Assembly (NCBI GenBank): GCA_021811615.1
Contig: JAJZNW010000061.1
Coordinates: 1 to 64,000, forward strand
Source of the DNA: Bacteroidota bacterium
GTDB lineage: Bacteria > Bacteroidota > Ignavibacteria > Kryptoniales > JAKASW01
DNA: 64,000 nt
Direction: 5' to 3'
The position numbers and the translations under genes were made by a program. Shown here piece after piece: positions 1 through 64,000 of the stretch (the stretch's first letter is position 1; every line of letters starts with the position of its first letter). The notes under the pieces are model-generated. The model searched no databases. It saw only the letters and a program-made list of their open reading frames with translations, and had not been told where the DNA came from.

Positions 1-119
1 TCCAGTCTTATACCGACTCCTCGCTACATGGCTACAGAGTATTACCATGTCTGGAACCTCAGGGGAAGAGCGCCTCTTCCTCCTTATCCAGATAGCTAAG
101 GAACAGTTTAGCTCGGCAC
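1..119. other. Non-coding left edge with two small hairpins
   Basis: No convincing gene is seen here. The stretch lies downstream of the amylase gene that ends at 120. It holds two short inverted repeats: GGAAGAG/CTCTTCC at 64-80 with a 3-base loop, and AGCTAA/TTAGCT at 94-113. Either could form an RNA hairpin at the 3' end of the amylase transcript, but no run of T follows on the minus strand, so they are not clear intrinsic terminators. Confidence 0.3.
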
Positions 120-3100
120 TCACTTTATCATCATCATTTTGTTGGTTAAAATGCGGGGTCCTGCTGTCAATTTATAGAAATAAACTCCCGATGCCAAATC
201 ACTTCCGTTGAAAATCACATCATGGATGCCGGAAGCCTGTTCAGAATCGACGAGAGTCATGACCCGCTGGCCGAGGACGTTGTACACAACGAGTCTGACA
301 TGGCCTTCACGAGGCAGCGAATATGTTATCGTGGTCGACGGGTTAAAGGGGTTCGGGTAGTTCTGCGACAACGAGTAATGAGTCGGCACGGGGGCGGCAC
401 TGCCCGGCTTCACAGCGGTTATGACAGGATATGTCATATGGATGACCGAATCACTGAGCACATATACCGCCGAGCCGTAAGGGGGAAGTGTTGCCGAGAA
501 GTCAGCTTGTCCGCCTGAAAACGTTATGGAATCGGACACCTGATTGTAGACATCGTTCATATAATATGTCTTCCCATCCACCGTGCCTCCGGGGAACTCG
601 ACGTTTGCCGAGCTGCCGGAGCCGACGAGCGTAATGTTTACTGTCAGCGTAGAGTCGCTGAAGTTTTCCAGCGCTATTCCGTTCTGATCCGGATAAGGTC
701 TTGTGTAGCCGTAGACCCATTCGTTCCCTGTAGAGAGCCGGTTGAATTCCTGGGTGGAGAACGCCGGGAACGTGCCCCTGATCCAAGCAAGCTTCTCATA
801 ATGGGGAGTGAGAAGCGGTTCGCCGGGATAATTCCAGTTGATGACTCCGCGGATCCTCTGATAATAGTCCGACATGCCGAGCCCCCACCCGACTTCCTGA
901 CCGGAGTACATTAGAGGTATTCCGGGGACGGTGAAGATGACAGTAGCCATCGGCATTGTCTTCTGATATGAGCCGTAAGTGTAAGCGATGGACTCCTCGT
1001 CCTGGTTTTCCATACAGCGCATGAATAATGCGTTGGGACCGGGCTCGTATCCCATCGTGGCTCCGTTATTCGGGCCGTAGTTTGTCACATAAGTATTGAG
1101 TGTCGATATGCTCGACGGGTTGGAAAACTTGAACGACTGGACGGCGTTATGGAGCATGTTCCAATCGTACGCGGCATCAAGACCTCCGCCCTGGTCCGCG
1201 AAGTCGGCTTGAGTTCCGACTCCTGTGCCGGCAGTCTCTCCGAGCAGAAAGATATCCGGATCGACATGCTTGAGCAGAGTCCTGGCCGGAGTCCCCATCT
1301 CATTCTCACCGCCGTTGCCGTTGTCCGCGCGGTCGTGCGGTCCCCAGTACGAGTCGAACCGGAACCCGTCGACGCCCATATACTTCACCCACCATCTGTA
1401 GACGTTGTCCATGTATGCGCGCGCGTCGACATCCGACCAGTTGTAGTTCAGGAGTTGATCGCTGTAGGACGAATAATAAACGAAGCCGTCACTGGTAATC
1501 GCTTCGGGAATGTTCGGGTGATAGTTCGGATTCGTGATCAGATGATGCTGGTAGAAATCCCAGTAGAAAGAATTCTTTCCATAAAGGCGCGCGTCGTTTA
1601 CGAACGGATGGTTGAAGCTGGTATGGTTGGGAGTGACGTCAAGGATTACTTTCATCCCAAGCTGGTGAGCCCGATCCACAAAGTTTTTGAAATCGGCGTT
1701 GGTTCCGTATTGAGGAGCCACCTTATAGAAATTCACGATGTTGTACCCGGTGCCCGTGCCGTTATCCATGGGCTGGTTGTTTTGCATTACGGGCATTACC
1801 CAGATGATATTGAAACCCATTTGCGCGATGTAGTTGAGCTTCTGGGTCGCTGCGTTTATCGTCTGCTGGGGGGTGAATGAATTAAAAAACAGCAGGTAGA
1901 TCCTTCCCATCCTTGCCCACCTTGGATTTGAGGCATACGAAGAATAGCTGATGCTGTCATCAGCGGAAACCGAAAAATACGATTGTGTAGTGTCGCTGTA
2001 ACCACCCGGGTCGGTAGCGACGAGAGAGAACATGTAAATACCAGGGACAGACGGCCTGGTAATGGTCAGGGTAGATGAGGTCTGTCCGTCAACGCCGCTG
2101 ACGGGCGCCGGATTATCCGGGTCTGCCCCCCAGAGAAAGCTCAGTTTGCTTGTCTCGGCGGTATCGGGATCGGAGCTTCCATTCGCTGTAAGCGTTACCG
2201 AGCTCCCGCTTGAAGTGAAGCCGATCTCCGCGTTGGGGCTGTGGTTGACGAAATATGTCATTGTAAAAGGAGAAGAAACGATCGTAGCTCCGGTGCTGTC
2301 TTTAGTGATCGCGACGAACGAGTTCGCTCCGGGGACGTACTTCACGGAATCCTCGAAGATACCTCCAGAAGCAGGCACCGACATGGTGTCGGTTGCGTTC
2401 TGCACAATCATGATATTATGAATCGAGGTATCTTCTACGCTGCCGTTGATAAGGATGGCGGGTTTCCTGGTGACGTATCCTCCGCGGTTGAGGATCTGTA
2501 TTGCGCCTGCCTGTATGACAAAAGAGGTCGAATCGGTGACCTGGTTCCCCGCGAGATTTTTTACATTGAACACGAAGCGCTGTTGACCGTTAGGTAAAGG
2601 ATCCGGCCAGCGGAACGAAAGCTGCTCGCCGGAAGGTGTGTAAGCCGAGCCGGGAACGTGAACGGTTGTCGAGTCTATCGTGATATAGAACGAAGACGTA
2701 TCTATCCCGCTTGCGAGGGAAGGATAAACATACGCGGTCAGGACAGGTTGGGCTGTCCCTACGAGAGACGAACCGGAGTTAGGAAGCAGCTGATAGACGG
2801 TCGGGCTCGTGATGTACAGAACCGAGTTGTTGTTGTCGGCGCTGTTCTGTATCGGGTTCAGCGGGTCGGGAAGCCAGTCGCTGCCGTTTTCGTTGAACTT
2901 GTACTGGTAGGCGCCGCTGACGCCGCCGTTGGATTGCGGACCGCCGACTCTCAGCCTGTAGGTCTTATACCAGACTCCGGTTGCCGAGTTCTTCGTCATT
3001 GTAGAGGGAGCGCCGGGCGAAATTACGCCGTTAGAGTTGGGACCCCAGCCGTTAAACTCGCCGGGGAGGTAGACCACAGACGGGTTGTCCTGCGGCTTGA

Positions 3101-3197
3101 AGTAGAATGTTACGTCGACGCTGTCGGAGGTTTGCGCGAGCAGGGCCGACGATGTGATGAGCAAAATCAAAGCTGTTCGGTTCAGGACTTTTATCAT
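120..3197 (-). CDS. Secreted GH13 alpha-amylase with starch-binding-like N-terminus and T9SS sorting domain
   Basis: The 1025-aa protein is predicted to cleave alpha-1,4 glucan at or outside the cell surface. A signal peptide (about residues 1-21) is followed by a CBM48/AMPK-like module (about 27-125, motif [12 protein letters not shown]), Ig-like segments, a PKD-like domain (about 318-410), the GH13 barrel (about 425-850) and a T9SS type A sorting domain (about 945-1025, [14 protein letters not shown], ending KMMMIK). GH13 region I is DVTPNHT (about 520); the nucleophile is Asp in GFRFDSYWG (about 615), the acid/base Glu in LLGETAG (about 654) and the third Asp in ENQDEE (about 733). In region IV the usual His before this Asp is Gln. 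It is a paralogue of the larger amylase at 40872-45008. It starts with ATG, 24 bases after the SGNH/TPR gene. Exact bond specificity cannot be told. Confidence 0.9.
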
Positions 3198-3221
3198 ATC
3201 GAAATCATTTCCTTTTCGTTT

Positions 3222-5105
3222 CTACTTCGCTTGTTTAACGGCGTTCTGCAGTTCGGCCTGCAATGCGAGCGCGCCGGGGAATTGGGGTTGGAGCGAAAGC
3301 GTCCTGTTTATCGCCTGAAGTGCCAACGGGATATTCTTTTCATTTATATAGACGCCGCACAGGTCGTACCACACCTGGGCGTCATTGTCGTTATACTTAA
3401 GGCTTTCTGTGAGATGCGCCTCGGCCTCTTGAATCTTTTTCCTCGAAAGGTCGATGATGCCGAGCCACTTCTCCGTAAACGCAGTAGCCTTGATATCGTT
3501 TCGCTTCAAAAGATACCGGTACGCATCGTCGTAATATCGCGCGCGCAGCAGCACGGTGATCGCATAGTCATAATAATCAAGCATATACGGATACTGCGCG
3601 ATCAGGACGTTCATAACTTTTGCGAACTGGTTGTATCTATTCTGAATTGCGTAGTGTTCCGCGGCCAGTTTGTGAACTGTCACCCAGTCGGTGCCATCTA
3701 TAACGAGCCGGTACGCGAGCGAATCGATGTAGTTCGCGGGATGAAGCAGCTCCGGAAAAGGAACGGCCTTATCCGGTTCGATGTATGGCCAGTCATCTTT
3801 GAGGACTTTTATTCTATACTCTCCGATCACAGAGTCCAGATTCGCGAACGGGAAGTTTGCGACTGTGATGCTGTCCTGTCTCAGGTTGCTGATACCGAGG
3901 GGTCTTGTTTTCGGCAGCCAGCCGACTTTCTCCATTTCGTCATAGTATAATCTCCCGATCAGCTCCTGACCTTGAAGAGTCGGATGCAAATGATCCACCA
4001 TCAGATTGTCGCCGACGATGTGGTCCGGGCTCGCGGCATCGAATGCCGAGTCGACGTTCACGACGGGGTCGCCGAACTTCTGTCCCAGTGCGACGATTTC
4101 GTCGTTGAGGGCAGTCGGAGCCCTGAACCTCAACGCGTCGAGATCTTTCGCGAACCTGAAGAGCGAATCGGCAGCCCGTAAACGGCCTTTCGCGAGTTCT
4201 GCCTTAGCCTCCATGAAAACCGAATCCGCGGGCGGATAGCCGTTCGCCCTGATCGAAACAAAAGGATACTGGTCCTTCAAATTGCACGCCAGCGTTCCAA
4301 GTATGACCGGCACATGATCTGACTTTGCCATTTGAAGGATGTCCGACATGTTCCCCTTGAACTGCTCCAACCCCTCCCTGTAAACTTTGGATCCGAGCGT
4401 GATGAATTGGTTCTTTGCCATCCGCGCCATCAAAGTCCCGGTGTCAGCTCTCTTCTTCCCGAACATGCCGACCACTCCGCTGACTATATTCCGCAGCAAC
4501 TGGAACGTCCTGAACTGTTCGAGATATATCACGAGGTTGACAATCGCTCTCGATGTTCCAAACGATTCCATCGATCCCACGCCGAGCGCGCCGTAATACT
4601 CGTTGTTACCCGCGTAAATCAGTATCAGGTTTGGCTTCTCCTTGAGGATGCCCGGCATAAGATCAAGCATAGTGTAACTGTTCACCGCTGTCATTGCACA
4701 ATTCACGACCTCTATTCTCGAATCAGGATATTCGAGACTGAGACGCTGCTGGAGATATCTCGAGAAAGAGCCGTTCGGCAGGAACGGATAACCTGCCGCG
4801 GCGCTTTCTCCGAGGACAAAAACTCTGAATGTGTTCGGCTGCTTAACGATTCGAAACATATCCACGTTGGAATAAGGGACGTTCTTCACGCCGTAGAAGT
4901 ATTTGTGGGCAAGGTCGGGATTGAGAACGTAGAGTCCTTTAACCGGGCTGATCCATTGCGTGTAATCATACCCGTAATTGAATATCCGAAGACAAGCTTC
5001 CAGCAACACGAAGAAGAGTACCGGCACCAGCACCACCACGATATAGAAGGCACGATTCACGTGACTTATTTCGATGCGATTCTTCCGGCTCCGGGAAAAC
5101 AGCAC
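3222..5105 (-). CDS. Membrane-anchored SGNH-hydrolase-like protein with C-terminal TPR repeats
   Basis: The 627-aa protein has one N-terminal membrane helix (about residues 20-40), so the bulk is probably periplasmic. An SGNH/GDSL-type fold follows: block I VFVLGESAAAGYP with the candidate Ser near 101, block III YAGNNEYYG with Asn near 167, and block V VDHLHPTLQG with the Asp-x-x-His pair near 372. These are the residues expected of an esterase or acetyl-esterase. The last 170 residues look like TPR repeats (WYDLCGVYINEKNIPLALQA). The start is GTG at 5105, one base after the stop of the upstream gene, with AAGGAG about 10 bases upstream, which supports this start and translational coupling. 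The substrate is unknown; glycan deacylation would fit the surrounding genes, but this is inference. Confidence 0.75.
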   Translation of the reverse strand: MLFSRSRKNRIEISHVNRAFYIVVVLVPVLFFVLLEACLRIFNYGYDYTQWISPVKGLYVLNPDLAHKYFYGVKNVPYSNVDMFRIVKQPNTFRVFVLGESAAAGYPFLPNGSFSRYLQQRLSLEYPDSRIEVVNCAMTAVNSYTMLDLMPGILKEKPNLILIYAGNNEYYGALGVGSMESFGTSRAIVNLVIYLEQFRTFQLLRNIVSGVVGMFGKKRADTGTLMARMAKNQFITLGSKVYREGLEQFKGNMSDILQMAKSDHVPVILGTLACNLKDQYPFVSIRANGYPPADSVFMEAKAELAKGRLRAADSLFRFAKDLDALRFRAPTALNDEIVALGQKFGDPVVNVDSAFDAASPDHIVGDNLMVDHLHPTLQGQELIGRLYYDEMEKVGWLPKTRPLGISNLRQDSITVANFPFANLDSVIGEYRIKVLKDDWPYIEPDKAVPFPELLHPANYIDSLAYRLVIDGTDWVTVHKLAAEHYAIQNRYNQFAKVMNVLIAQYPYMLDYYDYAITVLLRARYYDDAYRYLLKRNDIKATAFTEKWLGIIDLSRKKIQEAEAHLTESLKYNDNDAQVWYDLCGVYINEKNIPLALQAINRTLSLQPQFPGALALQAELQNAVKQAK

Positions 5106-5106
5106 C

Positions 5107-6411
5107 TTAGCGTTGCTCCTTCCCCGAACGATTCACGGACGGACCAGCGATATCGTGAACAAGGTTCCCGCGATCGCCTTGAACACCGTGATCACCACGG
5201 GGCACGCCGTTATCGAGTGAGGCCCGATGCCTGAAGCCCATATAGATGACTCCGCAATTGCGGAGATTATTGTAATACCTCTGTCCGACCGCTACGACTA
5301 AATTACCTTTCAGGCTGACCGCGCGAAGCTGATCGGGGGCGTTCTGTATGGAATGATAAGATCTCCACGCCGCTCCGTTCCAGTGCGCTATACTTCCTCC
5401 CTCACCGGCGATGAACACGTCGTTGGCCGAATCGCCCCGTACGGCGGCTTCGTAGCGGTTCAGATGCCAGATGAAAGGATCGAACCGCCATGTCTTGGAT
5501 TTCAGACTTTTTGTTTCGTATATCCCGTTCCCGACGAGGAAGTATGATTCATTCCGCGCAAACCAGACTCCTGTCAGGCTACGCACGAAGGGGAAATTAT
5601 CGTTGAGTCGAACGGCGCTGCCTCCCTGCAAACTTACGAGACATTCTTTACCACCATTATTGGATGCGATCGCCAATACCTGCCCACCGTCTCCCCATAT
5701 GTCCCGAAACTGAAGTGGAGTGCCCGTGCGGACCGGTTCCCACGACTTTCCGCGATCGGGCGAATAGGATATCATCCCGTAGTCGCCGATCGTATAGACG
5801 ATGGAGCCGCCGGCATTTTCCCAAATCTTGTTCTCGAAAGATCTTGGATACGGATCAGACTGCGAATACTTTCTCCCGTTCCAGTGAACCATATAGTACA
5901 TCCCGAACCAGACGTCGTTGCTGCTTCTGGCGAACACCGAGTGTATCGGAGAAAATGTTTTGCGATTATTGAAATAGACAGGCACCTGCATGAGAGTCCA
6001 CTTTGAACCGTTCCAGACTGCAGTGTTGTACCAATCGAGAGAGTGACTCTGAGCCGCGGAGTCGTGAGGCATAATCCAGCCGACTGCATACGCGAGCGAA
6101 TCGCTGACCACGCAGCAGTCAAACAGTGTGCTTCCGTCCGCCCCAATGGTATCCACACTCCATCGGATATTGCCGCACGATGTGTCAGGCGCTGAATTGC
6201 GGTGCGGCACAGTCCGCGATGGGCCGAAACCGCATAAGCAAAAGGACGTCAGAGCGAGAATCACCAGGCCGGCCCCTACATCTGAGATGCGCCGGCGGAT
6301 CGGAGAGGTTTTATGATCGAGTCCCCCATTGCAATCAGAAGCAGAGCCTTCGCGAAGTTTGCGGATGGTGCAGCTCTCAGACAACGTAGTCACGCTCCTG
6401 CCAGGACGCAA
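5107..6411 (-). CDS. Exported beta-propeller (BNR/sialidase-like repeat) protein, function unknown
   Basis: The product of about 434 aa has a hydrophobic signal-like stretch (VGAGLVILALTSFCLC, about residues 45-60) after an unusually long N-terminal region, so the real start may lie downstream. The first in-frame start is TTG at 6411, with further GTG and TTG codons within ten residues after an AGGAG. The body has repeated blade-like units with Trp and Asp motifs (SYSPDRGKSWEPV, AVWNGSKWTLM, AHWNGAAWRSY), typical of BNR or photosynthesis-system-II-stability-like propellers. No catalytic residues of a sialidase could be recognised. It sits one base from the SGNH/TPR gene, suggesting co-transcription. 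It lacks a T9SS C-terminal domain, unlike many neighbours. Function is not assigned. Confidence 0.6.
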   Translation of the reverse strand: MRPGRSVTTLSESCTIRKLREGSASDCNGGLDHKTSPIRRRISDVGAGLVILALTSFCLCGFGPSRTVPHRNSAPDTSCGNIRWSVDTIGADGSTLFDCCVVSDSLAYAVGWIMPHDSAAQSHSLDWYNTAVWNGSKWTLMQVPVYFNNRKTFSPIHSVFARSSNDVWFGMYYMVHWNGRKYSQSDPYPRSFENKIWENAGGSIVYTIGDYGMISYSPDRGKSWEPVRTGTPLQFRDIWGDGGQVLAIASNNGGKECLVSLQGGSAVRLNDNFPFVRSLTGVWFARNESYFLVGNGIYETKSLKSKTWRFDPFIWHLNRYEAAVRGDSANDVFIAGEGGSIAHWNGAAWRSYHSIQNAPDQLRAVSLKGNLVVAVGQRYYNNLRNCGVIYMGFRHRASLDNGVPRGDHGVQGDRGNLVHDIAGPSVNRSGKEQR

Positions 6412-6575
6412 ACTGCTGCGCCGTTTAAACCGCGGCTTATCGACGACATCTTTCCCGGACCGATAAACCCGGCGGCCGATACTGCCCGCACATCCAAGGT
6501 GTTGAAATCGGTGCAGGCAGGGAGAGGGGTCACCGCGACCATCGCGAACCTTGAGAGAACATTCTCGTTTTTCAT
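6390..6575 (-). CDS. Possible small ORF of 61 aa, doubtful
   Basis: An ATG at 6575 opens a 61-codon frame beginning MKNENVLSRF and overlapping the TTG start of the next gene by about 20 bases. It has no recognisable domain and no clear signal peptide. It lies in the 268-base gap between the delta-60 propeller gene and the BNR propeller gene. It could be a leader ORF or simply chance; I lean to chance. Confidence 0.2.
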   Translation of the reverse strand: MKNENVLSRFAMVAVTPLPACTDFNTLDVRAVSAAGFIGPGKMSSISRGLNGAAVCVLAGA

Positions 6576-6604
6576 CTCATGCCTGCTTTGTCTTTCCAGT
6601 TGAA

Positions 6605-6668
6605 TAAAAAACGCTCTCACATAAACCGAAACCGGCGGAGGCAAAGCTCATTCCCCCGCCGGTTCCGG
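6605..6668 (-). terminator. Hairpin plus T-run after the delta-60 gene
   Basis: On the minus strand, just after the stop at 6680, a 13-base stem with one mismatch (arms at 6656-6668 and 6626-6638, core CCGCCGGTT/AACCGGCGG) encloses a 17-base loop. A run of six T (plus-strand A at 6606-6611) follows about 14 bases later. This resembles an intrinsic terminator, although the T-run is further from the stem than usual. If real, the three genes to the left need their own promoter between 6412 and 6605. Confidence 0.5.
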
Positions 6669-6679
6669 AGGAGAAGCAA

Positions 6680-9403
6680 TTACTTAAGCAACATCAATTT
6701 CATCGTCTTCGTGTAGTTGACATCCGTTTGTTTCAACGGGCGTACGTTTATCCTGTAGAAATACACGCCGCTCGCCAAACCGCTTCCATTGAACTCCACA
6801 TGATAACTTCCCGGCTGTTCGACCTTACTCACGAGCGTCTCCACTCTCCTACCAAGCACGTCGTAAACTTTCAGCGTCACATAGCCGACGTCCGGAATTC
6901 GGAATCCGATGTTCGTAGTAGGGTTAAACGGGTTCGGATAATTCTGCTCCAGGCTGAAATTCAGAGGCATACCCGCTCCTGCCGAAACTCCGAGAAGGAC
7001 TGACGCTTCACACCCAACGGTGTCGAATGGTTCCGCACCGTCGTGCAGGAAGTAAAGTGTACCATAGTGATCCCCCGGCGAATTCCGGCGGAGATAAATC
7101 GTGAATTTCACGCTGTCGCCGGGAGTTATTTCAGCCGCGGCCGGGCTTACAACAAAAGCGCTGTCACTCGAAATGACTGCGGAGATCGTAAGCGCTCCTC
7201 CCCCCGTATTCCGCACAACCAAGCTGTCCGAGAATTCCCTGTTCGACGGGACAGTTCCGAAGGTGAGCGTCTGCGCACCACTTTCGAAAGCCGGCGGATC
7301 CATCAGCGCCCGGTCGCCGGTATTCCCGACGTTTCCGAAATAGCTCTGCGAAGCTCCACCGACTTGTGTGAAATCGCCCCCCAGATAAACCCGCTGATTA
7401 AGATATGAAAGTCCGATCGACATCACGCCGTTGTTCAGACCAGGATTCCAGTTTAAGGCCGAGCCGCTTGAGATGTCAAGAGCAGCCACGCCCTCTGAAG
7501 AAGTCCCACCGATATTCGAAAAGAACCCGCCCGCATATATTTCATCTCCGCTCGAGGCGAGTGAGTAGACAGTACCATCCGCATCGGGATTCCATGCCGT
7601 TGCCACTCCCGTTCCGGGATCGAGGGCGGCGATATGGTTTCTCGCGCTCCCACCGATGTGAGCAAACCCGCCGCCGGCGTACACAACCCCACCTGAGAGG
7701 ACAATAGCGTCGACAAAATTGTCGGCGGACGGATCCCAGCCTGTAACGTCTCCGGTTTGAGGATCGATCGCGGCTATATTTTGGCGGAGGCTGTCACCTA
7801 CGGTATCGAAGAAGCCACCTATGTAGACTTCACTTGCCGTCGGCACGACTGTCTCGACAAGGTTGTCAGGATCGGGGTTCCAACCTGTCGCGAGTCCGGT
7901 ATACCTGTCGAGCGCAGCGAGAAAATTTCTGGATGCCCCGCCGATGGAGGTAAACCCACCCGCAACGTAGACGACGTCTCCGGAAAGAGCGATGGAGTTG
8001 ACGCTACCGTTCGGATCCGGCGTCCATGATGCCGGGGCACCCGTGCTGTCGTCGACAGCCGCGATGAACTGTCTGGTTAGACCGTCGACCGTCGTAAAGC
8101 CGCCGCCGATGTATATCACGCCCGCACCGGGAACGATAGCGGAGACCGCGCCATCCGGATCCGGGTTCCAGGGAGTGAGCGCGCCGGTTGCAGCACTTAT
8201 TGCTGCGAGGTTGTTTCTCGCTTCACCGCAGACCGTTGTGAAAGCACCGCATGCATAGATGGAATCGCCCTTTGCCGCAAGCGCGTAAACTTTTCCGTCG
8301 GCTCCCGGATTCCATGCCGTCGGAGCACTGGTGGCGAGGCTCACTTCCGCGAGTCTGTTCCGCGGGAGTGTCCCGACTTTCAGGAAGCTTCCCCCGATGT
8401 AGGCATCGTTGCCGACGATCTGTATCGCACTCACATATCCGGACGGCGAGGGATTCCAGCTTGTTGCCTGGCCGGTGGATGTATCTATCGCTGCCAGTCC
8501 GCTTCTCGACTGGCCGCCGATCGAGCTGAACAGGCCGCCGGCATAAACAAAGCCGCCGCTGGTGTTCAAAGTGGTTACATAGCTGTTGGGGGATGGATTC
8601 CAGTTAACGGCGGACCCGGTGCTCACGTCCAGAGCGGCAAGGCAGTATCTCGATGCCCCGCCTATATCTGCGAAGCTTCCGCCCACATAGATTCTGTTTC
8701 CGGAACGCGCGAGGCAATAAACTGTGCCGCTCGGATCAGGGTTCCACGCGATCACGGAACCTGTAGTGTCGTCAAGTTCCGCAAGGAAGCTTCTCTGAAC
8801 GACCCCGATATGTGAGAAGCTGCCGCCGACATAGACATCTCCGCCGGAACAAAGGAGTGAAGTGACGGGGCCATCCGCGTTCAAGTCCCAGTTTCTCAGA
8901 GAAGCTGTCGAACGGTCAAACGCCGCGAGGCTGCTGTCCGCATTTCCGTTGACCTCCGTAAAAATCCCCCCCACATAAACTGTAGTTCCGGAGATAGCGA
9001 TGGCCGAGACCTGCCCGTTGGCATTCACAATCCATTTCGGGTCGAGAGTGCCGTTCGAAAGCACGTGGGCAAAGTTGGCAATGGAAGTGTAACCGGGGAC
9101 CGTAAACTGTCCGCCGATGAAGAAGCCGCCGGATCCGTCCGCACAAATCGCCACGACAGTTCCATTCACCCGGAGGGCCGGGATGTAGGATGAATTGGAA
9201 TCGATTCCGGCAAAACCACCCGTGACCGGACTAACGTAGGTGAATGAGCCGCCGATGAAAATTGTTTTCCCGCTCGGGACGGCGACATCAACTTCTCCGT
9301 TGGTGGTAATCGCTCCCGCAGCTGGGCTCTGCGCGGTCGCCGTGCCGCACGAGAGCGTCATAAGGATAAAGAGGGGCCACAGATTTTTCCGGAGAAGTCT
9401 CAT
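6680..9403 (-). CDS. Secreted delta-60 repeat beta-propeller protein with T9SS sorting domain
   Basis: The 907-aa protein has a signal peptide (about 1-25, ending ATAQ) and about twelve repeats of roughly 50-55 residues with the pattern VYVGGSF..IGG....LAALD..TG....WNPDP, the delta-60 (DUF5122-like) propeller unit. An ASH/choice-of-anchor-D-like Ig domain follows (about 715-800, VVRNTGGGALTIS), then a T9SS type A sorting domain (about 815-907, [13 protein letters not shown], ending MKLMLLK). No enzymatic motif is visible; a surface binding or structural role is inferred. Its ATG overlaps the stop of the upstream GH66 gene in an ATGA motif (9400-9403), so the two are almost certainly translated from one message. 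Many DNA-level repeats occur within the gene, so assembly across it deserves care. Confidence 0.85.
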   Translation of the reverse strand: MRLLRKNLWPLFILMTLSCGTATAQSPAAGAITTNGEVDVAVPSGKTIFIGGSFTYVSPVTGGFAGIDSNSSYIPALRVNGTVVAICADGSGGFFIGGQFTVPGYTSIANFAHVLSNGTLDPKWIVNANGQVSAIAISGTTVYVGGIFTEVNGNADSSLAAFDRSTASLRNWDLNADGPVTSLLCSGGDVYVGGSFSHIGVVQRSFLAELDDTTGSVIAWNPDPSGTVYCLARSGNRIYVGGSFADIGGASRYCLAALDVSTGSAVNWNPSPNSYVTTLNTSGGFVYAGGLFSSIGGQSRSGLAAIDTSTGQATSWNPSPSGYVSAIQIVGNDAYIGGSFLKVGTLPRNRLAEVSLATSAPTAWNPGADGKVYALAAKGDSIYACGAFTTVCGEARNNLAAISAATGALTPWNPDPDGAVSAIVPGAGVIYIGGGFTTVDGLTRQFIAAVDDSTGAPASWTPDPNGSVNSIALSGDVVYVAGGFTSIGGASRNFLAALDRYTGLATGWNPDPDNLVETVVPTASEVYIGGFFDTVGDSLRQNIAAIDPQTGDVTGWDPSADNFVDAIVLSGGVVYAGGGFAHIGGSARNHIAALDPGTGVATAWNPDADGTVYSLASSGDEIYAGGFFSNIGGTSSEGVAALDISSGSALNWNPGLNNGVMSIGLSYLNQRVYLGGDFTQVGGASQSYFGNVGNTGDRALMDPPAFESGAQTLTFGTVPSNREFSDSLVVRNTGGGALTISAVISSDSAFVVSPAAAEITPGDSVKFTIYLRRNSPGDHYGTLYFLHDGAEPFDTVGCEASVLLGVSAGAGMPLNFSLEQNYPNPFNPTTNIGFRIPDVGYVTLKVYDVLGRRVETLVSKVEQPGSYHVEFNGSGLASGVYFYRINVRPLKQTDVNYTKTMKLMLLK

Positions 9404-11496
9404 TTGAGATAAAGCATTTTTCGTATTTTTGAATAGCTATCGTCTGTCAGCCTGTAAAAATAAACCCCGCTCGGCAAGCTGCCGGCATTGAATGTTACCG
9501 AATATCTCCCCGCCTCCTCCCTTCCATCGACGAGCGTCGCGACGGTTCTTCCAAGGACGTCATACACCTTGAGCGTCACGTGCCCCGCGTCAGCGAGCCG
9601 GTATTCGATTTGAGTCGTCGGATTGAAAGGGTCTGGAAAGTTCTGCCCCAGCGAGAGACTATTCGGAAGGCCGTTTTGCCCGCCGTTGACGGCTGTTATA
9701 GTCGTATCAAGCTGGATCACTACCATGCTCCAATAAAGAAGACCCGGCAGAGTAAGAGAGACTGTGTTCCCTGTTTGGACGAAAGGAATGCTGACGGGCG
9801 ACCCACCATAGAAATCGGGTGAAGCCGTCCAGATATTACTTATCCTGGTAGTCTCGGGGAAATCCAGCCTGATTTCCGAAAGCGTGTCCGGATAAGTTTG
9901 GGTACCGTACCTGTCGCGCCAGGCCATGGAATTTGCATTAGTAAAGTTCACCAGATTCAGTATTACAAGATTGCCCTTCGTCGCGATCCGACTCCAGACT
10001 GAACCGCGCAACGGCTGCGACGAGAGAGCCAGTGAAGTCGAACCGGTTTCTGCAGAGAGGGGCAAAGATACGACCGTTTCTTTATCTCTCAGCAGGTTCT
10101 CATAACCGACCATGAAATCGTAATAATGGACGAGATCATTCTCAAGAGAAACTGTCATAGAAAGTTTTGCGGATGGGAAGTACTCATTCGACAGCATATG
10201 TTCGCCCAATTCGAGGTGATCGCCGCCCGCCGCAAATATCACGGCATCGGTGAAGAGCACGCCTGGAGTGTTGAAGTAACCGCTCGACAAATTATAATCC
10301 ATGTAAGCGGCGAGGACCGTGCTGAGCCTGTTCTGACTGTAGGTAGAGTTGTCGCTTATGATTTTCACGAGATCGCCGTAAGTACTGTCCGGGTCCCACA
10401 CCTCGGTATAGAGGAAGTCGACAGGTGCCTGGGCAATTTCCTGCTGACCGTACTGGCCCACCGCATTCATGACAAGATCGACGTTCAGTTGCGATTTCGC
10501 CTGGGAAAGGAAGGACGCAAACGTGCTCGTCGGATCGACAGGCTGTCCCGCGTAGTTATAAAGCGATCCAAGATAGCCGAGTTGATCCACATGCCAGCCA
10601 TCGAACGGGATGGCAAGGAAAGCTTTACGTTCCTGCGCAAAGATATAATCTCTCCAGTCCTGGTTGCCCGGGTCCATGACATACAGGTTGCTGGCCCAGC
10701 TGCTCGGCAGCTGATAGAATTCCGGCGATTGGTGATTCGGGTCCTGGAACAGTCGCCATGAATCGCTTGCCCCGTCCTGGTCCGCGTTCCCGTAGGCGCC
10801 GTATAGAAGGTTGTAATTCATCGCCTTCATGCCTCTCCGGTGGGCGGCGTTGATGTAACCCTCCACGGTCGAAAGGTAGTTCGTGCGATTCGCGATATCG
10901 TTCCACGACGGGCTCGGATCCTGAACGGTTCCTGCCAAAGGCTGGTTATGCTCGTACTGCCAGTCGTAAAACTGAATCCCGTTTATATGGTACCGGTTCA
11001 GGACAGAGATCGTGCTGTCGATTTCTTCCTGAGGCATATTTTGATAGCTCGAAAGGAAGCCGTATCGCGGGAACTTACTCCAGTTTGAAGAGACATCGAT
11101 TCCGATGTCTGTGTAATCGAGCAGGTTACCGGAATCATACAAAGAGACCTCCGCAATATATCCGCGGTAGTCGATACCCGGGACCTGCCAGCTCCAGGAA
11201 ACGCTGTCGGGGTTCTGGACGACCAGGGTATCGCTCCCAACGAGGGTGTCCAAATGTTCGTAAGCAATTACGAGTGTCTTACCATGAGCAGGCTGCCGGA
11301 AAGCGACCGTAAACTCTGCAGGCTCGAGCGGCGAGTATCGGGCCTTGTCAGTCGAGACGGAAGAGAACCACTTTCCCTGATCGCCCCCCACATAAGCGGC
11401 GGGCTGCTGCGCCATGACGGGAAAGGTCCCGAGCAGCAGAAGCGTGAAGAGCGCAGCGGTATTGATCATAGTGTCTTTGTAAGTAGTCGCTTTCAT
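9400..11496 (-). CDS. Secreted GH66 dextranase / cycloisomaltooligosaccharide glucanotransferase-like enzyme, T9SS cargo
   Basis: The protein (about 698 aa from ATG 11496) has the features of glycoside hydrolase family 66, which acts on alpha-1,6-glucan (dextran). An N-terminal beta-domain (about 35-140) precedes a barrel starting at FPRYGFLSSYQ and YHINGIQFYDWQY. The likely nucleophile is Asp in GWHVDQLGY (about residue 304) and the acid/base is Glu in FLYTEVWDPD (about 365), the positions expected for the family. A T9SS sorting domain (QNFPDPFNPTTQIEYRL, ending KMLYLK) closes the protein. The frame stays open to 11673, but the signal peptide (NTAALFTLLLLGTFPVMAQ) starts soon after ATG 11496 or ATG 11469, so the longer form is unlikely. 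Hydrolase and cyclising transferase cannot be told apart by eye. Confidence 0.85.
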   Translation of the reverse strand: MKATTYKDTMINTAALFTLLLLGTFPVMAQQPAAYVGGDQGKWFSSVSTDKARYSPLEPAEFTVAFRQPAHGKTLVIAYEHLDTLVGSDTLVVQNPDSVSWSWQVPGIDYRGYIAEVSLYDSGNLLDYTDIGIDVSSNWSKFPRYGFLSSYQNMPQEEIDSTISVLNRYHINGIQFYDWQYEHNQPLAGTVQDPSPSWNDIANRTNYLSTVEGYINAAHRRGMKAMNYNLLYGAYGNADQDGASDSWRLFQDPNHQSPEFYQLPSSWASNLYVMDPGNQDWRDYIFAQERKAFLAIPFDGWHVDQLGYLGSLYNYAGQPVDPTSTFASFLSQAKSQLNVDLVMNAVGQYGQQEIAQAPVDFLYTEVWDPDSTYGDLVKIISDNSTYSQNRLSTVLAAYMDYNLSSGYFNTPGVLFTDAVIFAAGGDHLELGEHMLSNEYFPSAKLSMTVSLENDLVHYYDFMVGYENLLRDKETVVSLPLSAETGSTSLALSSQPLRGSVWSRIATKGNLVILNLVNFTNANSMAWRDRYGTQTYPDTLSEIRLDFPETTRISNIWTASPDFYGGSPVSIPFVQTGNTVSLTLPGLLYWSMVVIQLDTTITAVNGGQNGLPNSLSLGQNFPDPFNPTTQIEYRLADAGHVTLKVYDVLGRTVATLVDGREEAGRYSVTFNAGSLPSGVYFYRLTDDSYSKIRKMLYLK

Positions 11497-11633
11497 AACA
11501 GATTTCGGACGCCCGAAATAGCGTCGTCCGGCATTTGCGTACTGAGACACCGGCGCAAAAGGAGAGTGATCAAGCTGCGACAATTCGCGCCGGAGAAATT
11601 TTGCGAAATAACATCCGTGTATGAAGAAATAGC

Positions 11634-11664
11634 CGTGCAGGTCCGCAGCAAGCGGACCTGCACG
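11634..11664 (-). terminator. Perfect 13-bp hairpin after the cassette A starch-binding gene
   Basis: CGTGCAGGTCCGC and its exact reverse complement flank a 5-base loop (AGCAA). The hairpin starts about 47 bases after the stop at 11711 and precedes the GH66 gene. Only a weak T-rich stretch follows on the minus strand, so it may be a leaky terminator or a 3'-end stabiliser rather than a full stop. A comparable 12-bp hairpin follows the paralogous gene in cassette B. Confidence 0.55.
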
Positions 11665-11710
11665 ATAAGCCAACCGATCAGTTAGCCCGGCCGGTTAGTC
11701 TGGCGGAACA

Positions 11711-13234
11711 TTACTTTAGCAGCATCATTTTTCTGGTGCTGGTAAATCTTCCCGCCTCCAGCCGATAGAAATAAACACCGCTGGCAAACCTGTCGGCATT
11801 GAAGTTTACTTCATAGGTGCCGGCTCTCTGCATTCCGCTGTAGAGGGTAGCCACCTTTTCGCCGAGGACGTTGTAAACGGTCAGTGAAACCTGAGCGGCT
11901 CTCGGGACCGAATATCGAATCATCGTTGTGGGGTTGAAAGGATTCGGATAATTCTGATCGAGCGTAAACGACTGCGGTATCTGCTTCGGAAGACTTTGCA
12001 CCGCAGTGAGAACCGTAGTGGTATCGAGATAATTCCCGAAGATGTTAGTCGTCAGCCTGATCGGCGCGGTGCCTGCAGAATCGGGGATAAGCATCTGATG
12101 GTTATCGAAGTTATCCGTCGTATTCTCCTCGTTCTGCTCGACTCCCGTTGAAGGGTAGCCCGGGTGGTAGAACGCGCTGTACATGAACCACACTTTGTTG
12201 ACGGAGCCCTTCGGGAAGGTGAACGTGCCGGAGTAAATCGAATCGCCGGCTTTGAGGTCACCGTGAGTGCCGTCGTCGTAGAGCAAAAGCGATTGCATGG
12301 AATCAGCCCACGGCTGGGCGTACAACCACGACAGGGGCGGCTCGCTTCCGCCGATGACAACGCTGTCGATCGACGGGAACGGCTTTCCAGTGATCGCGTC
12401 GATGGCGTGTTTCATGTTCACCGAGAAGATCACGGTCACCGGCGTCTTCAAAACTCCAGTGATGCCGTCGAAGAACCTCGTCGGTAAAGTGCTGTCTCTC
12501 CCGGTAAAGACGAGGGGGTAGTTCGCTCCGTGAGGGCCTTCTTCCCATCCGCCGTTAGGAGGAAGAGGTGCTACGGTCCTCGTGGTTTGGATGAAGTACT
12601 TATAACCGGAGGTATCATTCGGCGTGGCTATCGCGTTCACGTTTGCCGAATAATAGCCGGGTTCCAGCTGGTTCTCCGTCATCTCGGTTCCGGGTCCCCA
12701 ACCACCGGGGATGATGTCCCCGCGCAGGAAGACCTTGTCGCCGCTGTCAGGCTGGAAGTATCCAGTCTGTTCCATGAACGACATGTTTACGGTGAATGTT
12801 AGATTGGCCTGCACGTCGACGACGGTGTCCATGTTGAAATAGGTAACAGGGAGCGTCTGCGCACCGGATACCAGCTTGAACCAGCGGTTGCCTCCGATAT
12901 TCGGGCTCGGTACTGTGCTCTCCCAGTTATCCAGTCCGGCATGAGTCTCAACGAATTTGTACTGCAGGGTGTCATTGACCAGAGAATCTGGCATGTCGAT
13001 AGTAACCGTGTAGATCGTGTCGCTGGCGTTCTTAGTCATCAAACCGGTGTACCCGCCCCACCCGTTGAATGAACCGCGAACTTCGACACTATCGGTGCTG
13101 ATATTGAAGAGACCGCTCAGAGCCTGGTATTTCATGTTCAGCTGGAACGTAACCGAGTTCTGGGCGTACGCCAATGGGACACTCATCAGCATGGCGACAA
13201 GCGCGATGCAGAAAGCCTTAGCCTTGTGTCTCAT
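11711..13234 (-). CDS. Secreted multi-module starch-binding-like protein with T9SS sorting domain (cassette A)
   Basis: The 507-aa protein has a signal peptide (about 1-24, ending AYAQ) and three beta-sandwich modules: one with [13 protein letters not shown] (about 26-130), one with [15 protein letters not shown] (about 145-250) and one with [14 protein letters not shown] and [13 protein letters not shown] (about 268-385). These resemble CBM20/CBM48-type starch-binding or SusE/SusF-like surface modules. A T9SS type A domain ([13 protein letters not shown], ending KMMLLK) closes it. No catalytic domain is present, so a surface glycan-binding role is inferred. A strong AAAAGGAGG ribosome site precedes the ATG. 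It is the last gene of cassette A and a paralogue of 45152-46699. Which glucan it binds is not shown by sequence. Confidence 0.8.
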
Positions 13235-13354
13235 GTTTACCTCCTTTTGGTTGTTAGTTGTACTTGTGAGAATGCTCCGTGGTATGGATCCCGAAATACA
13301 CGCGGGGGGGATTCCTTCAAAATCAAGAGCTTCGTCGGACTAAAGAATTTCAAA

Positions 13355-14368
13355 TCACACTCCTATTGTCAGCGAAAATTCCTGAAGGTTTTTCAGCAGC
13401 CCGAAATCCTCGTAGCCATAATCGAGCCTGAGTCTCAGGTTCATTGAGACTTCGTATCTTATGCCTACGCCCAAAGTAAGCCCCTCCTGGCTGTTCGGAA
13501 GGAAGAGAGACTTATAGCCGGCCCGAAGATACAGGAATTTGTTCCACGAATACTCGGCACCGACATTCATACTCTGGAGCTCGTTGCTCGGGTGGACGGC
13601 ATCCACTGCGAGAGTCAGCCGGTTCGTTCGTGAATGCACGACATCCATTGCCAGGCCGACACGGAAGAAGAGAGGAAGAGGGTATGAATTTGTGTAGTAC
13701 TCGGCCGGTATGTTCTTGTTATTACCCGCCATCGAGGGGGAAGGATCGTACGAGACCAGAAGGTCTGTACCGCCCATCGACATCTCCGTACCGAAATTTG
13801 CGATGTCCATCCCGATCTTCATATTGTTGAACGGCGTTATATACAGGACACCGGCATCGACGGCCCAGCCGGTTGCCGACTCGTGCCAGATGTTTTGCAT
13901 TATCATCTTCCCTGTCCCGCCGATAGAGAACCTGTCGGTGAGATTCCTGGCGTAGGTGAGTCCCACGGCCCAGTCGCTCGCGCTCCAGGTCTCCCCTGTC
14001 CCGTTGGGTTGCGAGACTGTCGTAACCAGGTCGCTCCCGTAATCGAGCTCCGTAACGGCAAGTCCGATCGCGTCGTCCTGGTCGATGGCGACGACTCCCG
14101 CAAAATAGTTGTAGCTTGTGCCGACGAGATAGTCAGTGTGTTCGAGGAGAAAAGCTGTCCGGCCGGTTCTTGCAATACCCGACGGATTCCAGTAAAGGGC
14201 AGATGGGTCGTTTGCGACAGCGGTAAAAGCTCCGCCCATACCTACGGCTCGCGGGCCTGCGGCGATCCCGAGGAACGGGGCCGCCGTCGTGCCGACTTTA
14301 TTCTGAGAAAATGCCTGTGCCGCGCTTAGCATAATCACCACGGCTGCAGCTAACGTCTTTAATTTCAT
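13355..14368 (-). CDS. PorV/PorQ-family outer-membrane beta-barrel protein (cassette A)
   Basis: The 337-aa protein (from ATG 14368) has a signal peptide ending AFSQ and the family signature NKVGTTAAPFLGI followed by AVANDPSALYWNPSG, typical of PorV/PorQ (UPF0164-like) barrels. PorV in known T9SS binds cargo C-terminal domains after export and hands them to the attachment machinery. The ATG at 14368 has GAGG six bases upstream and gives a clean signal peptide; another ATG at 14380 directly abuts the stop of the upstream gene but has no ribosome site. Here the gene sits inside a glycan cassette rather than beside T9SS core genes, suggesting a substrate- or partner-specific paralogue (inference). 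Its counterpart is 46870-47877. Confidence 0.85.
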   Translation of the reverse strand: MKLKTLAAAVVIMLSAAQAFSQNKVGTTAAPFLGIAAGPRAVGMGGAFTAVANDPSALYWNPSGIARTGRTAFLLEHTDYLVGTSYNYFAGVVAIDQDDAIGLAVTELDYGSDLVTTVSQPNGTGETWSASDWAVGLTYARNLTDRFSIGGTGKMIMQNIWHESATGWAVDAGVLYITPFNNMKIGMDIANFGTEMSMGGTDLLVSYDPSPSMAGNNKNIPAEYYTNSYPLPLFFRVGLAMDVVHSRTNRLTLAVDAVHPSNELQSMNVGAEYSWNKFLYLRAGYKSLFLPNSQEGLTLGVGIRYEVSMNLRLRLDYGYEDFGLLKNLQEFSLTIGV

Positions 14369-14380
14369 TTGCGGCCTCAT

Positions 14381-17300
14381 CTACTTTATGATCGCTATTT
14401 TGCCGTACTTCTGACCAACTCCCGGCGCATCTACCAGGTAGAAGTAAACGCCGTAAGCCACCGACAGGTTATCCGTCGTCCTGAGATCCCAATTCACCGC
14501 ACCGTTAGCTATATCCTGACCGGGAGGCATAGTAAGCTTCCTGATCAGCTGACCTGCGGCGTCGAAGATGTAGATGGTACTGTTGGCGGGCAGATGTATA
14601 AACGTAATTTTTCTCGTCCCGCGGCCGCTGTTAATTCCCGGAGGCAGAGGAAGCTCCTGCGTCGTAGCAGCGACGTACGGGTTAGGCACCACCCTGATCA
14701 TACCGAGCTGGTTTTCCGCGAGCGACTTGTTCAACGAATCCGAGTGAGCCTTGAATGAGAACACATCCCCTTTCCTGAACGGCTTATCCGTCAGCAAGTT
14801 GAATGTGGCGGCGTTGCTGCTCGGCAGCTGAATCGTGGTATCGCCTTTGAAGCTGACATACCAGCCGAAGTTCGGCTTTCCGTTCGTGAAGCTCGGGATG
14901 ATTATTATGACGAGGTTCTTCGTCGGAGGCGAGAGAAGGTTATTGACCACCTGCGCATAGGCGAACTTGGCATAGCCACCCGTCGTGAGATTCTTTATTC
15001 TGAAGTTTACGGGCTGGGCCGTCAACCCATCTGCAGGGACCGCCGTAGAGGTATCGACGCCGACATTTTGACTGAAGACCAGCTGGTAATCCGAAGGGTC
15101 GTACGTGCTCGGAAGGAGTCCTCCGAGAGTGAAGACGCCTGCTTCATAAGGATAGGCCTTCGCAAGAGCCGGCGTGTTCCATCCGAACAGGGAATCGGAA
15201 GTTGCAAGCTGAGTGCTGTCATTATTGAAAGTCACCCGCATCCCGTCAAACAACGGAGGCTGCTCATCCAGCTGATCTACCGACGCATTAGCGATAAGAG
15301 TATCGCCTGAGGTCACGTCGGTCACCGTGTAGGACTGTGTGTCGTGAAGGTAGGTAGCGGTCTTCGACTGGTTTTGCGGCGTGTAAGAAACGGAGGTATC
15401 GCTGAAAGTAATATTGAAAACATGACCGTCGACGGTTCTCAAAGCCTGTGGATTCACGATTTGCAAATCCACCGAGCCTGTTCCGTAAGTCGGTGTTTCA
15501 TGATATATAGAGCCGCCGTTGGCAGGCATATAGCCGGCCATCGGTGCCTGCGGGGTAACGTAAGCGACATTGACATCGCAATGTGGTACGCCTTGGGCGT
15601 CGAGCGTCACGAACTTCGAACATTCTGCCGGATAGATGTTCTCGGAAGCATTTCCCATCGTGTAGGAAGTAACCGCGTAATAATAACCCTGGCCATTCTG
15701 CAGTCCGCTGTCGACGAAGGTGTGTACCAGCCCGATGTCATTGCCGAGATAATATCTCGGAAGATCCGCAAGTGTCTGCGTCTGCGGGAGGAAGTAACCA
15801 CGTATGCCGTCCTTGAGGTCGTACGTCGCAATAGCCTGTCCGCCTCCTTCGGTGAAGCCAGGATCGGTGGAGCGGTAAATCTTGTACCCTTCGAATGTAT
15901 GCTGCTGAGATGTATCCTGGATCGAGGTATCCCTGAAATGTTCAGCGGTGCTGTCCCAAAGGAGAGTGACCTTATGATCGCCGGGTATCGCTATGAGATT
16001 CGGTTTTGGAGGGGCTTTTGTGAAATTGTAATTGTTGTTGTAAATATCCTGGACTATCTGTTTGTTCTGGAAGAGGGTCGAGCTGTCTGCGCCGAACACC
16101 AACGCCATTGAAAATCTTTCCGTATGGAGCGGCGGCATCGGGAAATAGCCCGAAGCAAAGGCGAAGTTTCCTGCTTCCGGCACGTCAGGGATCACGTCGA
16201 AGTAACCGGGCGTCATCACATTCCACATTACCTCACTGTTGCTCATGTTCGGCGAGCCTGAAACCGTGAAGTAGCTGAAGCTTGTAAGACCCAGCTGATC
16301 GGATTCTTCGACGTCCGTTTGATCGAAATGGGGCTCGCCGATATTGTCCGTAGGAATCCCGTCGCCCTCATAGTCGTCATGTTGTTTATCCCAGTTTCCG
16401 TTCTCGTCACCAGACCAGTGGGCCGCCTCAATCCCGGGATGCTTGCCGGTAATGGGATCGATGGGAGCGTTGTAATTGGGTACCCACGAGGTTACTTCAT
16501 GGCCGGGGCCGCTGTCCCTTGCCTTGTCTATCATGGTATTGTCGAGTCCTGTTCCCGTCAGGTAGTCCTTGTACGCGAGCGGTCTTATATCCTGCCTGAT
16601 CACATTACCGTTCTGGTCTTTGAAAACCCTTTCGTAGTCCAACTGATAATTCTCGTCGATCAAGCCGTTCAACAGATCGTCATGGCCGTCATTGGGAACC
16701 TGGGTAAGCGTCACGCCATCGTAGATCTTATACGCCTTACCCATCGAATAGACCGTCACCGTATCCGTGGAGCTCTTGAGAAGAGTATCCAGGAGAACGA
16801 TCGACCTGACGTATCTGACCACCTGGAATGGAGCCGTACCTGCCTCTGTGATGGTTTCCGTGGTCGGGGTGATGAGAGCGATCTTGTTGTTGGGCCAATT
16901 CGGATTCGTTCCCGGATCGTTCATGGAAAGAGTTCGTGAAGCGACATAGGTATTGCTGCCGGAATTGAACTGGAAATCGCTTGACGAGAAGACCGGAGCG
17001 CTCGGGTCTTCATTGCTGTTGTTATTGTCAATCCCGTCGTATGGGTTTCCAGGGCTTTCCAGGTAGGCGTAACCAACAAACCCCACGGTGCTCCGAACAC
17101 CAGGTAGCACCTGACTTAACGGGATGAATCCTCTCGCAGTATTATTATCGTTCGCCAGCCAGCTGTAAGCTATGTTGTTGTTCAAATCGAAATACCCGAG
17201 GAGATCCTGGCAGGGAGTGTAGTCGCCGTTGTTGGCGTAGGCACCGCTGCAGGTTCCGATGATTACGCCGAACACGCTCTTGTTGTAGGTAGTCGTACTG

Positions 17301-18052
17301 GTGTTTGTAATATCGTACAGCCAAAAAACGACATCCTGCGCCTGGATCTGGGACCATTGCATCCCGCGAACGGCGACGACTATCCCGATTCCTTTCCTTG
17401 ACGAGTCAGTTGAGTCGGGAATGAACATATCTCTGGTCCGCTGCTGGACGCTGCTGTCCGCAGCATCGTCCATGACGAAATAGCTCTCTTCATCCGCGTT
17501 GAACACACCCTTACCGAAATATCCGTCCCATAAAGCCTTGCCGGTGGCAGGGTCCCTCCAGGACGGGTGGTCGGGCCAGAATGGGGGCCAGCTATTCGGG
17601 TCCTGACTCATTGCGACGGTATCCTGGTTGAGGTTCACGTAGCCGGGTTCGGGTTCAAAGCCTTCGAAAGCTCCGGATGTAGGATCCACTTTCGCGTCCT
17701 GACCGTTCCTCGGTCCTTTCGCGATAGTGACCGAATGTATTGTATCCGGTTTGCCTGTACCGAAGTAATCCCTGACCGGGAGCTGTACTCCGACGAGCGG
17801 CGTGATGTCTCCGACGTAGCTGTCCTTGGTAGCGGGATAGGGCCAGTAGCCGCGGAGGTCGTTCGCGTTCAACCCTGCGATGGAGCCGTCATTGCGAAAA
17901 GAGAGTCCAACCCGGTTGCCGTTCTGAATTCCGAAGCGCGTATAGAGCGCGTTTCCCCAATTCGATCTTGCCCACTGGATCAGTTCCGGGGACTGCGCGA
18001 ACGCCGTCCCGGTGAAGCACAAAACCGCAAGGGCAACAAAAAGTCTTTTCAT
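14381..18052 (-). CDS. Giant secreted protein (about 1223 aa) with FN3 domain and variant sorting domain, partner of TonB receptor (cassette A)
   Basis: Function is not recognised. A signal peptide (MKRLFVALAVLCFTGTAFAQ) is followed by a long region rich in Asp/Asn loops (DGIDNNNSNEDPS, DDLLNGLIDENY, WSGDENGNWD) that look like calcium-binding loops, a fibronectin type III-like domain (about 690-810, GDHKVTLLWDSTAE and FEGYKIYRSTDPGF), beta-rich segments, and a C-terminal FlgD-like sorting domain with the variant motif VPNPYVAATT, ending KYGKIAIIK. ATG 18052 has AGAGG seven bases upstream; a TTG at 18058 is a poorer start. It lies 11-17 bases after the receptor gene and directly before the PorV gene. 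A paralogue of similar length occupies the same place in cassette B. A SusD-like surface role is my inference from position. Confidence 0.75.
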   Translation of the reverse strand: MKRLFVALAVLCFTGTAFAQSPELIQWARSNWGNALYTRFGIQNGNRVGLSFRNDGSIAGLNANDLRGYWPYPATKDSYVGDITPLVGVQLPVRDYFGTGKPDTIHSVTIAKGPRNGQDAKVDPTSGAFEGFEPEPGYVNLNQDTVAMSQDPNSWPPFWPDHPSWRDPATGKALWDGYFGKGVFNADEESYFVMDDAADSSVQQRTRDMFIPDSTDSSRKGIGIVVAVRGMQWSQIQAQDVVFWLYDITNTSTTTYNKSVFGVIIGTCSGAYANNGDYTPCQDLLGYFDLNNNIAYSWLANDNNTARGFIPLSQVLPGVRSTVGFVGYAYLESPGNPYDGIDNNNSNEDPSAPVFSSSDFQFNSGSNTYVASRTLSMNDPGTNPNWPNNKIALITPTTETITEAGTAPFQVVRYVRSIVLLDTLLKSSTDTVTVYSMGKAYKIYDGVTLTQVPNDGHDDLLNGLIDENYQLDYERVFKDQNGNVIRQDIRPLAYKDYLTGTGLDNTMIDKARDSGPGHEVTSWVPNYNAPIDPITGKHPGIEAAHWSGDENGNWDKQHDDYEGDGIPTDNIGEPHFDQTDVEESDQLGLTSFSYFTVSGSPNMSNSEVMWNVMTPGYFDVIPDVPEAGNFAFASGYFPMPPLHTERFSMALVFGADSSTLFQNKQIVQDIYNNNYNFTKAPPKPNLIAIPGDHKVTLLWDSTAEHFRDTSIQDTSQQHTFEGYKIYRSTDPGFTEGGGQAIATYDLKDGIRGYFLPQTQTLADLPRYYLGNDIGLVHTFVDSGLQNGQGYYYAVTSYTMGNASENIYPAECSKFVTLDAQGVPHCDVNVAYVTPQAPMAGYMPANGGSIYHETPTYGTGSVDLQIVNPQALRTVDGHVFNITFSDTSVSYTPQNQSKTATYLHDTQSYTVTDVTSGDTLIANASVDQLDEQPPLFDGMRVTFNNDSTQLATSDSLFGWNTPALAKAYPYEAGVFTLGGLLPSTYDPSDYQLVFSQNVGVDTSTAVPADGLTAQPVNFRIKNLTTGGYAKFAYAQVVNNLLSPPTKNLVIIIIPSFTNGKPNFGWYVSFKGDTTIQLPSSNAATFNLLTDKPFRKGDVFSFKAHSDSLNKSLAENQLGMIRVVPNPYVAATTQELPLPPGINSGRGTRKITFIHLPANSTIYIFDAAGQLIRKLTMPPGQDIANGAVNWDLRTTDNLSVAYGVYFYLVDAPGVGQKYGKIAIIK

Positions 18053-18069
18053 AATCAAACCTCTGGGCT

Positions 18070-20892
18070 TTAGAAAGAAATAGTCGTACCGATTTGAATC
18101 CTCCTCGGCGACGAATAGAAAGTCGGATTCGTGTAATAATCCTGGATTGTGGCAATCCTCTGCGGAGGATTCGATGCCAGCAGAGACTCTTCATACAGCG
18201 ACACGTTCGGCAAGCCGGTGTCGGTGTATACCTGCAAAGCGTTCATCGTATCGAAGATGTTGTCTACTCTCGCGAAGAGAGTCAGGCTGGTTCCCCCGGT
18301 GAAGTTGAAAGTCTTGTAGAGCCGCATGTCGACGTTGTACGTAGCAGGCTTGTAGGCGGAATTGTACGCCAGCTCACCGATATCGGATACCGCCATCGGC
18401 GTATACGGGGTGCCGCTTCCGAAACTGAAAATGAAGCTTGCGCCCCAGCCTTGTGGATTGAGATAATCCAACGTCGCGTTGACAGTATGCGTTTGATCCC
18501 AATCCAGAGGAATCAGGTACGTCTGGGGTTGTACTCCGCTTGCTCTCAGGTTCGCGGCCGCATTCGGATCGGACGCATCGCCCTTGGCGATCTGGAAGGT
18601 GTAATTGAGGGTGCCGGACCATGAATCGGAAAGCCGCTTGTCGATTGTAACGACGATGCCTTTCACGAAGCCGAAGTCCGTATTCACATACCTGCTGTAC
18701 TCGGCCGAGTTGCCGGTTACGAAAATTATTTCGTTCAGCGTGCCCGACAGGTTGCGTATATCGTTGAAGTAACCTGTAACATCTATCGCCAGGTCGTTGG
18801 TAAGCTGCTGCTCGACGCCGAGTTCTCCCTTTGTCGTCTCTTCCGGATTCATGTTCGGATTGCCGACCACGCCGAGGAAAGTGCTCCCGCCCAGCTGCAG
18901 CTTGTAGCCGGGGCTCTGGTACAGTTCGTCGAAGGACGGCATTTGAAAGAACAAGCCGTAAGAGAAGTGGATGATTCCACGATCGGTGATCGGGAAGGAA
19001 ACTCCGAGCCGCGGGCTGAACTGGTATTTGTTTGAGGCAGTCTTGTACCAGAAAGCCATTCTTCTCTGTACCGCAACCTGGTGCTGATTGGCCGCCGTGA
19101 CACCGTTTCCGAGCGGCGCTACGACACTATCCTGGTACTGCGGCTCCAGCGGATAATACACATTCGGGTCCGCGGGATTCGCGAGGACCTGACCGTCCGG
19201 ATGGAACCAGTCGAACCTCACGCCGAAATTCACGATCAGGGAGTGGTATTCCATTTTGTCCTGGACATATGCCGAAAACTGCTGCGGCCTGTGTAAGTAC
19301 TGCAGGTTGAACGGGCTGTCCTGACTCGGAATAACGAGCGGGCCGAGCAGGAAAGGCGAGGTACCGTCAGTGGCCGGGTCCCTTCCGATATCGGCGCTGG
19401 ATAACGCGTGGCTCAGATCAAGGTTGTGCAGGTAGAGTTCGTATTGGTTGAATTGAAAACCCGCCTTTATCATGTGGTGGTCGGTTACCTGGCTGGTTAT
19501 GTCGAACTTCGCGACAAACGTGCCGGAGTTCCTGATGTTGTGTGCCATGTTGATACCGCCGGTATAGAATGTTGCCTCCGGAGCCTGGTTGAGGATCGGG
19601 AGGACGTAATTCTGATTGAAGGGGTCGTTCCTCTGGAAGAGATTGGACAGCGAAAATGCCGATGGGTCGTAGTATTCCCGGTAATCGTGGAAGAAGTACG
19701 ACAGGCCGAGTTTGTAGTAAGTTCTCGAGCTGAGAGTCTGAGTCAAAGTGAGGGTGTTCATGTACCCTTTTGTGAAATTACTGAGCTCCCCGTTCGGTTC
19801 GTACTTGCGGATGAACTCGTAATCTTTCCCGATTGAATTATCAAGCATATAATCGTAAGAAATGTGCAGTTCCGGCGAGGGCTCGTAAGTGACTTTCCCC
19901 TGCAGATAAGCTTCGAGGTTCGGCGCCATCGGCACAAGCTGGCCGTTCCCCGTCTGCTGGATGGCCCACTTCAAGGGATCCGGATTCGTCGTGTTGGTAA
20001 CGTCGCTGACGTTGAACTTATTGATACCGAAGAGGTCGCCGGCAGTATAATAATAGCGGGCGTCCGCGTAGAAGAAGAGTTTGTCCTTCACAATCGGGCC
20101 GCTCAAGGAAGCTTCGAGCCACTGATCGTTCAAGGGGTTAATCCTCTGGAGTCCGGCGAAAATATTCGATTGAGAGGTCACGAAGTCTCCGGAATAGGCC
20201 GTGAAGTTGCCGCGCAAGTGATTGCCGCCGGTCTTCGTGGCAATGTTGACTATGCCGCTCATCGCCTGTCCGTACTGGGCGTTGAACGCGCCCGTGACCA
20301 GCTGCATCTGTTGAATCGCGTTCTTGTTGACGTTTATTACCGTCCCTCCGTCGTAGGGGTCGGTGACCGGGATCCCATCGATCATGTATGTGACCTCTCC
20401 GCTCCGGCCGCCTCTGAAGTGTCCGGCAACCACGCCGGCCTGAAGGTTCAGGACGTCCTGGAAACTCGTCACCGGAAGCGATTCGATCTGCCTGCTGTTC
20501 ACGATAGCCGTCGTCGCCGTCATGTCCTTCTGGACCATCGGGCGAGTGGCCACCACGATGACGGATTTGGTCGTAACGGCAGACTCCGAGAGCTTGAAAT
20601 GCGCCGTCGTGGTGAGGTCTATCGACACCTGGAGATTTTTTATCTCCTCGGAACGATATCCCACGGCGGACGCCTTCAAAGCGTAAGTACCCGGAGGAAC
20701 GTCCAGTATCACGAACCTGCCGTTCAAATCAGTGGCGGCGCCCATCGAGGATCCCTCGATTATAACCGTAGCGCCGACGAGAGGTTCATTCGTGCTCGCA
20801 TCCACGACTTCACCGGAAAGTTTGCCTGAATCTCCTGCGAAGGCTTTGAACGAGAATAAGAGTATGAAAAAGGCAATGGTGGTTCTTCGCAT
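18070..20892 (-). CDS. SusC-like TonB-dependent receptor (cassette A)
   Basis: The 940-aa outer-membrane receptor has a signal peptide (about 1-19), a carboxypeptidase-D regulatory-like beta-sandwich (about 22-110, GEVVDASTNEPLVGATV), a plug domain (about 125-235, with GGRSGEVTYMIDGIPVTD and GQAMSGIVNIATK) and a 22-strand-type barrel ending in Phe (GTTISF). Such receptors import oligosaccharides or other ligands using TonB energy. The ATG has AGAGG about eight bases upstream and lies three bases after the glycosidase gene, so it is probably in one operon with the symporter and glycosidase. No SusD gene follows; instead the 1223-aa protein and PorV-like genes do. The ligand is inferred as an alpha-glucan oligosaccharide from the neighbours. 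Confidence 0.9.
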   Translation of the reverse strand: MRRTTIAFFILLFSFKAFAGDSGKLSGEVVDASTNEPLVGATVIIEGSSMGAATDLNGRFVILDVPPGTYALKASAVGYRSEEIKNLQVSIDLTTTAHFKLSESAVTTKSVIVVATRPMVQKDMTATTAIVNSRQIESLPVTSFQDVLNLQAGVVAGHFRGGRSGEVTYMIDGIPVTDPYDGGTVINVNKNAIQQMQLVTGAFNAQYGQAMSGIVNIATKTGGNHLRGNFTAYSGDFVTSQSNIFAGLQRINPLNDQWLEASLSGPIVKDKLFFYADARYYYTAGDLFGINKFNVSDVTNTTNPDPLKWAIQQTGNGQLVPMAPNLEAYLQGKVTYEPSPELHISYDYMLDNSIGKDYEFIRKYEPNGELSNFTKGYMNTLTLTQTLSSRTYYKLGLSYFFHDYREYYDPSAFSLSNLFQRNDPFNQNYVLPILNQAPEATFYTGGINMAHNIRNSGTFVAKFDITSQVTDHHMIKAGFQFNQYELYLHNLDLSHALSSADIGRDPATDGTSPFLLGPLVIPSQDSPFNLQYLHRPQQFSAYVQDKMEYHSLIVNFGVRFDWFHPDGQVLANPADPNVYYPLEPQYQDSVVAPLGNGVTAANQHQVAVQRRMAFWYKTASNKYQFSPRLGVSFPITDRGIIHFSYGLFFQMPSFDELYQSPGYKLQLGGSTFLGVVGNPNMNPEETTKGELGVEQQLTNDLAIDVTGYFNDIRNLSGTLNEIIFVTGNSAEYSRYVNTDFGFVKGIVVTIDKRLSDSWSGTLNYTFQIAKGDASDPNAAANLRASGVQPQTYLIPLDWDQTHTVNATLDYLNPQGWGASFIFSFGSGTPYTPMAVSDIGELAYNSAYKPATYNVDMRLYKTFNFTGGTSLTLFARVDNIFDTMNALQVYTDTGLPNVSLYEESLLASNPPQRIATIQDYYTNPTFYSSPRRIQIGTTISF

Positions 20893-20895
20893 GCT

Positions 20896-23619
20896 TTACC
20901 TCTTTGAAATCATGGTTAAGCGGATAGCATCAACAAGGGCCGTGTTGGTGTTACCGTTCATATTATCGTCGTGCTTGTCGAAGGAGATCGACAACGTATG
21001 GACTCCCGGTGAAAAGCGGACGTGTATCACATTGCTGTAGCCCCAATCACTCCAGGCTCCCTCGCCGCGCTGCGGCATCACGACCGGGCCATCCGCCTGA
21101 TTGTCCACAATGAGAGTGCGGACCGCGCACTTGTTGTCCGTGTTTGTCGGTCCCTCTCCGTTGGCATATCTGACGTCGACGGCATAAAGTCCGCCCGTTT
21201 TGATATCGACCTTGTACGCGGGAGAATCAGGATGCCCAAGATCGAGCCTGATGTAACCCGAACCGGTGTAGCCGGACAACTTGTGTTCCTCACCACCGGC
21301 ATTGCTTTCGGCCTGCACTACTAAAGAAGAATTTCCTTCATCGGCAACCAGCGGCACGCTCAGAAAGGATTCGAGTCCGTTCCTGCCGACCGCCATAATC
21401 TGGTACTCGGAATACCCTTTCGTCATCGCGATCTCGTAATGGTTGAGGCCTGCGGTCGCGGCCTTCTTCCCGTTCCTGAAAATCGAATATGACACAGCGC
21501 CGTCGATGCGATTCCACTTCAGCTCTGAACCGTCGAGCGAGACGCTGGGGGTAGCCGGAGAAAACGACACGGGGACGAGATTGATCCCGCTTCTTCCGGC
21601 TTTTTCACCGTTCATCACAATTACCACGGTGTGTTTGCCGACAAGGTTGTCAGGAATGGCATCTCCGGATAGCCGGTGACCGTCCAGAGTGAGACGGTCG
21701 ATCCTGTTCCCCCATCCCTTGATGGATACCGAAAGGGTGGACTTCCTGTACTTAAGATTGTCGAGCCTGAGCGTTTTGCCGAAACCTGCGGGGATGCATG
21801 GAGAGAAGCTCAGCGATTGCGGGTGGAATCTCAGTCCGAAGAGGACGCGGTAGACAATCGACAGGTCGCCGGCGACACTCCACAATTGCCTGTCGGAATC
21901 GATCTGCGTCCCGAGGTAATCTCCGGTGCTCGCAACCATGTTCTCTTTGTTGGTCAGGAAAAACGACGCCGCTCTGTAAACCGCTCCGATCGCCCGCGAG
22001 ACGGACGCCATGTTGTTCACTTCAGCCGAAGCCCATGCCCAATACGATTCCACAAACGGCCAGACAGCATTGTTATGATAAGGAGGAATTCCGGGTATCT
22101 GGGGATAGATACAGGTTATGCCGAATTGAGTGACCGGAGTTTTGCGGATCACTTCCGCCGCGCGCGTGCGATCGGCGATACCGAACAGAACGCAAAGGGA
22201 TTCTCCGAGAGATTCCGAACGCGGCGAAAGCGTCTGATAATTTCTTCCGTACAAATATTGGCCGTAATAACCTTTCGCCGGCATCCATAGATACTTGTTT
22301 ATTCCATACTTGATACGGCGCGCGGTTTTCAGATAAGGCTCGGGGGATTCACCGAGAGCGCCGGCCATCTTGGCCAAAACCCGGTATGTCTCATAATGAA
22401 CTGCATTCGTCCCGAGATCCTCAGACATGAAAATGTCCTTCGGATCCATCCAGCGCGGATACGTTTGTTCTCTCCAGTCAAGAAATGAAGACTCACCATG
22501 AAACAGTCCGGTGGCCGGGTCCTCAAGAGTGTGCATGTCATCCATCGCGGAATTTCTCGCGATTCGATATGCCTTCTTCAGCCACGCTTCATCTCCCGTC
22601 ACCTTGTACACTTCCCACGCAGCCAGAGTCCAAACCATCCTGTCCGACGAAACCGGCCATGAACCGCCCGTGCCAGTATCCTGGATTATCCGATCGTTCC
22701 GGACTTTCTTCAGAAGACTCGCCTTCGCCGCATCGGGATTTATTATCGCCAGAGAGAGGAAACTGCTGTAGCTTATGTCGCGGGTCCAGACCCCCGGCCA
22801 CATCGCTCCTGCCATAAAAGCGCCGTCCGGTCTGATATCCTCAGTCATTTCTTCGAGAGACATGTTGTAAAGTGCCTCCGAGAGAATGGAGCCGGAGGTA
22901 TATCGAGGATAATCGGAGATGCTTTTCGCGAGCTTCCATTCTCTGACGCGCAGGAACGAACGTCCGGGAAATTGGACCTTGCTGAAGAAGATTGTTCCCT
23001 TGTATATCCCGGAATCATCCGAATCATGGAGAGCGAATTGCGGCTCGTCCGGAAGGCTCTGGAAATCCCACGAAAGCGGGAGAGTATTGCCCGCTACATA
23101 TACTCCCTTGAATTCATCCCTGGTTACCTTGTGGCCGTCAAACGCCGTGTAATATCCGAGCTTGTTCATCTCGGCTATCACGGTACGCATGTCCAACCGG
23201 ATTGCCACCCTCGTGTCTGCTCTCAGATACCCTTTTGCGGCACTTTGAACTGACGGCGCCGCTTCGGTCGGGAACTTGCCGAATACGAACGTCTGAGGCT
23301 GAGAGGAGTTGATCAATAGGAGATGATTCTGACCTGCGGGAGCTTCGTTATCGGCGCCGTCTATGCTGAACTTGATTTGAATCGCTTTCGGAGTTCGTAT
23401 GCTGTAATTACTGCGATAGGTCGATTCGATTTCATAAGGGGAACGCGCTGTGGCAACATATTTGCCCTGCATCACCCGAGTGGCCGTCACTTCATACGAG
23501 GCGGTCTTCAGCAAAACCCGATCGTCCGTCCTGCCCGCAGTCAGCAAACCCGCAAGGGTAACGAAACCCGCGAGTTTCAGAGCTGCGCCGAACTTGTTTG
23601 CTGTATCAATGGCCGACAA
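20896..23619 (-). CDS. Six-hairpin (alpha/alpha)6 glycosidase-like enzyme with C-terminal CBM-like domain
   Basis: The protein of about 907 aa has a hydrophobic export signal (AALKLAGFVTLAGLLTAG), an N-terminal beta-sandwich (about 30-250), a helical toroid (about 260-610) and a C-terminal CBM6/CBM35-like module (about 780-905, VVQAESNAGGEEH and HTLSISFD). Candidate acidic residues are in WPGVWTRDISYS, FHGESSFLDWRE and WPFVESYWAW, a pattern seen in GH15/GH63-type and related six-hairpin enzymes. I cannot assign a family with confidence. The frame can start at TTG 23655, overlapping the symporter by 32 bases, but TTG 23619 has AAGGAA about eight bases upstream and lies just after the symporter stop, so I prefer it. 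It probably releases sugar in the periplasm for the adjacent symporter. Confidence 0.7.
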   Translation of the reverse strand: MSAIDTANKFGAALKLAGFVTLAGLLTAGRTDDRVLLKTASYEVTATRVMQGKYVATARSPYEIESTYRSNYSIRTPKAIQIKFSIDGADNEAPAGQNHLLLINSSQPQTFVFGKFPTEAAPSVQSAAKGYLRADTRVAIRLDMRTVIAEMNKLGYYTAFDGHKVTRDEFKGVYVAGNTLPLSWDFQSLPDEPQFALHDSDDSGIYKGTIFFSKVQFPGRSFLRVREWKLAKSISDYPRYTSGSILSEALYNMSLEEMTEDIRPDGAFMAGAMWPGVWTRDISYSSFLSLAIINPDAAKASLLKKVRNDRIIQDTGTGGSWPVSSDRMVWTLAAWEVYKVTGDEAWLKKAYRIARNSAMDDMHTLEDPATGLFHGESSFLDWREQTYPRWMDPKDIFMSEDLGTNAVHYETYRVLAKMAGALGESPEPYLKTARRIKYGINKYLWMPAKGYYGQYLYGRNYQTLSPRSESLGESLCVLFGIADRTRAAEVIRKTPVTQFGITCIYPQIPGIPPYHNNAVWPFVESYWAWASAEVNNMASVSRAIGAVYRAASFFLTNKENMVASTGDYLGTQIDSDRQLWSVAGDLSIVYRVLFGLRFHPQSLSFSPCIPAGFGKTLRLDNLKYRKSTLSVSIKGWGNRIDRLTLDGHRLSGDAIPDNLVGKHTVVIVMNGEKAGRSGINLVPVSFSPATPSVSLDGSELKWNRIDGAVSYSIFRNGKKAATAGLNHYEIAMTKGYSEYQIMAVGRNGLESFLSVPLVADEGNSSLVVQAESNAGGEEHKLSGYTGSGYIRLDLGHPDSPAYKVDIKTGGLYAVDVRYANGEGPTNTDNKCAVRTLIVDNQADGPVVMPQRGEGAWSDWGYSNVIHVRFSPGVHTLSISFDKHDDNMNGNTNTALVDAIRLTMISKR

Positions 23620-23623
23620 TAGT

Positions 23624-25087
23624 TCAGTTCCTTTGTGCTTCTTGCAAAACTCCAACCGTCCCGTTGGAAGGGAAAAAGAGACTCGCCAACACGATCACAG
23701 CAAGTGAGATGAAGAAATCGATGGCCGCGAAATTCAGGTATTGTGTCTTTACAAGCCACAAGAGTATGCCGTTTCTGACCTGCCATGGTCCTGACAATTC
23801 TTCGAATATCACCCTGAACGCTCCGGAGGCGATTCCCACCACAACCGCAGTCACAGCGGCCACCGATGTCGCGCGCTTCCAGAACACACCGGTCAGAAAG
23901 ACGGCTACTACTACCGCGGCGAAGCAGGCAAGAAGACTCTGGAGCGGTTCCGAACCCTTCCAGCCGATAAGCCCGAGTAACGGCATCCACAATAGAGAAA
24001 TCAGAACGACGACCATTGTCGAGAGCCTTCCGACAAGGACGAGCTTTCTCTCTTCCGCCTGCGGCTTCCTTCGCCTGTAAATATCCATCGTGAACAAGGC
24101 CGACGTGCTGTTGAATAGGCCTGAAAGCGAAGACATGATCGCAGACAGGACACCGATCAGGACTATCCCCTTCACAAACGATGGAAGAGATCCGCCCGCT
24201 TCACCTATGTACAGACTGTGCATTCCCAGAAACACCGCGAGGAGGGTTCCGACAGCCAACGTTTTCGCAACCGCGACAAAGGTGATCCCCCTCTTCATAT
24301 CGCGTTTGCTTCTGGCACTGAACACATGCTGCAGAACATACTGGTCGGTAAGCCAGAGCCACAGGGCCACGACCGGGATGCCGACCACGATTGCCAGCCA
24401 CGGAAATGACGACGAGCTTCGACCCGCATGACCGATCGCAGCAGCAGCTCCGAGCACATGCATGCCCGCGAACGAGGGAGTCATCACTATTCCTATCACG
24501 AGAGCGGCAAACCCGAGTAGCATGAAAACAGCCTGCACGATTTGTGTGCTTATCACCGCCGAAAATCCTCCCGCGATCGAATAGATGCCTGAAACCAAAA
24601 TCGCCGCGGCGATTGCGGCGCCGGTGTCCAGGTCTGAAAAGTAACCTATCAGGAAAGCTCCGAGAAGGAGGACCAGGGAAAGTCTTACGAGCAAGTAAGT
24701 AGCAATGAATAGAAGGGAGACGTATGCACCGACTTTACCGCCATACATTCTTTCCAGGGAGTCGTTCGTCGTGAAAGAATTGAAATAAGTAAGCGCCGGT
24801 CCGGCCCGCCAGCCAAGAAATATCAGCCCCAATATTCCCATCAACTCAAGATCGACTGCCATTGCGGCAGCAAACGGACCCTTTTCCCCCATGATATGCC
24901 CGCACAAGACATCCGCTGCGATAAGGGATATCCCGATCGAACCCCAGCGGAGATTTCTTCCTGAAAGGAAGTAACGGAGCGTATCTCCGTCCGCATCCTT
25001 CGACGCGGATAGGCCTATCACAAGGATACTGAAGAAATATACTACGACGGCGATTCTGTCGATTTGGAAAATAAATTCGTGGCCCAT
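23624..25087 (-). CDS. Sodium:solute symporter (SSS/SGLT family), probable sugar transporter
   Basis: The protein of about 487 aa has 13-14 predicted membrane helices. It shows SSS family features: GIYSIAGGFSAVISTQIVQA in the middle, the SGLT-like loop LTDQYVLQHVFSARS, and FNSTSALFTMDIYRRR. It would move a sugar into the cytoplasm with sodium. ATG 25087 gives a natural N-terminus (MGHEFIFQIDRIAVVVYFF); a TTG at 25150 would add 21 polar residues and is less likely. The gene heads a tight run: symporter, six-hairpin glycosidase, TonB receptor, giant secreted protein and PorV-like. The upstream region holds two perfect palindromes (25189-25239) that are candidate control sites. Glucose or a disaccharide is a plausible substrate, by context only. 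Confidence 0.85.
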   Translation of the reverse strand: MGHEFIFQIDRIAVVVYFFSILVIGLSASKDADGDTLRYFLSGRNLRWGSIGISLIAADVLCGHIMGEKGPFAAAMAVDLELMGILGLIFLGWRAGPALTYFNSFTTNDSLERMYGGKVGAYVSLLFIATYLLVRLSLVLLLGAFLIGYFSDLDTGAAIAAAILVSGIYSIAGGFSAVISTQIVQAVFMLLGFAALVIGIVMTPSFAGMHVLGAAAAIGHAGRSSSSFPWLAIVVGIPVVALWLWLTDQYVLQHVFSARSKRDMKRGITFVAVAKTLAVGTLLAVFLGMHSLYIGEAGGSLPSFVKGIVLIGVLSAIMSSLSGLFNSTSALFTMDIYRRRKPQAEERKLVLVGRLSTMVVVLISLLWMPLLGLIGWKGSEPLQSLLACFAAVVVAVFLTGVFWKRATSVAAVTAVVVGIASGAFRVIFEELSGPWQVRNGILLWLVKTQYLNFAAIDFFISLAVIVLASLFFPSNGTVGVLQEAQRN

Positions 25088-25188
25088 TGTTCGAGTGAAG
25101 GTCCTCAAGGATTGTGCCGTCAAGTGAATCCACTGAAACCACGAAATCAAAAAGAATGCGGCCGGTTTCGGGCGAGCGACCAGCCGGT

Positions 25189-25239
25189 GTTGTCAGATTG
25201 ACAACGAAGGGAGGATAAGACTTATCAGTTTTGATAAGT
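25189..25239. promoter_or_regulatory. Two perfect palindromes upstream of the symporter operon
   Basis: GTTGTCA-GAT-TGACAAC (25189-25205) and ACTTATCA-GTTT-TGATAAGT (25220-25239) sit 100-150 bases upstream of the symporter ATG and 72 bases or more below the stop of the response regulator gene. Both are perfect and lie in non-coding DNA. Related hexamers (TTATCA/TGATAA and TTGT..ACAA) recur in the divergent region near 30008 and 30145-30166. They look like operators or enhancer sites, perhaps for the adjacent sigma-54-type regulator. The binding protein is not known. Confidence 0.55.
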
Positions 25240-25310
25240 GAGGATGGAGGTACTAATAAGCGGCAAGTATGGAGGGGTCAAGCCGGCCCGAGTTGCGGGT
25301 TCTCAGTAAG

Positions 25311-26771
25311 TTACTTTATTTTCAGAGTTCGGAGCATCCGGGAATAGTTGGAGGGCAAGAGCCCGAGTTTTCGCGCCGCATCTGCATCGGAGGTCGACTG
25401 CTTCCTAACGTACAAAACATACTCTCTCATAAACGCTTCTTGTGCCTCCCTGAGAGGTCTGATACTTCCATCGGAAAAGAAATTTTCCGGTTTCGACTGG
25501 CCGTTCTCATCTCGTTCGGGGGTAATCCCGATGGAGGCGTGGACGCTTGCGGCGGTCACAACAGAAAAATCGTTCACCAGAATCCGCTGCACGAAATTCT
25601 GGAGTTCACGCACGTTGCCGGGCCAATCGTAATCGACGAGTTCCCTGATCGCCTCCGGCGTCACCTCGGGTTTAGCCCTGTTCATCCCATCGGCAAACAA
25701 GCCGAGGAAGTGTTCAAGAAGGACCGGGACGTCGTCCTTCCTGTCCCTCAGCGGGGGGATCCTTATCGGCACGACGTTGAGCCTGTAATAGAGATCCTCC
25801 CTGAACCTTTTCTCCCTGACTTCCGATTTCAAGTCCTTATTGGTAGCCGCGATGACCCTGACGTCCACTTTAGTGACTTGCGTCCTCCCGATTTTTTCCA
25901 GTTCGCCATCCTGTATCACCCTTAGAAGTTTCACCTGTGAAGAAAGCGGGAGCTCGGCGACTTCGTCAAGGAAAATTGTACCATGGTCGGCAAGCTCGAA
26001 CAGGCCGGGCTTGTCGGCATTCGCTCCGGTGAAGGCTCCTTTCTGGTATCCGAACAGTTCGCTTTCGAGGAGATCGGCCGGAATGCTGCCGCAATTGATC
26101 GGGACGAAGTTCTCGAACTTACGGTCGCTGTTGTAGTGTATGTTCGCGGCAACCAGCTCTTTCCCGGTCCCCGATTCTCCCGTAATAAGTATGTTTGCGC
26201 CGGTTCGGGCGTATTTCAGGATTTCGTTCGTCATGTTGACTATCGCCTGCGAGGCTCCCACGATCTCCTTGTCCTTCAGTCTCTCGGCGATATTCTTGAG
26301 GAGCCGGTTATCGGACTTCAATTTTCCCCTTTCCAGCTCGCGCTTCTCGAACGCGTTCAGTATGCCGAGGACGAAATCGGTCGGCTGGTAGATGTGTTCC
26401 TCGATGTCTATGGGATACTTGGTGCAATACCAGAAGGCCCCCGCCTTGATCAGGTTCGCGGCGAATGAGAAGTCAGATGCGCTGAGACTCATCTTCGTAA
26501 CCACTATAATCTGCGGCGGGAGCACGCCTTCCCTCAATCTCGAAATGAGGACGTCGCCCATCAAACCGCCCGCTATCTGGTAGTCCATAATGATCACGTC
26601 GCAGAAATCCGGCGAAGAACGGAGCCGCTCGATCGCCGACACGCCGTCCGACACGACATCGACGATTTCGATTTCGTCCTTGAACGGAGCAAGCGTGTTT
26701 CTCACCCGATCCACATCGAATTGCTCATCTTCGATAAGAAGTACTCTAACCGCTTTTTTAGTCAGCATCAT
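25311..26771 (-). CDS. NtrC-family response regulator (receiver, sigma-54 AAA+ activator, Fis-type HTH)
   Basis: The 486-aa protein has a receiver domain (about 8-130) with acid-pocket Asp15, phospho-acceptor Asp63 (VIIMDYQIAGG), and conserved Thr and Lys near 90 and 117. The AAA+ domain follows (about 170-400) with Walker A GESGTGKE, the sigma-54 contact loop GAFTGA, and Walker B GTIFLDEVAEL. The C-terminus (about 430-486) is a Fis-like helix-turn-helix (DAARKLGLLPSNYSRML). It should activate sigma-54 promoters after phosphorylation. It starts 10 bases after the histidine kinase gene, its probable partner. Likely targets are the symporter/cassette A operon and the divergent GH31 region, by proximity. 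Confidence 0.92.
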   Translation of the reverse strand: MMLTKKAVRVLLIEDEQFDVDRVRNTLAPFKDEIEIVDVVSDGVSAIERLRSSPDFCDVIIMDYQIAGGLMGDVLISRLREGVLPPQIIVVTKMSLSASDFSFAANLIKAGAFWYCTKYPIDIEEHIYQPTDFVLGILNAFEKRELERGKLKSDNRLLKNIAERLKDKEIVGASQAIVNMTNEILKYARTGANILITGESGTGKELVAANIHYNSDRKFENFVPINCGSIPADLLESELFGYQKGAFTGANADKPGLFELADHGTIFLDEVAELPLSSQVKLLRVIQDGELEKIGRTQVTKVDVRVIAATNKDLKSEVREKRFREDLYYRLNVVPIRIPPLRDRKDDVPVLLEHFLGLFADGMNRAKPEVTPEAIRELVDYDWPGNVRELQNFVQRILVNDFSVVTAASVHASIGITPERDENGQSKPENFFSDGSIRPLREAQEAFMREYVLYVRKQSTSDADAARKLGLLPSNYSRMLRTLKIK

Positions 26772-26781
26772 GAAAGAATGT

Positions 26782-28254
26782 CTAGTTTTTGATGGTTATG
26801 ATGAAGCGGCATCCGCCGACCCGGATATTTTCAGCGTACATGCTCCAGCCGCATTTGGCGGTGGCGAGGTCGTACGCGATGTAGCAGCCGTACCCGGTAT
26901 GGCGATCGGCAGATTCCTTTGTCGACACGTTCTCCGCAAAAAGCCTCTGAGTCCCTTTCTCATCCTTGAGCAGGAGCTGCTCCGCGATTCCCCTGCCGTT
27001 GTCCGAGACAATGATCCTCGACAATTTGTGCTCCGGATCGTATTCCGTTTTAATCGTTACAGTGATCCGTCCATCCCCTCCGTGGTCTATGCTGTTCTGT
27101 ATCAGCGGCTCGACGATCTCCCAGACCACAAACTCGTTCACGTGTACATGCGGCAGATCTTCACAGAAGTCCGTGACGAATTTCGTCTTATTCGATGGAA
27201 TCGCGATACGGAGGAACATATTCTTTACAATGAAATCTATGACTCCATTGATGTCCGTGTCGAAATTCGGTCCGCGAAAGATCTGGATCGGCGGATCGAA
27301 CCATTTCATATCATAGATAACGCGCGAGATGAAATTAGAATATTTCGATATGCGATACTTCACTTCATCTATGTTCTCCGCGGTAAGGAGCTTGAGGTCT
27401 TCCTTGATAAATGCCATCACCTTTTCCGCCTTATGGTGGGTGTGGTAAATCCTCTTTGTGAAAAGGAATTCCCTCTCGTGGGTTGTCCTCTCCTTGACCA
27501 GGCTCTCCCTTTCTTCGAAGAAAAGCTTCTGCGCCTTGTCCCTCTCCCTGATGGTATAGGCAGACACGTAGTACATCGCGAGGAGTCCGAGGAGTATGAG
27601 CGAGGTGTAAATGATCGAGGTCTCGTTATAACTCGAGACGATCGAGCCCGTTATGAAGCTGAAATTGGGAGTGTCCTTCATATAAACCGCCCCTTCGAAC
27701 TCTCCGTGCGGAGAGAAGGGGACGAACACGTTGAAGGTCTGCCTCCCCTGGAGTATCGTGACGATTTCTTCCCTGGCCTTCAGCTCGTGCCTGATTCTGG
27801 AATAAAGCCGGATAGCCTCACGGTGCGAAGTCGAAGACGGAGGAATCGGAAGAGCAGGATTCAACAGATAGTTCAGGAGAGCGCCCCCTTCATCGATGGC
27901 GTAAATCTTGTTCCTGCGGGAGACGAGTATGCAGATATCTTTGGCGTTCTTCGCCAGGAGTTCCTGGCTCAGCACGATGTTCAGAGCGTCTGTGATACGA
28001 AGCCTCTGCGATGGCGACATCGTGGCACGCAGGTTAACGGCCTCAGTCAGGAGTTCAAGCGATGTGGTCGTCACGTTGGCCAGCTTCTCGGCGGAATTCC
28101 TCTGGTACCAATTCTGAGTCTTGACCATGAAAGTCCGGAGACTGGCGTTATGGATGAAAGACAGCGCTCCCTGGAACGCAAGGAGGACGACGAAGAGAAT
28201 CGTGAAATGCCTTAGTTCAAACCTGTATTTTTCCAGCCTGTCGAAGAAACTCAT
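26782..28254 (-). CDS. Membrane sensor histidine kinase with atypical H-box
   Basis: The protein of about 490 aa has a first membrane helix near the N-terminus (FTILFVVLLAFQGALSFI), a periplasmic sensing region of about 170 residues, a second helix (IIYTSLILLGLLAMYYVSA), a coiled linker and a C-terminal HATPase_c domain with N-box EPLIQNSIDHGG, G1 box DNGRGI and G2 box TGYGCYIAYDL. The usual phospho-His motif HE.R..L is not seen; the best candidate is the cluster IYHTHHKAEKV. ATG 28254 starts a natural cytoplasmic N-terminus (MSFFDRLEKY); a TTG at 28302 would add 16 residues. The adjacent regulator gene and the upstream membrane-anchored binding protein suggest a three-part sugar-sensing system. 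Confidence 0.85.
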   Translation of the reverse strand: MSFFDRLEKYRFELRHFTILFVVLLAFQGALSFIHNASLRTFMVKTQNWYQRNSAEKLANVTTTSLELLTEAVNLRATMSPSQRLRITDALNIVLSQELLAKNAKDICILVSRRNKIYAIDEGGALLNYLLNPALPIPPSSTSHREAIRLYSRIRHELKAREEIVTILQGRQTFNVFVPFSPHGEFEGAVYMKDTPNFSFITGSIVSSYNETSIIYTSLILLGLLAMYYVSAYTIRERDKAQKLFFEERESLVKERTTHEREFLFTKRIYHTHHKAEKVMAFIKEDLKLLTAENIDEVKYRISKYSNFISRVIYDMKWFDPPIQIFRGPNFDTDINGVIDFIVKNMFLRIAIPSNKTKFVTDFCEDLPHVHVNEFVVWEIVEPLIQNSIDHGGDGRITVTIKTEYDPEHKLSRIIVSDNGRGIAEQLLLKDEKGTQRLFAENVSTKESADRHTGYGCYIAYDLATAKCGWSMYAENIRVGGCRFIITIKN

Positions 28255-28459
28255 TCGCGGGTCCCGAGGATCGCGTTCAAGTTCGACGTGAAGGATCGGC
28301 AAAGATGAGGGACGGTAAGAACTTCAGCGGGGGGAGTGCATGCACGTTCCGCAAGGATAGCTTTAACCGGCTTCGTCATCTGTCGGAAGGGCAAGTTCGC
28401 TCCTGTAGTGGTTGTGGAATGATCTTTCAGGGCCGGCTGAAAGCGGAACGTTGAAAATG

Positions 28460-29791
28460 CTATCGTCTGTAGACATCGTAGACTTTAATTGCCTGTGCCG
28501 CCTCGGCCAGCGCGGCGTTCGCGCTAAGCTTCCCGCTTATCGCGAGTTTGACGTAATAGGAGATCATGTCCGAAAACCGCGTGTAGTCGGCGAGCGATGG
28601 GCGATGGACGCCCGAATTCAACAGCCGGATGTAAAATTCCAGATCAGGATTTTTCTTCACGAAATTCTTGTCCACGTAGACGTTTGCGTTTGAGGGCAGG
28701 TAACCTCCCTGCTCGAACATGATTTCCTGTATTCTCCTGCGAACCAGGAATTTTATGAAAGTCAGGGCCGCCTCCTTGTGCAGAGAGTACTTGGATATCA
28801 TCAGGTCCCATCCGCCGAGGATCGACACTGCCGGATGACCCGAGAAATGCGGCACAGGCGCCATCGCCCATTCTTCCCCGCCACCACTCCTTGCGGCGGC
28901 ATCGCGCAATGTCTGGTCGATATCCGGCCAGCCTCTCAGAAATATCCCGTTGTGTTTCAGGCAATAGTTGAGACTGGAGGTTTCCCTGAGGTTCGTCACC
29001 GCCAGCGGGGAAATACGATACGTCTGTACCAGGTTGACCAGCTTCTCAACCGCTTCTTCCGCTCCTCGAGATTGCAGCTGAAACGCCCCGCCGGCGTAAA
29101 GCGGATAACCGAGTCCTGCCATCATCTCGTCAAGGCTGCACATCAGCCCCTCGTAATTGTCCGCCTGGAATATATAGAACGGGTTAGGACGTCCTTTGAA
29201 TTCCATGCCGAGTTTCTCAAACTCGCCCCAGGTTATCGAACGGTGCAGCTCGTCTTCGATCACTTTAGCGTTGGGAAGTCTATCTATCAGATCCTTCCTG
29301 TAGTACATCAGCCCCACATCGACAAACAGCGGGATGGCAACGAGTGTGCTGTCGTAGTAGCACGATTTCAAGGCGGACGGGAGAATTGCGTACTTGAGGC
29401 TGTCCGGGAAGTACACGCCGAGGGGATCGCACCATTTCGAGAACTTCGCGGTCCAGATCTCATCCACTGAGAAGACGTCTACCTGGCTGCTCTTAGTCCT
29501 GAAGAAGCGGTCGAATAATTCCTTCCTCTGGTTGGTGCTGAACTTTGAGAATGGGATGTTGATGGTCTCTACGTGAATTCTCCCCTTGTACTCTTTATTG
29601 AAATCGTTAATGACTTCTCTGTAAGCAGGACTGATATCATCCGCGAGACATATCGTAACGCCGTTTCCGTTACCGGCTCCCAGCTCCCAGAGCGGCGGGA
29701 AAGCGTAGAAGAGCAGAGCTACGAGGATGGCGCTAAACAGTATGATGACAGTGTGGGTGGATTTGAGAATCCTTTTAAGGAATGCGAGCAT
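28460..29791 (-). CDS. Membrane-anchored extracellular solute-binding protein, probable sensor partner
   Basis: The protein of about 443 aa has a single N-terminal membrane helix (TVIILFSAILVALLFYAF) without a lipobox Cys, followed by a family 1 solute-binding fold: VTICLADDISPAYREVINDFN at the start, IPLFVDVGLMYYRKDLID in the hinge region, and ILGGWDLMISKYSLHKEAALTFI near the C-terminus, typical of sugar-binding proteins. No permease genes are adjacent. ATG 29791 has GGAGGAG directly upstream; the open frame reaches 29851. Next downstream are a histidine kinase and an NtrC-type regulator, so it more likely presents a periplasmic sugar to the kinase than feeds an importer. Such binding-protein/kinase pairs are known (for example ChvE-VirA and LuxP-LuxQ). 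The ligand is unknown. Confidence 0.8.
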   Translation of the reverse strand: MLAFLKRILKSTHTVIILFSAILVALLFYAFPPLWELGAGNGNGVTICLADDISPAYREVINDFNKEYKGRIHVETINIPFSKFSTNQRKELFDRFFRTKSSQVDVFSVDEIWTAKFSKWCDPLGVYFPDSLKYAILPSALKSCYYDSTLVAIPLFVDVGLMYYRKDLIDRLPNAKVIEDELHRSITWGEFEKLGMEFKGRPNPFYIFQADNYEGLMCSLDEMMAGLGYPLYAGGAFQLQSRGAEEAVEKLVNLVQTYRISPLAVTNLRETSSLNYCLKHNGIFLRGWPDIDQTLRDAAARSGGGEEWAMAPVPHFSGHPAVSILGGWDLMISKYSLHKEAALTFIKFLVRRRIQEIMFEQGGYLPSNANVYVDKNFVKKNPDLEFYIRLLNSGVHRPSLADYTRFSDMISYYVKLAISGKLSANAALAEAAQAIKVYDVYRR

Positions 29792-30027
29792 CGACTCCTC
29801 CAGATTCGTAAGGCGATCCACCAGTCTCAGGCGATGAGAGCAAATGCCCAACTCGAAAGGGACACTGTCTCTGCGTGAATGATCTGAGCCTGTCGGGGAG
29901 TGGTATCAACATTCTATGCGGGTGCGACCTTCCAGCGGAAATCCGGCAACCGGGTTAATGTCACCATGAAGGGGTATAAGAGAATCTCGGGTAGGAGCCG
30001 CTCGTTGTTGACAATGAATAACAGATA

Positions 30028-30041
30028 GCAAGACTTAATCC
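30028..30041 (-). promoter_or_regulatory. Possible sigma-54 (-24/-12) element
   Basis: Read on the minus strand this is GGATTAAGTCTTGC, giving GG at -24 and TTGC at -12 with the required 10-base spacing. The CAC after the GG of the consensus is missing. It would drive the binding-protein/kinase/regulator genes from about 230 bases upstream of their first ATG. The regulator encoded there is of the sigma-54 type, which makes the match worth noting, but one partial match could be chance. Confidence 0.25.
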
Positions 30042-30144
30042 TTTTGTACTACTCTAACTCGAAGGGCTTTTTGACTGGGCAAATTAACTATGAACCGCTC
30101 TGATAGTCAAGCCGGTCAACTTCACGACGGTGGGCTCTTCTCAT

Positions 30145-30166
30145 TTTGATAACTTATCTTATCAAA
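30145..30166. promoter_or_regulatory. Inverted repeat, candidate operator
   Basis: TTTGATAA and TTATCAAA face each other across a 6-base spacer in the divergent region. The hexamer TTATCA/TGATAA also makes up the palindrome at 25220-25239 upstream of the symporter, though with a different arrangement. It is 146 bases upstream of the GH31 ATG. Confidence 0.45.
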
Positions 30167-30245
30167 GAGGTACGTCTTGTAAATGAGCGCGCGCCGAAAT
30201 AACGACAGATATGCGCAGAATCGGCTTTGTTCAACTGATTCCGGC

Positions 30246-30276
30246 AATATCTTCGGGCATGGGACTTGAAGATATT
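30246..30276 (+). promoter_or_regulatory. Stem-loop-forming repeat just upstream of GH31
   Basis: AATATCTTC and GAAGATATT form a perfect 9-bp stem around a 13-base loop, and short CCG/CGG runs extend it. It ends 36 bases before the GH31 ATG, so it would lie in the 5' untranslated RNA or overlap the promoter. It might be an operator or an RNA control element. Confidence 0.4.
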
Positions 30277-30311
30277 CGGCCGGTATCAAACTCTAAAGTC
30301 AAAGGGCTTAA

Positions 30312-32795
30312 ATGCATTTGAACAGATTAAATCACCTTGGATGGGAACTCGTCCTCAGCGCGGCTCTCCTCTTCATATCGGGAGGAGCCCGGGCACAATC
30401 ATATTTAGGCAACTTCGATTCATATTCGTCAGAGGGAAACAGCATCACAGTCGAAGCCGGCAAGTCATCTCTCCGATTCATTCTCTACAAGCCGAATCTT
30501 GTGCGTGTCGAATACATTAACGCCACATCATCCCCGGTCAAAGATTTTCAAATTGTGATCCGCAAACCTGATCGGCGCGTTCACTATACCGTCATAAAGG
30601 ACGACTCTTCTTTTTCGATCATAACGTCGCTGCTACGAATTACCTGCAGGAAGAATCCGCTACGGGTCTCGTACTTCGATAAATCCGGCAGACTCCTGAC
30701 AGGCGAGCCGCTGTCTGGCGGCATTTCGTCATCGAACGGTGTAACTGAAGCAAGGTTCTCAATCACCGGCGCCGAGCATTTCTACGGTACCGGAGAGCGC
30801 GGGACGAGCCTCGACCTCCGCGGGCTGGCGTTCGACAGCTTCAACGAGCAGCACGGCGGTTACCCGAACGGAGGCATCCCGCCGACGATGAACGTTAACA
30901 TCCCCTTCATCGTATCGTCAAATCGCTACGGCATATATTTCGATGATACATACAAGGGGCATTTCGATATCGGTCATTCCGATCCGGGCATACTCGGCTA
31001 CACCGCGTACGGCGGCAGGCTGTCTTACTACTTCATCTTTGATTCGACGTATGCCGGCTTGCTTCACGATTATACATGGCTTACGGGAAGAGCCCCGCTC
31101 CTTCCCAAGTGGGCATACGGCTACATCCAGTCTAAATTCGGATACAGAGATTCAGCCCAGGCATCCCAGATGATAGACAGGATGCGGAAAGACAACATCC
31201 CATGCGACGCTATCGTGCTGGATCTATACTGGTTCAGAAATATGGGAGACCTGTCGTGGAACACCGCGGCTTGGCCGGATCCCAACCGGGTGATTTCGGG
31301 TTTTCTTTCCCGGGGATTCAAGACCATCGTCATAACCGAGCCGTACGTAGTCCGGCACTCGAAGAATTTCGAGATTGCCGAACGAAACGGATATTTCGCC
31401 GAAGATTCTGCAGGAACCAGTTATCTACTCGGCCATTTCTGGGCATGCGGCTGCGATGCCGGACTTGTCGACATCACAGATCCCGCGGCGCGCAGCTGGT
31501 GGTGGAAACACTATCAGCATATTTTTGAAACGGGCGTATCGGGCATCTGGACCGATCTCGCCGAGCCGGAGCGGGATTATCCCCGGATGATGTTCCATGA
31601 TGGACCGGACCTGGAGATCCACAACATATACGACTTTCTCTGGGCAAAGACTCTCTTTGACGGTTACAACCGCTCGTTCCCCAACCGGCGGCTCTTCAAC
31701 CTGACGAGATCCGGCTACGCCGGGATACAAAGGTTCGGGGCCGTGACATGGTCCGGGGATGTTGCGAAAACATTCCACGGCCTGGCAGTGCAGCTTCCCA
31801 TTCTGCTGAACATGGGTATGTCCGGGATCGCTTATCACAATTCGGACATCGGAGGATTTACCGGAAGCAAGCCGACGACGCCCGAGCTTTATATCAGGTG
31901 GTTGGAGTTCGGCGCATTCTGTCCGGTGATGAGAGCCCACGGTTATGACGGGCTCGGGGGGACCGAGCCGTGGGCGTTCGGCGACTCGACAGAAAAAGCC
32001 GCCAGAAGAATTATCGACCTTCGATATTCGCTTCTCCCTTATAATTACACTATGGCGCATGAGGCATACACTTCCGGACTGCCTTTGGCGCGCCCTCTAT
32101 TCATGTCTAATCCGACTGATCCCGATGCCGCGAACGAGAGTTCAGCTTACATGTGGGGAGACGATTTCCTCGTCGCGCCTGTCGTCAGGGAGGGACAAAC
32201 CACAAAGAGGTTCTACCTGCCGGACGGCAAATGGGTCGATTACTGGACGGACTCCGTTTATACAGGCGGGACAACCGTCACCGTTCCCGCCCCGCTCGAT
32301 CAGGTTCCTTTATTCGTAAAACTCGGAAGCATAATTCCTATGCAACCGCCCGAAGCATACGTGGGTCAGCATCCGGCCGATACCGTCATTCTTGCCATTT
32401 ATCCCGATCCCGATTCACACTCAAGCTTCAGACTCTATGAGGACGACGGCAAGACACAGGATTATCAGCACGGGGAATTTGCGGAGACAGCCTTCAACGT
32501 GGACGTGGCTCATGGTTCAAAAGGGGAGGATCTCAGAATTTCGATCGGAGCAACTTCAGGAAATTACAGAGGAAAACCCGAACACAGGATATACGAGTGC
32601 GCGATTCACATGATTGAAAAGAAGCCCGTAAGCGTGATTATCGGCAATTCTCCACTGCGGTCAGTAACATCGAAGAAGGCGTGGCAATCGAACGACTTGT
32701 GCTTCCGTTACGAGCCGACCGGGAAACTCCTGCGCATTAAAATTCCGGCAAATACGGACAAACAATATTCAATCAAAGCACGGCTCTCCGAGTAA
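30312..32795 (+). CDS. Exported GH31 alpha-glucosidase/transglucosidase without sorting domain
   Basis: The 827-aa protein is the only recognised plus-strand gene. It has a signal peptide ending GARAQ, an N-terminal galactose-mutarotase-like beta-sandwich (about 30-240), the GH31 barrel (about 250-620) and two C-terminal beta-domains. The nucleophile is Asp415 in GIWTDLAEPE and the acid/base Asp483 in TWSGDVAKTF, the usual GH31 pair. The family acts on alpha-glucosides, alpha-xylosides or transfers glucosyl groups; the exact activity is not readable. It is close to the protein at 55692-58457 but lacks that protein's T9SS domain, so it should stay in the periplasm. Its promoter region is shared with the sensor operon. 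Confidence 0.9.
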   Translation: MHLNRLNHLGWELVLSAALLFISGGARAQSYLGNFDSYSSEGNSITVEAGKSSLRFILYKPNLVRVEYINATSSPVKDFQIVIRKPDRRVHYTVIKDDSSFSIITSLLRITCRKNPLRVSYFDKSGRLLTGEPLSGGISSSNGVTEARFSITGAEHFYGTGERGTSLDLRGLAFDSFNEQHGGYPNGGIPPTMNVNIPFIVSSNRYGIYFDDTYKGHFDIGHSDPGILGYTAYGGRLSYYFIFDSTYAGLLHDYTWLTGRAPLLPKWAYGYIQSKFGYRDSAQASQMIDRMRKDNIPCDAIVLDLYWFRNMGDLSWNTAAWPDPNRVISGFLSRGFKTIVITEPYVVRHSKNFEIAERNGYFAEDSAGTSYLLGHFWACGCDAGLVDITDPAARSWWWKHYQHIFETGVSGIWTDLAEPERDYPRMMFHDGPDLEIHNIYDFLWAKTLFDGYNRSFPNRRLFNLTRSGYAGIQRFGAVTWSGDVAKTFHGLAVQLPILLNMGMSGIAYHNSDIGGFTGSKPTTPELYIRWLEFGAFCPVMRAHGYDGLGGTEPWAFGDSTEKAARRIIDLRYSLLPYNYTMAHEAYTSGLPLARPLFMSNPTDPDAANESSAYMWGDDFLVAPVVREGQTTKRFYLPDGKWVDYWTDSVYTGGTTVTVPAPLDQVPLFVKLGSIIPMQPPEAYVGQHPADTVILAIYPDPDSHSSFRLYEDDGKTQDYQHGEFAETAFNVDVAHGSKGEDLRISIGATSGNYRGKPEHRIYECAIHMIEKKPVSVIIGNSPLRSVTSKKAWQSNDLCFRYEPTGKLLRIKIPANTDKQYSIKARLSE

Positions 32796-32824
32796 TCGGA
32801 GGGCTGGCTGCGAACAGATCGCCT

Positions 32825-33928
32825 CTAAGCGATCGCGTATTCTTTATCTTTGTCAAAGAAGTGCGCATGTGCCGTATCGAAATACATTTTCAGCTCGCTG
32901 CCGGGTCTGGGATTGATGGCCGAGGGTACCCGGGCCACTATGGGATTTAATCCTGACTGGAAATAGAGAAAGACCTCGTTTCCCATCGGCTCAGATATTT
33001 CCACCTTGAGATTGCAGGAGGAGCGGAGGTTTCCTTTCCTTTCCTCCTGCGGCTGAATGTGCTCCGGCCTCAACCCCATGTAAACGTCCTTACCCTCCGC
33101 AACCGGCAGCTTCCCTTCCAGCTCTGCCGGGATTTCAATTTTCAGATCCGATTCCTTCCCTTCGAAATAGAGCCTCTCTTCCTTCTTCACGCGCCCTTCG
33201 AAGAAGTTCATTGCCGGAGTTCCTATGAATCCCGCGACGAATTTGTTCCTGGGATTGTTGTAAAGCTCCAGAGGGTTTCCTGTCTGCTGGACCACGCCGT
33301 CCTTCATCACCACGATCCTGTCACCCATAGTCATCGCCTCGACCTGGTCGTGCGTAACATATATCATGGTTGCGTCGAGGCGTTTATGGAGCTTGGAAAT
33401 CTCCGCCCGCATTTGAACGCGCATCTTCGCGTCAAGGTTCGACAGCGGTTCGTCGAACAGAAAGACCTTCGGCTTCCTAACGATCGCCCTTCCAAGCGCG
33501 ACCCGCTGACGTTGTCCACCCGACAGCGCTTTCGGTTTCCGCGAGAGATAGTCCCGTATGCCGAGGATATCCGCCGCTTCCGTCACTCTCTCTTCAATTT
33601 CCAGCTTCGGATAGTTTCTCAGCTTAAGCCCGAAAGCCATGTTATCATGGACACTCATGTGGGGATAGAGTGCGTAATTCTGGAACACCATCGCGATGTC
33701 CCTGTCTTTAGGCGGCACGTCGTTCATCAACTGATCGCCGATGTACAGTTCCCCGCTCGTTATTTCCTCGAGGCCGGCTATCATTCTGAGGACTGTCGTT
33801 TTGCCACAGCCCGACGGTCCGACGAGGACCACGAACTCCCTGTCCTCGACATCGATGCTTACATCCTTTGCAGCGATTACACCGCCGTCATAAATCTTTG
33901 TCACGCCGCTCAACCTTACACCGGCCAC
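32825..33928 (-). CDS. Sugar ABC transporter ATP-binding protein (MalK/UgpC/MsmX type)
   Basis: The 367-aa ATPase energises import of sugars. It has Walker [10 protein letters not shown] (about 37-45), the signature [14 protein letters not shown] (about 135), Walker [13 protein letters not shown], the switch His in [14 protein letters not shown], and C-terminal TOBE/OB regulatory domains (about 240-367), the hallmark of the MalK/UgpC/MsmX group. GTG 33928 has GGGAG six bases upstream. It follows the periplasmic GH13 gene by 35 bases and is the last gene of the importer cluster. It faces the plus-strand GH31 gene with only 29 bases between the two stops. These ATPases often serve several importers. 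Confidence 0.95.
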
Positions 33929-33963
33929 ATTCAGCTCCCTTTAAACTCTTGTTGCTCGTGGAT

Positions 33964-35766
33964 TCATTTGATGTCGTTTACAAGAAGAACGCCCCATCCA
34001 GGCTCGATGGTCAAATGGAGCTTGCCTTCCCGCGCATCAAGTTCTTTTTTGTTCAACACGTCACGGTAACTGACGCTTCCTTCTCCGGCGGCCACTTCCG
34101 CAGTTTCCTTTTTGCGGGAAAGATTGAACCCGACGATGGCGACGTGCCCGCCGTACACTCTTTCAAACACAAAGACCTTCTTCGAATCGTCGGCGACCAG
34201 AGTCCTGTAAGTTCCCAGCGTCAATGCGGGATCGGCCTCGCGTTCATGCACGAGCTTGCTGTAATAATCGAAAAGGTTCCAGTTGAAGACATTCCTATCG
34301 TACGGTCGCGTTACATGCGCAACGGGACTCGTCTTTTCGTCTTTGTATTTCAAATCGGGCCACAACATCGGCTTCCTGTTATCCGGGTCGGTGGCGCCCC
34401 ACATGCCGGCTTCGTCGCCGTAGTAAATCATCGGCGCGCCGACGTATGTCATCTGGAAAAGGACGATGAGCTTCTGTCTCTGTATCTCCGCCGCGTCGGG
34501 TTTCCTGACGCTGTAGCCCGGGTTATTCCTCGGGCTGCCATCGGCATTGTAAGCGCGGTCCGGATTTACGATCATCGATTCGAGCCTGTCGGTATCGTGG
34601 CTGTCCACCAGGTTCTGCAGTACGTAGTCGACGCTGTCGGGGTACATATGCCTGATCGCGGCAAGCGTCGAGTCAAACTGGGACGGCGTAATTGCCATCT
34701 TCTTGTCGATGAAGAACTTCATCACCGCTTTCGCGAACTCATAATTCATCACGCCGTCAAACTGGTCGCCTTTGAGCCATGCCGCGGCGTCGTCCCAGAT
34801 TTCGCCGATGATGAGCGCGTGCGGGTTGATTCCCTTGACCACCTTTCGCCAGGCGATCCAGAACTGATGCGGCACCTCGTTCGGAACGTCGAGCCTCCAT
34901 CCGTCTACTCCGTCCTTCGGATTACCGTCCGGCGCCATCCATCGCCTCGTTATCGCCATTATGTATTCATAAGGTCCGTGCACGAGCCCGGTAATCGTGT
35001 CCTTCCTGAAAATCGGCAGCGACTTAATCCCCCACCAACCGGCATATTCGAACTTCGTCCCTTTCGCGGAATCGTTCCAGCTCGTAACGTCGAACCAACT
35101 TCTGTAAGGCGACTTTTCCTGATGCTCCTCGACGTTCCTGAAGGCCCAGAAGTCTGTGCCGACATGATTGAAGACGCCGTCGATTATCACCCTCATCCCC
35201 ATGGAGTGCGCCTTCCTGATCAGCTTCAGGAATTCTTTGTCGGCAGAGGTCCATTCCCACGTCGAAGGATCGTCCGGATTTTCCTCGGACATGATCTTAA
35301 GGTCACCCTTCGGATCGGGACCGAAGTTGTGGTCTATGTGGGCATAGTTGGCGGTGTTGTATTTGTGGAGAGAAGGCGATTCAAACAGCGGGTTGAAATA
35401 AATCGCGCTGATGCCGAGTTTATGGAGGTAGGGCAGTTCATCCATCACCCCTTCGAGATCGCCGCCGTATCGACGGTCGAAAACCACATCGTAGAAATTG
35501 CCCGATACTTTTTTCTCCCACGGCTGCAGCTTGTACCAGTCGCTCGTCCAGGGAGAGATGCGCCATCCCGGATTATTCACCTCAGCGTCTTTGGCGGTCG
35601 GATCGTTTTTCGGATCGCCGTTGCGAAACCTTTCCGGAAATATCTGGTACCACACCGCTTTCTTCGCCCAATCCGGGACATGTACCTGCCCGTTGGGTCC
35701 TTCGAATGCATTCGCCTGTCCCATCATCAGGCCGCAATACAGGATAGCCACCGCCGCCAGTCTCAT
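33964..35766 (-). CDS. Periplasmic GH13 enzyme (neopullulanase/cyclomaltodextrinase-like)
   Basis: The 600-aa protein has a signal peptide (about 1-20) and no sorting domain, so it should act in the periplasm. The catalytic barrel begins at WAKKAVWYQIFPERF. Region I is DGVFNHVG, the nucleophile Asp is about 293 (GWRLDVPNEV), the acid/base Glu about 322 (IIGEIWDD) and the third Asp about 391 (DSHDTDRL), with the canonical His retained. The start QIFPERFRNGDP and region II VPNE are typical of neopullulanase/maltogenic-type enzymes that trim short maltodextrins. ATG 35766 has GAGGAA seven bases upstream. It lies between permease and ATPase genes of the importer, so it probably processes the imported oligosaccharides before or during uptake. 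Confidence 0.88.
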   Translation of the reverse strand: MRLAAVAILYCGLMMGQANAFEGPNGQVHVPDWAKKAVWYQIFPERFRNGDPKNDPTAKDAEVNNPGWRISPWTSDWYKLQPWEKKVSGNFYDVVFDRRYGGDLEGVMDELPYLHKLGISAIYFNPLFESPSLHKYNTANYAHIDHNFGPDPKGDLKIMSEENPDDPSTWEWTSADKEFLKLIRKAHSMGMRVIIDGVFNHVGTDFWAFRNVEEHQEKSPYRSWFDVTSWNDSAKGTKFEYAGWWGIKSLPIFRKDTITGLVHGPYEYIMAITRRWMAPDGNPKDGVDGWRLDVPNEVPHQFWIAWRKVVKGINPHALIIGEIWDDAAAWLKGDQFDGVMNYEFAKAVMKFFIDKKMAITPSQFDSTLAAIRHMYPDSVDYVLQNLVDSHDTDRLESMIVNPDRAYNADGSPRNNPGYSVRKPDAAEIQRQKLIVLFQMTYVGAPMIYYGDEAGMWGATDPDNRKPMLWPDLKYKDEKTSPVAHVTRPYDRNVFNWNLFDYYSKLVHEREADPALTLGTYRTLVADDSKKVFVFERVYGGHVAIVGFNLSRKKETAEVAAGEGSVSYRDVLNKKELDAREGKLHLTIEPGWGVLLVNDIK

Positions 35767-35828
35767 TGGAAATTCCTCTGGTTACTTTCTGTTCGTGTTG
35801 ATCGCGATAACGTTAAGAATAAGATATC

Positions 35829-35868
35829 GAACGAGCCATTCATAATTCAAAATTGAAAACCCAAGAAT
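35829..35868. repeat. Degenerate AT-rich direct/inverted repeat
   Basis: The stretch contains CATAATTCAAAATTGAAAA and related AAT/ATT words. Similar runs occur at 36690-36785 and, in a GGAAT-rich form, at 38945-39008. Such degenerate repeats are common between genes of environmental bacteria and have no known function here. Confidence 0.4.
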
Positions 35869-35873
35869 TCTTT

Positions 35874-36737
35874 TCATCCTTTCACGCTTCCCAATGTCAA
35901 ACCTGATATCAGCCACCTGCTTAGTATCAGGAAGAGCGCAACTGCGGGTACGCTGACCAACAGTGAGCCCGCCGCGTAAAGTCCCCACTGCGTAGACATG
36001 CTCGCCTCGAACTGTTTGAGACCGAGAGGAAGTGTAAAGAGGCTTGTGTCCTGAAGAACCTGTGCAGCGACGATATACTCCGACCAGGCGGTCATGAAAG
36101 AAAATAGCGCGGTAATCACCAGCGCGGGAGCTGCGAGCGGAAGGACGATTTTCCTGAACGCCCCCCACCTCGTCGAGCCGTCGATCCGCGCAGCCTCTTC
36201 GAGGCTGAACGGAATCGTGTCATAGTATCCTTTCATCTGCCAAACGCAGAACGGCAGGGCCGTCGAGGTGTAAATGACAATTACGCCGAGGTAGCTGTTT
36301 ATGAGGTGCAACTTCAAAAGCATTATGTACATCGGAAGAAGAAGCATCGTCGGCGGGAACATCTGCGTCACGAGGAGTCCGACCATCGCGCTTTTTCTAC
36401 CGTAGAAGTTGAACCGGCTGAAGGCATATCCGGCGGTCGAGGCGAGCGCTACTCCGGTTATGGTTACCGCAGCCGCGATCAGAGACGAGTTCCAGAACCA
36501 TAACAGGAACGGTGTTTGAGTGAACAAGACCTTGTACGCGTGGAAGGATGCACCGTCCGGAATGAGATTCAGCGATGTCGACAGCAGCCTGTCACCCGGT
36601 CTAAGCGAGATACTGAATACATTCAATATCGGATAGAGCACAGCGAGCGTAAAACCGATGAGCAGGAAATAGAGGAACAGGTTGAGAATTCTCAATTTTA
36701 AATTTTGAATTTTGAATTTGTTACCCGTCGTTTTCAT
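35874..36737 (-). CDS. Sugar ABC transporter permease (MalG type)
   Basis: The inner-membrane protein of about 287 aa has six predicted helices and the cytoplasmic EAA loop EEAARIDGSTRWGAFRKIVLPL (about residues 185-205) that contacts the ATPase, placing it in the MalG group of binding-protein-dependent permeases. ATG 36737 is preferred; the frame also runs back to a GTG at 36770 through AT-rich repeat DNA. The first residues (NKFKIQNLKLRILN) are themselves encoded by that repeat, so the N-terminal tail may have been altered by the repeat. It follows the MalF-type permease by 48 bases. Maltodextrin specificity is inferred from the GH13 genes around it. Confidence 0.92.
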   Translation of the reverse strand: MKTTGNKFKIQNLKLRILNLFLYFLLIGFTLAVLYPILNVFSISLRPGDRLLSTSLNLIPDGASFHAYKVLFTQTPFLLWFWNSSLIAAAVTITGVALASTAGYAFSRFNFYGRKSAMVGLLVTQMFPPTMLLLPMYIMLLKLHLINSYLGVIVIYTSTALPFCVWQMKGYYDTIPFSLEEAARIDGSTRWGAFRKIVLPLAAPALVITALFSFMTAWSEYIVAAQVLQDTSLFTLPLGLKQFEASMSTQWGLYAAGSLLVSVPAVALFLILSRWLISGLTLGSVKG

Positions 36738-36785
36738 GTCACGGTTCACAATTAAGAATTTCAGATTCACAATTTAGGATTCAAT
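36690..36785. repeat. AT-rich degenerate repeat overlapping the 5' end of the MalG-type gene
   Basis: Words such as AATTTTAAATTTTGAATTTTG and TTCACAATTTAGGATTC recur through this stretch, which stands out from the surrounding 54% GC coding DNA. It covers the gap between the two permease genes and about 45 bases of the second gene. Confidence 0.45.
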
Positions 36786-37706
36786 TCAGTATGCCGTTTC
36801 CGATGCCCTTGTACGTTTCAGGAACACGAGGCTGAACGTGAGAAGGATGGCGAATATCACCATCGACAGCGCGGCCGCGTAACCATAACGGTAGAGATTG
36901 AACGCCGCCTTGTAAACGTAAGAAACAAGTATATGAGTCTGGTCGGACGGCTCACCGCCGTTGGACACAAGCCATATGATATTCACGTTGTTGAATGTCC
37001 AGATAATACCGAGAGTGATCGCCGGTATCATTACGGGTTTCAGAAGAGGGACTGTTACGGACCAGAACTTTCGCCAGCCTGACGCCCCATCTATGTCTGC
37101 GGCTTCATACAATTCCTGGGGAATGCTTTGCAGTCCGCCGAGCGCTATCGTCATCATGAACGGGAAGCCGAGCCACACGTTCGTTATTATGCAGGCACTG
37201 AACGCTTCCAGAGGTTTGCCCAGCCATTCGACGGGCGACATATTCAGAAAGTGAGCGATGAAGAGATTGATCGAGCCGTATTCGTAGTTGAACATGCTCC
37301 GCCAGGTCAGAGCGACGATCACCTGCGGAATCGCCCAAGGGAGAATGAGAAGAGTGCGGACAGCCGCCCTCCCGAATATTTTTCGGTTGAGTATCAGCGC
37401 CAACGACACTCCTATAGTGACATGAAAGAATATGTTTACAAACGTCCAGACGAGCGTTTTGAGAAGGACGATGTAAAATATTTTGCCTTTGAATACTTCC
37501 GCGTACTGCCTCATACCGATGAGATGCCAGTCTTTGAAGTGCCTCAGGCTCATGTTGGAAAACGAGAGGACGACGTTATACATGAACGGGTAGACTACGA
37601 CGCCGAACATGACGATTGCCGCCGGTATCATAAGGATATAGGCGAATGTGTTCGGGGAAAACCTCTCCGAATCGAACTTTCCAGCCAGCGCCGACGGCGG
37701 TTTCAC
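36786..37706 (-). CDS. Sugar ABC transporter permease (MalF type)
   Basis: The 306-aa protein has six predicted membrane helices and the EAA loop QELYEAADIDGASGWRKFW (about residues 205-223). It resembles the short MalF/UgpA/LacF type without the large periplasmic loop of enteric MalF. The start is GTG 37706, overlapping the stop of the binding-protein gene in a GTGA motif, which indicates translational coupling. With the MalG-type permease and the MalK-type ATPase downstream it forms a complete importer. Confidence 0.93.
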   Translation of the reverse strand: MKPPSALAGKFDSERFSPNTFAYILMIPAAIVMFGVVVYPFMYNVVLSFSNMSLRHFKDWHLIGMRQYAEVFKGKIFYIVLLKTLVWTFVNIFFHVTIGVSLALILNRKIFGRAAVRTLLILPWAIPQVIVALTWRSMFNYEYGSINLFIAHFLNMSPVEWLGKPLEAFSACIITNVWLGFPFMMTIALGGLQSIPQELYEAADIDGASGWRKFWSVTVPLLKPVMIPAITLGIIWTFNNVNIIWLVSNGGEPSDQTHILVSYVYKAAFNLYRYGYAAALSMVIFAILLTFSLVFLKRTRASETAY

Positions 37707-38917
37707 TCGTTCATCTCCCTTATCTTTTCGAGCGCACTTTTCTGCATCTCCTTCGCCGCTTGTTCGGGTGTCTCCGTACCGCCAAGGACCGCCTGGTAAC
37801 TCGGTCTCATCGCGTCCCAGACAGCTCTCAGCTCAGGTACTATCGGCATCGGCCTTCCGACCTCCATCTGATACTCCGACATTCGGACGAGCGGATTATC
37901 ACGGACCGCGGGATCCTCATAAAGGTCCTTTCGGGTCGGAATAGTATCAAACCGCTTCGTGTATGTAAGCTCGACTTCCGGACTGAGAAGATATTTCATC
38001 AGCTCGACGACTTCCGGTATCTTCCACTTTGGCACCGAGGCGTTAATGGAGAACCCCAAAGGCGACACCATCGGACCGGGCCAGATTCCGGTCTCACCAA
38101 TAAGGGGAATCCTCGCGAGCCCGAAATCGATCCCGGCCTTCTTGTAATCGCCGAAAGACCAAGGCCCGTTTATTATCATCGCCGCCTTCCCTTCCTTGAA
38201 GAGCGCGTCGGCGGTCTCGTAATCGCACGACTTGGGGACAATCTTGTACTTGTCTCGGAGAGCCTTCATGAACTTAAGCGCCGCGACCATTTGAGGCGTA
38301 TCGAGCGTCGGGTTTCCGAGTGAGTCCATTACCCAGCCGCCGTAACCCGTAAGAAATGGGATAAAGAAATACGGCTCCGTGTAATTCCAGACGAGGCCGT
38401 AGTAGTTCGGAGGCCGCGTGAATTTCTCCCCGAATTTTATCAGCTCATCCATGGTTTGAGGCGGTTTACTGATAAGCGCCTTGTTATAAACGAGCATCAC
38501 ATGGTTGCCTACGCGATCGGCAATTTGATACAGGTGACCGTGGCTATAAACAAGTCCCTTCGGATCGAACCGCGAAACATATTCGGTGGTAAACAGCGTA
38601 TCAAGCGGAAGGATTATCTCCATCGCCTCGAATGGGCCGACCTGGTCCGAAGGGCCATAAACCAGATCTGGTCCCGCCCCTCCGATTGCGGCGATCTGAA
38701 AACCCGATCTGAGTTCTTCGGTCTCTTTGTAAAGGGCGGTAATCTTCAGCCCCGGATGTTTTGCCATATAATCGGCCAGGAGGGACTTCAGGACAAGCCT
38801 CTCATCGGGGCGCAATTGATGCCATATCACAATCTGGTGCGGGTCGTCCAGCGTGCTCTTCGCGCAAGAAGAAATGAAAACGGCGCAAAGCACAACTGCG
38901 AGGGAATACCTCAACAC
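37703..38917 (-). CDS. Sugar-binding lipoprotein of the ABC importer (MalE type)
   Basis: The 404-aa protein begins with a lipoprotein signal (VFISSC, Cys at about 18), so it should be tethered to a membrane in the periplasm. The body is a family 1 solute-binding fold (IVIWHQLRPDERLVLKSLL at the start; MVSPLGFSINASVPKWKIPE near residue 290). It delivers maltodextrin-like sugars to the two permeases encoded next. The start appears to be GTG 38917 (or TTG 38914) after GGGAG, with very short spacing. It is clearly different from the membrane-anchored binding protein at 28460-29791, which has no permease beside it. Confidence 0.9.
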   Translation of the reverse strand: MLRYSLAVVLCAVFISSCAKSTLDDPHQIVIWHQLRPDERLVLKSLLADYMAKHPGLKITALYKETEELRSGFQIAAIGGAGPDLVYGPSDQVGPFEAMEIILPLDTLFTTEYVSRFDPKGLVYSHGHLYQIADRVGNHVMLVYNKALISKPPQTMDELIKFGEKFTRPPNYYGLVWNYTEPYFFIPFLTGYGGWVMDSLGNPTLDTPQMVAALKFMKALRDKYKIVPKSCDYETADALFKEGKAAMIINGPWSFGDYKKAGIDFGLARIPLIGETGIWPGPMVSPLGFSINASVPKWKIPEVVELMKYLLSPEVELTYTKRFDTIPTRKDLYEDPAVRDNPLVRMSEYQMEVGRPMPIVPELRAVWDAMRPSYQAVLGGTETPEQAAKEMQKSALEKIREMNE

Positions 38918-38944
38918 TCTCTCCCGAATCTCCGGACATTCGAA

Positions 38945-39008
38945 ACAGTTAATCCATCAATCCCTAAATACAATACTTCACCATTCCTCTATTCCAATAT
39001 TCCATCAC
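38945..39008. repeat. Degenerate GGAATATTGGAAT-type repeat
   Basis: On the minus strand the gap upstream of the binding-protein gene reads as loosely repeated GGAAT.GATG / GGAATATTGGAATAGAGG words. It resembles the AT-rich repeats flanking the permease genes and separates the foldase gene from the importer. Confidence 0.4.
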
Positions 39009-39018
39009 ATCCATTCCG

Positions 39019-40875
39019 TCACGGCTGTGGCGGTCTTTTGTCTTCACGGAAATAGTCAATCCATCTCTCGCGGGGATATAGCGCCGGAACGGCAAGGACT
39101 CTGCCGCCGAAACCGATAAGCCGGTAAGTCAGCATCTGGAGCGGAGTCACTTTCAATGTCAAAATGTTATCCGGCATTGTCCGTACGTTTGCCTTTTCCG
39201 CGAGGCCTGCGATGTAGCGGGATAGCGTCTCGTTTTTCTCCTTCGCGAGGAGGATTTGTTTTGCAACGTCGATGCTATTCTCTATGACAGAGGCGCTCAC
39301 CGGCGATCTCTTGTCGAGAAGCCTGTAAACGTAATACTTTCCATTCACCTCGATGGGGCCGTAGATGTCTCCGATCTTCAACTGTGAAAGCACCGCACCG
39401 GCTTCTCCGAAATTGTACGCGTTCACCCAACCGACACTCGTGTCGTTCGAATCTACAGTCATCTCCCTCTCATCGCTCAGTTTCGTGTATGCATCGATAG
39501 CACCGCCTATGCTTCCGGCTTCCACGGTCCTGAGTCTCAGCCACACTGAACTCAGGACCTCATCGTGATGGGCCGAAAAGAATTCATCGGCCTCCTTCTG
39601 CGTCACGGTGACGGTATCGGTTACCGCGTTTGCCATTCGATACGACCTGAACGCATCGACAACCATTCCGACGTTATGTCTCACTTCCCACGAATTCTGG
39701 AGGCCGAGTTCCCTGGCGCGCTGTACCAGGAAATAATTCTGCGAGATGAATCTCAACGAACCGTGAAGTGCAAATGTAATTTCCGGGAGCGTGGTGTCCT
39801 GGGAAGCAAACATCGCGGTGGGTATCTGCTGGAAGACTTCCCCGAGTGAGATCGACCCGTCCTTAAACGAAAGCAGCGGTTCGTTCAACTGAGAATAGAA
39901 GCGGCTTCCCAGCGCGACAAGATCGGCGGGTGAGAGGCGATAGTACGGATCGTACGACGACGGCTTCTGTCCTTTGAAGATCTCATGTATCGCGTAAACA
40001 AGAGGCCTGAAGATCGAGTAGTTTACCTTTACCTCTACTCCTTTCATTACAGACTCTATGTACTCATTGCCCAGTTCCGTTTGTTTCCTGTTTACAAGTA
40101 TCTCCTTTATACGATGCATCCTGTCTGCTGTGGAACCGGATGTGAACCTGCTGTCGAGCTCGCGATGAAGTACCCGAAAAACGACAACCCCGTCGACGGT
40201 GGCCGCCGGGGCGGAAATGTATCCTTTATCATGGCCGAAAAAAGCATTCTCAATCTGACCGGAAGATTCACCGTAAGGGATATCGAGTGTATCGTGCCTG
40301 ACGTTCAGGCTGTCAGCGAGTTTATACGGCGAAGATTTGGTATTTGCGCGGAGCGATTCATAAAACCTGCGGGCCAATAATGTGTCGGCATCGAAATAGA
40401 ACGCGTCGACAAGGTAGCTGTAGGCTGATATTTCGAAACCGTGCCGTATCTCCTTCCCGGTGACAGTCGCTCTCGGGACAATTTCTTTTCTGAATAGCGC
40501 ATCGCGCATGAAGATCTCCTCCATTTCGTTCTTGAGGAGAATCTCGGAAGGAGTATAAGGTACCTCCGACTTGGCCGCGGCGTCGGACAGCAGCATTTCG
40601 GCGATCATCGAGTAAAGAAACTCGCGCTTCGTTTTCTCGAGCATCGTCGGGTCATCCTTGCCCGGATACAGCGACATCTCAAAGCGGCTAAGGAACTCGC
40701 CGCTCGTTATCGGTTCGCCGTTCACAAACGCGAGCGTGTCGGGTCCATCTGTGCTTTCAGCTCTGATTTTTTTCTGGCCCGCTAATGCAACGGCTGAAAA
40801 GGCCACGATGACAATCGACATCAAAAGAGCAAGAAGGCCGAATTGTTTTCTCAGGTTCATCAGGAGTCGTCTCAC
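39019..40875 (-). CDS. Exported SurA/PpiC-like peptidyl-prolyl isomerase
   Basis: The 618-aa protein has an N-terminal signal or anchor helix (GLLALLMSIVIVAFSAVALA), a SurA-N-like helical domain starting FVNGEPITSGEFLSRFE (about 48-165), and two regions resembling parvulin domains (about 160-260 and 455-540; the second contains VGWVNAYNFGEAGAVLSQLKIGDIYGPIEVNGKYYVYRL without key gaps). Such proteins help outer-membrane or secreted proteins fold in the periplasm. The start is GTG 40875, overlapping the stop of the 1378-aa amylase in a GTGA motif; an ATG at 40860 is the alternative. Coupling to a giant T9SS amylase suggests a dedicated chaperone for that export cargo (inference). Confidence 0.75.
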   Translation of the reverse strand: MRRLLMNLRKQFGLLALLMSIVIVAFSAVALAGQKKIRAESTDGPDTLAFVNGEPITSGEFLSRFEMSLYPGKDDPTMLEKTKREFLYSMIAEMLLSDAAAKSEVPYTPSEILLKNEMEEIFMRDALFRKEIVPRATVTGKEIRHGFEISAYSYLVDAFYFDADTLLARRFYESLRANTKSSPYKLADSLNVRHDTLDIPYGESSGQIENAFFGHDKGYISAPAATVDGVVVFRVLHRELDSRFTSGSTADRMHRIKEILVNRKQTELGNEYIESVMKGVEVKVNYSIFRPLVYAIHEIFKGQKPSSYDPYYRLSPADLVALGSRFYSQLNEPLLSFKDGSISLGEVFQQIPTAMFASQDTTLPEITFALHGSLRFISQNYFLVQRARELGLQNSWEVRHNVGMVVDAFRSYRMANAVTDTVTVTQKEADEFFSAHHDEVLSSVWLRLRTVEAGSIGGAIDAYTKLSDEREMTVDSNDTSVGWVNAYNFGEAGAVLSQLKIGDIYGPIEVNGKYYVYRLLDKRSPVSASVIENSIDVAKQILLAKEKNETLSRYIAGLAEKANVRTMPDNILTLKVTPLQMLTYRLIGFGGRVLAVPALYPRERWIDYFREDKRPPQP

Positions 40876-43800
40876 TTTAAGAGCATCATCTTTTTGGTCG
40901 AGATATACGATCCTGCCTGAAGCCTGCAGAAGTATAAACCGCTCGAGAGCCCACCAGCATCGAACCGTACCTCATAAATCCCGGGCTGCCTGACTTCATT
41001 CACAAGAGTCCGGACTTCCCGCCCCAGCACATCGTAGACCTTAAGCGAGACAAATCCGGAATTCGAAATCCGAAATCCGATACGGGTTGTCGGGTTAAAT
41101 GGGTTCGGGTAATTCTGTGCGAGATCGTACTTCTCCGGCACCCGGTTGTCATGGCCGGACTCGATCGATGTGATGACCGGGAAGCCGAGGTGAATTGCCG
41201 AATCTGCGAGAATGTACACCGCAGTGCCATATCCTGGAAGCGTTGCGGAGAATGTCGCCTGTCCACCCGAAAACAAGACCGGAAGAGATTTGCCGTTATA
41301 GACATCGTTCATGAAAAGCGTCCTGTTGTCGAGAGCGCCGGAGATTTCCACGTTCGCAGAACTGCCGGAAGCAACGATGGCGATATTTGCGGCCGCTGCG
41401 GATGCCCCAAAGTTTGAAACGACGATCGCGTTTTGATCCGTGAAAGGTCTCGCGAAAGCATATATCATATTATTGCCGGCCAAAAGCCGAACATCTTTCT
41501 GGGATTCGAACGCTTTGAATGCCCCTCTTATCCAGGCGAGTTTCTCGTAATGAGGTATCAGAAGTTTCGCGTACCGCGTCCCGAAATCTATCGTGTTGCG
41601 TCTCCCGCCGAACTGGTCAATCCCCGCACCGAACCCTACTTCCTGGCCCGCATATATCATGGGAATGCCCGGCACGGTCATCAGGACTGTCGCGAGCGGC
41701 ATCGTCTGATCGACGTTATCATAATCGTAGGTTAGCCTCGACTCATCCTGGTTTTCCAGATACCTGAGGAAATATGAGTTCGGACCCGGATAATAGCCGC
41801 TGTTCAGAACCTGCGAGTTCATGATGTCGACGAACCCGGAAGTAAACGGGGAATCCCCGTTTTGCAGGCCGCCGTTGGTCATCGACCGCCAGAGCTTGCG
41901 ATCGTAAGAAGCGTCCGCGCCTCCGCCCTGATCGGCGTAATACTGCTCGGTACCGGGTCCCGTTCCCGTAGCTTCCGCCAGGATGAACGAATCCATCCTC
42001 CTGTGTTTGACCGCATCGCGCAGCGGACGATCGAAGTTCGAGTCGCCCGACCGGAGGTGCGGCCCCCAATACACATCGAGTCTGAATCCATCGACGCCTT
42101 CGTTCAGCCAGTACTTCAACATGTCGAGCATCGCGTACCTCAGATCGATATCGTTCCAGTTCAGGTTGGCGAGAGCCCAATCGCTGAAATGGAAGTAAGT
42201 CCCATCGGCACTTATATGCTCGTCCATTCCATCCGGTGCGTTCGAATAGTTTCCGTAGGAATGCTGAAGATAGTTCCAATAGGGAGAATACTCCCTGTAT
42301 CGAGCTGCACTCTTCACCCATTCATGGGAAGGCGAGACATGATTGGGAGTAATGTCGAGTAACACCCTGATGCCGAGAGCATGAGATTTCGAGACAAAAT
42401 CCCGGAGATCAGACATCGTTCCAAATTCGGGAGCAATCTTATAAAAATCCGTGATGTTATACCCGCCTCCCATCGCGTCGATCGGGTTCTGATTCTGCAT
42501 GACGGGCATTAGCCAGATTATGTTGTATCCGAGATCGTGGATGTACTTCAGCTGTTTTGCTGCGGCGGCAATTGTTCCCTCAGGGGTAAACGATTTCACA
42601 AATATCTGGTAGACACGGCCGGCTTTCGCGAACGCAGGTACCTGAGTCGGCATGCTTATGCTGTCGCCTGTCCTGGAATACGAGAAATAACTCCGTGTGA
42701 CGTCCGAATCGTTAGCGGTATCGGCCACTGTCAGCGTAAAATAATATTCGCCGGACACTTTCGGACGCGGGACAGTGATCTCGGACGAAGTCGGACTTCC
42801 CGAAATGGTCAGCTTCGAGGCGCTTAGGACCGTGTCGATTTTCCACCGGTACGTCAGCGCCCCGCCGACTCTTGACCTACTCGAGTCTCCGTAAACAACT
42901 ATGGAAGCGCCGTTGTCTTTGAAATTCATAGAGGCGTACGGGAACCTGTCGATGATATAGTTTATATGGAGCGCCGCGGAATATGAGCTCCTGCCGAGTG
43001 AGTCTATTGCCTTCGCCTGGATTTTATTATCGCCTGGAGACAGCATGACATACTCGCTGAACGAACCGCCGCTCACGGTGACACCGTTCATTACCGTGGT
43101 CTTCCCGCCTTGCGTAACATAAAAAGTCACCGATGATATGCTGCTATCGGTACTGCCGTTTACTCCGACAATTTTGCCCGAAACGGTCCACGCTCCCTTG
43201 TGCGTCGCGGCCGACTGAGTGAGTATAGCGACATTCGGAAGACCGGAATAATCGAGGCCGATATCGGCAGCAGTTATTCCCGCAAAACCGCGACCGTCAT
43301 TATCGAGCTTCGCAAGAACAGGAGCGCCGGAAGAAGGAGCGAGAAAATTCGAAAGGAGTCGTGCCTGCGCATTCGGCGTAAGGTAGAGAACATCAAAAAC
43401 GGGAGGATTACCGATATTATCCGAACCACCGTTCGCCTTTTTCACCTTCACCACATTTCCGGAGTTGTCTACGAGATAGCTGAACGCGGAGATGTACCAT
43501 TTTCCCGTAAATGAGCCGAGGATCTCCTGCAAATCGGATAACGCAATTCTGAAAGCAATGCTATCAGATAGTTCGGCATCGGAGTTCACGACCACATCGA
43601 GCATCTTAGTCAGCGGGCTTCGTCCGGAATAAACCGCCTGGAACTTCCCGGTCCCCCTTGCCGGACATAACGCAATGTAAACTCCCTTGCTCTGCCATTC
43701 GGGTTCGAGCAGATCGGATACTATTGGATCCTGTACCATACTTCCCACCGGAGACGATGCGATGATAATCGACGCCGCCGTTGCGCCCGTCACGTCTGAG

Positions 43801-45008
43801 AACTTCATGACGAATGAAAGGGAGTCGTCGTTGGGAGTGGGATATATCCGCAATCCGGAAATATCGGCTGAACCGACCGTGTATCCTGACGGATAGGTGT
43901 AGCTTCCCGGCCCAATGTCGTTCCGCATGGGATCGACGGCGAGATAGCCGGCAGACAATGGAGCGACTCCGAACGCGTAGACCGAGTTAACAGACGCACC
44001 TGCCGAGTCCGAAATGGAGAGAACCACATCGTGCCTGCCGTGAGCCGGAGACGATATTGTCGCGGAAATTTTGCCCACGGTATTTATCGCGGCCGCTATT
44101 GGACTCCCATCAAGCGTCACATTCAGAGTTGACGGGTCGACGCCGTATTTCGATCCCCTCAACGCCTCGGCAGAGATGACGAACGAACTGGTATCGTTCC
44201 TGAATACCGTTCCACTCGCGGGGGAAAAGTCAACGATGGTTGGAGCGGCAGAATCGACGTTGACGACCGAGTTTCCACTCGACGGATCGACCGCCGGGTT
44301 GTCCGGATCGGCGTACCAACTATTTGGCTTTATTACAAACTTGTACTGAACCGGTCCCCCGATTGGTAGAGACTCGGTCCTCCTGAATGTACCGTCGGAA
44401 TACCGTGTCATAGCAAAAGCGGGGTTTGAGACGACACCGGAGGCGTTGTTCGCCCAACCGTTGAAGGAGCCGGCCAAATATACAGTATCGATCGTCCCGG
44501 CATAACTCACCGCCGAGCTGCGCGGATCGAATACGAACTCAACCTGCTTAGTGCCGAGGTCGGGAGGCTTCACCAGGTAGAAATTCCAGTTGCCGCTGTT
44601 CGACCATGTCCAGCTGCTTTGAGACTGCGTGCCGGGGCTCCCACTGTGGAAGACGTAATGAACGCTTCGCACAGTGTCAAGCGTTGCTATCCTGACGAAC
44701 CATTTCCCATCGGTGCCCTTCACCATCGGCGACTCCACCGCCTTGCCGTCGCCGAAAGCGACACTTCCCGCCGGCCATAAAGGTTGAGGCGGTTTCTGCC
44801 AGTTGCCGGAACTTGATGCGCCAATTTCATTTATCCCCCAGTGCAGTACGAGGCTCGATGCGCTCGACAGGTTTGCGCCTGTAACAGATGGATCATAAGT
44901 AACCGTCAGCGTGTCGCCCGGCTCCGCGCCGGATGGAAGGACCTGTGAGATCTGCGCGATAGCCGACGAGACAAGAAGTATCATTACTGCGAAGACGGCT
45001 TTTTTCAT
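40872..45008 (-). CDS. Very large secreted GH13 amylase/pullulanase-type enzyme with several glucan-binding modules and T9SS domain
   Basis: The 1378-aa protein has a signal peptide (about 1-18), a CBM25/26-like module (about 20-145, LVLHWGINE and WQKPPQPLW), a CBM48-like module (about 150-250, VYLAGSFNGWANN), an Ig-like segment, a region like the glucodextranase C-terminal/DOMON-type domain (about 350-560), further Ig and PKD-like domains, a GH13 barrel (about 785-1190) and a T9SS type A domain ([12 protein letters not shown], ending KMMLLK). GH13 residues: DITPNHV, Asp about 978 (GFRLDVYWG), Glu about 1011 (ILAEATG), Asp about 1088 in ENQDES, where Gln replaces the usual His. It is a paralogue of 120-3197. 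It precedes and overlaps the foldase gene. Confidence 0.88.
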   Translation of the reverse strand: MKKAVFAVMILLVSSAIAQISQVLPSGAEPGDTLTVTYDPSVTGANLSSASSLVLHWGINEIGASSSGNWQKPPQPLWPAGSVAFGDGKAVESPMVKGTDGKWFVRIATLDTVRSVHYVFHSGSPGTQSQSSWTWSNSGNWNFYLVKPPDLGTKQVEFVFDPRSSAVSYAGTIDTVYLAGSFNGWANNASGVVSNPAFAMTRYSDGTFRRTESLPIGGPVQYKFVIKPNSWYADPDNPAVDPSSGNSVVNVDSAAPTIVDFSPASGTVFRNDTSSFVISAEALRGSKYGVDPSTLNVTLDGSPIAAAINTVGKISATISSPAHGRHDVVLSISDSAGASVNSVYAFGVAPLSAGYLAVDPMRNDIGPGSYTYPSGYTVGSADISGLRIYPTPNDDSLSFVMKFSDVTGATAASIIIASSPVGSMVQDPIVSDLLEPEWQSKGVYIALCPARGTGKFQAVYSGRSPLTKMLDVVVNSDAELSDSIAFRIALSDLQEILGSFTGKWYISAFSYLVDNSGNVVKVKKANGGSDNIGNPPVFDVLYLTPNAQARLLSNFLAPSSGAPVLAKLDNDGRGFAGITAADIGLDYSGLPNVAILTQSAATHKGAWTVSGKIVGVNGSTDSSISSVTFYVTQGGKTTVMNGVTVSGGSFSEYVMLSPGDNKIQAKAIDSLGRSSYSAALHINYIIDRFPYASMNFKDNGASIVVYGDSSRSRVGGALTYRWKIDTVLSASKLTISGSPTSSEITVPRPKVSGEYYFTLTVADTANDSDVTRSYFSYSRTGDSISMPTQVPAFAKAGRVYQIFVKSFTPEGTIAAAAKQLKYIHDLGYNIIWLMPVMQNQNPIDAMGGGYNITDFYKIAPEFGTMSDLRDFVSKSHALGIRVLLDITPNHVSPSHEWVKSAARYREYSPYWNYLQHSYGNYSNAPDGMDEHISADGTYFHFSDWALANLNWNDIDLRYAMLDMLKYWLNEGVDGFRLDVYWGPHLRSGDSNFDRPLRDAVKHRRMDSFILAEATGTGPGTEQYYADQGGGADASYDRKLWRSMTNGGLQNGDSPFTSGFVDIMNSQVLNSGYYPGPNSYFLRYLENQDESRLTYDYDNVDQTMPLATVLMTVPGIPMIYAGQEVGFGAGIDQFGGRRNTIDFGTRYAKLLIPHYEKLAWIRGAFKAFESQKDVRLLAGNNMIYAFARPFTDQNAIVVSNFGASAAAANIAIVASGSSANVEISGALDNRTLFMNDVYNGKSLPVLFSGGQATFSATLPGYGTAVYILADSAIHLGFPVITSIESGHDNRVPEKYDLAQNYPNPFNPTTRIGFRISNSGFVSLKVYDVLGREVRTLVNEVRQPGIYEVRFDAGGLSSGLYFCRLQAGSYISTKKMMLLK

Positions 45009-45094
45009 TCAAGACTCCATACTGTGCTGCGGCGACGTTCAGGCTGTGGTTAAAACGATCCATTAAGAAGACCGGGATTCCTTCTCAAACATCA

Positions 45095-45128
45095 CCCCGT
45101 CCCGGCGCACGACGCGGCCGGGACGGGG
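45095..45128 (-). terminator. Perfect 12-bp hairpin after the cassette B starch-binding gene
   Basis: CCCCGTCCCGGC and its reverse complement GCCGGGACGGGG flank a 10-base loop, 23 bases after the stop at 45152 on the minus strand. Only a weak TGATGTTT follows, so full termination is uncertain. Its position matches the hairpin at 11634-11664 after the paralogous gene of cassette A. Confidence 0.55.
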
Positions 45129-45151
45129 CAACCAGAAGGAGGAGCAGATGA

Positions 45152-46699
45152 TTACTTAACGAACATCATTTTCTTGACTGAAGAGAAGCTTCCAGCGCTG
45201 AGGCGGTAGAAATAGACACCGCTCGCGATCTTCCCGGCGTTGAATGTGGCGACGTAGTTGCCTGCTTTTTGCATTCCCGAATAAAGCGTGGCAACTTCCT
45301 GGCCCAGGACGTTGAAGATCTTCAGCGTCACGAAGGCATTTTTCGGGATCGAATAATTGATCTGCGTCGTCGGGTTGAACGGGTTCGGGTAGTTCTGAGT
45401 AAGATCGAACTTTGCCGGCACTCCGTTGTGAATCTGCTTTACGCCGGTTCCTGGATTTGCCGGATCCATGTCGCCGAAGTGATTATACGCGCTCATAGAC
45501 GCGCCAGCGAGAGTCAGGGAGTGATTAACACCGGTCGTCGACTCATTGTCGATGAGGCTGCCATTGCTGACGACACCGCCGATCGAGAGAGTATCGTAGC
45601 CGTCGAATTTTGCCCCGTACTTGTATTCGACGTAAGCCGAAACGCCCGCTCTGAAGGTAAGCGAAAGGGACCATCTGTTGTCACCTGCCAGGCTATCGCC
45701 GTGAGTACCGTCATCGTACATTTTGTGAAGCTGTGCAGATGTATCGATCTGGGTACTCTCATCGGAGGCGGTATCGGCAAGTGGCCAGCCGGACGGAGGC
45801 CAGTTCAGCGGACGAACGCTTCCTGTAATCCAGACTCCCTTTACGTTCTTGATCTCCTTGTAGTTTATGCCATCATACGCTTTGTTCATGTCGACGTGGA
45901 AAACGACCGTCGTCGGTTCCGTGCTTGCTTTAGTTACATTGAGATCGGGAGTCCATAGGACCGTCGTGTCTTTGCTCGGGAAAGAGAAGGAGTGGTTGGA
46001 GCCGCTTTCCCAGCCTCCATTACTGAAGGGGTCTGCACCGGCACCGAAGAGTTTGAATTCGACATTGCCGCCGACCACGGATGTAAACTCAAGAGTCGTC
46101 TCGTAGATAGCCGGATTGCTGAAGCTCGGCGACATCCTGGTTCCGGCAGCATAACCCCAGTTCAGAGGAGGTGTGCCACCGACGACATAGACAGAATCGA
46201 CCGACGCGTTGAATCCCTGAGCTATCATCTTCGTCATGTCGACCTGGAAAGTTATGTTGATTGTAGCTACGAGGCCGGGCTTCTGATTATTGAAATAAGC
46301 AAGGGGGGTCTGCTGTGATGCATCGCTGGTAATCGCATAGGTTCGATTATCAGTGCTCTCCCAGTTTGCCGCTCCCGCGTGAACGGTGACGAACTTGTAT
46401 TGGATCGTTTTTCCCACGGCCGTATCCGGAAAGGTCACTGCCACCGTATAGATGGAGTCGTTCGCTGTCGACTTCGCCATGAGGAACTTGTAGAGGTCCC
46501 AGTCGACGGTGTCGCCCGCCATTTTCTGGAAATCGCCGCGTACCACGATGCTGTCGGTTGCGGGGTTGAAGGTGCCCGCCTGCATCATCGCGCCCAAATG
46601 GACCTGAAACGTGACACTCTCAGTAGCCTTAGTCGGGCTGCTCGCTGCCAACGTTACCAAAAATGCCACGACCGCTAAAGCCGATAATCGCTTTAACAT
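45152..46699 (-). CDS. Secreted multi-module starch-binding-like protein with T9SS sorting domain (cassette B)
   Basis: The 515-aa protein has a signal peptide (about 1-26), three beta-sandwich modules with the pattern VTFQV..(D)M..(A)..G followed by DSIVVRGDFQ (first), DSVYVVGGTPPLNWG (second) and GVWITGSVRPLNWPP with [13 protein letters not shown] (third), and a T9SS type A domain ([14 protein letters not shown], ending KMMFVK). No catalytic domain is seen; surface alpha-glucan binding is inferred. AAAGGAG lies a few bases before the ATG. It is the paralogue of 11711-13234 and closes cassette B. The module edges differ enough from cassette A that the two may prefer different glucans. Confidence 0.8.
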   Translation of the reverse strand: MLKRLSALAVVAFLVTLAASSPTKATESVTFQVHLGAMMQAGTFNPATDSIVVRGDFQKMAGDTVDWDLYKFLMAKSTANDSIYTVAVTFPDTAVGKTIQYKFVTVHAGAANWESTDNRTYAITSDASQQTPLAYFNNQKPGLVATINITFQVDMTKMIAQGFNASVDSVYVVGGTPPLNWGYAAGTRMSPSFSNPAIYETTLEFTSVVGGNVEFKLFGAGADPFSNGGWESGSNHSFSFPSKDTTVLWTPDLNVTKASTEPTTVVFHVDMNKAYDGINYKEIKNVKGVWITGSVRPLNWPPSGWPLADTASDESTQIDTSAQLHKMYDDGTHGDSLAGDNRWSLSLTFRAGVSAYVEYKYGAKFDGYDTLSIGGVVSNGSLIDNESTTGVNHSLTLAGASMSAYNHFGDMDPANPGTGVKQIHNGVPAKFDLTQNYPNPFNPTTQINYSIPKNAFVTLKIFNVLGQEVATLYSGMQKAGNYVATFNAGKIASGVYFYRLSAGSFSSVKKMMFVK

Positions 46700-46869
46700 A
46701 ATGTTTCTCCTTTTTTTGATGTGTGGATAATTCCGAGACGCAAGACGTTCTGTGGTACTCCTGTGTCTGAGAAGAATCCGATTAACGAAGTGCGCCCTAT
46801 TCTTAGCCTCCGATTTGAAAATTCTGTATCTGACATCCTGATAAGAAAGTCCTCGTTTTTAATCATGGA

Positions 46870-47877
46870 TCAAAATCCCAGTGTCAAGCCGAATTTCTGG
46901 ATATTCTTCAACAGACCGTAATTCTGATAGGCGTAATCCAACTTCACGCTGAAGAAAGTCGAAATGTCATAGTTCAATCCTAATCCGAGCGTCAATCCCT
47001 CCTGATTGTCAGGTACGAAGAGCGACTTGTACCCGGCCCGGACAAAAATCATGTTGTGCCAGGAGTATTCAGTGCCGAAATTAAGCGACTGCACGTTGTC
47101 GCTCGGGTGAATGGCATCGACTGCCAGAGTGAACCTGTTGTAAGTGGTATTGACGACATCCATAGCCAAACCCACTCTGAAGATCAACGGTAAAGGGTAG
47201 GAGTTTGTATAGTACTCTGCAGGAATCTGCGAGTTTGCCCCTGCGACCGAGGAATTCGGGCTAACGGTGAACAACACGTCCTGCCCCGAGAGCTTCATGT
47301 CGGTCCCGAAATTCGCGATCTCCATTCCTATCTTCATATCGTTGAAAGGCGTGGTATAGAGAAGGCCGGCGTCCATCGCGAAACCGGTAGCGGATTCCCT
47401 CCATATCTGCTGCATGATCATCTTCGCCGTACCGCCGATAGAAAATCTGTCGGTAAGATTCCTCGAGTAGCTGAGTCCTATCTCCCAGTCGTTCGCGTTC
47501 CAGGTTTCGCCGGTACCATCCGGCTGATCGATGGTGGTCACTTCAGAGCTTCCGTAAGCCAGGTTGGTGACACTTACACCGATAGCGTTGTCTTCGTTGA
47601 GCGCGACGACCGCGCCAAGAAAGTTGAAGGAGGTACCGAGCAAATAGTTGGTATGTTCGATGAGGACCTGAGTTCTTCCGCCGCGCGAAATCCCCGAAGG
47701 ATTCCAGTACAATGCAGTGGGATCGTTTGCAACCGCGGTGAAGGCGCCCCCCATCGAAACCGCCTTCGGTCCCACTCCTATCCCGAGAAAAGGTGCAGCA
47801 GTGGTACCGACTTTATTCTGGGCAACAAGCTGGCCCGCGGCCAGGAAAATCACGATTATTAGATATCTACTCTTCAT
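46870..47877 (-). CDS. PorV/PorQ-family outer-membrane beta-barrel protein (cassette B)
   Basis: The 335-aa protein has a signal peptide (ending LVAQ), the same NKVGTTAAPFLGIGVGPK opening as the cassette A protein and AVANDPTALYWNPSG, followed by a beta-rich barrel ending KFGLTLGF. The two paralogues can be aligned along their whole length by eye. PorV-type proteins shuttle T9SS cargo at the outer membrane. It is 12 bases from the giant secreted protein gene, so the two are probably co-translated partners. A substrate-specific PorV role is inference. Confidence 0.85.
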   Translation of the reverse strand: MKSRYLIIVIFLAAGQLVAQNKVGTTAAPFLGIGVGPKAVSMGGAFTAVANDPTALYWNPSGISRGGRTQVLIEHTNYLLGTSFNFLGAVVALNEDNAIGVSVTNLAYGSSEVTTIDQPDGTGETWNANDWEIGLSYSRNLTDRFSIGGTAKMIMQQIWRESATGFAMDAGLLYTTPFNDMKIGMEIANFGTDMKLSGQDVLFTVSPNSSVAGANSQIPAEYYTNSYPLPLIFRVGLAMDVVNTTYNRFTLAVDAIHPSDNVQSLNFGTEYSWHNMIFVRAGYKSLFVPDNQEGLTLGLGLNYDISTFFSVKLDYAYQNYGLLKNIQKFGLTLGF

Positions 47878-47889
47878 GCGTCGCCTCGC

Positions 47890-50800
47890 TCACTTAATTA
47901 TGGCCAGTTTGCCGTACTTCTGGCCGACTCCCGGTGCGTCGACCAGGAAGAAATAGACTCCGTATGCGACTTCCAGATTGTTGCTTGTCCGTAAGTCCCA
48001 GTCGATGGAACCGTTGTCAATGCTCTGGCCTGCCGGCATCTCCAGTTTTCGCACCATCTCGCCCCTGACCGTAAAGATGTAGATGACGGAATTTTTCGGA
48101 AGATGGATGAAGGAAATTTTTCGCTCGCCTCTTCCGCTCGTTATCGTAGGCGGCAGGGGCGGCTCCTGGGAAGTTGCAGCCACGTATGGATTGGGCACGG
48201 CCTTAATATTGGCCATCGAGACGGCCGCGAGCTTGGCGTCAACTTTCGCGGCCTTCGTTTCTATCTCGAACTGGTCCGCATGCACAAACGGCTTCTTGGT
48301 GAGAAGCTTGAGGGTATCGCCGGCACCCGGCAAGTGGTTCGTACTGTCAGTTCCGTTCATGGCAAGCAGCCAGGTGAAATAGACCGAGTCCTGTCCCGCC
48401 GACCCCTTCCCGTGCTCGAACAGGAAGACCCTGTCCAGCGGTGCAAGAACTCCGCAATCTTTTCCATAGATTGTGCAGTTCGGTTCCTGGAAGCCGTATG
48501 GAATCTGCTCGCCCGTATGCGGGTCGTAGATCCTGAAATTTGTTTGGCGGCTCGGAAGAGTAGCCTTCCCGATCACGGCACCGCTGCGAGGATTTATCTG
48601 CGTGAGGGAAATCGTTGTGGAACTGTCACCCGGCGTGGATGCCTGATCAAAAACGAAAACATAATCGCGCGGATAAGCGACACCGGTCTCCTGGATTCCA
48701 GAAATCACGAGCGGTGTGAAGCTGAACGGAAGATTCGGCAATGCCGGATTCGTATTCCAGCCTGAGGAAGAAGAGTTGAAGCTAACGCTCCAATCGTTCT
48801 GAACGTTCACATACATCCCTTCAAATACGAATTTATCCCTGTCTCCCTGGACGGTGGATGAGCTCAACGGTATCTTGGCAGCGCCTCCGCTAGCAGAGAA
48901 CTTCAAGGTATCAGGAGCGTTGGAATCGGTGTAGTCGATCACGTAGTACCCGTCGGTCATGTTGACCACGCCGTTTAGCGAATCCGAGAAGCCGACTCTG
49001 AACTTCTTGTCAGGCACGAGTTTCGGATCGACCACGGTTAGATAAACTTGCCCGGTCCCGGAGACATTTCCCACCGGAGCCATAAGATTCGGGGCGTCCG
49101 GTCCTACGTACCCTGCTGTGGGAGCCTGAGGAATTACTGTAACCGTATTGACGTCGGTTCGCACCTGACCGTTCGAAGATATGTTTATGTATTTCGGATC
49201 CTCAGCAGGATAGGTATTCGCCTGAACATCGCCCGTCGTGTATGCACAGACGGCGTAGTAGTATCTCTGTCCGTTCTGCAGTCCGGTATCGGAGAAAGTA
49301 TGAACGAGTCCGCCGTCGTCTCCGAGGTAAAATATCGGGAGTTGCGAGAGTTCCTGGGACGGAGGGAGGAAATTCCCGCGGACGCCGTCATCAAGGTCGA
49401 ATGTCGCAAGCTCAGCTCCGCCCGCTTCGGTAAACCCCGGATCGGTTGACCTGTAGATCTTATAGCCTTCAAAAGACGGCGCCGCCTCTGCCACATTATC
49501 CCAGACCAGGGTTACCTTCTTGTCACCGGCAACAGCTTTAACGTGCGGTTTCGGCGGAGGCATGACGAAGTCGTAGTTCTTGTCGTATATACGCTGCACG
49601 ATCTGCTTGTTCCTGAAAATCTGACTCGAGTCTGCGCCGTAAACGAGGGCCAGAGAAAACCGCTCCGTGTGATTTGGAAGCAGTGGAAAATAACCCGAGG
49701 AGTAAATGAAGTCTCCGTCCTGCGGTAGTGCGGGTATGACGTCGAAATATCCGGGGACCATCCTGCTCCAGAGTATCTCGCTGTTGTTCATCGCGGGCGA
49801 TGAAGTCTGGTTGAAGAAGTTGAAACTCGTCAGGCCTATCTGATCCGATTCGTTGACGTCGGTCTTGTCGAAGTGAGGCTCTCCGCTTGTCGGCATCCCG
49901 TCTCCTTCACCCACATCGTTGGTATTTGCGACGCCGTCGGCGCCGATGTCGTCGCGCTTGGGATCCCAGTTGCCGTTTTCGTCGCCGGACCAGTGTGATT
50001 TAACCACTCCCGGATATTTGCCGGTGACGGGATCTCTATCCTGTGTATAGTCAGGGACCCATCCGGATACCATCCCACCCGGTCCGCTGTCCCGGCTTTC
50101 ATCTATCATTGAGTTGTTTGTTCCGCCGCTGGTGAAGTAGTTCTTGTAATAAAGCGGACGCTGATCGGTTTTGTAAACCTGCCCCTGAGTTGTCATGAAC
50201 ACGCGCTGATAGTGGATGCTGTAGTTCTCGTCTATCAGTCCGTTGAGGTTATCGTCGAGACCGTTGTTGGCAGTCTCGGTGAGCGTGTCGCCGTCGTATA
50301 TCTTGTAAGCGACTCCGAGTGACTGGACTGTCGCCGTGTCGGCGTTGCTCTTCAGAAGCGTATCGAGTCTTACAACCGTTCTCGCGTATGTGGCGGGATT
50401 GATAGTTATGATCTCGTTTGTCGGCCAGCTCGAGCTGGACCCAGAGTTGGTTCTCGAGAGAACCCTGGACATGACGTATGAGTTGTCCGCTGAATTGAAG
50501 GCGAAATCCTGCTGGCCAAATTTCGGGCTGTTAGGATCCACCGCGTCGTTGTCATTGTCGATACCGTCGTACGGGTTGCCCGGACTTTCGAGGTATGCGT
50601 ATCCGACGAAGCCGATATTTCTCCTGACGCCGGTCAACACGCGGCTGAGCGGGATCCAGAGAGGATCGCTGGTCCGGTCATCCGAGTCCCAGTTGTAAGT
50701 GAGGTTGTTGTTAACGTCGAAAAAGCCGAGATCATCCTGGCAATCGACGTAGGTCTGGCCGACGTCGCCGACGCATCCCCCGACGACCTCTCCGAAAACG

Positions 50801-51594
50801 GTCTTCTTATAAACGGTGGTGCTTATGTTTGTAATATCGTAGAGCCAGAACAGTACATCCTGGGCCTGAACCTGCGACCACTGCAGTCCCCTCACCCTCA
50901 CGACGATTCCGATTCCATTTCTCGTCGTGTCGGTCGAATCCGGATGAAAAGTATAGTTGGTCCGCTGCTGAACGCTGTTGTCCGGCGCATCATCCATGAC
51001 CCAATACGATTCCTGGTCGGCGCTGAATACACCTTTGCCGAAATACCCGTTCCACTCGGCCTGACCGCTGGCGTTTACCCAGTCCGGATGATCCGGCCAG
51101 GACGTCGGCCACGAGGACGGAATATTGCTGAGCGCCACCGTGTCCTGTCTCGGATTGACATAGCCGGGTTCAGGCTCGAATCCCTGGAAATGCCCGTCGG
51201 CAGGATCTGTCTTGGCGCTTTGGCCGGTTCTCGGGCCCGGCGAGATGGTGACCGAATGCACAGTCCCGTAGATTGGCTTGCCGTTGCTGCCCACACCGAC
51301 CGGATAGGTACCGGGAAGCTCGACTCCGACAAGCGGAGTCACGTCGCCGATGTAGCTGTCCTGCGTCTTCGGGAAAGGCCACGCACCGCGTATATCGTTC
51401 GGGTCAGTGCCGGATATCTGGCCGTTGTTCCTGAACGTGATGGCGACGCGGTTGCCGTCATGTATGCCGAAGCGTACATACAACGCGTTTCCTCTGTGCG
51501 TCTTGGCGTACGGAATCAGATTGTCCTGGTCCTGCTGTCCAAACGCGGCGCCGAAAGAGGCTAACAGGAGTATCGAAATGATGACCTTGCGCAT
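47890..51594 (-). CDS. Giant secreted protein (1234 aa) with FN3 domain and variant sorting domain, partner of TonB receptor (cassette B)
   Basis: Paralogue of 14381-18052 with the same layout: signal peptide (ending AAFGQ), N-terminal ALYVRFGIHDGNRVAITFRN (AxYxRFGI/ITFRNNG in both copies), Asp/Asn-rich loops (GIDNDNDAVDPNSP, DDNLNGLIDENY, WSGDENGNWDPKRDD), an FN3-like domain (about 720-830, GDKKVTLVWDNVAEA, FEGYKIYRSTDPGF), and a C-terminal FlgD-like segment with VPNPYVAATS, ending KYGKLAIIK. Function is not known. Conservation of size, motifs and position between the two receptors argues for a real role in receptor function, surface display or substrate capture rather than a chance neighbour. 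Confidence 0.75.
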   Translation of the reverse strand: MRKVIISILLLASFGAAFGQQDQDNLIPYAKTHRGNALYVRFGIHDGNRVAITFRNNGQISGTDPNDIRGAWPFPKTQDSYIGDVTPLVGVELPGTYPVGVGSNGKPIYGTVHSVTISPGPRTGQSAKTDPADGHFQGFEPEPGYVNPRQDTVALSNIPSSWPTSWPDHPDWVNASGQAEWNGYFGKGVFSADQESYWVMDDAPDNSVQQRTNYTFHPDSTDTTRNGIGIVVRVRGLQWSQVQAQDVLFWLYDITNISTTVYKKTVFGEVVGGCVGDVGQTYVDCQDDLGFFDVNNNLTYNWDSDDRTSDPLWIPLSRVLTGVRRNIGFVGYAYLESPGNPYDGIDNDNDAVDPNSPKFGQQDFAFNSADNSYVMSRVLSRTNSGSSSSWPTNEIITINPATYARTVVRLDTLLKSNADTATVQSLGVAYKIYDGDTLTETANNGLDDNLNGLIDENYSIHYQRVFMTTQGQVYKTDQRPLYYKNYFTSGGTNNSMIDESRDSGPGGMVSGWVPDYTQDRDPVTGKYPGVVKSHWSGDENGNWDPKRDDIGADGVANTNDVGEGDGMPTSGEPHFDKTDVNESDQIGLTSFNFFNQTSSPAMNNSEILWSRMVPGYFDVIPALPQDGDFIYSSGYFPLLPNHTERFSLALVYGADSSQIFRNKQIVQRIYDKNYDFVMPPPKPHVKAVAGDKKVTLVWDNVAEAAPSFEGYKIYRSTDPGFTEAGGAELATFDLDDGVRGNFLPPSQELSQLPIFYLGDDGGLVHTFSDTGLQNGQRYYYAVCAYTTGDVQANTYPAEDPKYINISSNGQVRTDVNTVTVIPQAPTAGYVGPDAPNLMAPVGNVSGTGQVYLTVVDPKLVPDKKFRVGFSDSLNGVVNMTDGYYVIDYTDSNAPDTLKFSASGGAAKIPLSSSTVQGDRDKFVFEGMYVNVQNDWSVSFNSSSSGWNTNPALPNLPFSFTPLVISGIQETGVAYPRDYVFVFDQASTPGDSSTTISLTQINPRSGAVIGKATLPSRQTNFRIYDPHTGEQIPYGFQEPNCTIYGKDCGVLAPLDRVFLFEHGKGSAGQDSVYFTWLLAMNGTDSTNHLPGAGDTLKLLTKKPFVHADQFEIETKAAKVDAKLAAVSMANIKAVPNPYVAATSQEPPLPPTITSGRGERKISFIHLPKNSVIYIFTVRGEMVRKLEMPAGQSIDNGSIDWDLRTSNNLEVAYGVYFFLVDAPGVGQKYGKLAIIK

Positions 51595-51609
51595 GAGTCT
51601 GCCTTTGGT

Positions 51610-54423
51610 TTAGAACGTATAAGTAATGCCAAACTGGATCCTGCGAGGGGGAGCATAGTAGTTCGCCCTTGTGTAGTAATCCTGCACGGTCGCGACACGC
51701 TGCGACGGGTTGCTCTCGAGAAGATGCTGTTCGTAGAGAGACCAGCCAGGCTGGCCGCTGTCGTAGAAGACGTCGACGGCGTTTTTCGTATCGAGGATAT
51801 TGTCGACCCTTGCGAAGAGAGTGAACGTCGAAGTGCCGAGCCGGAAGTCCTTGTAGATGCGGGCGCTCAGGTCGTAGATAGCGGGTTTCACCTGCGAGTT
51901 GTAAAGGAGCTCTCCGACGTTGGAGGTTGAAGTGAGCTGAGGTGTGTAAGGGGTTCCGCTTCCGAATCTGAATATCAGGCTTCCTCCCCAGTCGGCGATA
52001 TTAGCATAGTTCACCGTCGCATTGACAGAATGCCGCTGGTCCCAGTCCAGGGGAATGAGTTGAGTTTCCGGAAGTGTACCGCTTGTTCTGAGATTGTATG
52101 CAGCCTGGGGGTCGGATGCGTCACCCTTCGCTATCTGGAATGTATAATCGAGCGATGCGGATACTCCCCCCGTGAAGCGTTTATTGAACGAGAGGACTAT
52201 TCCGCGGATGTATGCAAAATCGGTATTGACATATTGGCTGTAGACAGCCGACCCGCCATACACATACTGTATCTCGTTCAACGTTCCTGCCAGATTACGA
52301 ATATCGTTGAAGAATGCAGTTATGTCCATCGCTATGTCTTCGGTCAGCTGCTGCTGAAGCCCGAGCTCACCCTTCGTCGTCTCTTCGGGGTTGAGGTCCG
52401 GATTACCGACCACTCCAAGATAGGTGTTACCGCCTGCCACGTTCAGCAGGTAGCCCGGGTTCTCATACAGCCGGTCGAAGGACGGCATCTGGAAGAAGAG
52501 GCCGTAAGAGAAATGGACGATTCCCCTGTCTGTGATCGGGAACGACACTCCGAGTCTTGGACTTAACTGCCATTTGTCGGTTGCATTCTTATACCAGTAT
52601 TTCAATCTCGCCGCTACAGCCTGGGCCGGCGTGCCGCCAGGAGCGACAATGCTGTCCTGGTTTTCCGGCCTGATCGGAAGGTATACGTTAGGGTCCGTCG
52701 GATCCGAGAGCACCTGGCCGTCCGGCCGAAAATAATCGAGGCGCACGCCGAAGTTCACAATCAGAGATTTAAACTCCATCTTGTCCTGGACATACGCGGA
52801 GAAGAGCTGCGGTTTGTGCAGGTACATCAGGTTGTTCTGGTTTGAAAGCGGGGGAATTACCACCGGCCCGAGCAGATAGGGATTCCCGTCGATGACCGGG
52901 TTCCTGTTTATGTCTATCGGCGACATCTGGAGATTGATGTTGTGTAGAAATATCTGATACTGATCGGCTTCTAGACCTGCCTTCAGCATGTGTGTCTGGG
53001 TAACCTGGCTGGTTATGTCGAACTTCGCGACGTATGTGTCTGTACTGTGAATATTGTGTGCCATGTTCGTCCCGCCTGAAAAGAAGGTGGCTTCCGGTTG
53101 GACAAGGAGGGAGGTATGCACATAATTCTGATTGAAGGGGTCCTGTCTGGTGAAAAGATCAGACAAAGCGAACGGGCTTTGGTCCAGGTATTCCCTGTAA
53201 TCTTTGAAATAATAAGACATGCCGAGCGTATAGAACGTCGACGAGCTCAGGGTCTGTGTGAGATTCACGGTGTTCATGTACCCTTTATCGAATCTGCTGA
53301 GCAGCCCATCGGGGTTATATTTGTAATTCCAGTCGAAGTCTTTTCCCCTGCTGTTGTCGAGTATGAAATTGTAGGCAAGCTGGAGTTCGGGGGTAATTTT
53401 GAAAGTCAGTTTCCCCTGGCCATAGATTTCCATATAGGGGTTCATCGGGACCAGTTTCCCATTGCCTGTAGCCTGTATGATCCAATCTGCCGGGCTGGGA
53501 GCTCGGGTGTCGCTGATATCGAAGGTATTGAACTTCCTGACGCCATATTCATAGCCGTCGTCGTAGCGATACCTGGCGTCGACATAGAAGAAGACTTTGT
53601 CACGCACTATCGGTCCGTCGAGGGAGCCTTCGAGCCAGCTGGTGTTGAGCGGATTGGTTCTCTGCAGTCCTGTGAATACGTTCGAGTTGCTCGTGACGTA
53701 TCCGCCGGTGTAAGTAGTGAGCATGCCGTGGAATGCGTCACTGCCGGACTTCGTGGCAATATTGACGATGCCGCTCATAGCCTGGCCGTACTCGGCATTA
53801 TAGGCGCCGGTCACGACCTGCATTTCCTGAATCGAGTTGGTATTGACATCGACGACGGTCTTTCCGTCGTAAGCATCCGTCACAGGGATACCGTCGATCA
53901 TGTACATCACCTCGCCGGATCGGCCTCCTCTCGAATGGAGATCGCCGTTCCTGTCGACGAAGATACCCGCCTGCAGCTGGAGGACATCCTGAAAACTCGT
54001 GACAGGGAGTGCCTGGATCTCTTTGCTGTCGACGACGGCTGTTGAGGCGGTAAGATCTTTTCGGACGAGCGGGCGCTCGGCGGTGATGATGACGGCTTCG
54101 GTGGTCACGGCCGATTCGGAAAGCTGGAAGTCGACCGTGGTGGTCAGGTCTATGGAAACCCGGTTGTCTTTAATTTCGACCGGTCGGTATCCGACGGCGG
54201 AAGCGCGCAGAGTGTAGTTGCCGGGAGAGACATTCAGGATGGTGAAGCGGCCATCCATATCGGTTGCCGAGCCCATGGATGTACCTACAACAAGGACGCT
54301 CGCGCCGATAAGCGGCTCCTTTGTGATCGCGTCCACGACTGTGCCGGCAAGTTTTCCCGTATCTCCGGCGAGGGCATCTAGTGACAACAGGAGTATGAAC
54401 AGCAAACCGGTAAGTCTTCGCAT
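51610..54423 (-). CDS. SusC-like TonB-dependent receptor (cassette B)
   Basis: The 937-aa outer-membrane receptor has a signal peptide (about 1-19), a carboxypeptidase-D-like domain (about 22-110, GTVVDAITKEPLIGASV), a plug (about 125-240, RGGRSGEVMYMIDGIPVTD and GQAMSGIVNIATKSG) and a long barrel ending GITYTF. It is a full-length paralogue of 18070-20892. The ATG is preceded by GAGGTAAAAC. The LacI-type regulator ends four bases upstream, so the regulator and the receptor cassette share a transcript. No SusD homologue is present. An alpha-glucan oligosaccharide ligand is inferred from context. Confidence 0.9.
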   Translation of the reverse strand: MRRLTGLLFILLLSLDALAGDTGKLAGTVVDAITKEPLIGASVLVVGTSMGSATDMDGRFTILNVSPGNYTLRASAVGYRPVEIKDNRVSIDLTTTVDFQLSESAVTTEAVIITAERPLVRKDLTASTAVVDSKEIQALPVTSFQDVLQLQAGIFVDRNGDLHSRGGRSGEVMYMIDGIPVTDAYDGKTVVDVNTNSIQEMQVVTGAYNAEYGQAMSGIVNIATKSGSDAFHGMLTTYTGGYVTSNSNVFTGLQRTNPLNTSWLEGSLDGPIVRDKVFFYVDARYRYDDGYEYGVRKFNTFDISDTRAPSPADWIIQATGNGKLVPMNPYMEIYGQGKLTFKITPELQLAYNFILDNSRGKDFDWNYKYNPDGLLSRFDKGYMNTVNLTQTLSSSTFYTLGMSYYFKDYREYLDQSPFALSDLFTRQDPFNQNYVHTSLLVQPEATFFSGGTNMAHNIHSTDTYVAKFDITSQVTQTHMLKAGLEADQYQIFLHNINLQMSPIDINRNPVIDGNPYLLGPVVIPPLSNQNNLMYLHKPQLFSAYVQDKMEFKSLIVNFGVRLDYFRPDGQVLSDPTDPNVYLPIRPENQDSIVAPGGTPAQAVAARLKYWYKNATDKWQLSPRLGVSFPITDRGIVHFSYGLFFQMPSFDRLYENPGYLLNVAGGNTYLGVVGNPDLNPEETTKGELGLQQQLTEDIAMDITAFFNDIRNLAGTLNEIQYVYGGSAVYSQYVNTDFAYIRGIVLSFNKRFTGGVSASLDYTFQIAKGDASDPQAAYNLRTSGTLPETQLIPLDWDQRHSVNATVNYANIADWGGSLIFRFGSGTPYTPQLTSTSNVGELLYNSQVKPAIYDLSARIYKDFRLGTSTFTLFARVDNILDTKNAVDVFYDSGQPGWSLYEQHLLESNPSQRVATVQDYYTRANYYAPPRRIQFGITYTF

Positions 54424-54426
54424 GTT

Positions 54427-55485
54427 TTACCTCAGTCTTGATTTTGTCGAAGGCATCCCTTCGGAACTCATGAAAGCACCGCAGCTTTCTCTGACTATGA
54501 GCGTTGGAGAAAATGTCGTATGAAGTATCTCCATATCGGGGTTGGACATCCTGGACACGAGCCGCTCGATTGCCAGGACCCCCATCTGAAACATCGGCTG
54601 ACGCATGGTGGTCAGTCTCATGAGGCGTGCCAGTTCGATGTCATCGAACCCGACAATCGCGATGTCTTCCGGGATTCTGAAACCCTTCTCGTTCAACGCG
54701 GCGATTGCGCCGAAGGCTTGTATATCCGAAGAAATGAAAAAGGCATTCGGCATTTCGGAGCCCATGGCAATGAAGTCCATCATGGCCTCGTAACCGGAGT
54801 CTCTGTTGAAGCCGTCATGCCTTGTGGACTTTCCGCATTTCACGAGCGAATCTGAGTAAGGAATACCTTGCTGCTCCAGGGCACGGCGAAAACCCTGGAG
54901 GCGTTCGGTCGCGGGTGTGCTGACGGACCGGGCATTCAGCATTCCGACCTTGCGGTGTCCGAGTTCGACGAGATGGGACGTGGCCGCATACGCCCCTTCG
55001 GCGTTCGCGACGGATATGGAATCGAAGCTTGGTGAGACTGAATCGACAAGACCGACAGGGAGATTGCTTTCCTTGAGCATAGACAGGACGCGGTCAGGCA
55101 TTTTCATGGAGAAAAAGAGAATCCCGTCGACTTTCCCTCTTTGAAGAGCTTTAGCGACATAGTTTTCGGCCTGATCTGCATGTTCTACACCATAGAGGAC
55201 CAGGTCATAGCCGAACTCGGAGACTTTTTCCTGGACGCCGCGAAGGACTTCCATGAAGAAGTAGCTGGTGAAGAAGGGGATTACGGCTGAGATTGTTTCG
55301 GATTGCTGGCGGGCAAGTCTCTGAGCATAAGTATGGGGTTGATAGCTAAGGCGTTTAGCTACCTCTGAAATGCGATTACGGGTTTCGGGAGCGACACTTG
55401 GATTATTATTCAGTACCCTGGAAACGGTACCGATGCCGACACCCGCTTCTCTCGCGATGTCATAAATCGTTACTTTTTTCGCCAT
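54427..55485 (-). CDS. LacI-family transcriptional regulator
   Basis: The 352-aa protein has the LacI helix-turn-helix at the N-terminus (VTIYDIAREAGVGIGTVSRVLNN, shown here as residues about 4-26), a hinge helix (PHTYAQRLARQ) and a periplasmic-binding-protein-like effector domain (about 60-340, with VGLVDSVSPSFDSISV and IAIVGFDDIELARL). It probably represses the genes of cassette B until a sugar effector binds. A matching palindrome lies at 55501-55512, 15 bases before its ATG, so it is likely autoregulated. The start is the ATG at 55485. Confidence 0.92.
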   Translation of the reverse strand: MAKKVTIYDIAREAGVGIGTVSRVLNNNPSVAPETRNRISEVAKRLSYQPHTYAQRLARQQSETISAVIPFFTSYFFMEVLRGVQEKVSEFGYDLVLYGVEHADQAENYVAKALQRGKVDGILFFSMKMPDRVLSMLKESNLPVGLVDSVSPSFDSISVANAEGAYAATSHLVELGHRKVGMLNARSVSTPATERLQGFRRALEQQGIPYSDSLVKCGKSTRHDGFNRDSGYEAMMDFIAMGSEMPNAFFISSDIQAFGAIAALNEKGFRIPEDIAIVGFDDIELARLMRLTTMRQPMFQMGVLAIERLVSRMSNPDMEILHTTFSPTLIVRESCGAFMSSEGMPSTKSRLR

Positions 55486-55500
55486 GCCCTGACGTTTTGC

Positions 55501-55512
55501 GGAAACGCTTCC
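55501..55512. promoter_or_regulatory. LacI-type operator upstream of the regulator gene
   Basis: GGAAACGCTTCC has the arms GGAA/TTCC around a centre containing the CG typical of LacI-family operators. It lies 15-26 bases upstream of the regulator ATG, in a good place to block transcription of the regulator and cassette B. A looser copy, TCGGAA-CCCC-TTCCGA, lies at 55573-55588. Confidence 0.6.
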
Positions 55513-55572
55513 AACGTTAAAGAAACGAGATCACTCTGTCAAGTCATTTCTTCGCCCCTTTTAAAGATTCTC

Positions 55573-55588
55573 TCGGAACCCCTTCCGA
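55573..55588. promoter_or_regulatory. Possible second operator or hairpin
   Basis: TCGGAA and TTCCGA form a perfect inverted repeat around CCCC. The arms share GGAA/TTCC with the operator at 55501-55512, and the two centres are 74 bases apart, close to seven helical turns. The missing central CG weakens the case; it might also be a 3'-end hairpin of the GH31 gene. Confidence 0.35.
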
Positions 55589-55691
55589 AACCCGCGATTG
55601 TGACAGTGACATGGATCACCATCCGAAGCTTCTAACACCGCCTCTCTCCTTCCCGCTAAGTCCGTGATCAAAAAGACTTCGCCGAGTACCC

Positions 55692-58457
55692 CTACTTGAG
55701 AAGAAGCATCTCCCTGCTCTCCCGATAAGCACCGGCAGTCAACCTGTAAATGTATACCCCGCTTGAAAGTCCGCCTCCATCAAACAATATGGTGTGCTCA
55801 CCCGCAGACTCCTCTCCGCCGGCAAGTGTCGCCACTTCTCTTCCGAGCACATCGTACACTTTCAACGTCACGAAACTCCGGCCGGGAAGCCTGTAGCTTA
55901 TCGAGGTCGACGGATTGAACGGATTAGGATAGTTCTGGTTCAATTCATAACCGGACGGGTTCGCCGGTGAACTCCTGATGCCTGTCACTTCCACACTGTC
56001 TACCAGGATGTTGTACGAGCTGTCCGCGCTCGCAGCGAGTTTTATGAACAGCACGCCGCTCGCCTCGTCGTAGTAGAAGCCGGATTCAAGACCTTCAAGA
56101 GAATTCCCGGAGGCCGCCCGGTTCAACGACGCATTTCCAATTTGAACCACGGCAGGATCATACGACACCTTGTGGACTTCACAGATGTACACCCGCCTCG
56201 ACGGTTTGCCGTCATAGTTTCCTTTCGACTGCCCGATCGATATCCGCATCACGTTTGACGATGGACTGCCCGCCGTCACCATCTCATCCTGAAAGGTTGT
56301 TTCCGAAAAAGCTCCCGACTGATAATCGAGCGAAGTCCCGTCGTCCTCGTACAGAGTGAAGCTGTTCGGTGCTCCCGGATCCGGATAGATCGCCAGCAGC
56401 ATGGTGTCCGCCGGATACTGGCCGACATATTGCATGACCGGTTGCATCGGAATAATACTCCCGGCCTTGACGAAGAGAGGAACCTCGTCTATCGGAGCAG
56501 CCACCGTGATGCTTGTCCCTCCATTATAGACTTTGTCGCTCCAGTAGTCGATCCACTTCCCCTGAGGCAGGTAAAATGTCTGAACCGTCTGTCCTGCCTG
56601 TACGACAGGAGCGACAATGAAATCGTCCCCCCACATATAAGCCGAACTTTCATTCGACACGTTCGGGTCGTCCGGATATTCGAGCACGAGGGGACGCGCG
56701 AGCGGGATACCGGTTTCATAGGATTCATACGCCATCGTATAATTGTATGGCATAAGTGAGTAGCGGAGTTCTATCATCTTCCTCACGATGCTCTCGGTCG
56801 AATCTCCGAACGCCCACGGTTCAGTTCCTCCGAGCCCGTCATAACCGTGAGCCCTCATCACCGGGCAGAAAGCGCCGAACTCCATCCACCTTGTATAAAG
56901 CTCCGGTGTCGTAGGACTGCTCCCGGTAAATCCGCCGATATCAGAATTATGATAAGTGATTCCCGACATTCCCATGTTGAGGAGAAGAGGGAGCTGGACC
57001 GCGAGGCCCTGGAAAGTCTTCGCGACATCTCCTGACCAGGTCACCGTACCGAATCTTTGAATCCCCGCGTACCCCGAACGGGTTAAATTGAAAAGGCGCA
57101 GGTTTGGGAATGAAACGTTGAACCCGTCGAAAAGCGTCTTCGCCCATAGGAAATCGTAGATGTTGTGGACTTGCAGGTCCGGTCCCATTTGGAATTCCAT
57201 GTCGGGATAGTCCCGTTCCGGCTCGCCCAGGTCTGTCCACAGTCCTGAAACGCCGGTGTTGAAGATTTGCCGGTACTTGCCCCACCACCAGCATTGCGCC
57301 GCGGGGTTCGTGATGTCGAGCAAACCGGCGTCGCATCCGCATGACCACCAGTTGCTCATGATATAATTCTGCCCGGACATATTCTTCGCGAGATAACCCT
57401 GCTGGCCGGCAGTCTGAAAGTTCAGAGAATTAGCGGTGATATATGGCTCGGTGATTACAATCGTCTTGAATCCCTGAGAAAGGAACTGAGAAGTGATCTG
57501 GCTCGGGTTCGGCCAGTCGGCAGTGTTCCAGTCAAGATCGCCCATGTTGGAGAACCAGTAGAGATCGAGGATAATCGCGTCGCATGGGATGGTATCGGCA
57601 CGAAACGTCTGTATCGTCTGCTCCGCGGCATGGTAATTTCGATAGCCGTATTTCGATTGGATATATCCATAGGCCCACTTCGGGAGAAGAGGTGCCCTCC
57701 CGGTCAACCAGGTGTAATCTGAGAGGATGCCTGTATAGGTCGGGTCATAAATCAGGTAATAGGAGAGCTCGCCGCCGTACGCAATATAGCCGAGAAGATC
57801 CGGGTCCGAACTTCCGATGTTGAAATACCCTTTGAACGTGTCGTCAAAATATATCCCGTAATGGTTGGACGATATTATGAAAGGTATATTCACGTTCATT
57901 GTCGCCGGCATGCCGCCAGCCGGATAACCGCCATGCTGTTCATTAAAGCTGTCGAACTTGAGTCCGTGCAAATCGAAGCTGGTCCCGCGCTCTCCGGTTC
58001 CGTAGAAATGTTCGGTCGGTTGAATCGCGAAGTTCGCGAGACGCTGTGACCCGTACGATATCAGTCCTCCGGAATCCGGCTCGCCGACCAGAAGCCGGTT
58101 GCCTGCGTCACGGAAGGTCAACCTCAGCGGATACTTCTGACATATTACATTCAGCGCGGAAGTTGTCATGACAAGCGAGGAGTCGTCGTTAGTAACCGTG
58201 ACGGCTACTTGTTGATTGGAGTCAGGGATCACAACGATCGATCTGGGAATCCGCGACGAAGGGGAAGGCAGGTAATCCACACGGACGATGTTCGGTTTAT
58301 AGAAGACAAGCCTGATCGACGAAGTATCCGCAGCTATAGTAACGACATTTTCATTTGATGCGTAAGATGTGTAATTACCGAGATAGGACTGGGCAGGAAG
58401 CGTTCCAACCATCAAGAGGAGCAAGATGGATGCGCATGTGTAATTCCGGATTTCCAT
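55692..58457 (-). CDS. Secreted GH31 alpha-glucosidase/transglucosidase with T9SS sorting domain
   Basis: The 921-aa protein has a signal peptide (ending LPAQ), an N-terminal mutarotase-like domain, the GH31 barrel and C-terminal beta-domains, then a T9SS type A domain (about 840-921, [14 protein letters not shown], ending EMLLLK). The nucleophile is Asp about 409 (GLWTDLGEPE) and the acid/base Asp about 477 (TWSGDVAKTF). It is closely similar along its length to the plus-strand GH31 at 30312-32795, which has no sorting domain, so this copy is probably the surface form. It lies 206 bases upstream of the LacI gene. Exact substrate among alpha-glucosides is not readable. Confidence 0.9.
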   Translation of the reverse strand: MEIRNYTCASILLLLMVGTLPAQSYLGNYTSYASNENVVTIAADTSSIRLVFYKPNIVRVDYLPSPSSRIPRSIVVIPDSNQQVAVTVTNDDSSLVMTTSALNVICQKYPLRLTFRDAGNRLLVGEPDSGGLISYGSQRLANFAIQPTEHFYGTGERGTSFDLHGLKFDSFNEQHGGYPAGGMPATMNVNIPFIISSNHYGIYFDDTFKGYFNIGSSDPDLLGYIAYGGELSYYLIYDPTYTGILSDYTWLTGRAPLLPKWAYGYIQSKYGYRNYHAAEQTIQTFRADTIPCDAIILDLYWFSNMGDLDWNTADWPNPSQITSQFLSQGFKTIVITEPYITANSLNFQTAGQQGYLAKNMSGQNYIMSNWWSCGCDAGLLDITNPAAQCWWWGKYRQIFNTGVSGLWTDLGEPERDYPDMEFQMGPDLQVHNIYDFLWAKTLFDGFNVSFPNLRLFNLTRSGYAGIQRFGTVTWSGDVAKTFQGLAVQLPLLLNMGMSGITYHNSDIGGFTGSSPTTPELYTRWMEFGAFCPVMRAHGYDGLGGTEPWAFGDSTESIVRKMIELRYSLMPYNYTMAYESYETGIPLARPLVLEYPDDPNVSNESSAYMWGDDFIVAPVVQAGQTVQTFYLPQGKWIDYWSDKVYNGGTSITVAAPIDEVPLFVKAGSIIPMQPVMQYVGQYPADTMLLAIYPDPGAPNSFTLYEDDGTSLDYQSGAFSETTFQDEMVTAGSPSSNVMRISIGQSKGNYDGKPSRRVYICEVHKVSYDPAVVQIGNASLNRAASGNSLEGLESGFYYDEASGVLFIKLAASADSSYNILVDSVEVTGIRSSPANPSGYELNQNYPNPFNPSTSISYRLPGRSFVTLKVYDVLGREVATLAGGEESAGEHTILFDGGGLSSGVYIYRLTAGAYRESREMLLLK

Positions 58458-58645
58458 TTTAGATCGACTCTCTCATGTTTGTGCTCCGTCACGGAGGCGG
58501 CATGCGATGGATACCGGAAGGCATCAGCCGACCCTGGTACCGCCCGCCCCGTCTCAGGAAAACAACAAAAGATAGCCGTTCAATCCAACTTACACAATCC
58601 AGGGCTCACGAAGAGGCTGGCGGTCCGTCATGCGAAGCGCGGCAC

Positions 58646-58684
58646 AAAAAAAATAGGGCTGCCCAATTTTTGATCGGGCAGCCC
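58646..58684 (-). terminator. Intrinsic terminator of the octaheme cytochrome gene
   Basis: A perfect 9-bp stem (GGGCAGCCC at 58676-58684 and GGGCTGCCC at 58656-58664 on the plus strand) with an 11-base loop is followed on the minus strand by a run of eight T (plus-strand A at 58646-58653). It starts 61 bases after the stop at 58746 and separates the cytochrome gene from the GH31 gene. Confidence 0.88.
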
Positions 58685-58745
58685 CGAGAAAACCGGCGCT
58701 CCTTTTCCCGGCCTTTAGCTGCGGGTCAAAGGATGCTAAGAGTCA

Positions 58746-60239
58746 CTACTTGCTCTTCTCGAGCAGCTTCACTTGCGCGGGCGAGTAGCCGAGCGCCTTG
58801 AAGTCCATGATGCCTTTCGTAGAGTGACACGAGTTGCATGAGAGCCCGGCCTTTTTCACGCCGTGGTTCACGGAAATGTAAGACGTGCCCGGTACCTGCA
58901 TCGCCATCCATTCGCCGCTCCATTTAAGTCCCATAGACTCGTAAGGTTTCATCCCGGCATCAATTGCTGCCTTCACATTTCCGGTCTTGTTGTACACTTC
59001 TCTGTTCGGAGCGAGGAGAAGCGGGAACTGCGCTGTCTGAGGGTTATCCTTCAGGAAAGCCATCCCGGGTGCCTGCCACATCTTAAGCTTCTTGTCGAAA
59101 AGCATAACCTGCGTCAGTGCTCTCACCGGGAAAATCTTCGCCCCCGGTGTAGCGATATTCGAAGTAGCGAACGCCATCCAGCTCTGTGCGTCTTTCTCTC
59201 CTTCCTTGTTCGCCACGCGCCACATGTAATCCGGGTGTTCCATCTGGATAGTGTCCGTGGGAACCCACAGGTTCGGGATAGAGGGTATTTTATCGTACCT
59301 GGAAAGCTCGCTGTACTTGCCATTGACATCATCCTTGACTGGTTTGCCCCAATTCTCGTAGACGATGCCGCTCGCCTGAGGGATGTGGCACGTCTGGCAG
59401 GCAAGCTTCTGTGTGTGTTCGTTGAGGACTGCAGCATTCTTTCCTGCATGCGGGTCTTCACCGTGGCACTTCGTGCATGTTACCGGGACATTGGGGAGAT
59501 CATTCGCGACCATGTCGGATTCATACTGCCCCTTCGCAATCTTGTGATGTTCGGTGACATGGCAGGTAATGCAGCGCATCCCCGCCGCGGCGTGGACGTC
59601 GTTTGCCGGCGTATATGGCGTCCCTCGTTTATAGTCATAAGAGAAGGCATGCTCATGGCATCTTAAGCAAGCCTCGTTGGTCGGGATCCTGGTTATGCTG
59701 AGCGCGGCCTTCATCGACATATCCTCACCCCAGTGTACGCCGGTGGAGTCTTTCACGAGAGTAGCGCGCTTCTGCCAATCGTAGTCCTTCGCGTGACACA
59801 CGAGACAATCGACGGTATTCTTCTCGGCTTCGGTGACGTGCTGACCGGGCATAGGCGGTTTCGAGAGCGAGCCGATATGGCACAGACCGCAGCCTGCAGA
59901 TTCAACGGTGAACTTGCCGTTAGTGGAAGCAGTCCAGTTGGCCGGGCACGTCGAGCCAGCCAGCGCACACTCCCTGTTGATCATCCCCCACCATGAGCTG
60001 TCAGGGAGTCCCTGAACATTTCTGATAGGTGAGGACAGGTTCCAATGTACGGAGTGGACTATATCATCAAGTGCATTCTGGTGACACATCGCGCATGTCT
60101 GAGCTCCATCGTATCCGTTTTCCTTGATGACTTCATTACCGGGATGGATCCATTTCTCAAGTAATCCGCGGCTCTGCTGGGCGTAGGTTGAACCCGCCAG
60201 CAGCAGGACCAGTGTGATAGTCAGATAGTGAATCTTCAT
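58746..60239 (-). CDS. Exported octaheme c-type cytochrome (OTR-like)
   Basis: The protein of about 497 aa has a signal peptide (MKIHYLTITLVLLLAGSTYAQ from ATG 60239; the frame reaches 60320) and eight CxxCH haem-binding motifs: CAMCH, CGLCH, CLVCH, CLRCH, CITCH, CTKCH, CQTCH and CSNCH-type CNSCH. The early layout (CAMCH.. HSVHW, then CGLCH, then VDCLVCHAKDYDW) resembles the octaheme tetrathionate reductase family, whose members reduce sulphur or nitrogen oxyanions; activity here is not proven. It would act in the periplasm in electron transfer. It ends at a clear terminator and has its own upstream region with a TGTGA/TCACA palindrome. No quinol-oxidising partner gene is seen beside it. Confidence 0.85.
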   Translation of the reverse strand: MKIHYLTITLVLLLAGSTYAQQSRGLLEKWIHPGNEVIKENGYDGAQTCAMCHQNALDDIVHSVHWNLSSPIRNVQGLPDSSWWGMINRECALAGSTCPANWTASTNGKFTVESAGCGLCHIGSLSKPPMPGQHVTEAEKNTVDCLVCHAKDYDWQKRATLVKDSTGVHWGEDMSMKAALSITRIPTNEACLRCHEHAFSYDYKRGTPYTPANDVHAAAGMRCITCHVTEHHKIAKGQYESDMVANDLPNVPVTCTKCHGEDPHAGKNAAVLNEHTQKLACQTCHIPQASGIVYENWGKPVKDDVNGKYSELSRYDKIPSIPNLWVPTDTIQMEHPDYMWRVANKEGEKDAQSWMAFATSNIATPGAKIFPVRALTQVMLFDKKLKMWQAPGMAFLKDNPQTAQFPLLLAPNREVYNKTGNVKAAIDAGMKPYESMGLKWSGEWMAMQVPGTSYISVNHGVKKAGLSCNSCHSTKGIMDFKALGYSPAQVKLLEKSK

Positions 60240-60268
60240 CTTCCTCTTTTCCTTTCTTAAAGGTGCTT

Positions 60269-60287
60269 GTTGTGAAGTGATCACAAC
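60269..60287. promoter_or_regulatory. Palindrome upstream of the octaheme cytochrome gene
   Basis: GTTGTGA-AGTGA-TCACAAC is a perfect 7-bp inverted repeat 30-48 bases upstream of ATG 60239. It resembles Crp/Fnr-family sites (TGTGA..TCACA), but the spacer is five bases instead of six. A second palindrome, TGTCGG-GTAAT-CCGACA, lies at 60398-60414. Either could respond to redox state; the regulator is unknown. Confidence 0.4.
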
Positions 60288-60479
60288 CCTTTGAGATGCA
60301 GGAAGCATGCCGGATTCCACCGTTGTTCCGAAGCAAAGATGTGCAGCGCTCCAGCGGGTGTGGTATTTTGCTGGTGTAGATTGCGGTCTAATTACACTGT
60401 CGGGTAATCCGACATGCGAATAGTGCCGGTCATCGGGAAGGTATTGATAGGGGGTCAGACAGGCTGGCGATGGGACAAT

Positions 60480-61652
60480 CTAGTATGAAGTTTCCGATCT
60501 GAAGAATATGACTGAGGCAATTGTTCCTGCCAGTCCGAAAAGTCCGCCTATCAAAAATGCAGTGGGGATGTTGGACATATCCGCGATAACCCCGAAAGCC
60601 AGCGGGCCCAGCACCTGGCCGGCGCTAAGAGAAGTTGTGAAGGCTCCGTTCGCGGCACCCATTCCGAAAACGCGGCCTCTTTCCGTCCTGATTGCAATGG
60701 CCGACGCACGCGCGATGGAGCTGAACGAGCCCATGCATATAGTCAGGATGGAAAACATCACAAGTGTGTGCGAGAAGGTTATGGCACACATCGATACCGC
60801 GCTCAATACGCCTCCCCACAAAATGAGATTGACCTTCTGCGACGGAAATCTATCTACGAGCAATCCGAATGGATACTGGATCAGGGAGCCGAAGAGCATA
60901 TAGAGAGAAAGGATGAGGCCGATGCTGGCAAGACTCATGTGATCGGAACCGACGGCAAGGAGCGGAAAGAACGTGTTGAAGCCCCATCTGTAGAACCCGC
61001 GCGTGAACATGTATGTCATGATGCCGATCATGGGCTTATCCTTGAAGACGGGCACCAGGCTCCTGAAATAGTTTTTCTTGGGTGAGTCGTACCTTTTGAT
61101 CGCGCGGCTCTCGGGTACAAGCAGGAGAGTAAACAGCATCACGAGAAGTGAGAGGACACCCATGGCGTAGAACGGGGTGTCGATATTGAAACGGTCAGTG
61201 AGATATCCGCCGAGAAGGGGGCCGAGGGCCATACCGGCAAAGAACGAGATGAAGAAGAGGTTCGTGTACTTTCCTTCTTTCCCGGGAGGAGTCATATCAC
61301 CGATGTATGCCTGCGCCACGGGGGAGACCATAACTGCCGAGAACCCCTGAAGGATTCGTATGCAGGTAAGTTCGAGAGGATTCACGGCGACCACATACAA
61401 AGCAGATACAATTGCAAACAGAAACAGTCCTGCCACCATAAGGTTCTTTCTGCCGTGCTGGTCCGAGAACCTCCCAATGATCGGTGCAAATATGCTGCTT
61501 GACAGGGCGAACCCCGCGAAGATAATCCCAAGCTCGACGCCATTGGCATTCATGCTCTTTGCGTAGAGAGGAAGGATCGGATCCACGGCTCCTAGCCCGA
61601 GCATGGTGATTACTGTGGCGATGAACAAGATTATGAATATTCTTCTGTTCAT
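60480..61652 (-). CDS. Major facilitator superfamily transporter (drug/metabolite efflux-like)
   Basis: The 390-aa protein has twelve predicted membrane helices and the MFS motif A in GRFSDQHGRKNL (about 60-72), with a motif-C-like GMALGPLLGGYL in helix 5. It resembles TetA/Bcr-type proton-linked exporters, but the substrate cannot be told. It starts at ATG 61652 and ends 240 bases before the cytochrome gene start, with a separate transcript likely. There is no sign that it belongs to the sugar locus. Confidence 0.85.
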   Translation of the reverse strand: MNRRIFIILFIATVITMLGLGAVDPILPLYAKSMNANGVELGIIFAGFALSSSIFAPIIGRFSDQHGRKNLMVAGLFLFAIVSALYVVAVNPLELTCIRILQGFSAVMVSPVAQAYIGDMTPPGKEGKYTNLFFISFFAGMALGPLLGGYLTDRFNIDTPFYAMGVLSLLVMLFTLLLVPESRAIKRYDSPKKNYFRSLVPVFKDKPMIGIMTYMFTRGFYRWGFNTFFPLLAVGSDHMSLASIGLILSLYMLFGSLIQYPFGLLVDRFPSQKVNLILWGGVLSAVSMCAITFSHTLVMFSILTICMGSFSSIARASAIAIRTERGRVFGMGAANGAFTTSLSAGQVLGPLAFGVIADMSNIPTAFLIGGLFGLAGTIASVIFFRSETSY

Positions 61653-61797
61653 TTGAATAATCCGGGCTTCGCGAGAATCACTTGATGTTTCATTTCAACG
61701 ATACCAAGCCGGCAGTGACGGCGAGAGGAATAAATGTCCAAGGTGAACGCCGAATGCTCTTCCAGGGAAAGAGCCAGGTTGTGAGATGTCCGCTGTC

Positions 61798-64000
61798 TTA
61801 CTCTTTCGAATCAAGAATGAGGCGAAGTACGGAGAGAATTTCGCCGGGTACATAGGGCTTCTGGATGAAATGGCTTGCGCCTGCTTCTGAAAGCCGGGAC
61901 CTTACTTCCGGGTCGATGAAACCGGAGGCGATTATGATTTTAGCTTTCGGGCTTACAGACCTTATCCGCATGAAGACCTCGTCGCCGCCAAGTTTCGGCA
62001 GGCCGAGATCGGTGATAACCGCGTGGATCGTTTCCCGATGGCTCGCAAATACCCCGAGCCCTTCCTCACCGTTTTTCGCAGTAAGAACTGTGTATCCTCG
62101 CGGGACAAGCGTATCAACGAGCATCTTGAGGAGCATTTCCTCGTCTTCAATCACGAGGACCGTTTCAGTTCCCACGGGGTATGTTACTGCACGCTTTTCG
62201 GTTCTGCTTTCACTTTCCAGCGATGCCGGAGGGAGATAGACTTCAAAGGTCGATCCCTTTCCCTGCTCACTCACCAAGTTGATGAATCCCCCGTGATTCT
62301 GGAGTATAGAATACACCATGGCAAGGCCGAGCCCTGTCCCTTTGCCAGGTTCCTTTGTTGTGAAGAAAGGATCGAAGGCTTTCCGACGCGTTTCCTCATC
62401 CATGCCGATGCCGGTGTCGGTTATCCTGATGGCAACGTAATCCTGGTCGACCGCCGCCGGAAATTTCGAAGCGACATAAGCTCTTTCAGCGGTCGAGGAA
62501 GAGAGAGTCAAGGTTCCCCCCTGCGGCATGGCGTCCCTGGCGTTGATGCAGAGATTCATGAACACCTGATGAAGCTGCGTGGAATCGCCTACAACGCCGG
62601 GTATACTCCCGTCAAGATCGGGGCTGATGAGAATGGTCTTAGGAAAAGTCTCTGTTAAAAAGGCTATCGTGTCACGAATGATTTCGTTGACGGAGACGGG
62701 CTTGAAGACAGTTTCGGTCTTCCTGGCAAACGTCAGGAGTTGTCTTACGAGGGAGGCGCCTCTCTCTGATGCTTTTTCAATGGATTCGATGCTTCTTGCC
62801 GCGCTTTCCTTGTCTAGCCCATTTTCCCTGAGAAGCGTCGAATACCCCATAATCACGCCGAGAAGGTTATTGAAGTCATGCGCAATGCCTCCCGCAAGGG
62901 TGCCGAGGCTTTCCAGCTTCTGTGACTGGATCAGCTGGCGTTCAAGCTCACTTCTTTTGGACTCTATCGCACGCAGTTCGGCTTCCGTCTTTTTGCGCGA
63001 GGTGATATCCCGGATGACACCTACTGAGCCTTTTGTATCGCCGTTGCTGTAGGGAGTCGCATCAAGTTCCCCGTAGAAGATGGACCCGTCTTTTCGTTTA
63101 AACTTCAGTTCAAGGTTCTTACTGGAATGTCCAGCTTCTCCTTTCATCATGAAAATACCAGGTGCGCGCTCTACGTCGTCTTCGGAAAGGAACTGCGTGA
63201 ATTCCCTTCCGGCCATTTCCGACGGATGGAATCCGAACATTTGTTCGCTGAATGGAGAGACGTAAAGGATTACACCGTTCGAGGCGGCGACGAAGACGGT
63301 ATCCGTCAATTGTTCCATGATCGATCTGAATCTCTTTTCGCTTTCCCGTACAGCTCTTTCCGCCACCTTTCGCTCGGTGATATCCTGCAGGTAACCGTGC
63401 CAGGTTATTCCGTTGTCAGCGTCTCGCACCGGCATCGACCTTCCCTCGATCCAAACTTCCCCTTTTACAGGATGAAGATACCGAAATTCGTCGTGCCACA
63501 TCGTCATGGTGCGGGCGGATTCGGCTATGGAGTTATTTATGTGCCCAACGTCGTCGGGATGGAAGTGTGCGAATACCGGCGACAGATCCTGGGCCAATTC
63601 TTCCTGGGAATAACCGTAGAGGTCCATGACGGCGGCGCTTGCATACGGCATGCAGGCGGTGCCGTCAGGTCGCAAGCGAAACGAATGTATAACGCCCGGC
63701 GCCGTCTCCGCAACCATGGCGATCCTGTCGCGCTCTTCCGATAATGCGATCTCGTTCCGCCGTCTTTCCTCGCTAACCTCCATCGCATCGAGCGCGAATG
63801 AAATGTCGAGCCCCATTTCCTCCAGAAGCCTGATTACCTCAGGCATGAAGATGTCGGCTTCGTAGGCATAGATTGTCAGAACGCCTATTACCTCGCCATT
63901 GAGGCGAAACGGTACCGCCGCCGCCGCGTTAAGTTTGTACACCAGGAGGACTTCTCTCCAGTGTTTCGTCTCGAGCATACCGGGCACATCGCCGCTTGTT
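61798..64000 (-). CDS. Hybrid sensor histidine kinase (GAF-PAS-PAS-HisKA-HATPase-receiver), N-terminus cut by window edge
   Basis: The frame is open through the right edge, so the N-terminus is missing; at least 733 residues are visible. They form part of a GAF domain, two PAS domains (ends at DITERKVAERAV and DITSRKKTEAEL), a HisKA domain with phospho-His in GGIAHDFNNLLG (about 370 counted from 63987), HATPase_c (GTGLGLAMVYSI) and a C-terminal receiver with phospho-Asp in VITDLGLPKLGG (about 660). No membrane helix is seen in the visible part, so it may be cytoplasmic. The signal and the partner are unknown. The next gene to the left is the MFS transporter, 145 bases away. Confidence 0.88.
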   Translation of the reverse strand, partial: TSGDVPGMLETKHWREVLLVYKLNAAAAVPFRLNGEVIGVLTIYAYEADIFMPEVIRLLEEMGLDISFALDAMEVSEERRRNEIALSEERDRIAMVAETAPGVIHSFRLRPDGTACMPYASAAVMDLYGYSQEELAQDLSPVFAHFHPDDVGHINNSIAESARTMTMWHDEFRYLHPVKGEVWIEGRSMPVRDADNGITWHGYLQDITERKVAERAVRESEKRFRSIMEQLTDTVFVAASNGVILYVSPFSEQMFGFHPSEMAGREFTQFLSEDDVERAPGIFMMKGEAGHSSKNLELKFKRKDGSIFYGELDATPYSNGDTKGSVGVIRDITSRKKTEAELRAIESKRSELERQLIQSQKLESLGTLAGGIAHDFNNLLGVIMGYSTLLRENGLDKESAARSIESIEKASERGASLVRQLLTFARKTETVFKPVSVNEIIRDTIAFLTETFPKTILISPDLDGSIPGVVGDSTQLHQVFMNLCINARDAMPQGGTLTLSSSTAERAYVASKFPAAVDQDYVAIRITDTGIGMDEETRRKAFDPFFTTKEPGKGTGLGLAMVYSILQNHGGFINLVSEQGKGSTFEVYLPPASLESESRTEKRAVTYPVGTETVLVIEDEEMLLKMLVDTLVPRGYTVLTAKNGEEGLGVFASHRETIHAVITDLGLPKLGGDEVFMRIRSVSPKAKIIIASGFIDPEVRSRLSEAGASHFIQKPYVPGEILSVLRLILDSKE

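Follow-up and report, generated by a model that had tools for sequence, protein, structure and literature searches.

The window, a stretch of 64,000 nucleotides from an Ignavibacteria genome, carries two runs of four genes on its minus strand, from 20892 to 11711 (copy A) and from 54423 to 45152 (copy B). The gene order is identical in both: a TonB receptor (T), a large secreted protein (F), a PorV-like barrel (P) and a fourth gene with a CBM and a T9SS tail. The genes of the two copies and their neighbors are:

6680..9403, minus strand: copy A neighbor, propeller-like protein with a T9SS type A tail (PF17164, PF18962)
9400..11673, minus strand: copy A neighbor, GH66 endodextranase-like with a T9SS type A tail (PF13199, 617.1 bits; NF052487, 657.5 bits, below the cut-off of 730)
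11711..13234, minus strand: copy A optional fourth gene, 507 aa; weak CBM53-like stretch, T9SS type A tail (PF18962; TIGR04183, 42 bits, cut-off 23)
13355..14380, minus strand: copy A P, PorV/PorQ-family barrel, 341 aa (NF033709, 218.8 bits, cut-off 90)
14381..18058, minus strand: copy A F, large secreted protein, 1225 aa; CTD-like domain at about 1111-1225, variable segment at about 831-1110
18070..20892, minus strand: copy A T, TonB-dependent receptor, 940 aa (Pfam PF13715, CarbopepD_reg; PF07715, plug; PF00593, barrel)
20896..23655, minus strand: copy A upstream, six-hairpin glycosidase-like, 919 aa (PF17389, PF22422)
23624..25150, minus strand: copy A upstream, sodium:solute symporter (PF00474)
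40872..45008, minus strand: copy B neighbor, GH13 amylase with a T9SS type A tail, 1378 aa (PF00128, PF18962)
45152..46699, minus strand: copy B optional fourth gene, 515 aa; CBM20 in two stretches (PF00686, 51.7 bits, cut-off 23.3), type A tail (PF18962)
46870..47877, minus strand: copy B P, PorV/PorQ-family barrel, 335 aa (NF033709, 214.9 bits, cut-off 90)
47890..51594, minus strand: copy B F, large secreted protein, 1234 aa; 51% identity to copy A F, no match to a known family
51610..54423, minus strand: copy B T, TonB-dependent receptor, 937 aa (Pfam; TIGR04056, 95.9 bits, cut-off 368)
54427..55485, minus strand: copy B upstream, LacI-family regulator (PF00356, PF13377)
55692..58457, minus strand: copy B upstream, GH31 with a T9SS type A tail (PF01055, PF18962)

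The first-pass annotation had described a duplicated, tightly spaced run, and both points stand. In BLASTP comparisons, the copies share 63% identity in T (948 columns), 51% in F (1281 columns), 66% in P (334 columns) and 38% in the fourth gene (537 columns), and within the window only 3-18 bases separate T from F and F from P. Scans for tRNA and Rfam families gave no match, a promoter scan of positions 45000-58700 returned 9 sites against 9.1 expected, and an inverted-repeat scan of 10800-21500 gave no lead.

T scored 74.3 bits (copy A) and 95.9 bits (copy B) against the SusC/RagA model TIGR04056, far below its cut-off of 368; the SusC of genome G211 reached 731.9 bits in the same test. The barrel had been called PorV-like, and P passes the PorV/PorQ subfamily model NF033709 in both copies. 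It is neither PorV itself (83.1 and 75.3 bits, cut-off 250) nor PorQ itself (107 and 103.8 bits, cut-off 220), and in a sequence search of the PDB the P of copy A matched PorV (6h3i_F, E 2.3e-8). The type A tail of the fourth gene is found in both copies (TIGR04183, 42 and 45.2 bits in A and B). The starch-binding module proposed for this protein holds for copy B, where CBM20 lies above its cut-off, but in copy A only a sub-threshold CBM53 match was found (21 bits, cut-off 27.6). The T9SS translocon gene SprA (SprA_N, PF14349) was present in 30 of the 31 genomes searched (29 above cut-off), and the window's own genome (G000) has two SprA_N genes.

The large protein F matched no Pfam family at E<=0.001 and passed no NCBIfam model in either copy, so its earlier FN3 label finds no family match, yet Foldseek matches of the AF2 model of copy A F (pLDDT 81.2) were mostly long chains of Ig/FN3-type domains. 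A SusD family was likewise absent from the Pfam and NCBIfam searches, and a loose lipobox pattern occurred in just 2 of 95 F proteins; F as a relative of SusD was therefore rejected. The N-terminal 460 residues gave no PDB match at E<=0.001, so a known binding fold was rejected for this domain and the fold gives no reading of a binding role. Between the copies, segment 831-1110 shows 29-35% identity, against 55-71% elsewhere in F, a difference that speaks for the importer reading set out below. It is also the least conserved part among copy-A orthologues (69-71% versus 83-92% in L043) and is therefore perhaps merely less constrained.

The C-terminus of F is related to T9SS sorting domains, and its nearest, though weak, likeness is to those of PorU and PorZ. 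The type A tail models PF18962 and TIGR04183 and the type B (CHU_C) tail gave no match, and a profile-profile comparison with type A tails gave an hhalign E of 2.9e-7 (probability 93%). The best two of four PDB profile matches of the tail were PorU (E 0.028) and PorZ (E 0.14), both weak. A CTD-like tail was found in 95 of 95 F proteins, but the profile used to detect it came from 114 F tails in these very sets, which makes the count partly circular. We rejected F as a PorZ-like propeller protein, since the copy A C-terminus reaches 20.6 bits against the PorZ cut-off of 260. The F model, whose first Foldseek match is PorZ, aligned to it with TM-scores of only 0.09-0.14 and speaks neither for nor against a propeller.

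Elsewhere, the conserved unit is three genes, T-F-P, and the fourth is optional. We examined 80 named loci; both flanks were visible in 66, and in 64 of these, under nine group labels, all three genes were adjacent: 55 T-F-P, 6 T-P-F and 3 in which two or three F-like frames separate T from P. Of the other named loci, 10 were cut yet consistent, 2 were uninformative and 2 were without T upstream. In the window and 40 hand-picked regions, T lay directly before and P directly after F in 39 of 44 F entries; two more (L046 and L047) are halves of one gene, flanked by T in one of the regions and by P in the other, and of the last three, two are without T and one is truncated on that side. These 40 regions were picked by hand from strong search matches and 20 further ones from search matches, and neither set is a random sample; the window plus the same 40 regions also served to grow the T and P profiles. 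Some of the named loci duplicate DNA of other regions, and removal of two identical triads reduced the set from 97 to 95. In these, the median gaps were 18 and 15 bases (n = 95). Genomes carry several triad copies.

The trees of T, F and P are congruent. Across the 95 triads, patristic distances correlated at 0.952 (T-F), 0.868 (F-P) and 0.885 (T-P), and 0 of 999 permutations were as high. Among seven paralogous triads of one genome the correlations were 0.90, 0.91 and 0.76 (within-genome values rest on 4 to 7 triads each and were computed without permutation). The first-pass annotation had proposed a functional unit that was duplicated and then specialized, an idea that an order unique to this genome or unrelated phylogenies would have undone. 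The order is kept under nine group labels and the congruence extends to paralogues within one genome, so block duplication and specialization stand, but not the four-gene size, since the conserved core is T-F-P. These same data bear on a different reading, in which F would act as an adhesin or polysaccharide scaffold on the cell surface, retained there by P, and T would be only an operon-mate importing a small nutrient (vitamin or metal). The Ig/FN3-type chains among the Foldseek matches would suit such a protein, and the available part of PMC12618676 describes type B adhesins that have cognate PorP/SprF barrels, but T tracks F more closely than P does (0.952 versus 0.868) and the three genes stay together in 64 of 66 loci; we regard this reading as improbable.

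A relative of the fourth gene came next after P in only 37 of 88 triads, and a four-gene core was rejected. The gene next after P had a type A tail in 46 of the 88, and 42 were without such a gene on the same strand. These two counts point in opposite directions for the idea that F-P is a specialized attachment pair like PorZ-PorQ, which would bind no nutrient and would instead present a glycolipid or dock neighboring type A enzymes near T. The faint likeness of the F tail to PorZ and PorU tails also speaks for it, as does the PorQ model being the best-scoring one for P after the family model (107 bits, cut-off 220). Against it, F is far below the PorZ cut-off, and it does not explain why a TonB receptor is constantly present; the idea is unlikely, if a little less so than the adhesin.

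Starch had been proposed as the substrate of both copies, but the neighbors tell the two apart. A GH66 homologue lies beside the copy-A orthologues in L039, L040, L043 and L044, adjoined in all four by a homologue of the propeller-like protein, and a LacI homologue lies upstream of the copy-B orthologues in L041, L042, L045 and L083, with GH31 or GH13 genes near where these are visible. Copy A is thus linked with an endodextranase gene and copy B with LacI and GH31/GH13. In a wider neighbor test (99 proteins sampled with a seed, under a size limit, from the 136 of the chosen class loci, with the window orthologues L039-L048 excluded), 19 of the 99 triad neighbors had type A tails, versus 4 of 108 control proteins from 16 random regions, two of which were dropped because they overlapped or adjoined a triad and one of which was shortened. 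GH3, GH94, glycoamylase and LacI-type domains and symporters recurred among the 99, judged by the 25 commonest families of each set. The 41 neighbor proteins of divergent triads were mixed, with sugar genes only singly among them; we therefore rejected the idea that every triad serves glycans, and glycan import is not necessarily the function of each. The mixed surroundings would also fit a role of the triad in building the outer membrane or in exporting proteins through T, in the manner of BamA-BamG-BamH, where the FadL-family barrel BamG anchors the surface lipoprotein BamH (PMC12611786 and PMC12578637, in the parts available). Multiple copies per genome and lineage-specific enzyme neighbors are ill suited to a single essential machine, and we give this possibility very little weight.

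We lean towards reading T-F-P as a TonB-dependent importer of glycans, with F as a surface partner that is exported through the T9SS and retained by a dedicated barrel, P. The observed basis of the importer reading is the gene order, the congruent trees, the families of T and P, the CTD-like tail of F, the SprA gene and the carbohydrate-related neighbors of the core clade. Together, the three proteins would form an outer-membrane nutrient importer. T, a TonB-dependent receptor by its Pfam families, would supply the channel and its gating. After its presumed export by the T9SS, F would have its C-terminal domain retained by P, by analogy with PorV for PorU and PorQ for PorZ, and may be positioned on top of T or next to it, as a lid or scaffold that binds the substrate in the way SusD does for SusC. 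Type A-tailed enzymes and binding proteins from nearby genes would cut the glycan and feed it to the complex, and ABC importers or sodium symporters would complete uptake. From the neighbors, copy A may serve dextran-type alpha-1,6-glucan and copy B starch-type alpha-1,4-glucan.

Like SusC/SusD, the triad combines the gene of a TonB receptor with that of a large surface partner and lies next to glycan-degrading genes, although this is much weaker for divergent triads. The dextran locus FjDexUL, as described in the consulted part of PMC10316084, comprises SusC, SusD and SusE/F homologues, GH66 and GH31, and GH66 is common to it and copy A. Unlike in SusC/SusD, T falls short of the SusC model, and F is without a SusD family, rarely has a lipobox, carries a T9SS-type tail and is paired with a PorV-family barrel of its own. 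In PorU-PorV and PorZ-PorQ of the T9SS, the barrel is thought to anchor a CTD-bearing surface protein (PMC5562754, in the part available), which resembles the pairing of F and P; however, F and P fall below the PorZ, PorV and PorQ equivalog cut-offs and occur in multiple copies together with a TonB receptor. Type B CTD substrates have cognate PorP/SprF shuttles (available parts of PMC12618676 and PMC9143113), and the triad shares with them a single surface substrate and a cognate barrel gene directly downstream, but P is of the PorV family, the tail of F is not type B, and the unit includes a TonB receptor. BamG-BamH likewise has a FadL-type barrel anchoring a surface protein beside another barrel; unlike in the triad, BamH is a lipoprotein and its complex is essential, and the available portions of PMC12611786 and PMC12578637 do not mention a T9SS tail.

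Outside the window's class, SusD is also found in 51 of the 65 genomes with a strong F, so F is no simple replacement for SusD, and that role was rejected. In SusD-rich genomes (at least 12 first-look candidates, a threshold of our choice), a strong F was found in just 2 of 62, with at most two candidates scored per genome. SusD matches in the window's own genome exist only below the cut-off.

Polysaccharide utilization loci are usually spotted via the SusC/SusD pair, so triad-based loci would escape notice in Ignavibacteria, Marinimicrobia, KSB1, Calditrichota and other groups, many of which are known solely from metagenome bins. T-F-P looks like a second route, besides Sus, for the surface capture and uptake of long sugar chains. 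The wider proposal, for which we see the chances as balanced, is that T-F-P is a second, SusD-independent class of glycan importer, widespread in FCB bacteria, in which a TonB receptor, a non-lipoprotein lid exported by the T9SS and a PorV-family tether would combine secretion, anchoring and import in a single unit of three genes; such a class may predate SusCD or stand parallel to it, and could account for polysaccharide uptake in SusD-poor lineages. If true, the T9SS would help build importers, beyond its role in enzyme export. The first-pass annotation knew of no Sus-type system of this make-up, and we too found no published description of T-F-P among the top-ranked matches in the open-access literature (subscription journals and preprints were outside the scope). 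Genome G211, which fits the cultured Melioribacter roseus, makes the question testable, since it has a triad (at about 1,101,556-1,108,860) beside GH53 and GH35 and a true SusCDE operon in a separate locus.

Both copies of the run proposed in the first-pass annotation were present, with the genes in the order claimed:

20892 to 11711, minus strand: copy A, TonB-dependent receptor (T), large secreted protein (F), PorV-like barrel (P) and fourth gene
54423 to 45152, minus strand: copy B, the same four genes

Alignment of the four protein pairs gave A-B identities of 63% for T, 51% for F, 66% for P and 38% for the fourth gene. T carries CarbopepD_reg, plug and TonB barrel domains (Pfam), and both P proteins exceed the PorV/PorQ family cut-off of 90 bits (218.8 and 214.9). 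F matched no Pfam family at E ≤ 0.001. The fourth gene, which bears a type A tail of the type IX secretion system (T9SS), had been read as a starch-binding-module protein; CBM20 exceeded the cut-off in copy B only.

A search with a profile built from both F proteins revealed relatives in 30 of 31 genomes (the window's own and 30 relatives). These genomes gave 1 to 18 match rows apiece, one gene sometimes yielding several rows. In the window and 40 regions hand-picked from these matches, T was directly upstream and P directly downstream of 39 of 44 F entries. Of the remaining five, L046 and L047 are halves of a single F gene, one region showing T and the other P; in L050 P is present and the T side is cut; neither partner flanks the first F of L064; and L065 lacks T and is cut on the P side. 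We then sorted the best 80 of 543 confirmed loci from a scan of named genomes (24-sequence F alignment), each by its best F gene. The order was T-F-P in 55 and T-P-F in 6 (L125, L127, L129, L141, L142, and L146), and in 3 the stretch separating T from P contained two or three F-like frames. In L154 and L156 T was present but another gene took P's place, 10 loci were cut by a contig end yet showed the expected partner, 2 showed F alone, and L100 and L120 had an opposite-strand gene in place of T, the other side being cut. Among these 80, all three genes occurred in 64 of the 66 loci visible on both sides, so the conserved unit comprises three genes rather than the four suggested initially. These 64 loci, nearly all from metagenome bins, carry many group labels in their record titles (Ignavibacteria, Rhodothermales, Neomarinimicrobiota, KSB1, Calditrichota, WOR-3, Stahlbacteria, Cloacimonetes, Fermentibacteria, and Bacteroidetes and Chlorobi labels). 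Median gaps in 95 triads were 18 bases (T-F) and 15 bases (F-P). The split of F over two or three frames in L107 and L144 is perhaps a frameshift or assembly fault. In L193, L198, and L201, T and P are adjacent, and several genes, at least one of them bearing a type A tail, separate them from an F-like protein. L206 lacks both T and F and shows a tandem pair of PorV-family genes preceded by one with a type A-like tail.

Trees built to test whether the unit moves as a block gave concordant T, F and P distances, as the block hypothesis predicts. Across 95 distinct triads, the correlations were 0.952 (T-F), 0.868 (F-P), and 0.885 (T-P), values reached by none of 999 permutations. For the 25 triads of the window's genus, paralogues included, they were 0.983, 0.968, and 0.982 in the same order. 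Paralogous triads within single genomes gave 0.896, 0.905, and 0.755 (G017, seven triads), 0.984, 0.976, and 0.993 (G008, five triads), and 0.996, 0.992, and 0.98 (G006, four triads). Shared species history cannot explain these within-genome values, which were calculated on few triads (n = 4 to 7) and without permutation.

On visual inspection F starts with an apparent Sec signal peptide, and only 2 of 95 F proteins fit a loose lipobox pattern. The F tail is related to, but distinct from, the T9SS type A tail (hhalign E = 2.9e−7, with high probability). Of four PDB matches to the F profile, the top two, both weak, were to the PorU tail (E = 0.028) and the PorZ tail (E = 0.14). An AF2 model of residues 26 to 1225, predicted with good confidence locally and fair confidence overall, had PorZ as its first Foldseek match (E = 3.4e−5, high probability), with a TM-score of only 0.09 to 0.14; most of the later matches were Ig/FN3 chains. 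When taken by themselves, the N-terminal 460 residues, modelled with similarly good confidence, matched nothing in PDB at E ≤ 0.001. P matched PorV (6h3i_F, E = 2.3e−8). In Porphyromonas gingivalis, PorV and PorQ have been suggested to anchor PorU and PorZ at the surface (PMC5562754), and type B substrates of Flavobacterium johnsoniae are paired with cognate PorP/SprF barrels, whose genes often lie immediately downstream (PMC12618676). F-P shares this pairing logic but differs in having a tail type of its own and a barrel of the PorV family. SprA_N was found in 30 of 31 genomes, with two genes in the window's genome (C69 and C80), two in the relative G003 and one in the other matching relatives. 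In the mechanism proposed, F would be exported through the T9SS, anchored by P and placed over T as a lid or scaffold, the whole acting in import. The relative G017 has 13 PorV-family genes over the cut-off: 7 in T-F-P triads, 1 following an F gene whose T side is outside the region viewed, 1 adjoining T at a distance of about 8 kb from an F-like gene, 1 beside a presumed porU (1350 aa, type A-like tail), and 3 elsewhere.

The unit is not SusCD, judging from sequence: T scored 74.3 and 95.9 bits against the SusC/RagA model, which has a cut-off of 368. Consistent with the initial claim that no such Sus-type system has been described, the top-ranked open-access papers, preprints and subscription journals aside, gave no account of it. 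SusD occurred in 16 of the 31 genomes, in one or two places each, and matched only below the cut-off in the window's own. The genome taken as Melioribacter roseus encodes a true SusC (731.9 bits) along with SusD, SusE, GH13 and GH31, matching the described set Mros0759-0763 (PMC3534657). At a separate locus it has a T-F-P triad accompanied by GH53 and GH35, which suggests beta-galactan as the substrate. In 296 genomes of the phylum, F was found in 161 and SusD in 159 (E ≤ 0.001). Among 73 genomes of the window's class, 43 had strong F (E ≤ 1e−100), 16 SusD, and 7 both. In the other 223, strong F was present in only 2 of 62 SusD-rich genomes against 49 of 81 SusD-poor ones, and 51 of 65 strong-F genomes had some SusD. 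The two systems therefore overlap, yet tend to abound in different lineages.

The core-clade triads have a carbohydrate context. In a sample of 99 proteins neighbouring class triads (window orthologues excluded), 19 had type A tails, compared with 4 of 108 control proteins from 14 random regions. Sodium:solute symporters (6), GH3 (4), glycoamylase (4), LacI-type binding domains (4), GH94 (3), solute-binding proteins (3) and CBM20 (3) recurred; none of them was among the 25 commonest control families, where single occurrences would not appear and which included 2 alpha-amylase/CBM48 proteins. The 41 neighbours of divergent triads were mixed: 3 had type A tails, and the other families shown included glucuronate isomerase (2) and, once each, GH88, GH18, GH38, a carbohydrate kinase, and a symporter; a role in glycan import is thus supported for the core clade only. 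The F-like proteins of divergent triads L189-L192, L195, L199, L200, and L202-L204 span 673 to 1137 aa and have mixed neighbours with few sugar genes.

By T, F and P distances, copy A was nearest to L039, L040, L043, and L044, all with GH66 and propeller-gene homologues, and copy B to L041, L042, L045, and L083, with LacI upstream and GH31 or GH13 homologues where visible. In the F tree L048 and L084 are sisters to copy A, but they carry LacI and a gene 30 to 31% identical to the window's GH13 gene, and L044 has LacI and GH66 together. This suggests a starch-type ancestor, duplicated before these species split, with copy A later turning to dextran. Segment 831-1110 of F, with the lowest A-B identity (29 to 35%, against 55 to 71% in the rest), is a candidate specificity region. 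It may simply be less constrained, since it is also the least conserved among copy-A orthologues (69 to 71% versus 83 to 92%).

Elsewhere in the window, a 434-aa protein (5107-6411) without a family match at E ≤ 0.001 is flanked by the propeller protein and a GDSL/TPR protein, and a multihaem c-type cytochrome near the octahaem tetrathionate reductase family (58746-60320; 122.2 bits; cut-off, 375) adjoins the glycan locus. The GH13 gene is followed by a parvulin/SurA-type prolyl isomerase gene (39019-40875), which has homologues in L042 and L045; another directly precedes T in the genome taken as M. roseus (L225, 14861-16525). Genes of this type recur in triad loci and possibly encode a folding helper.
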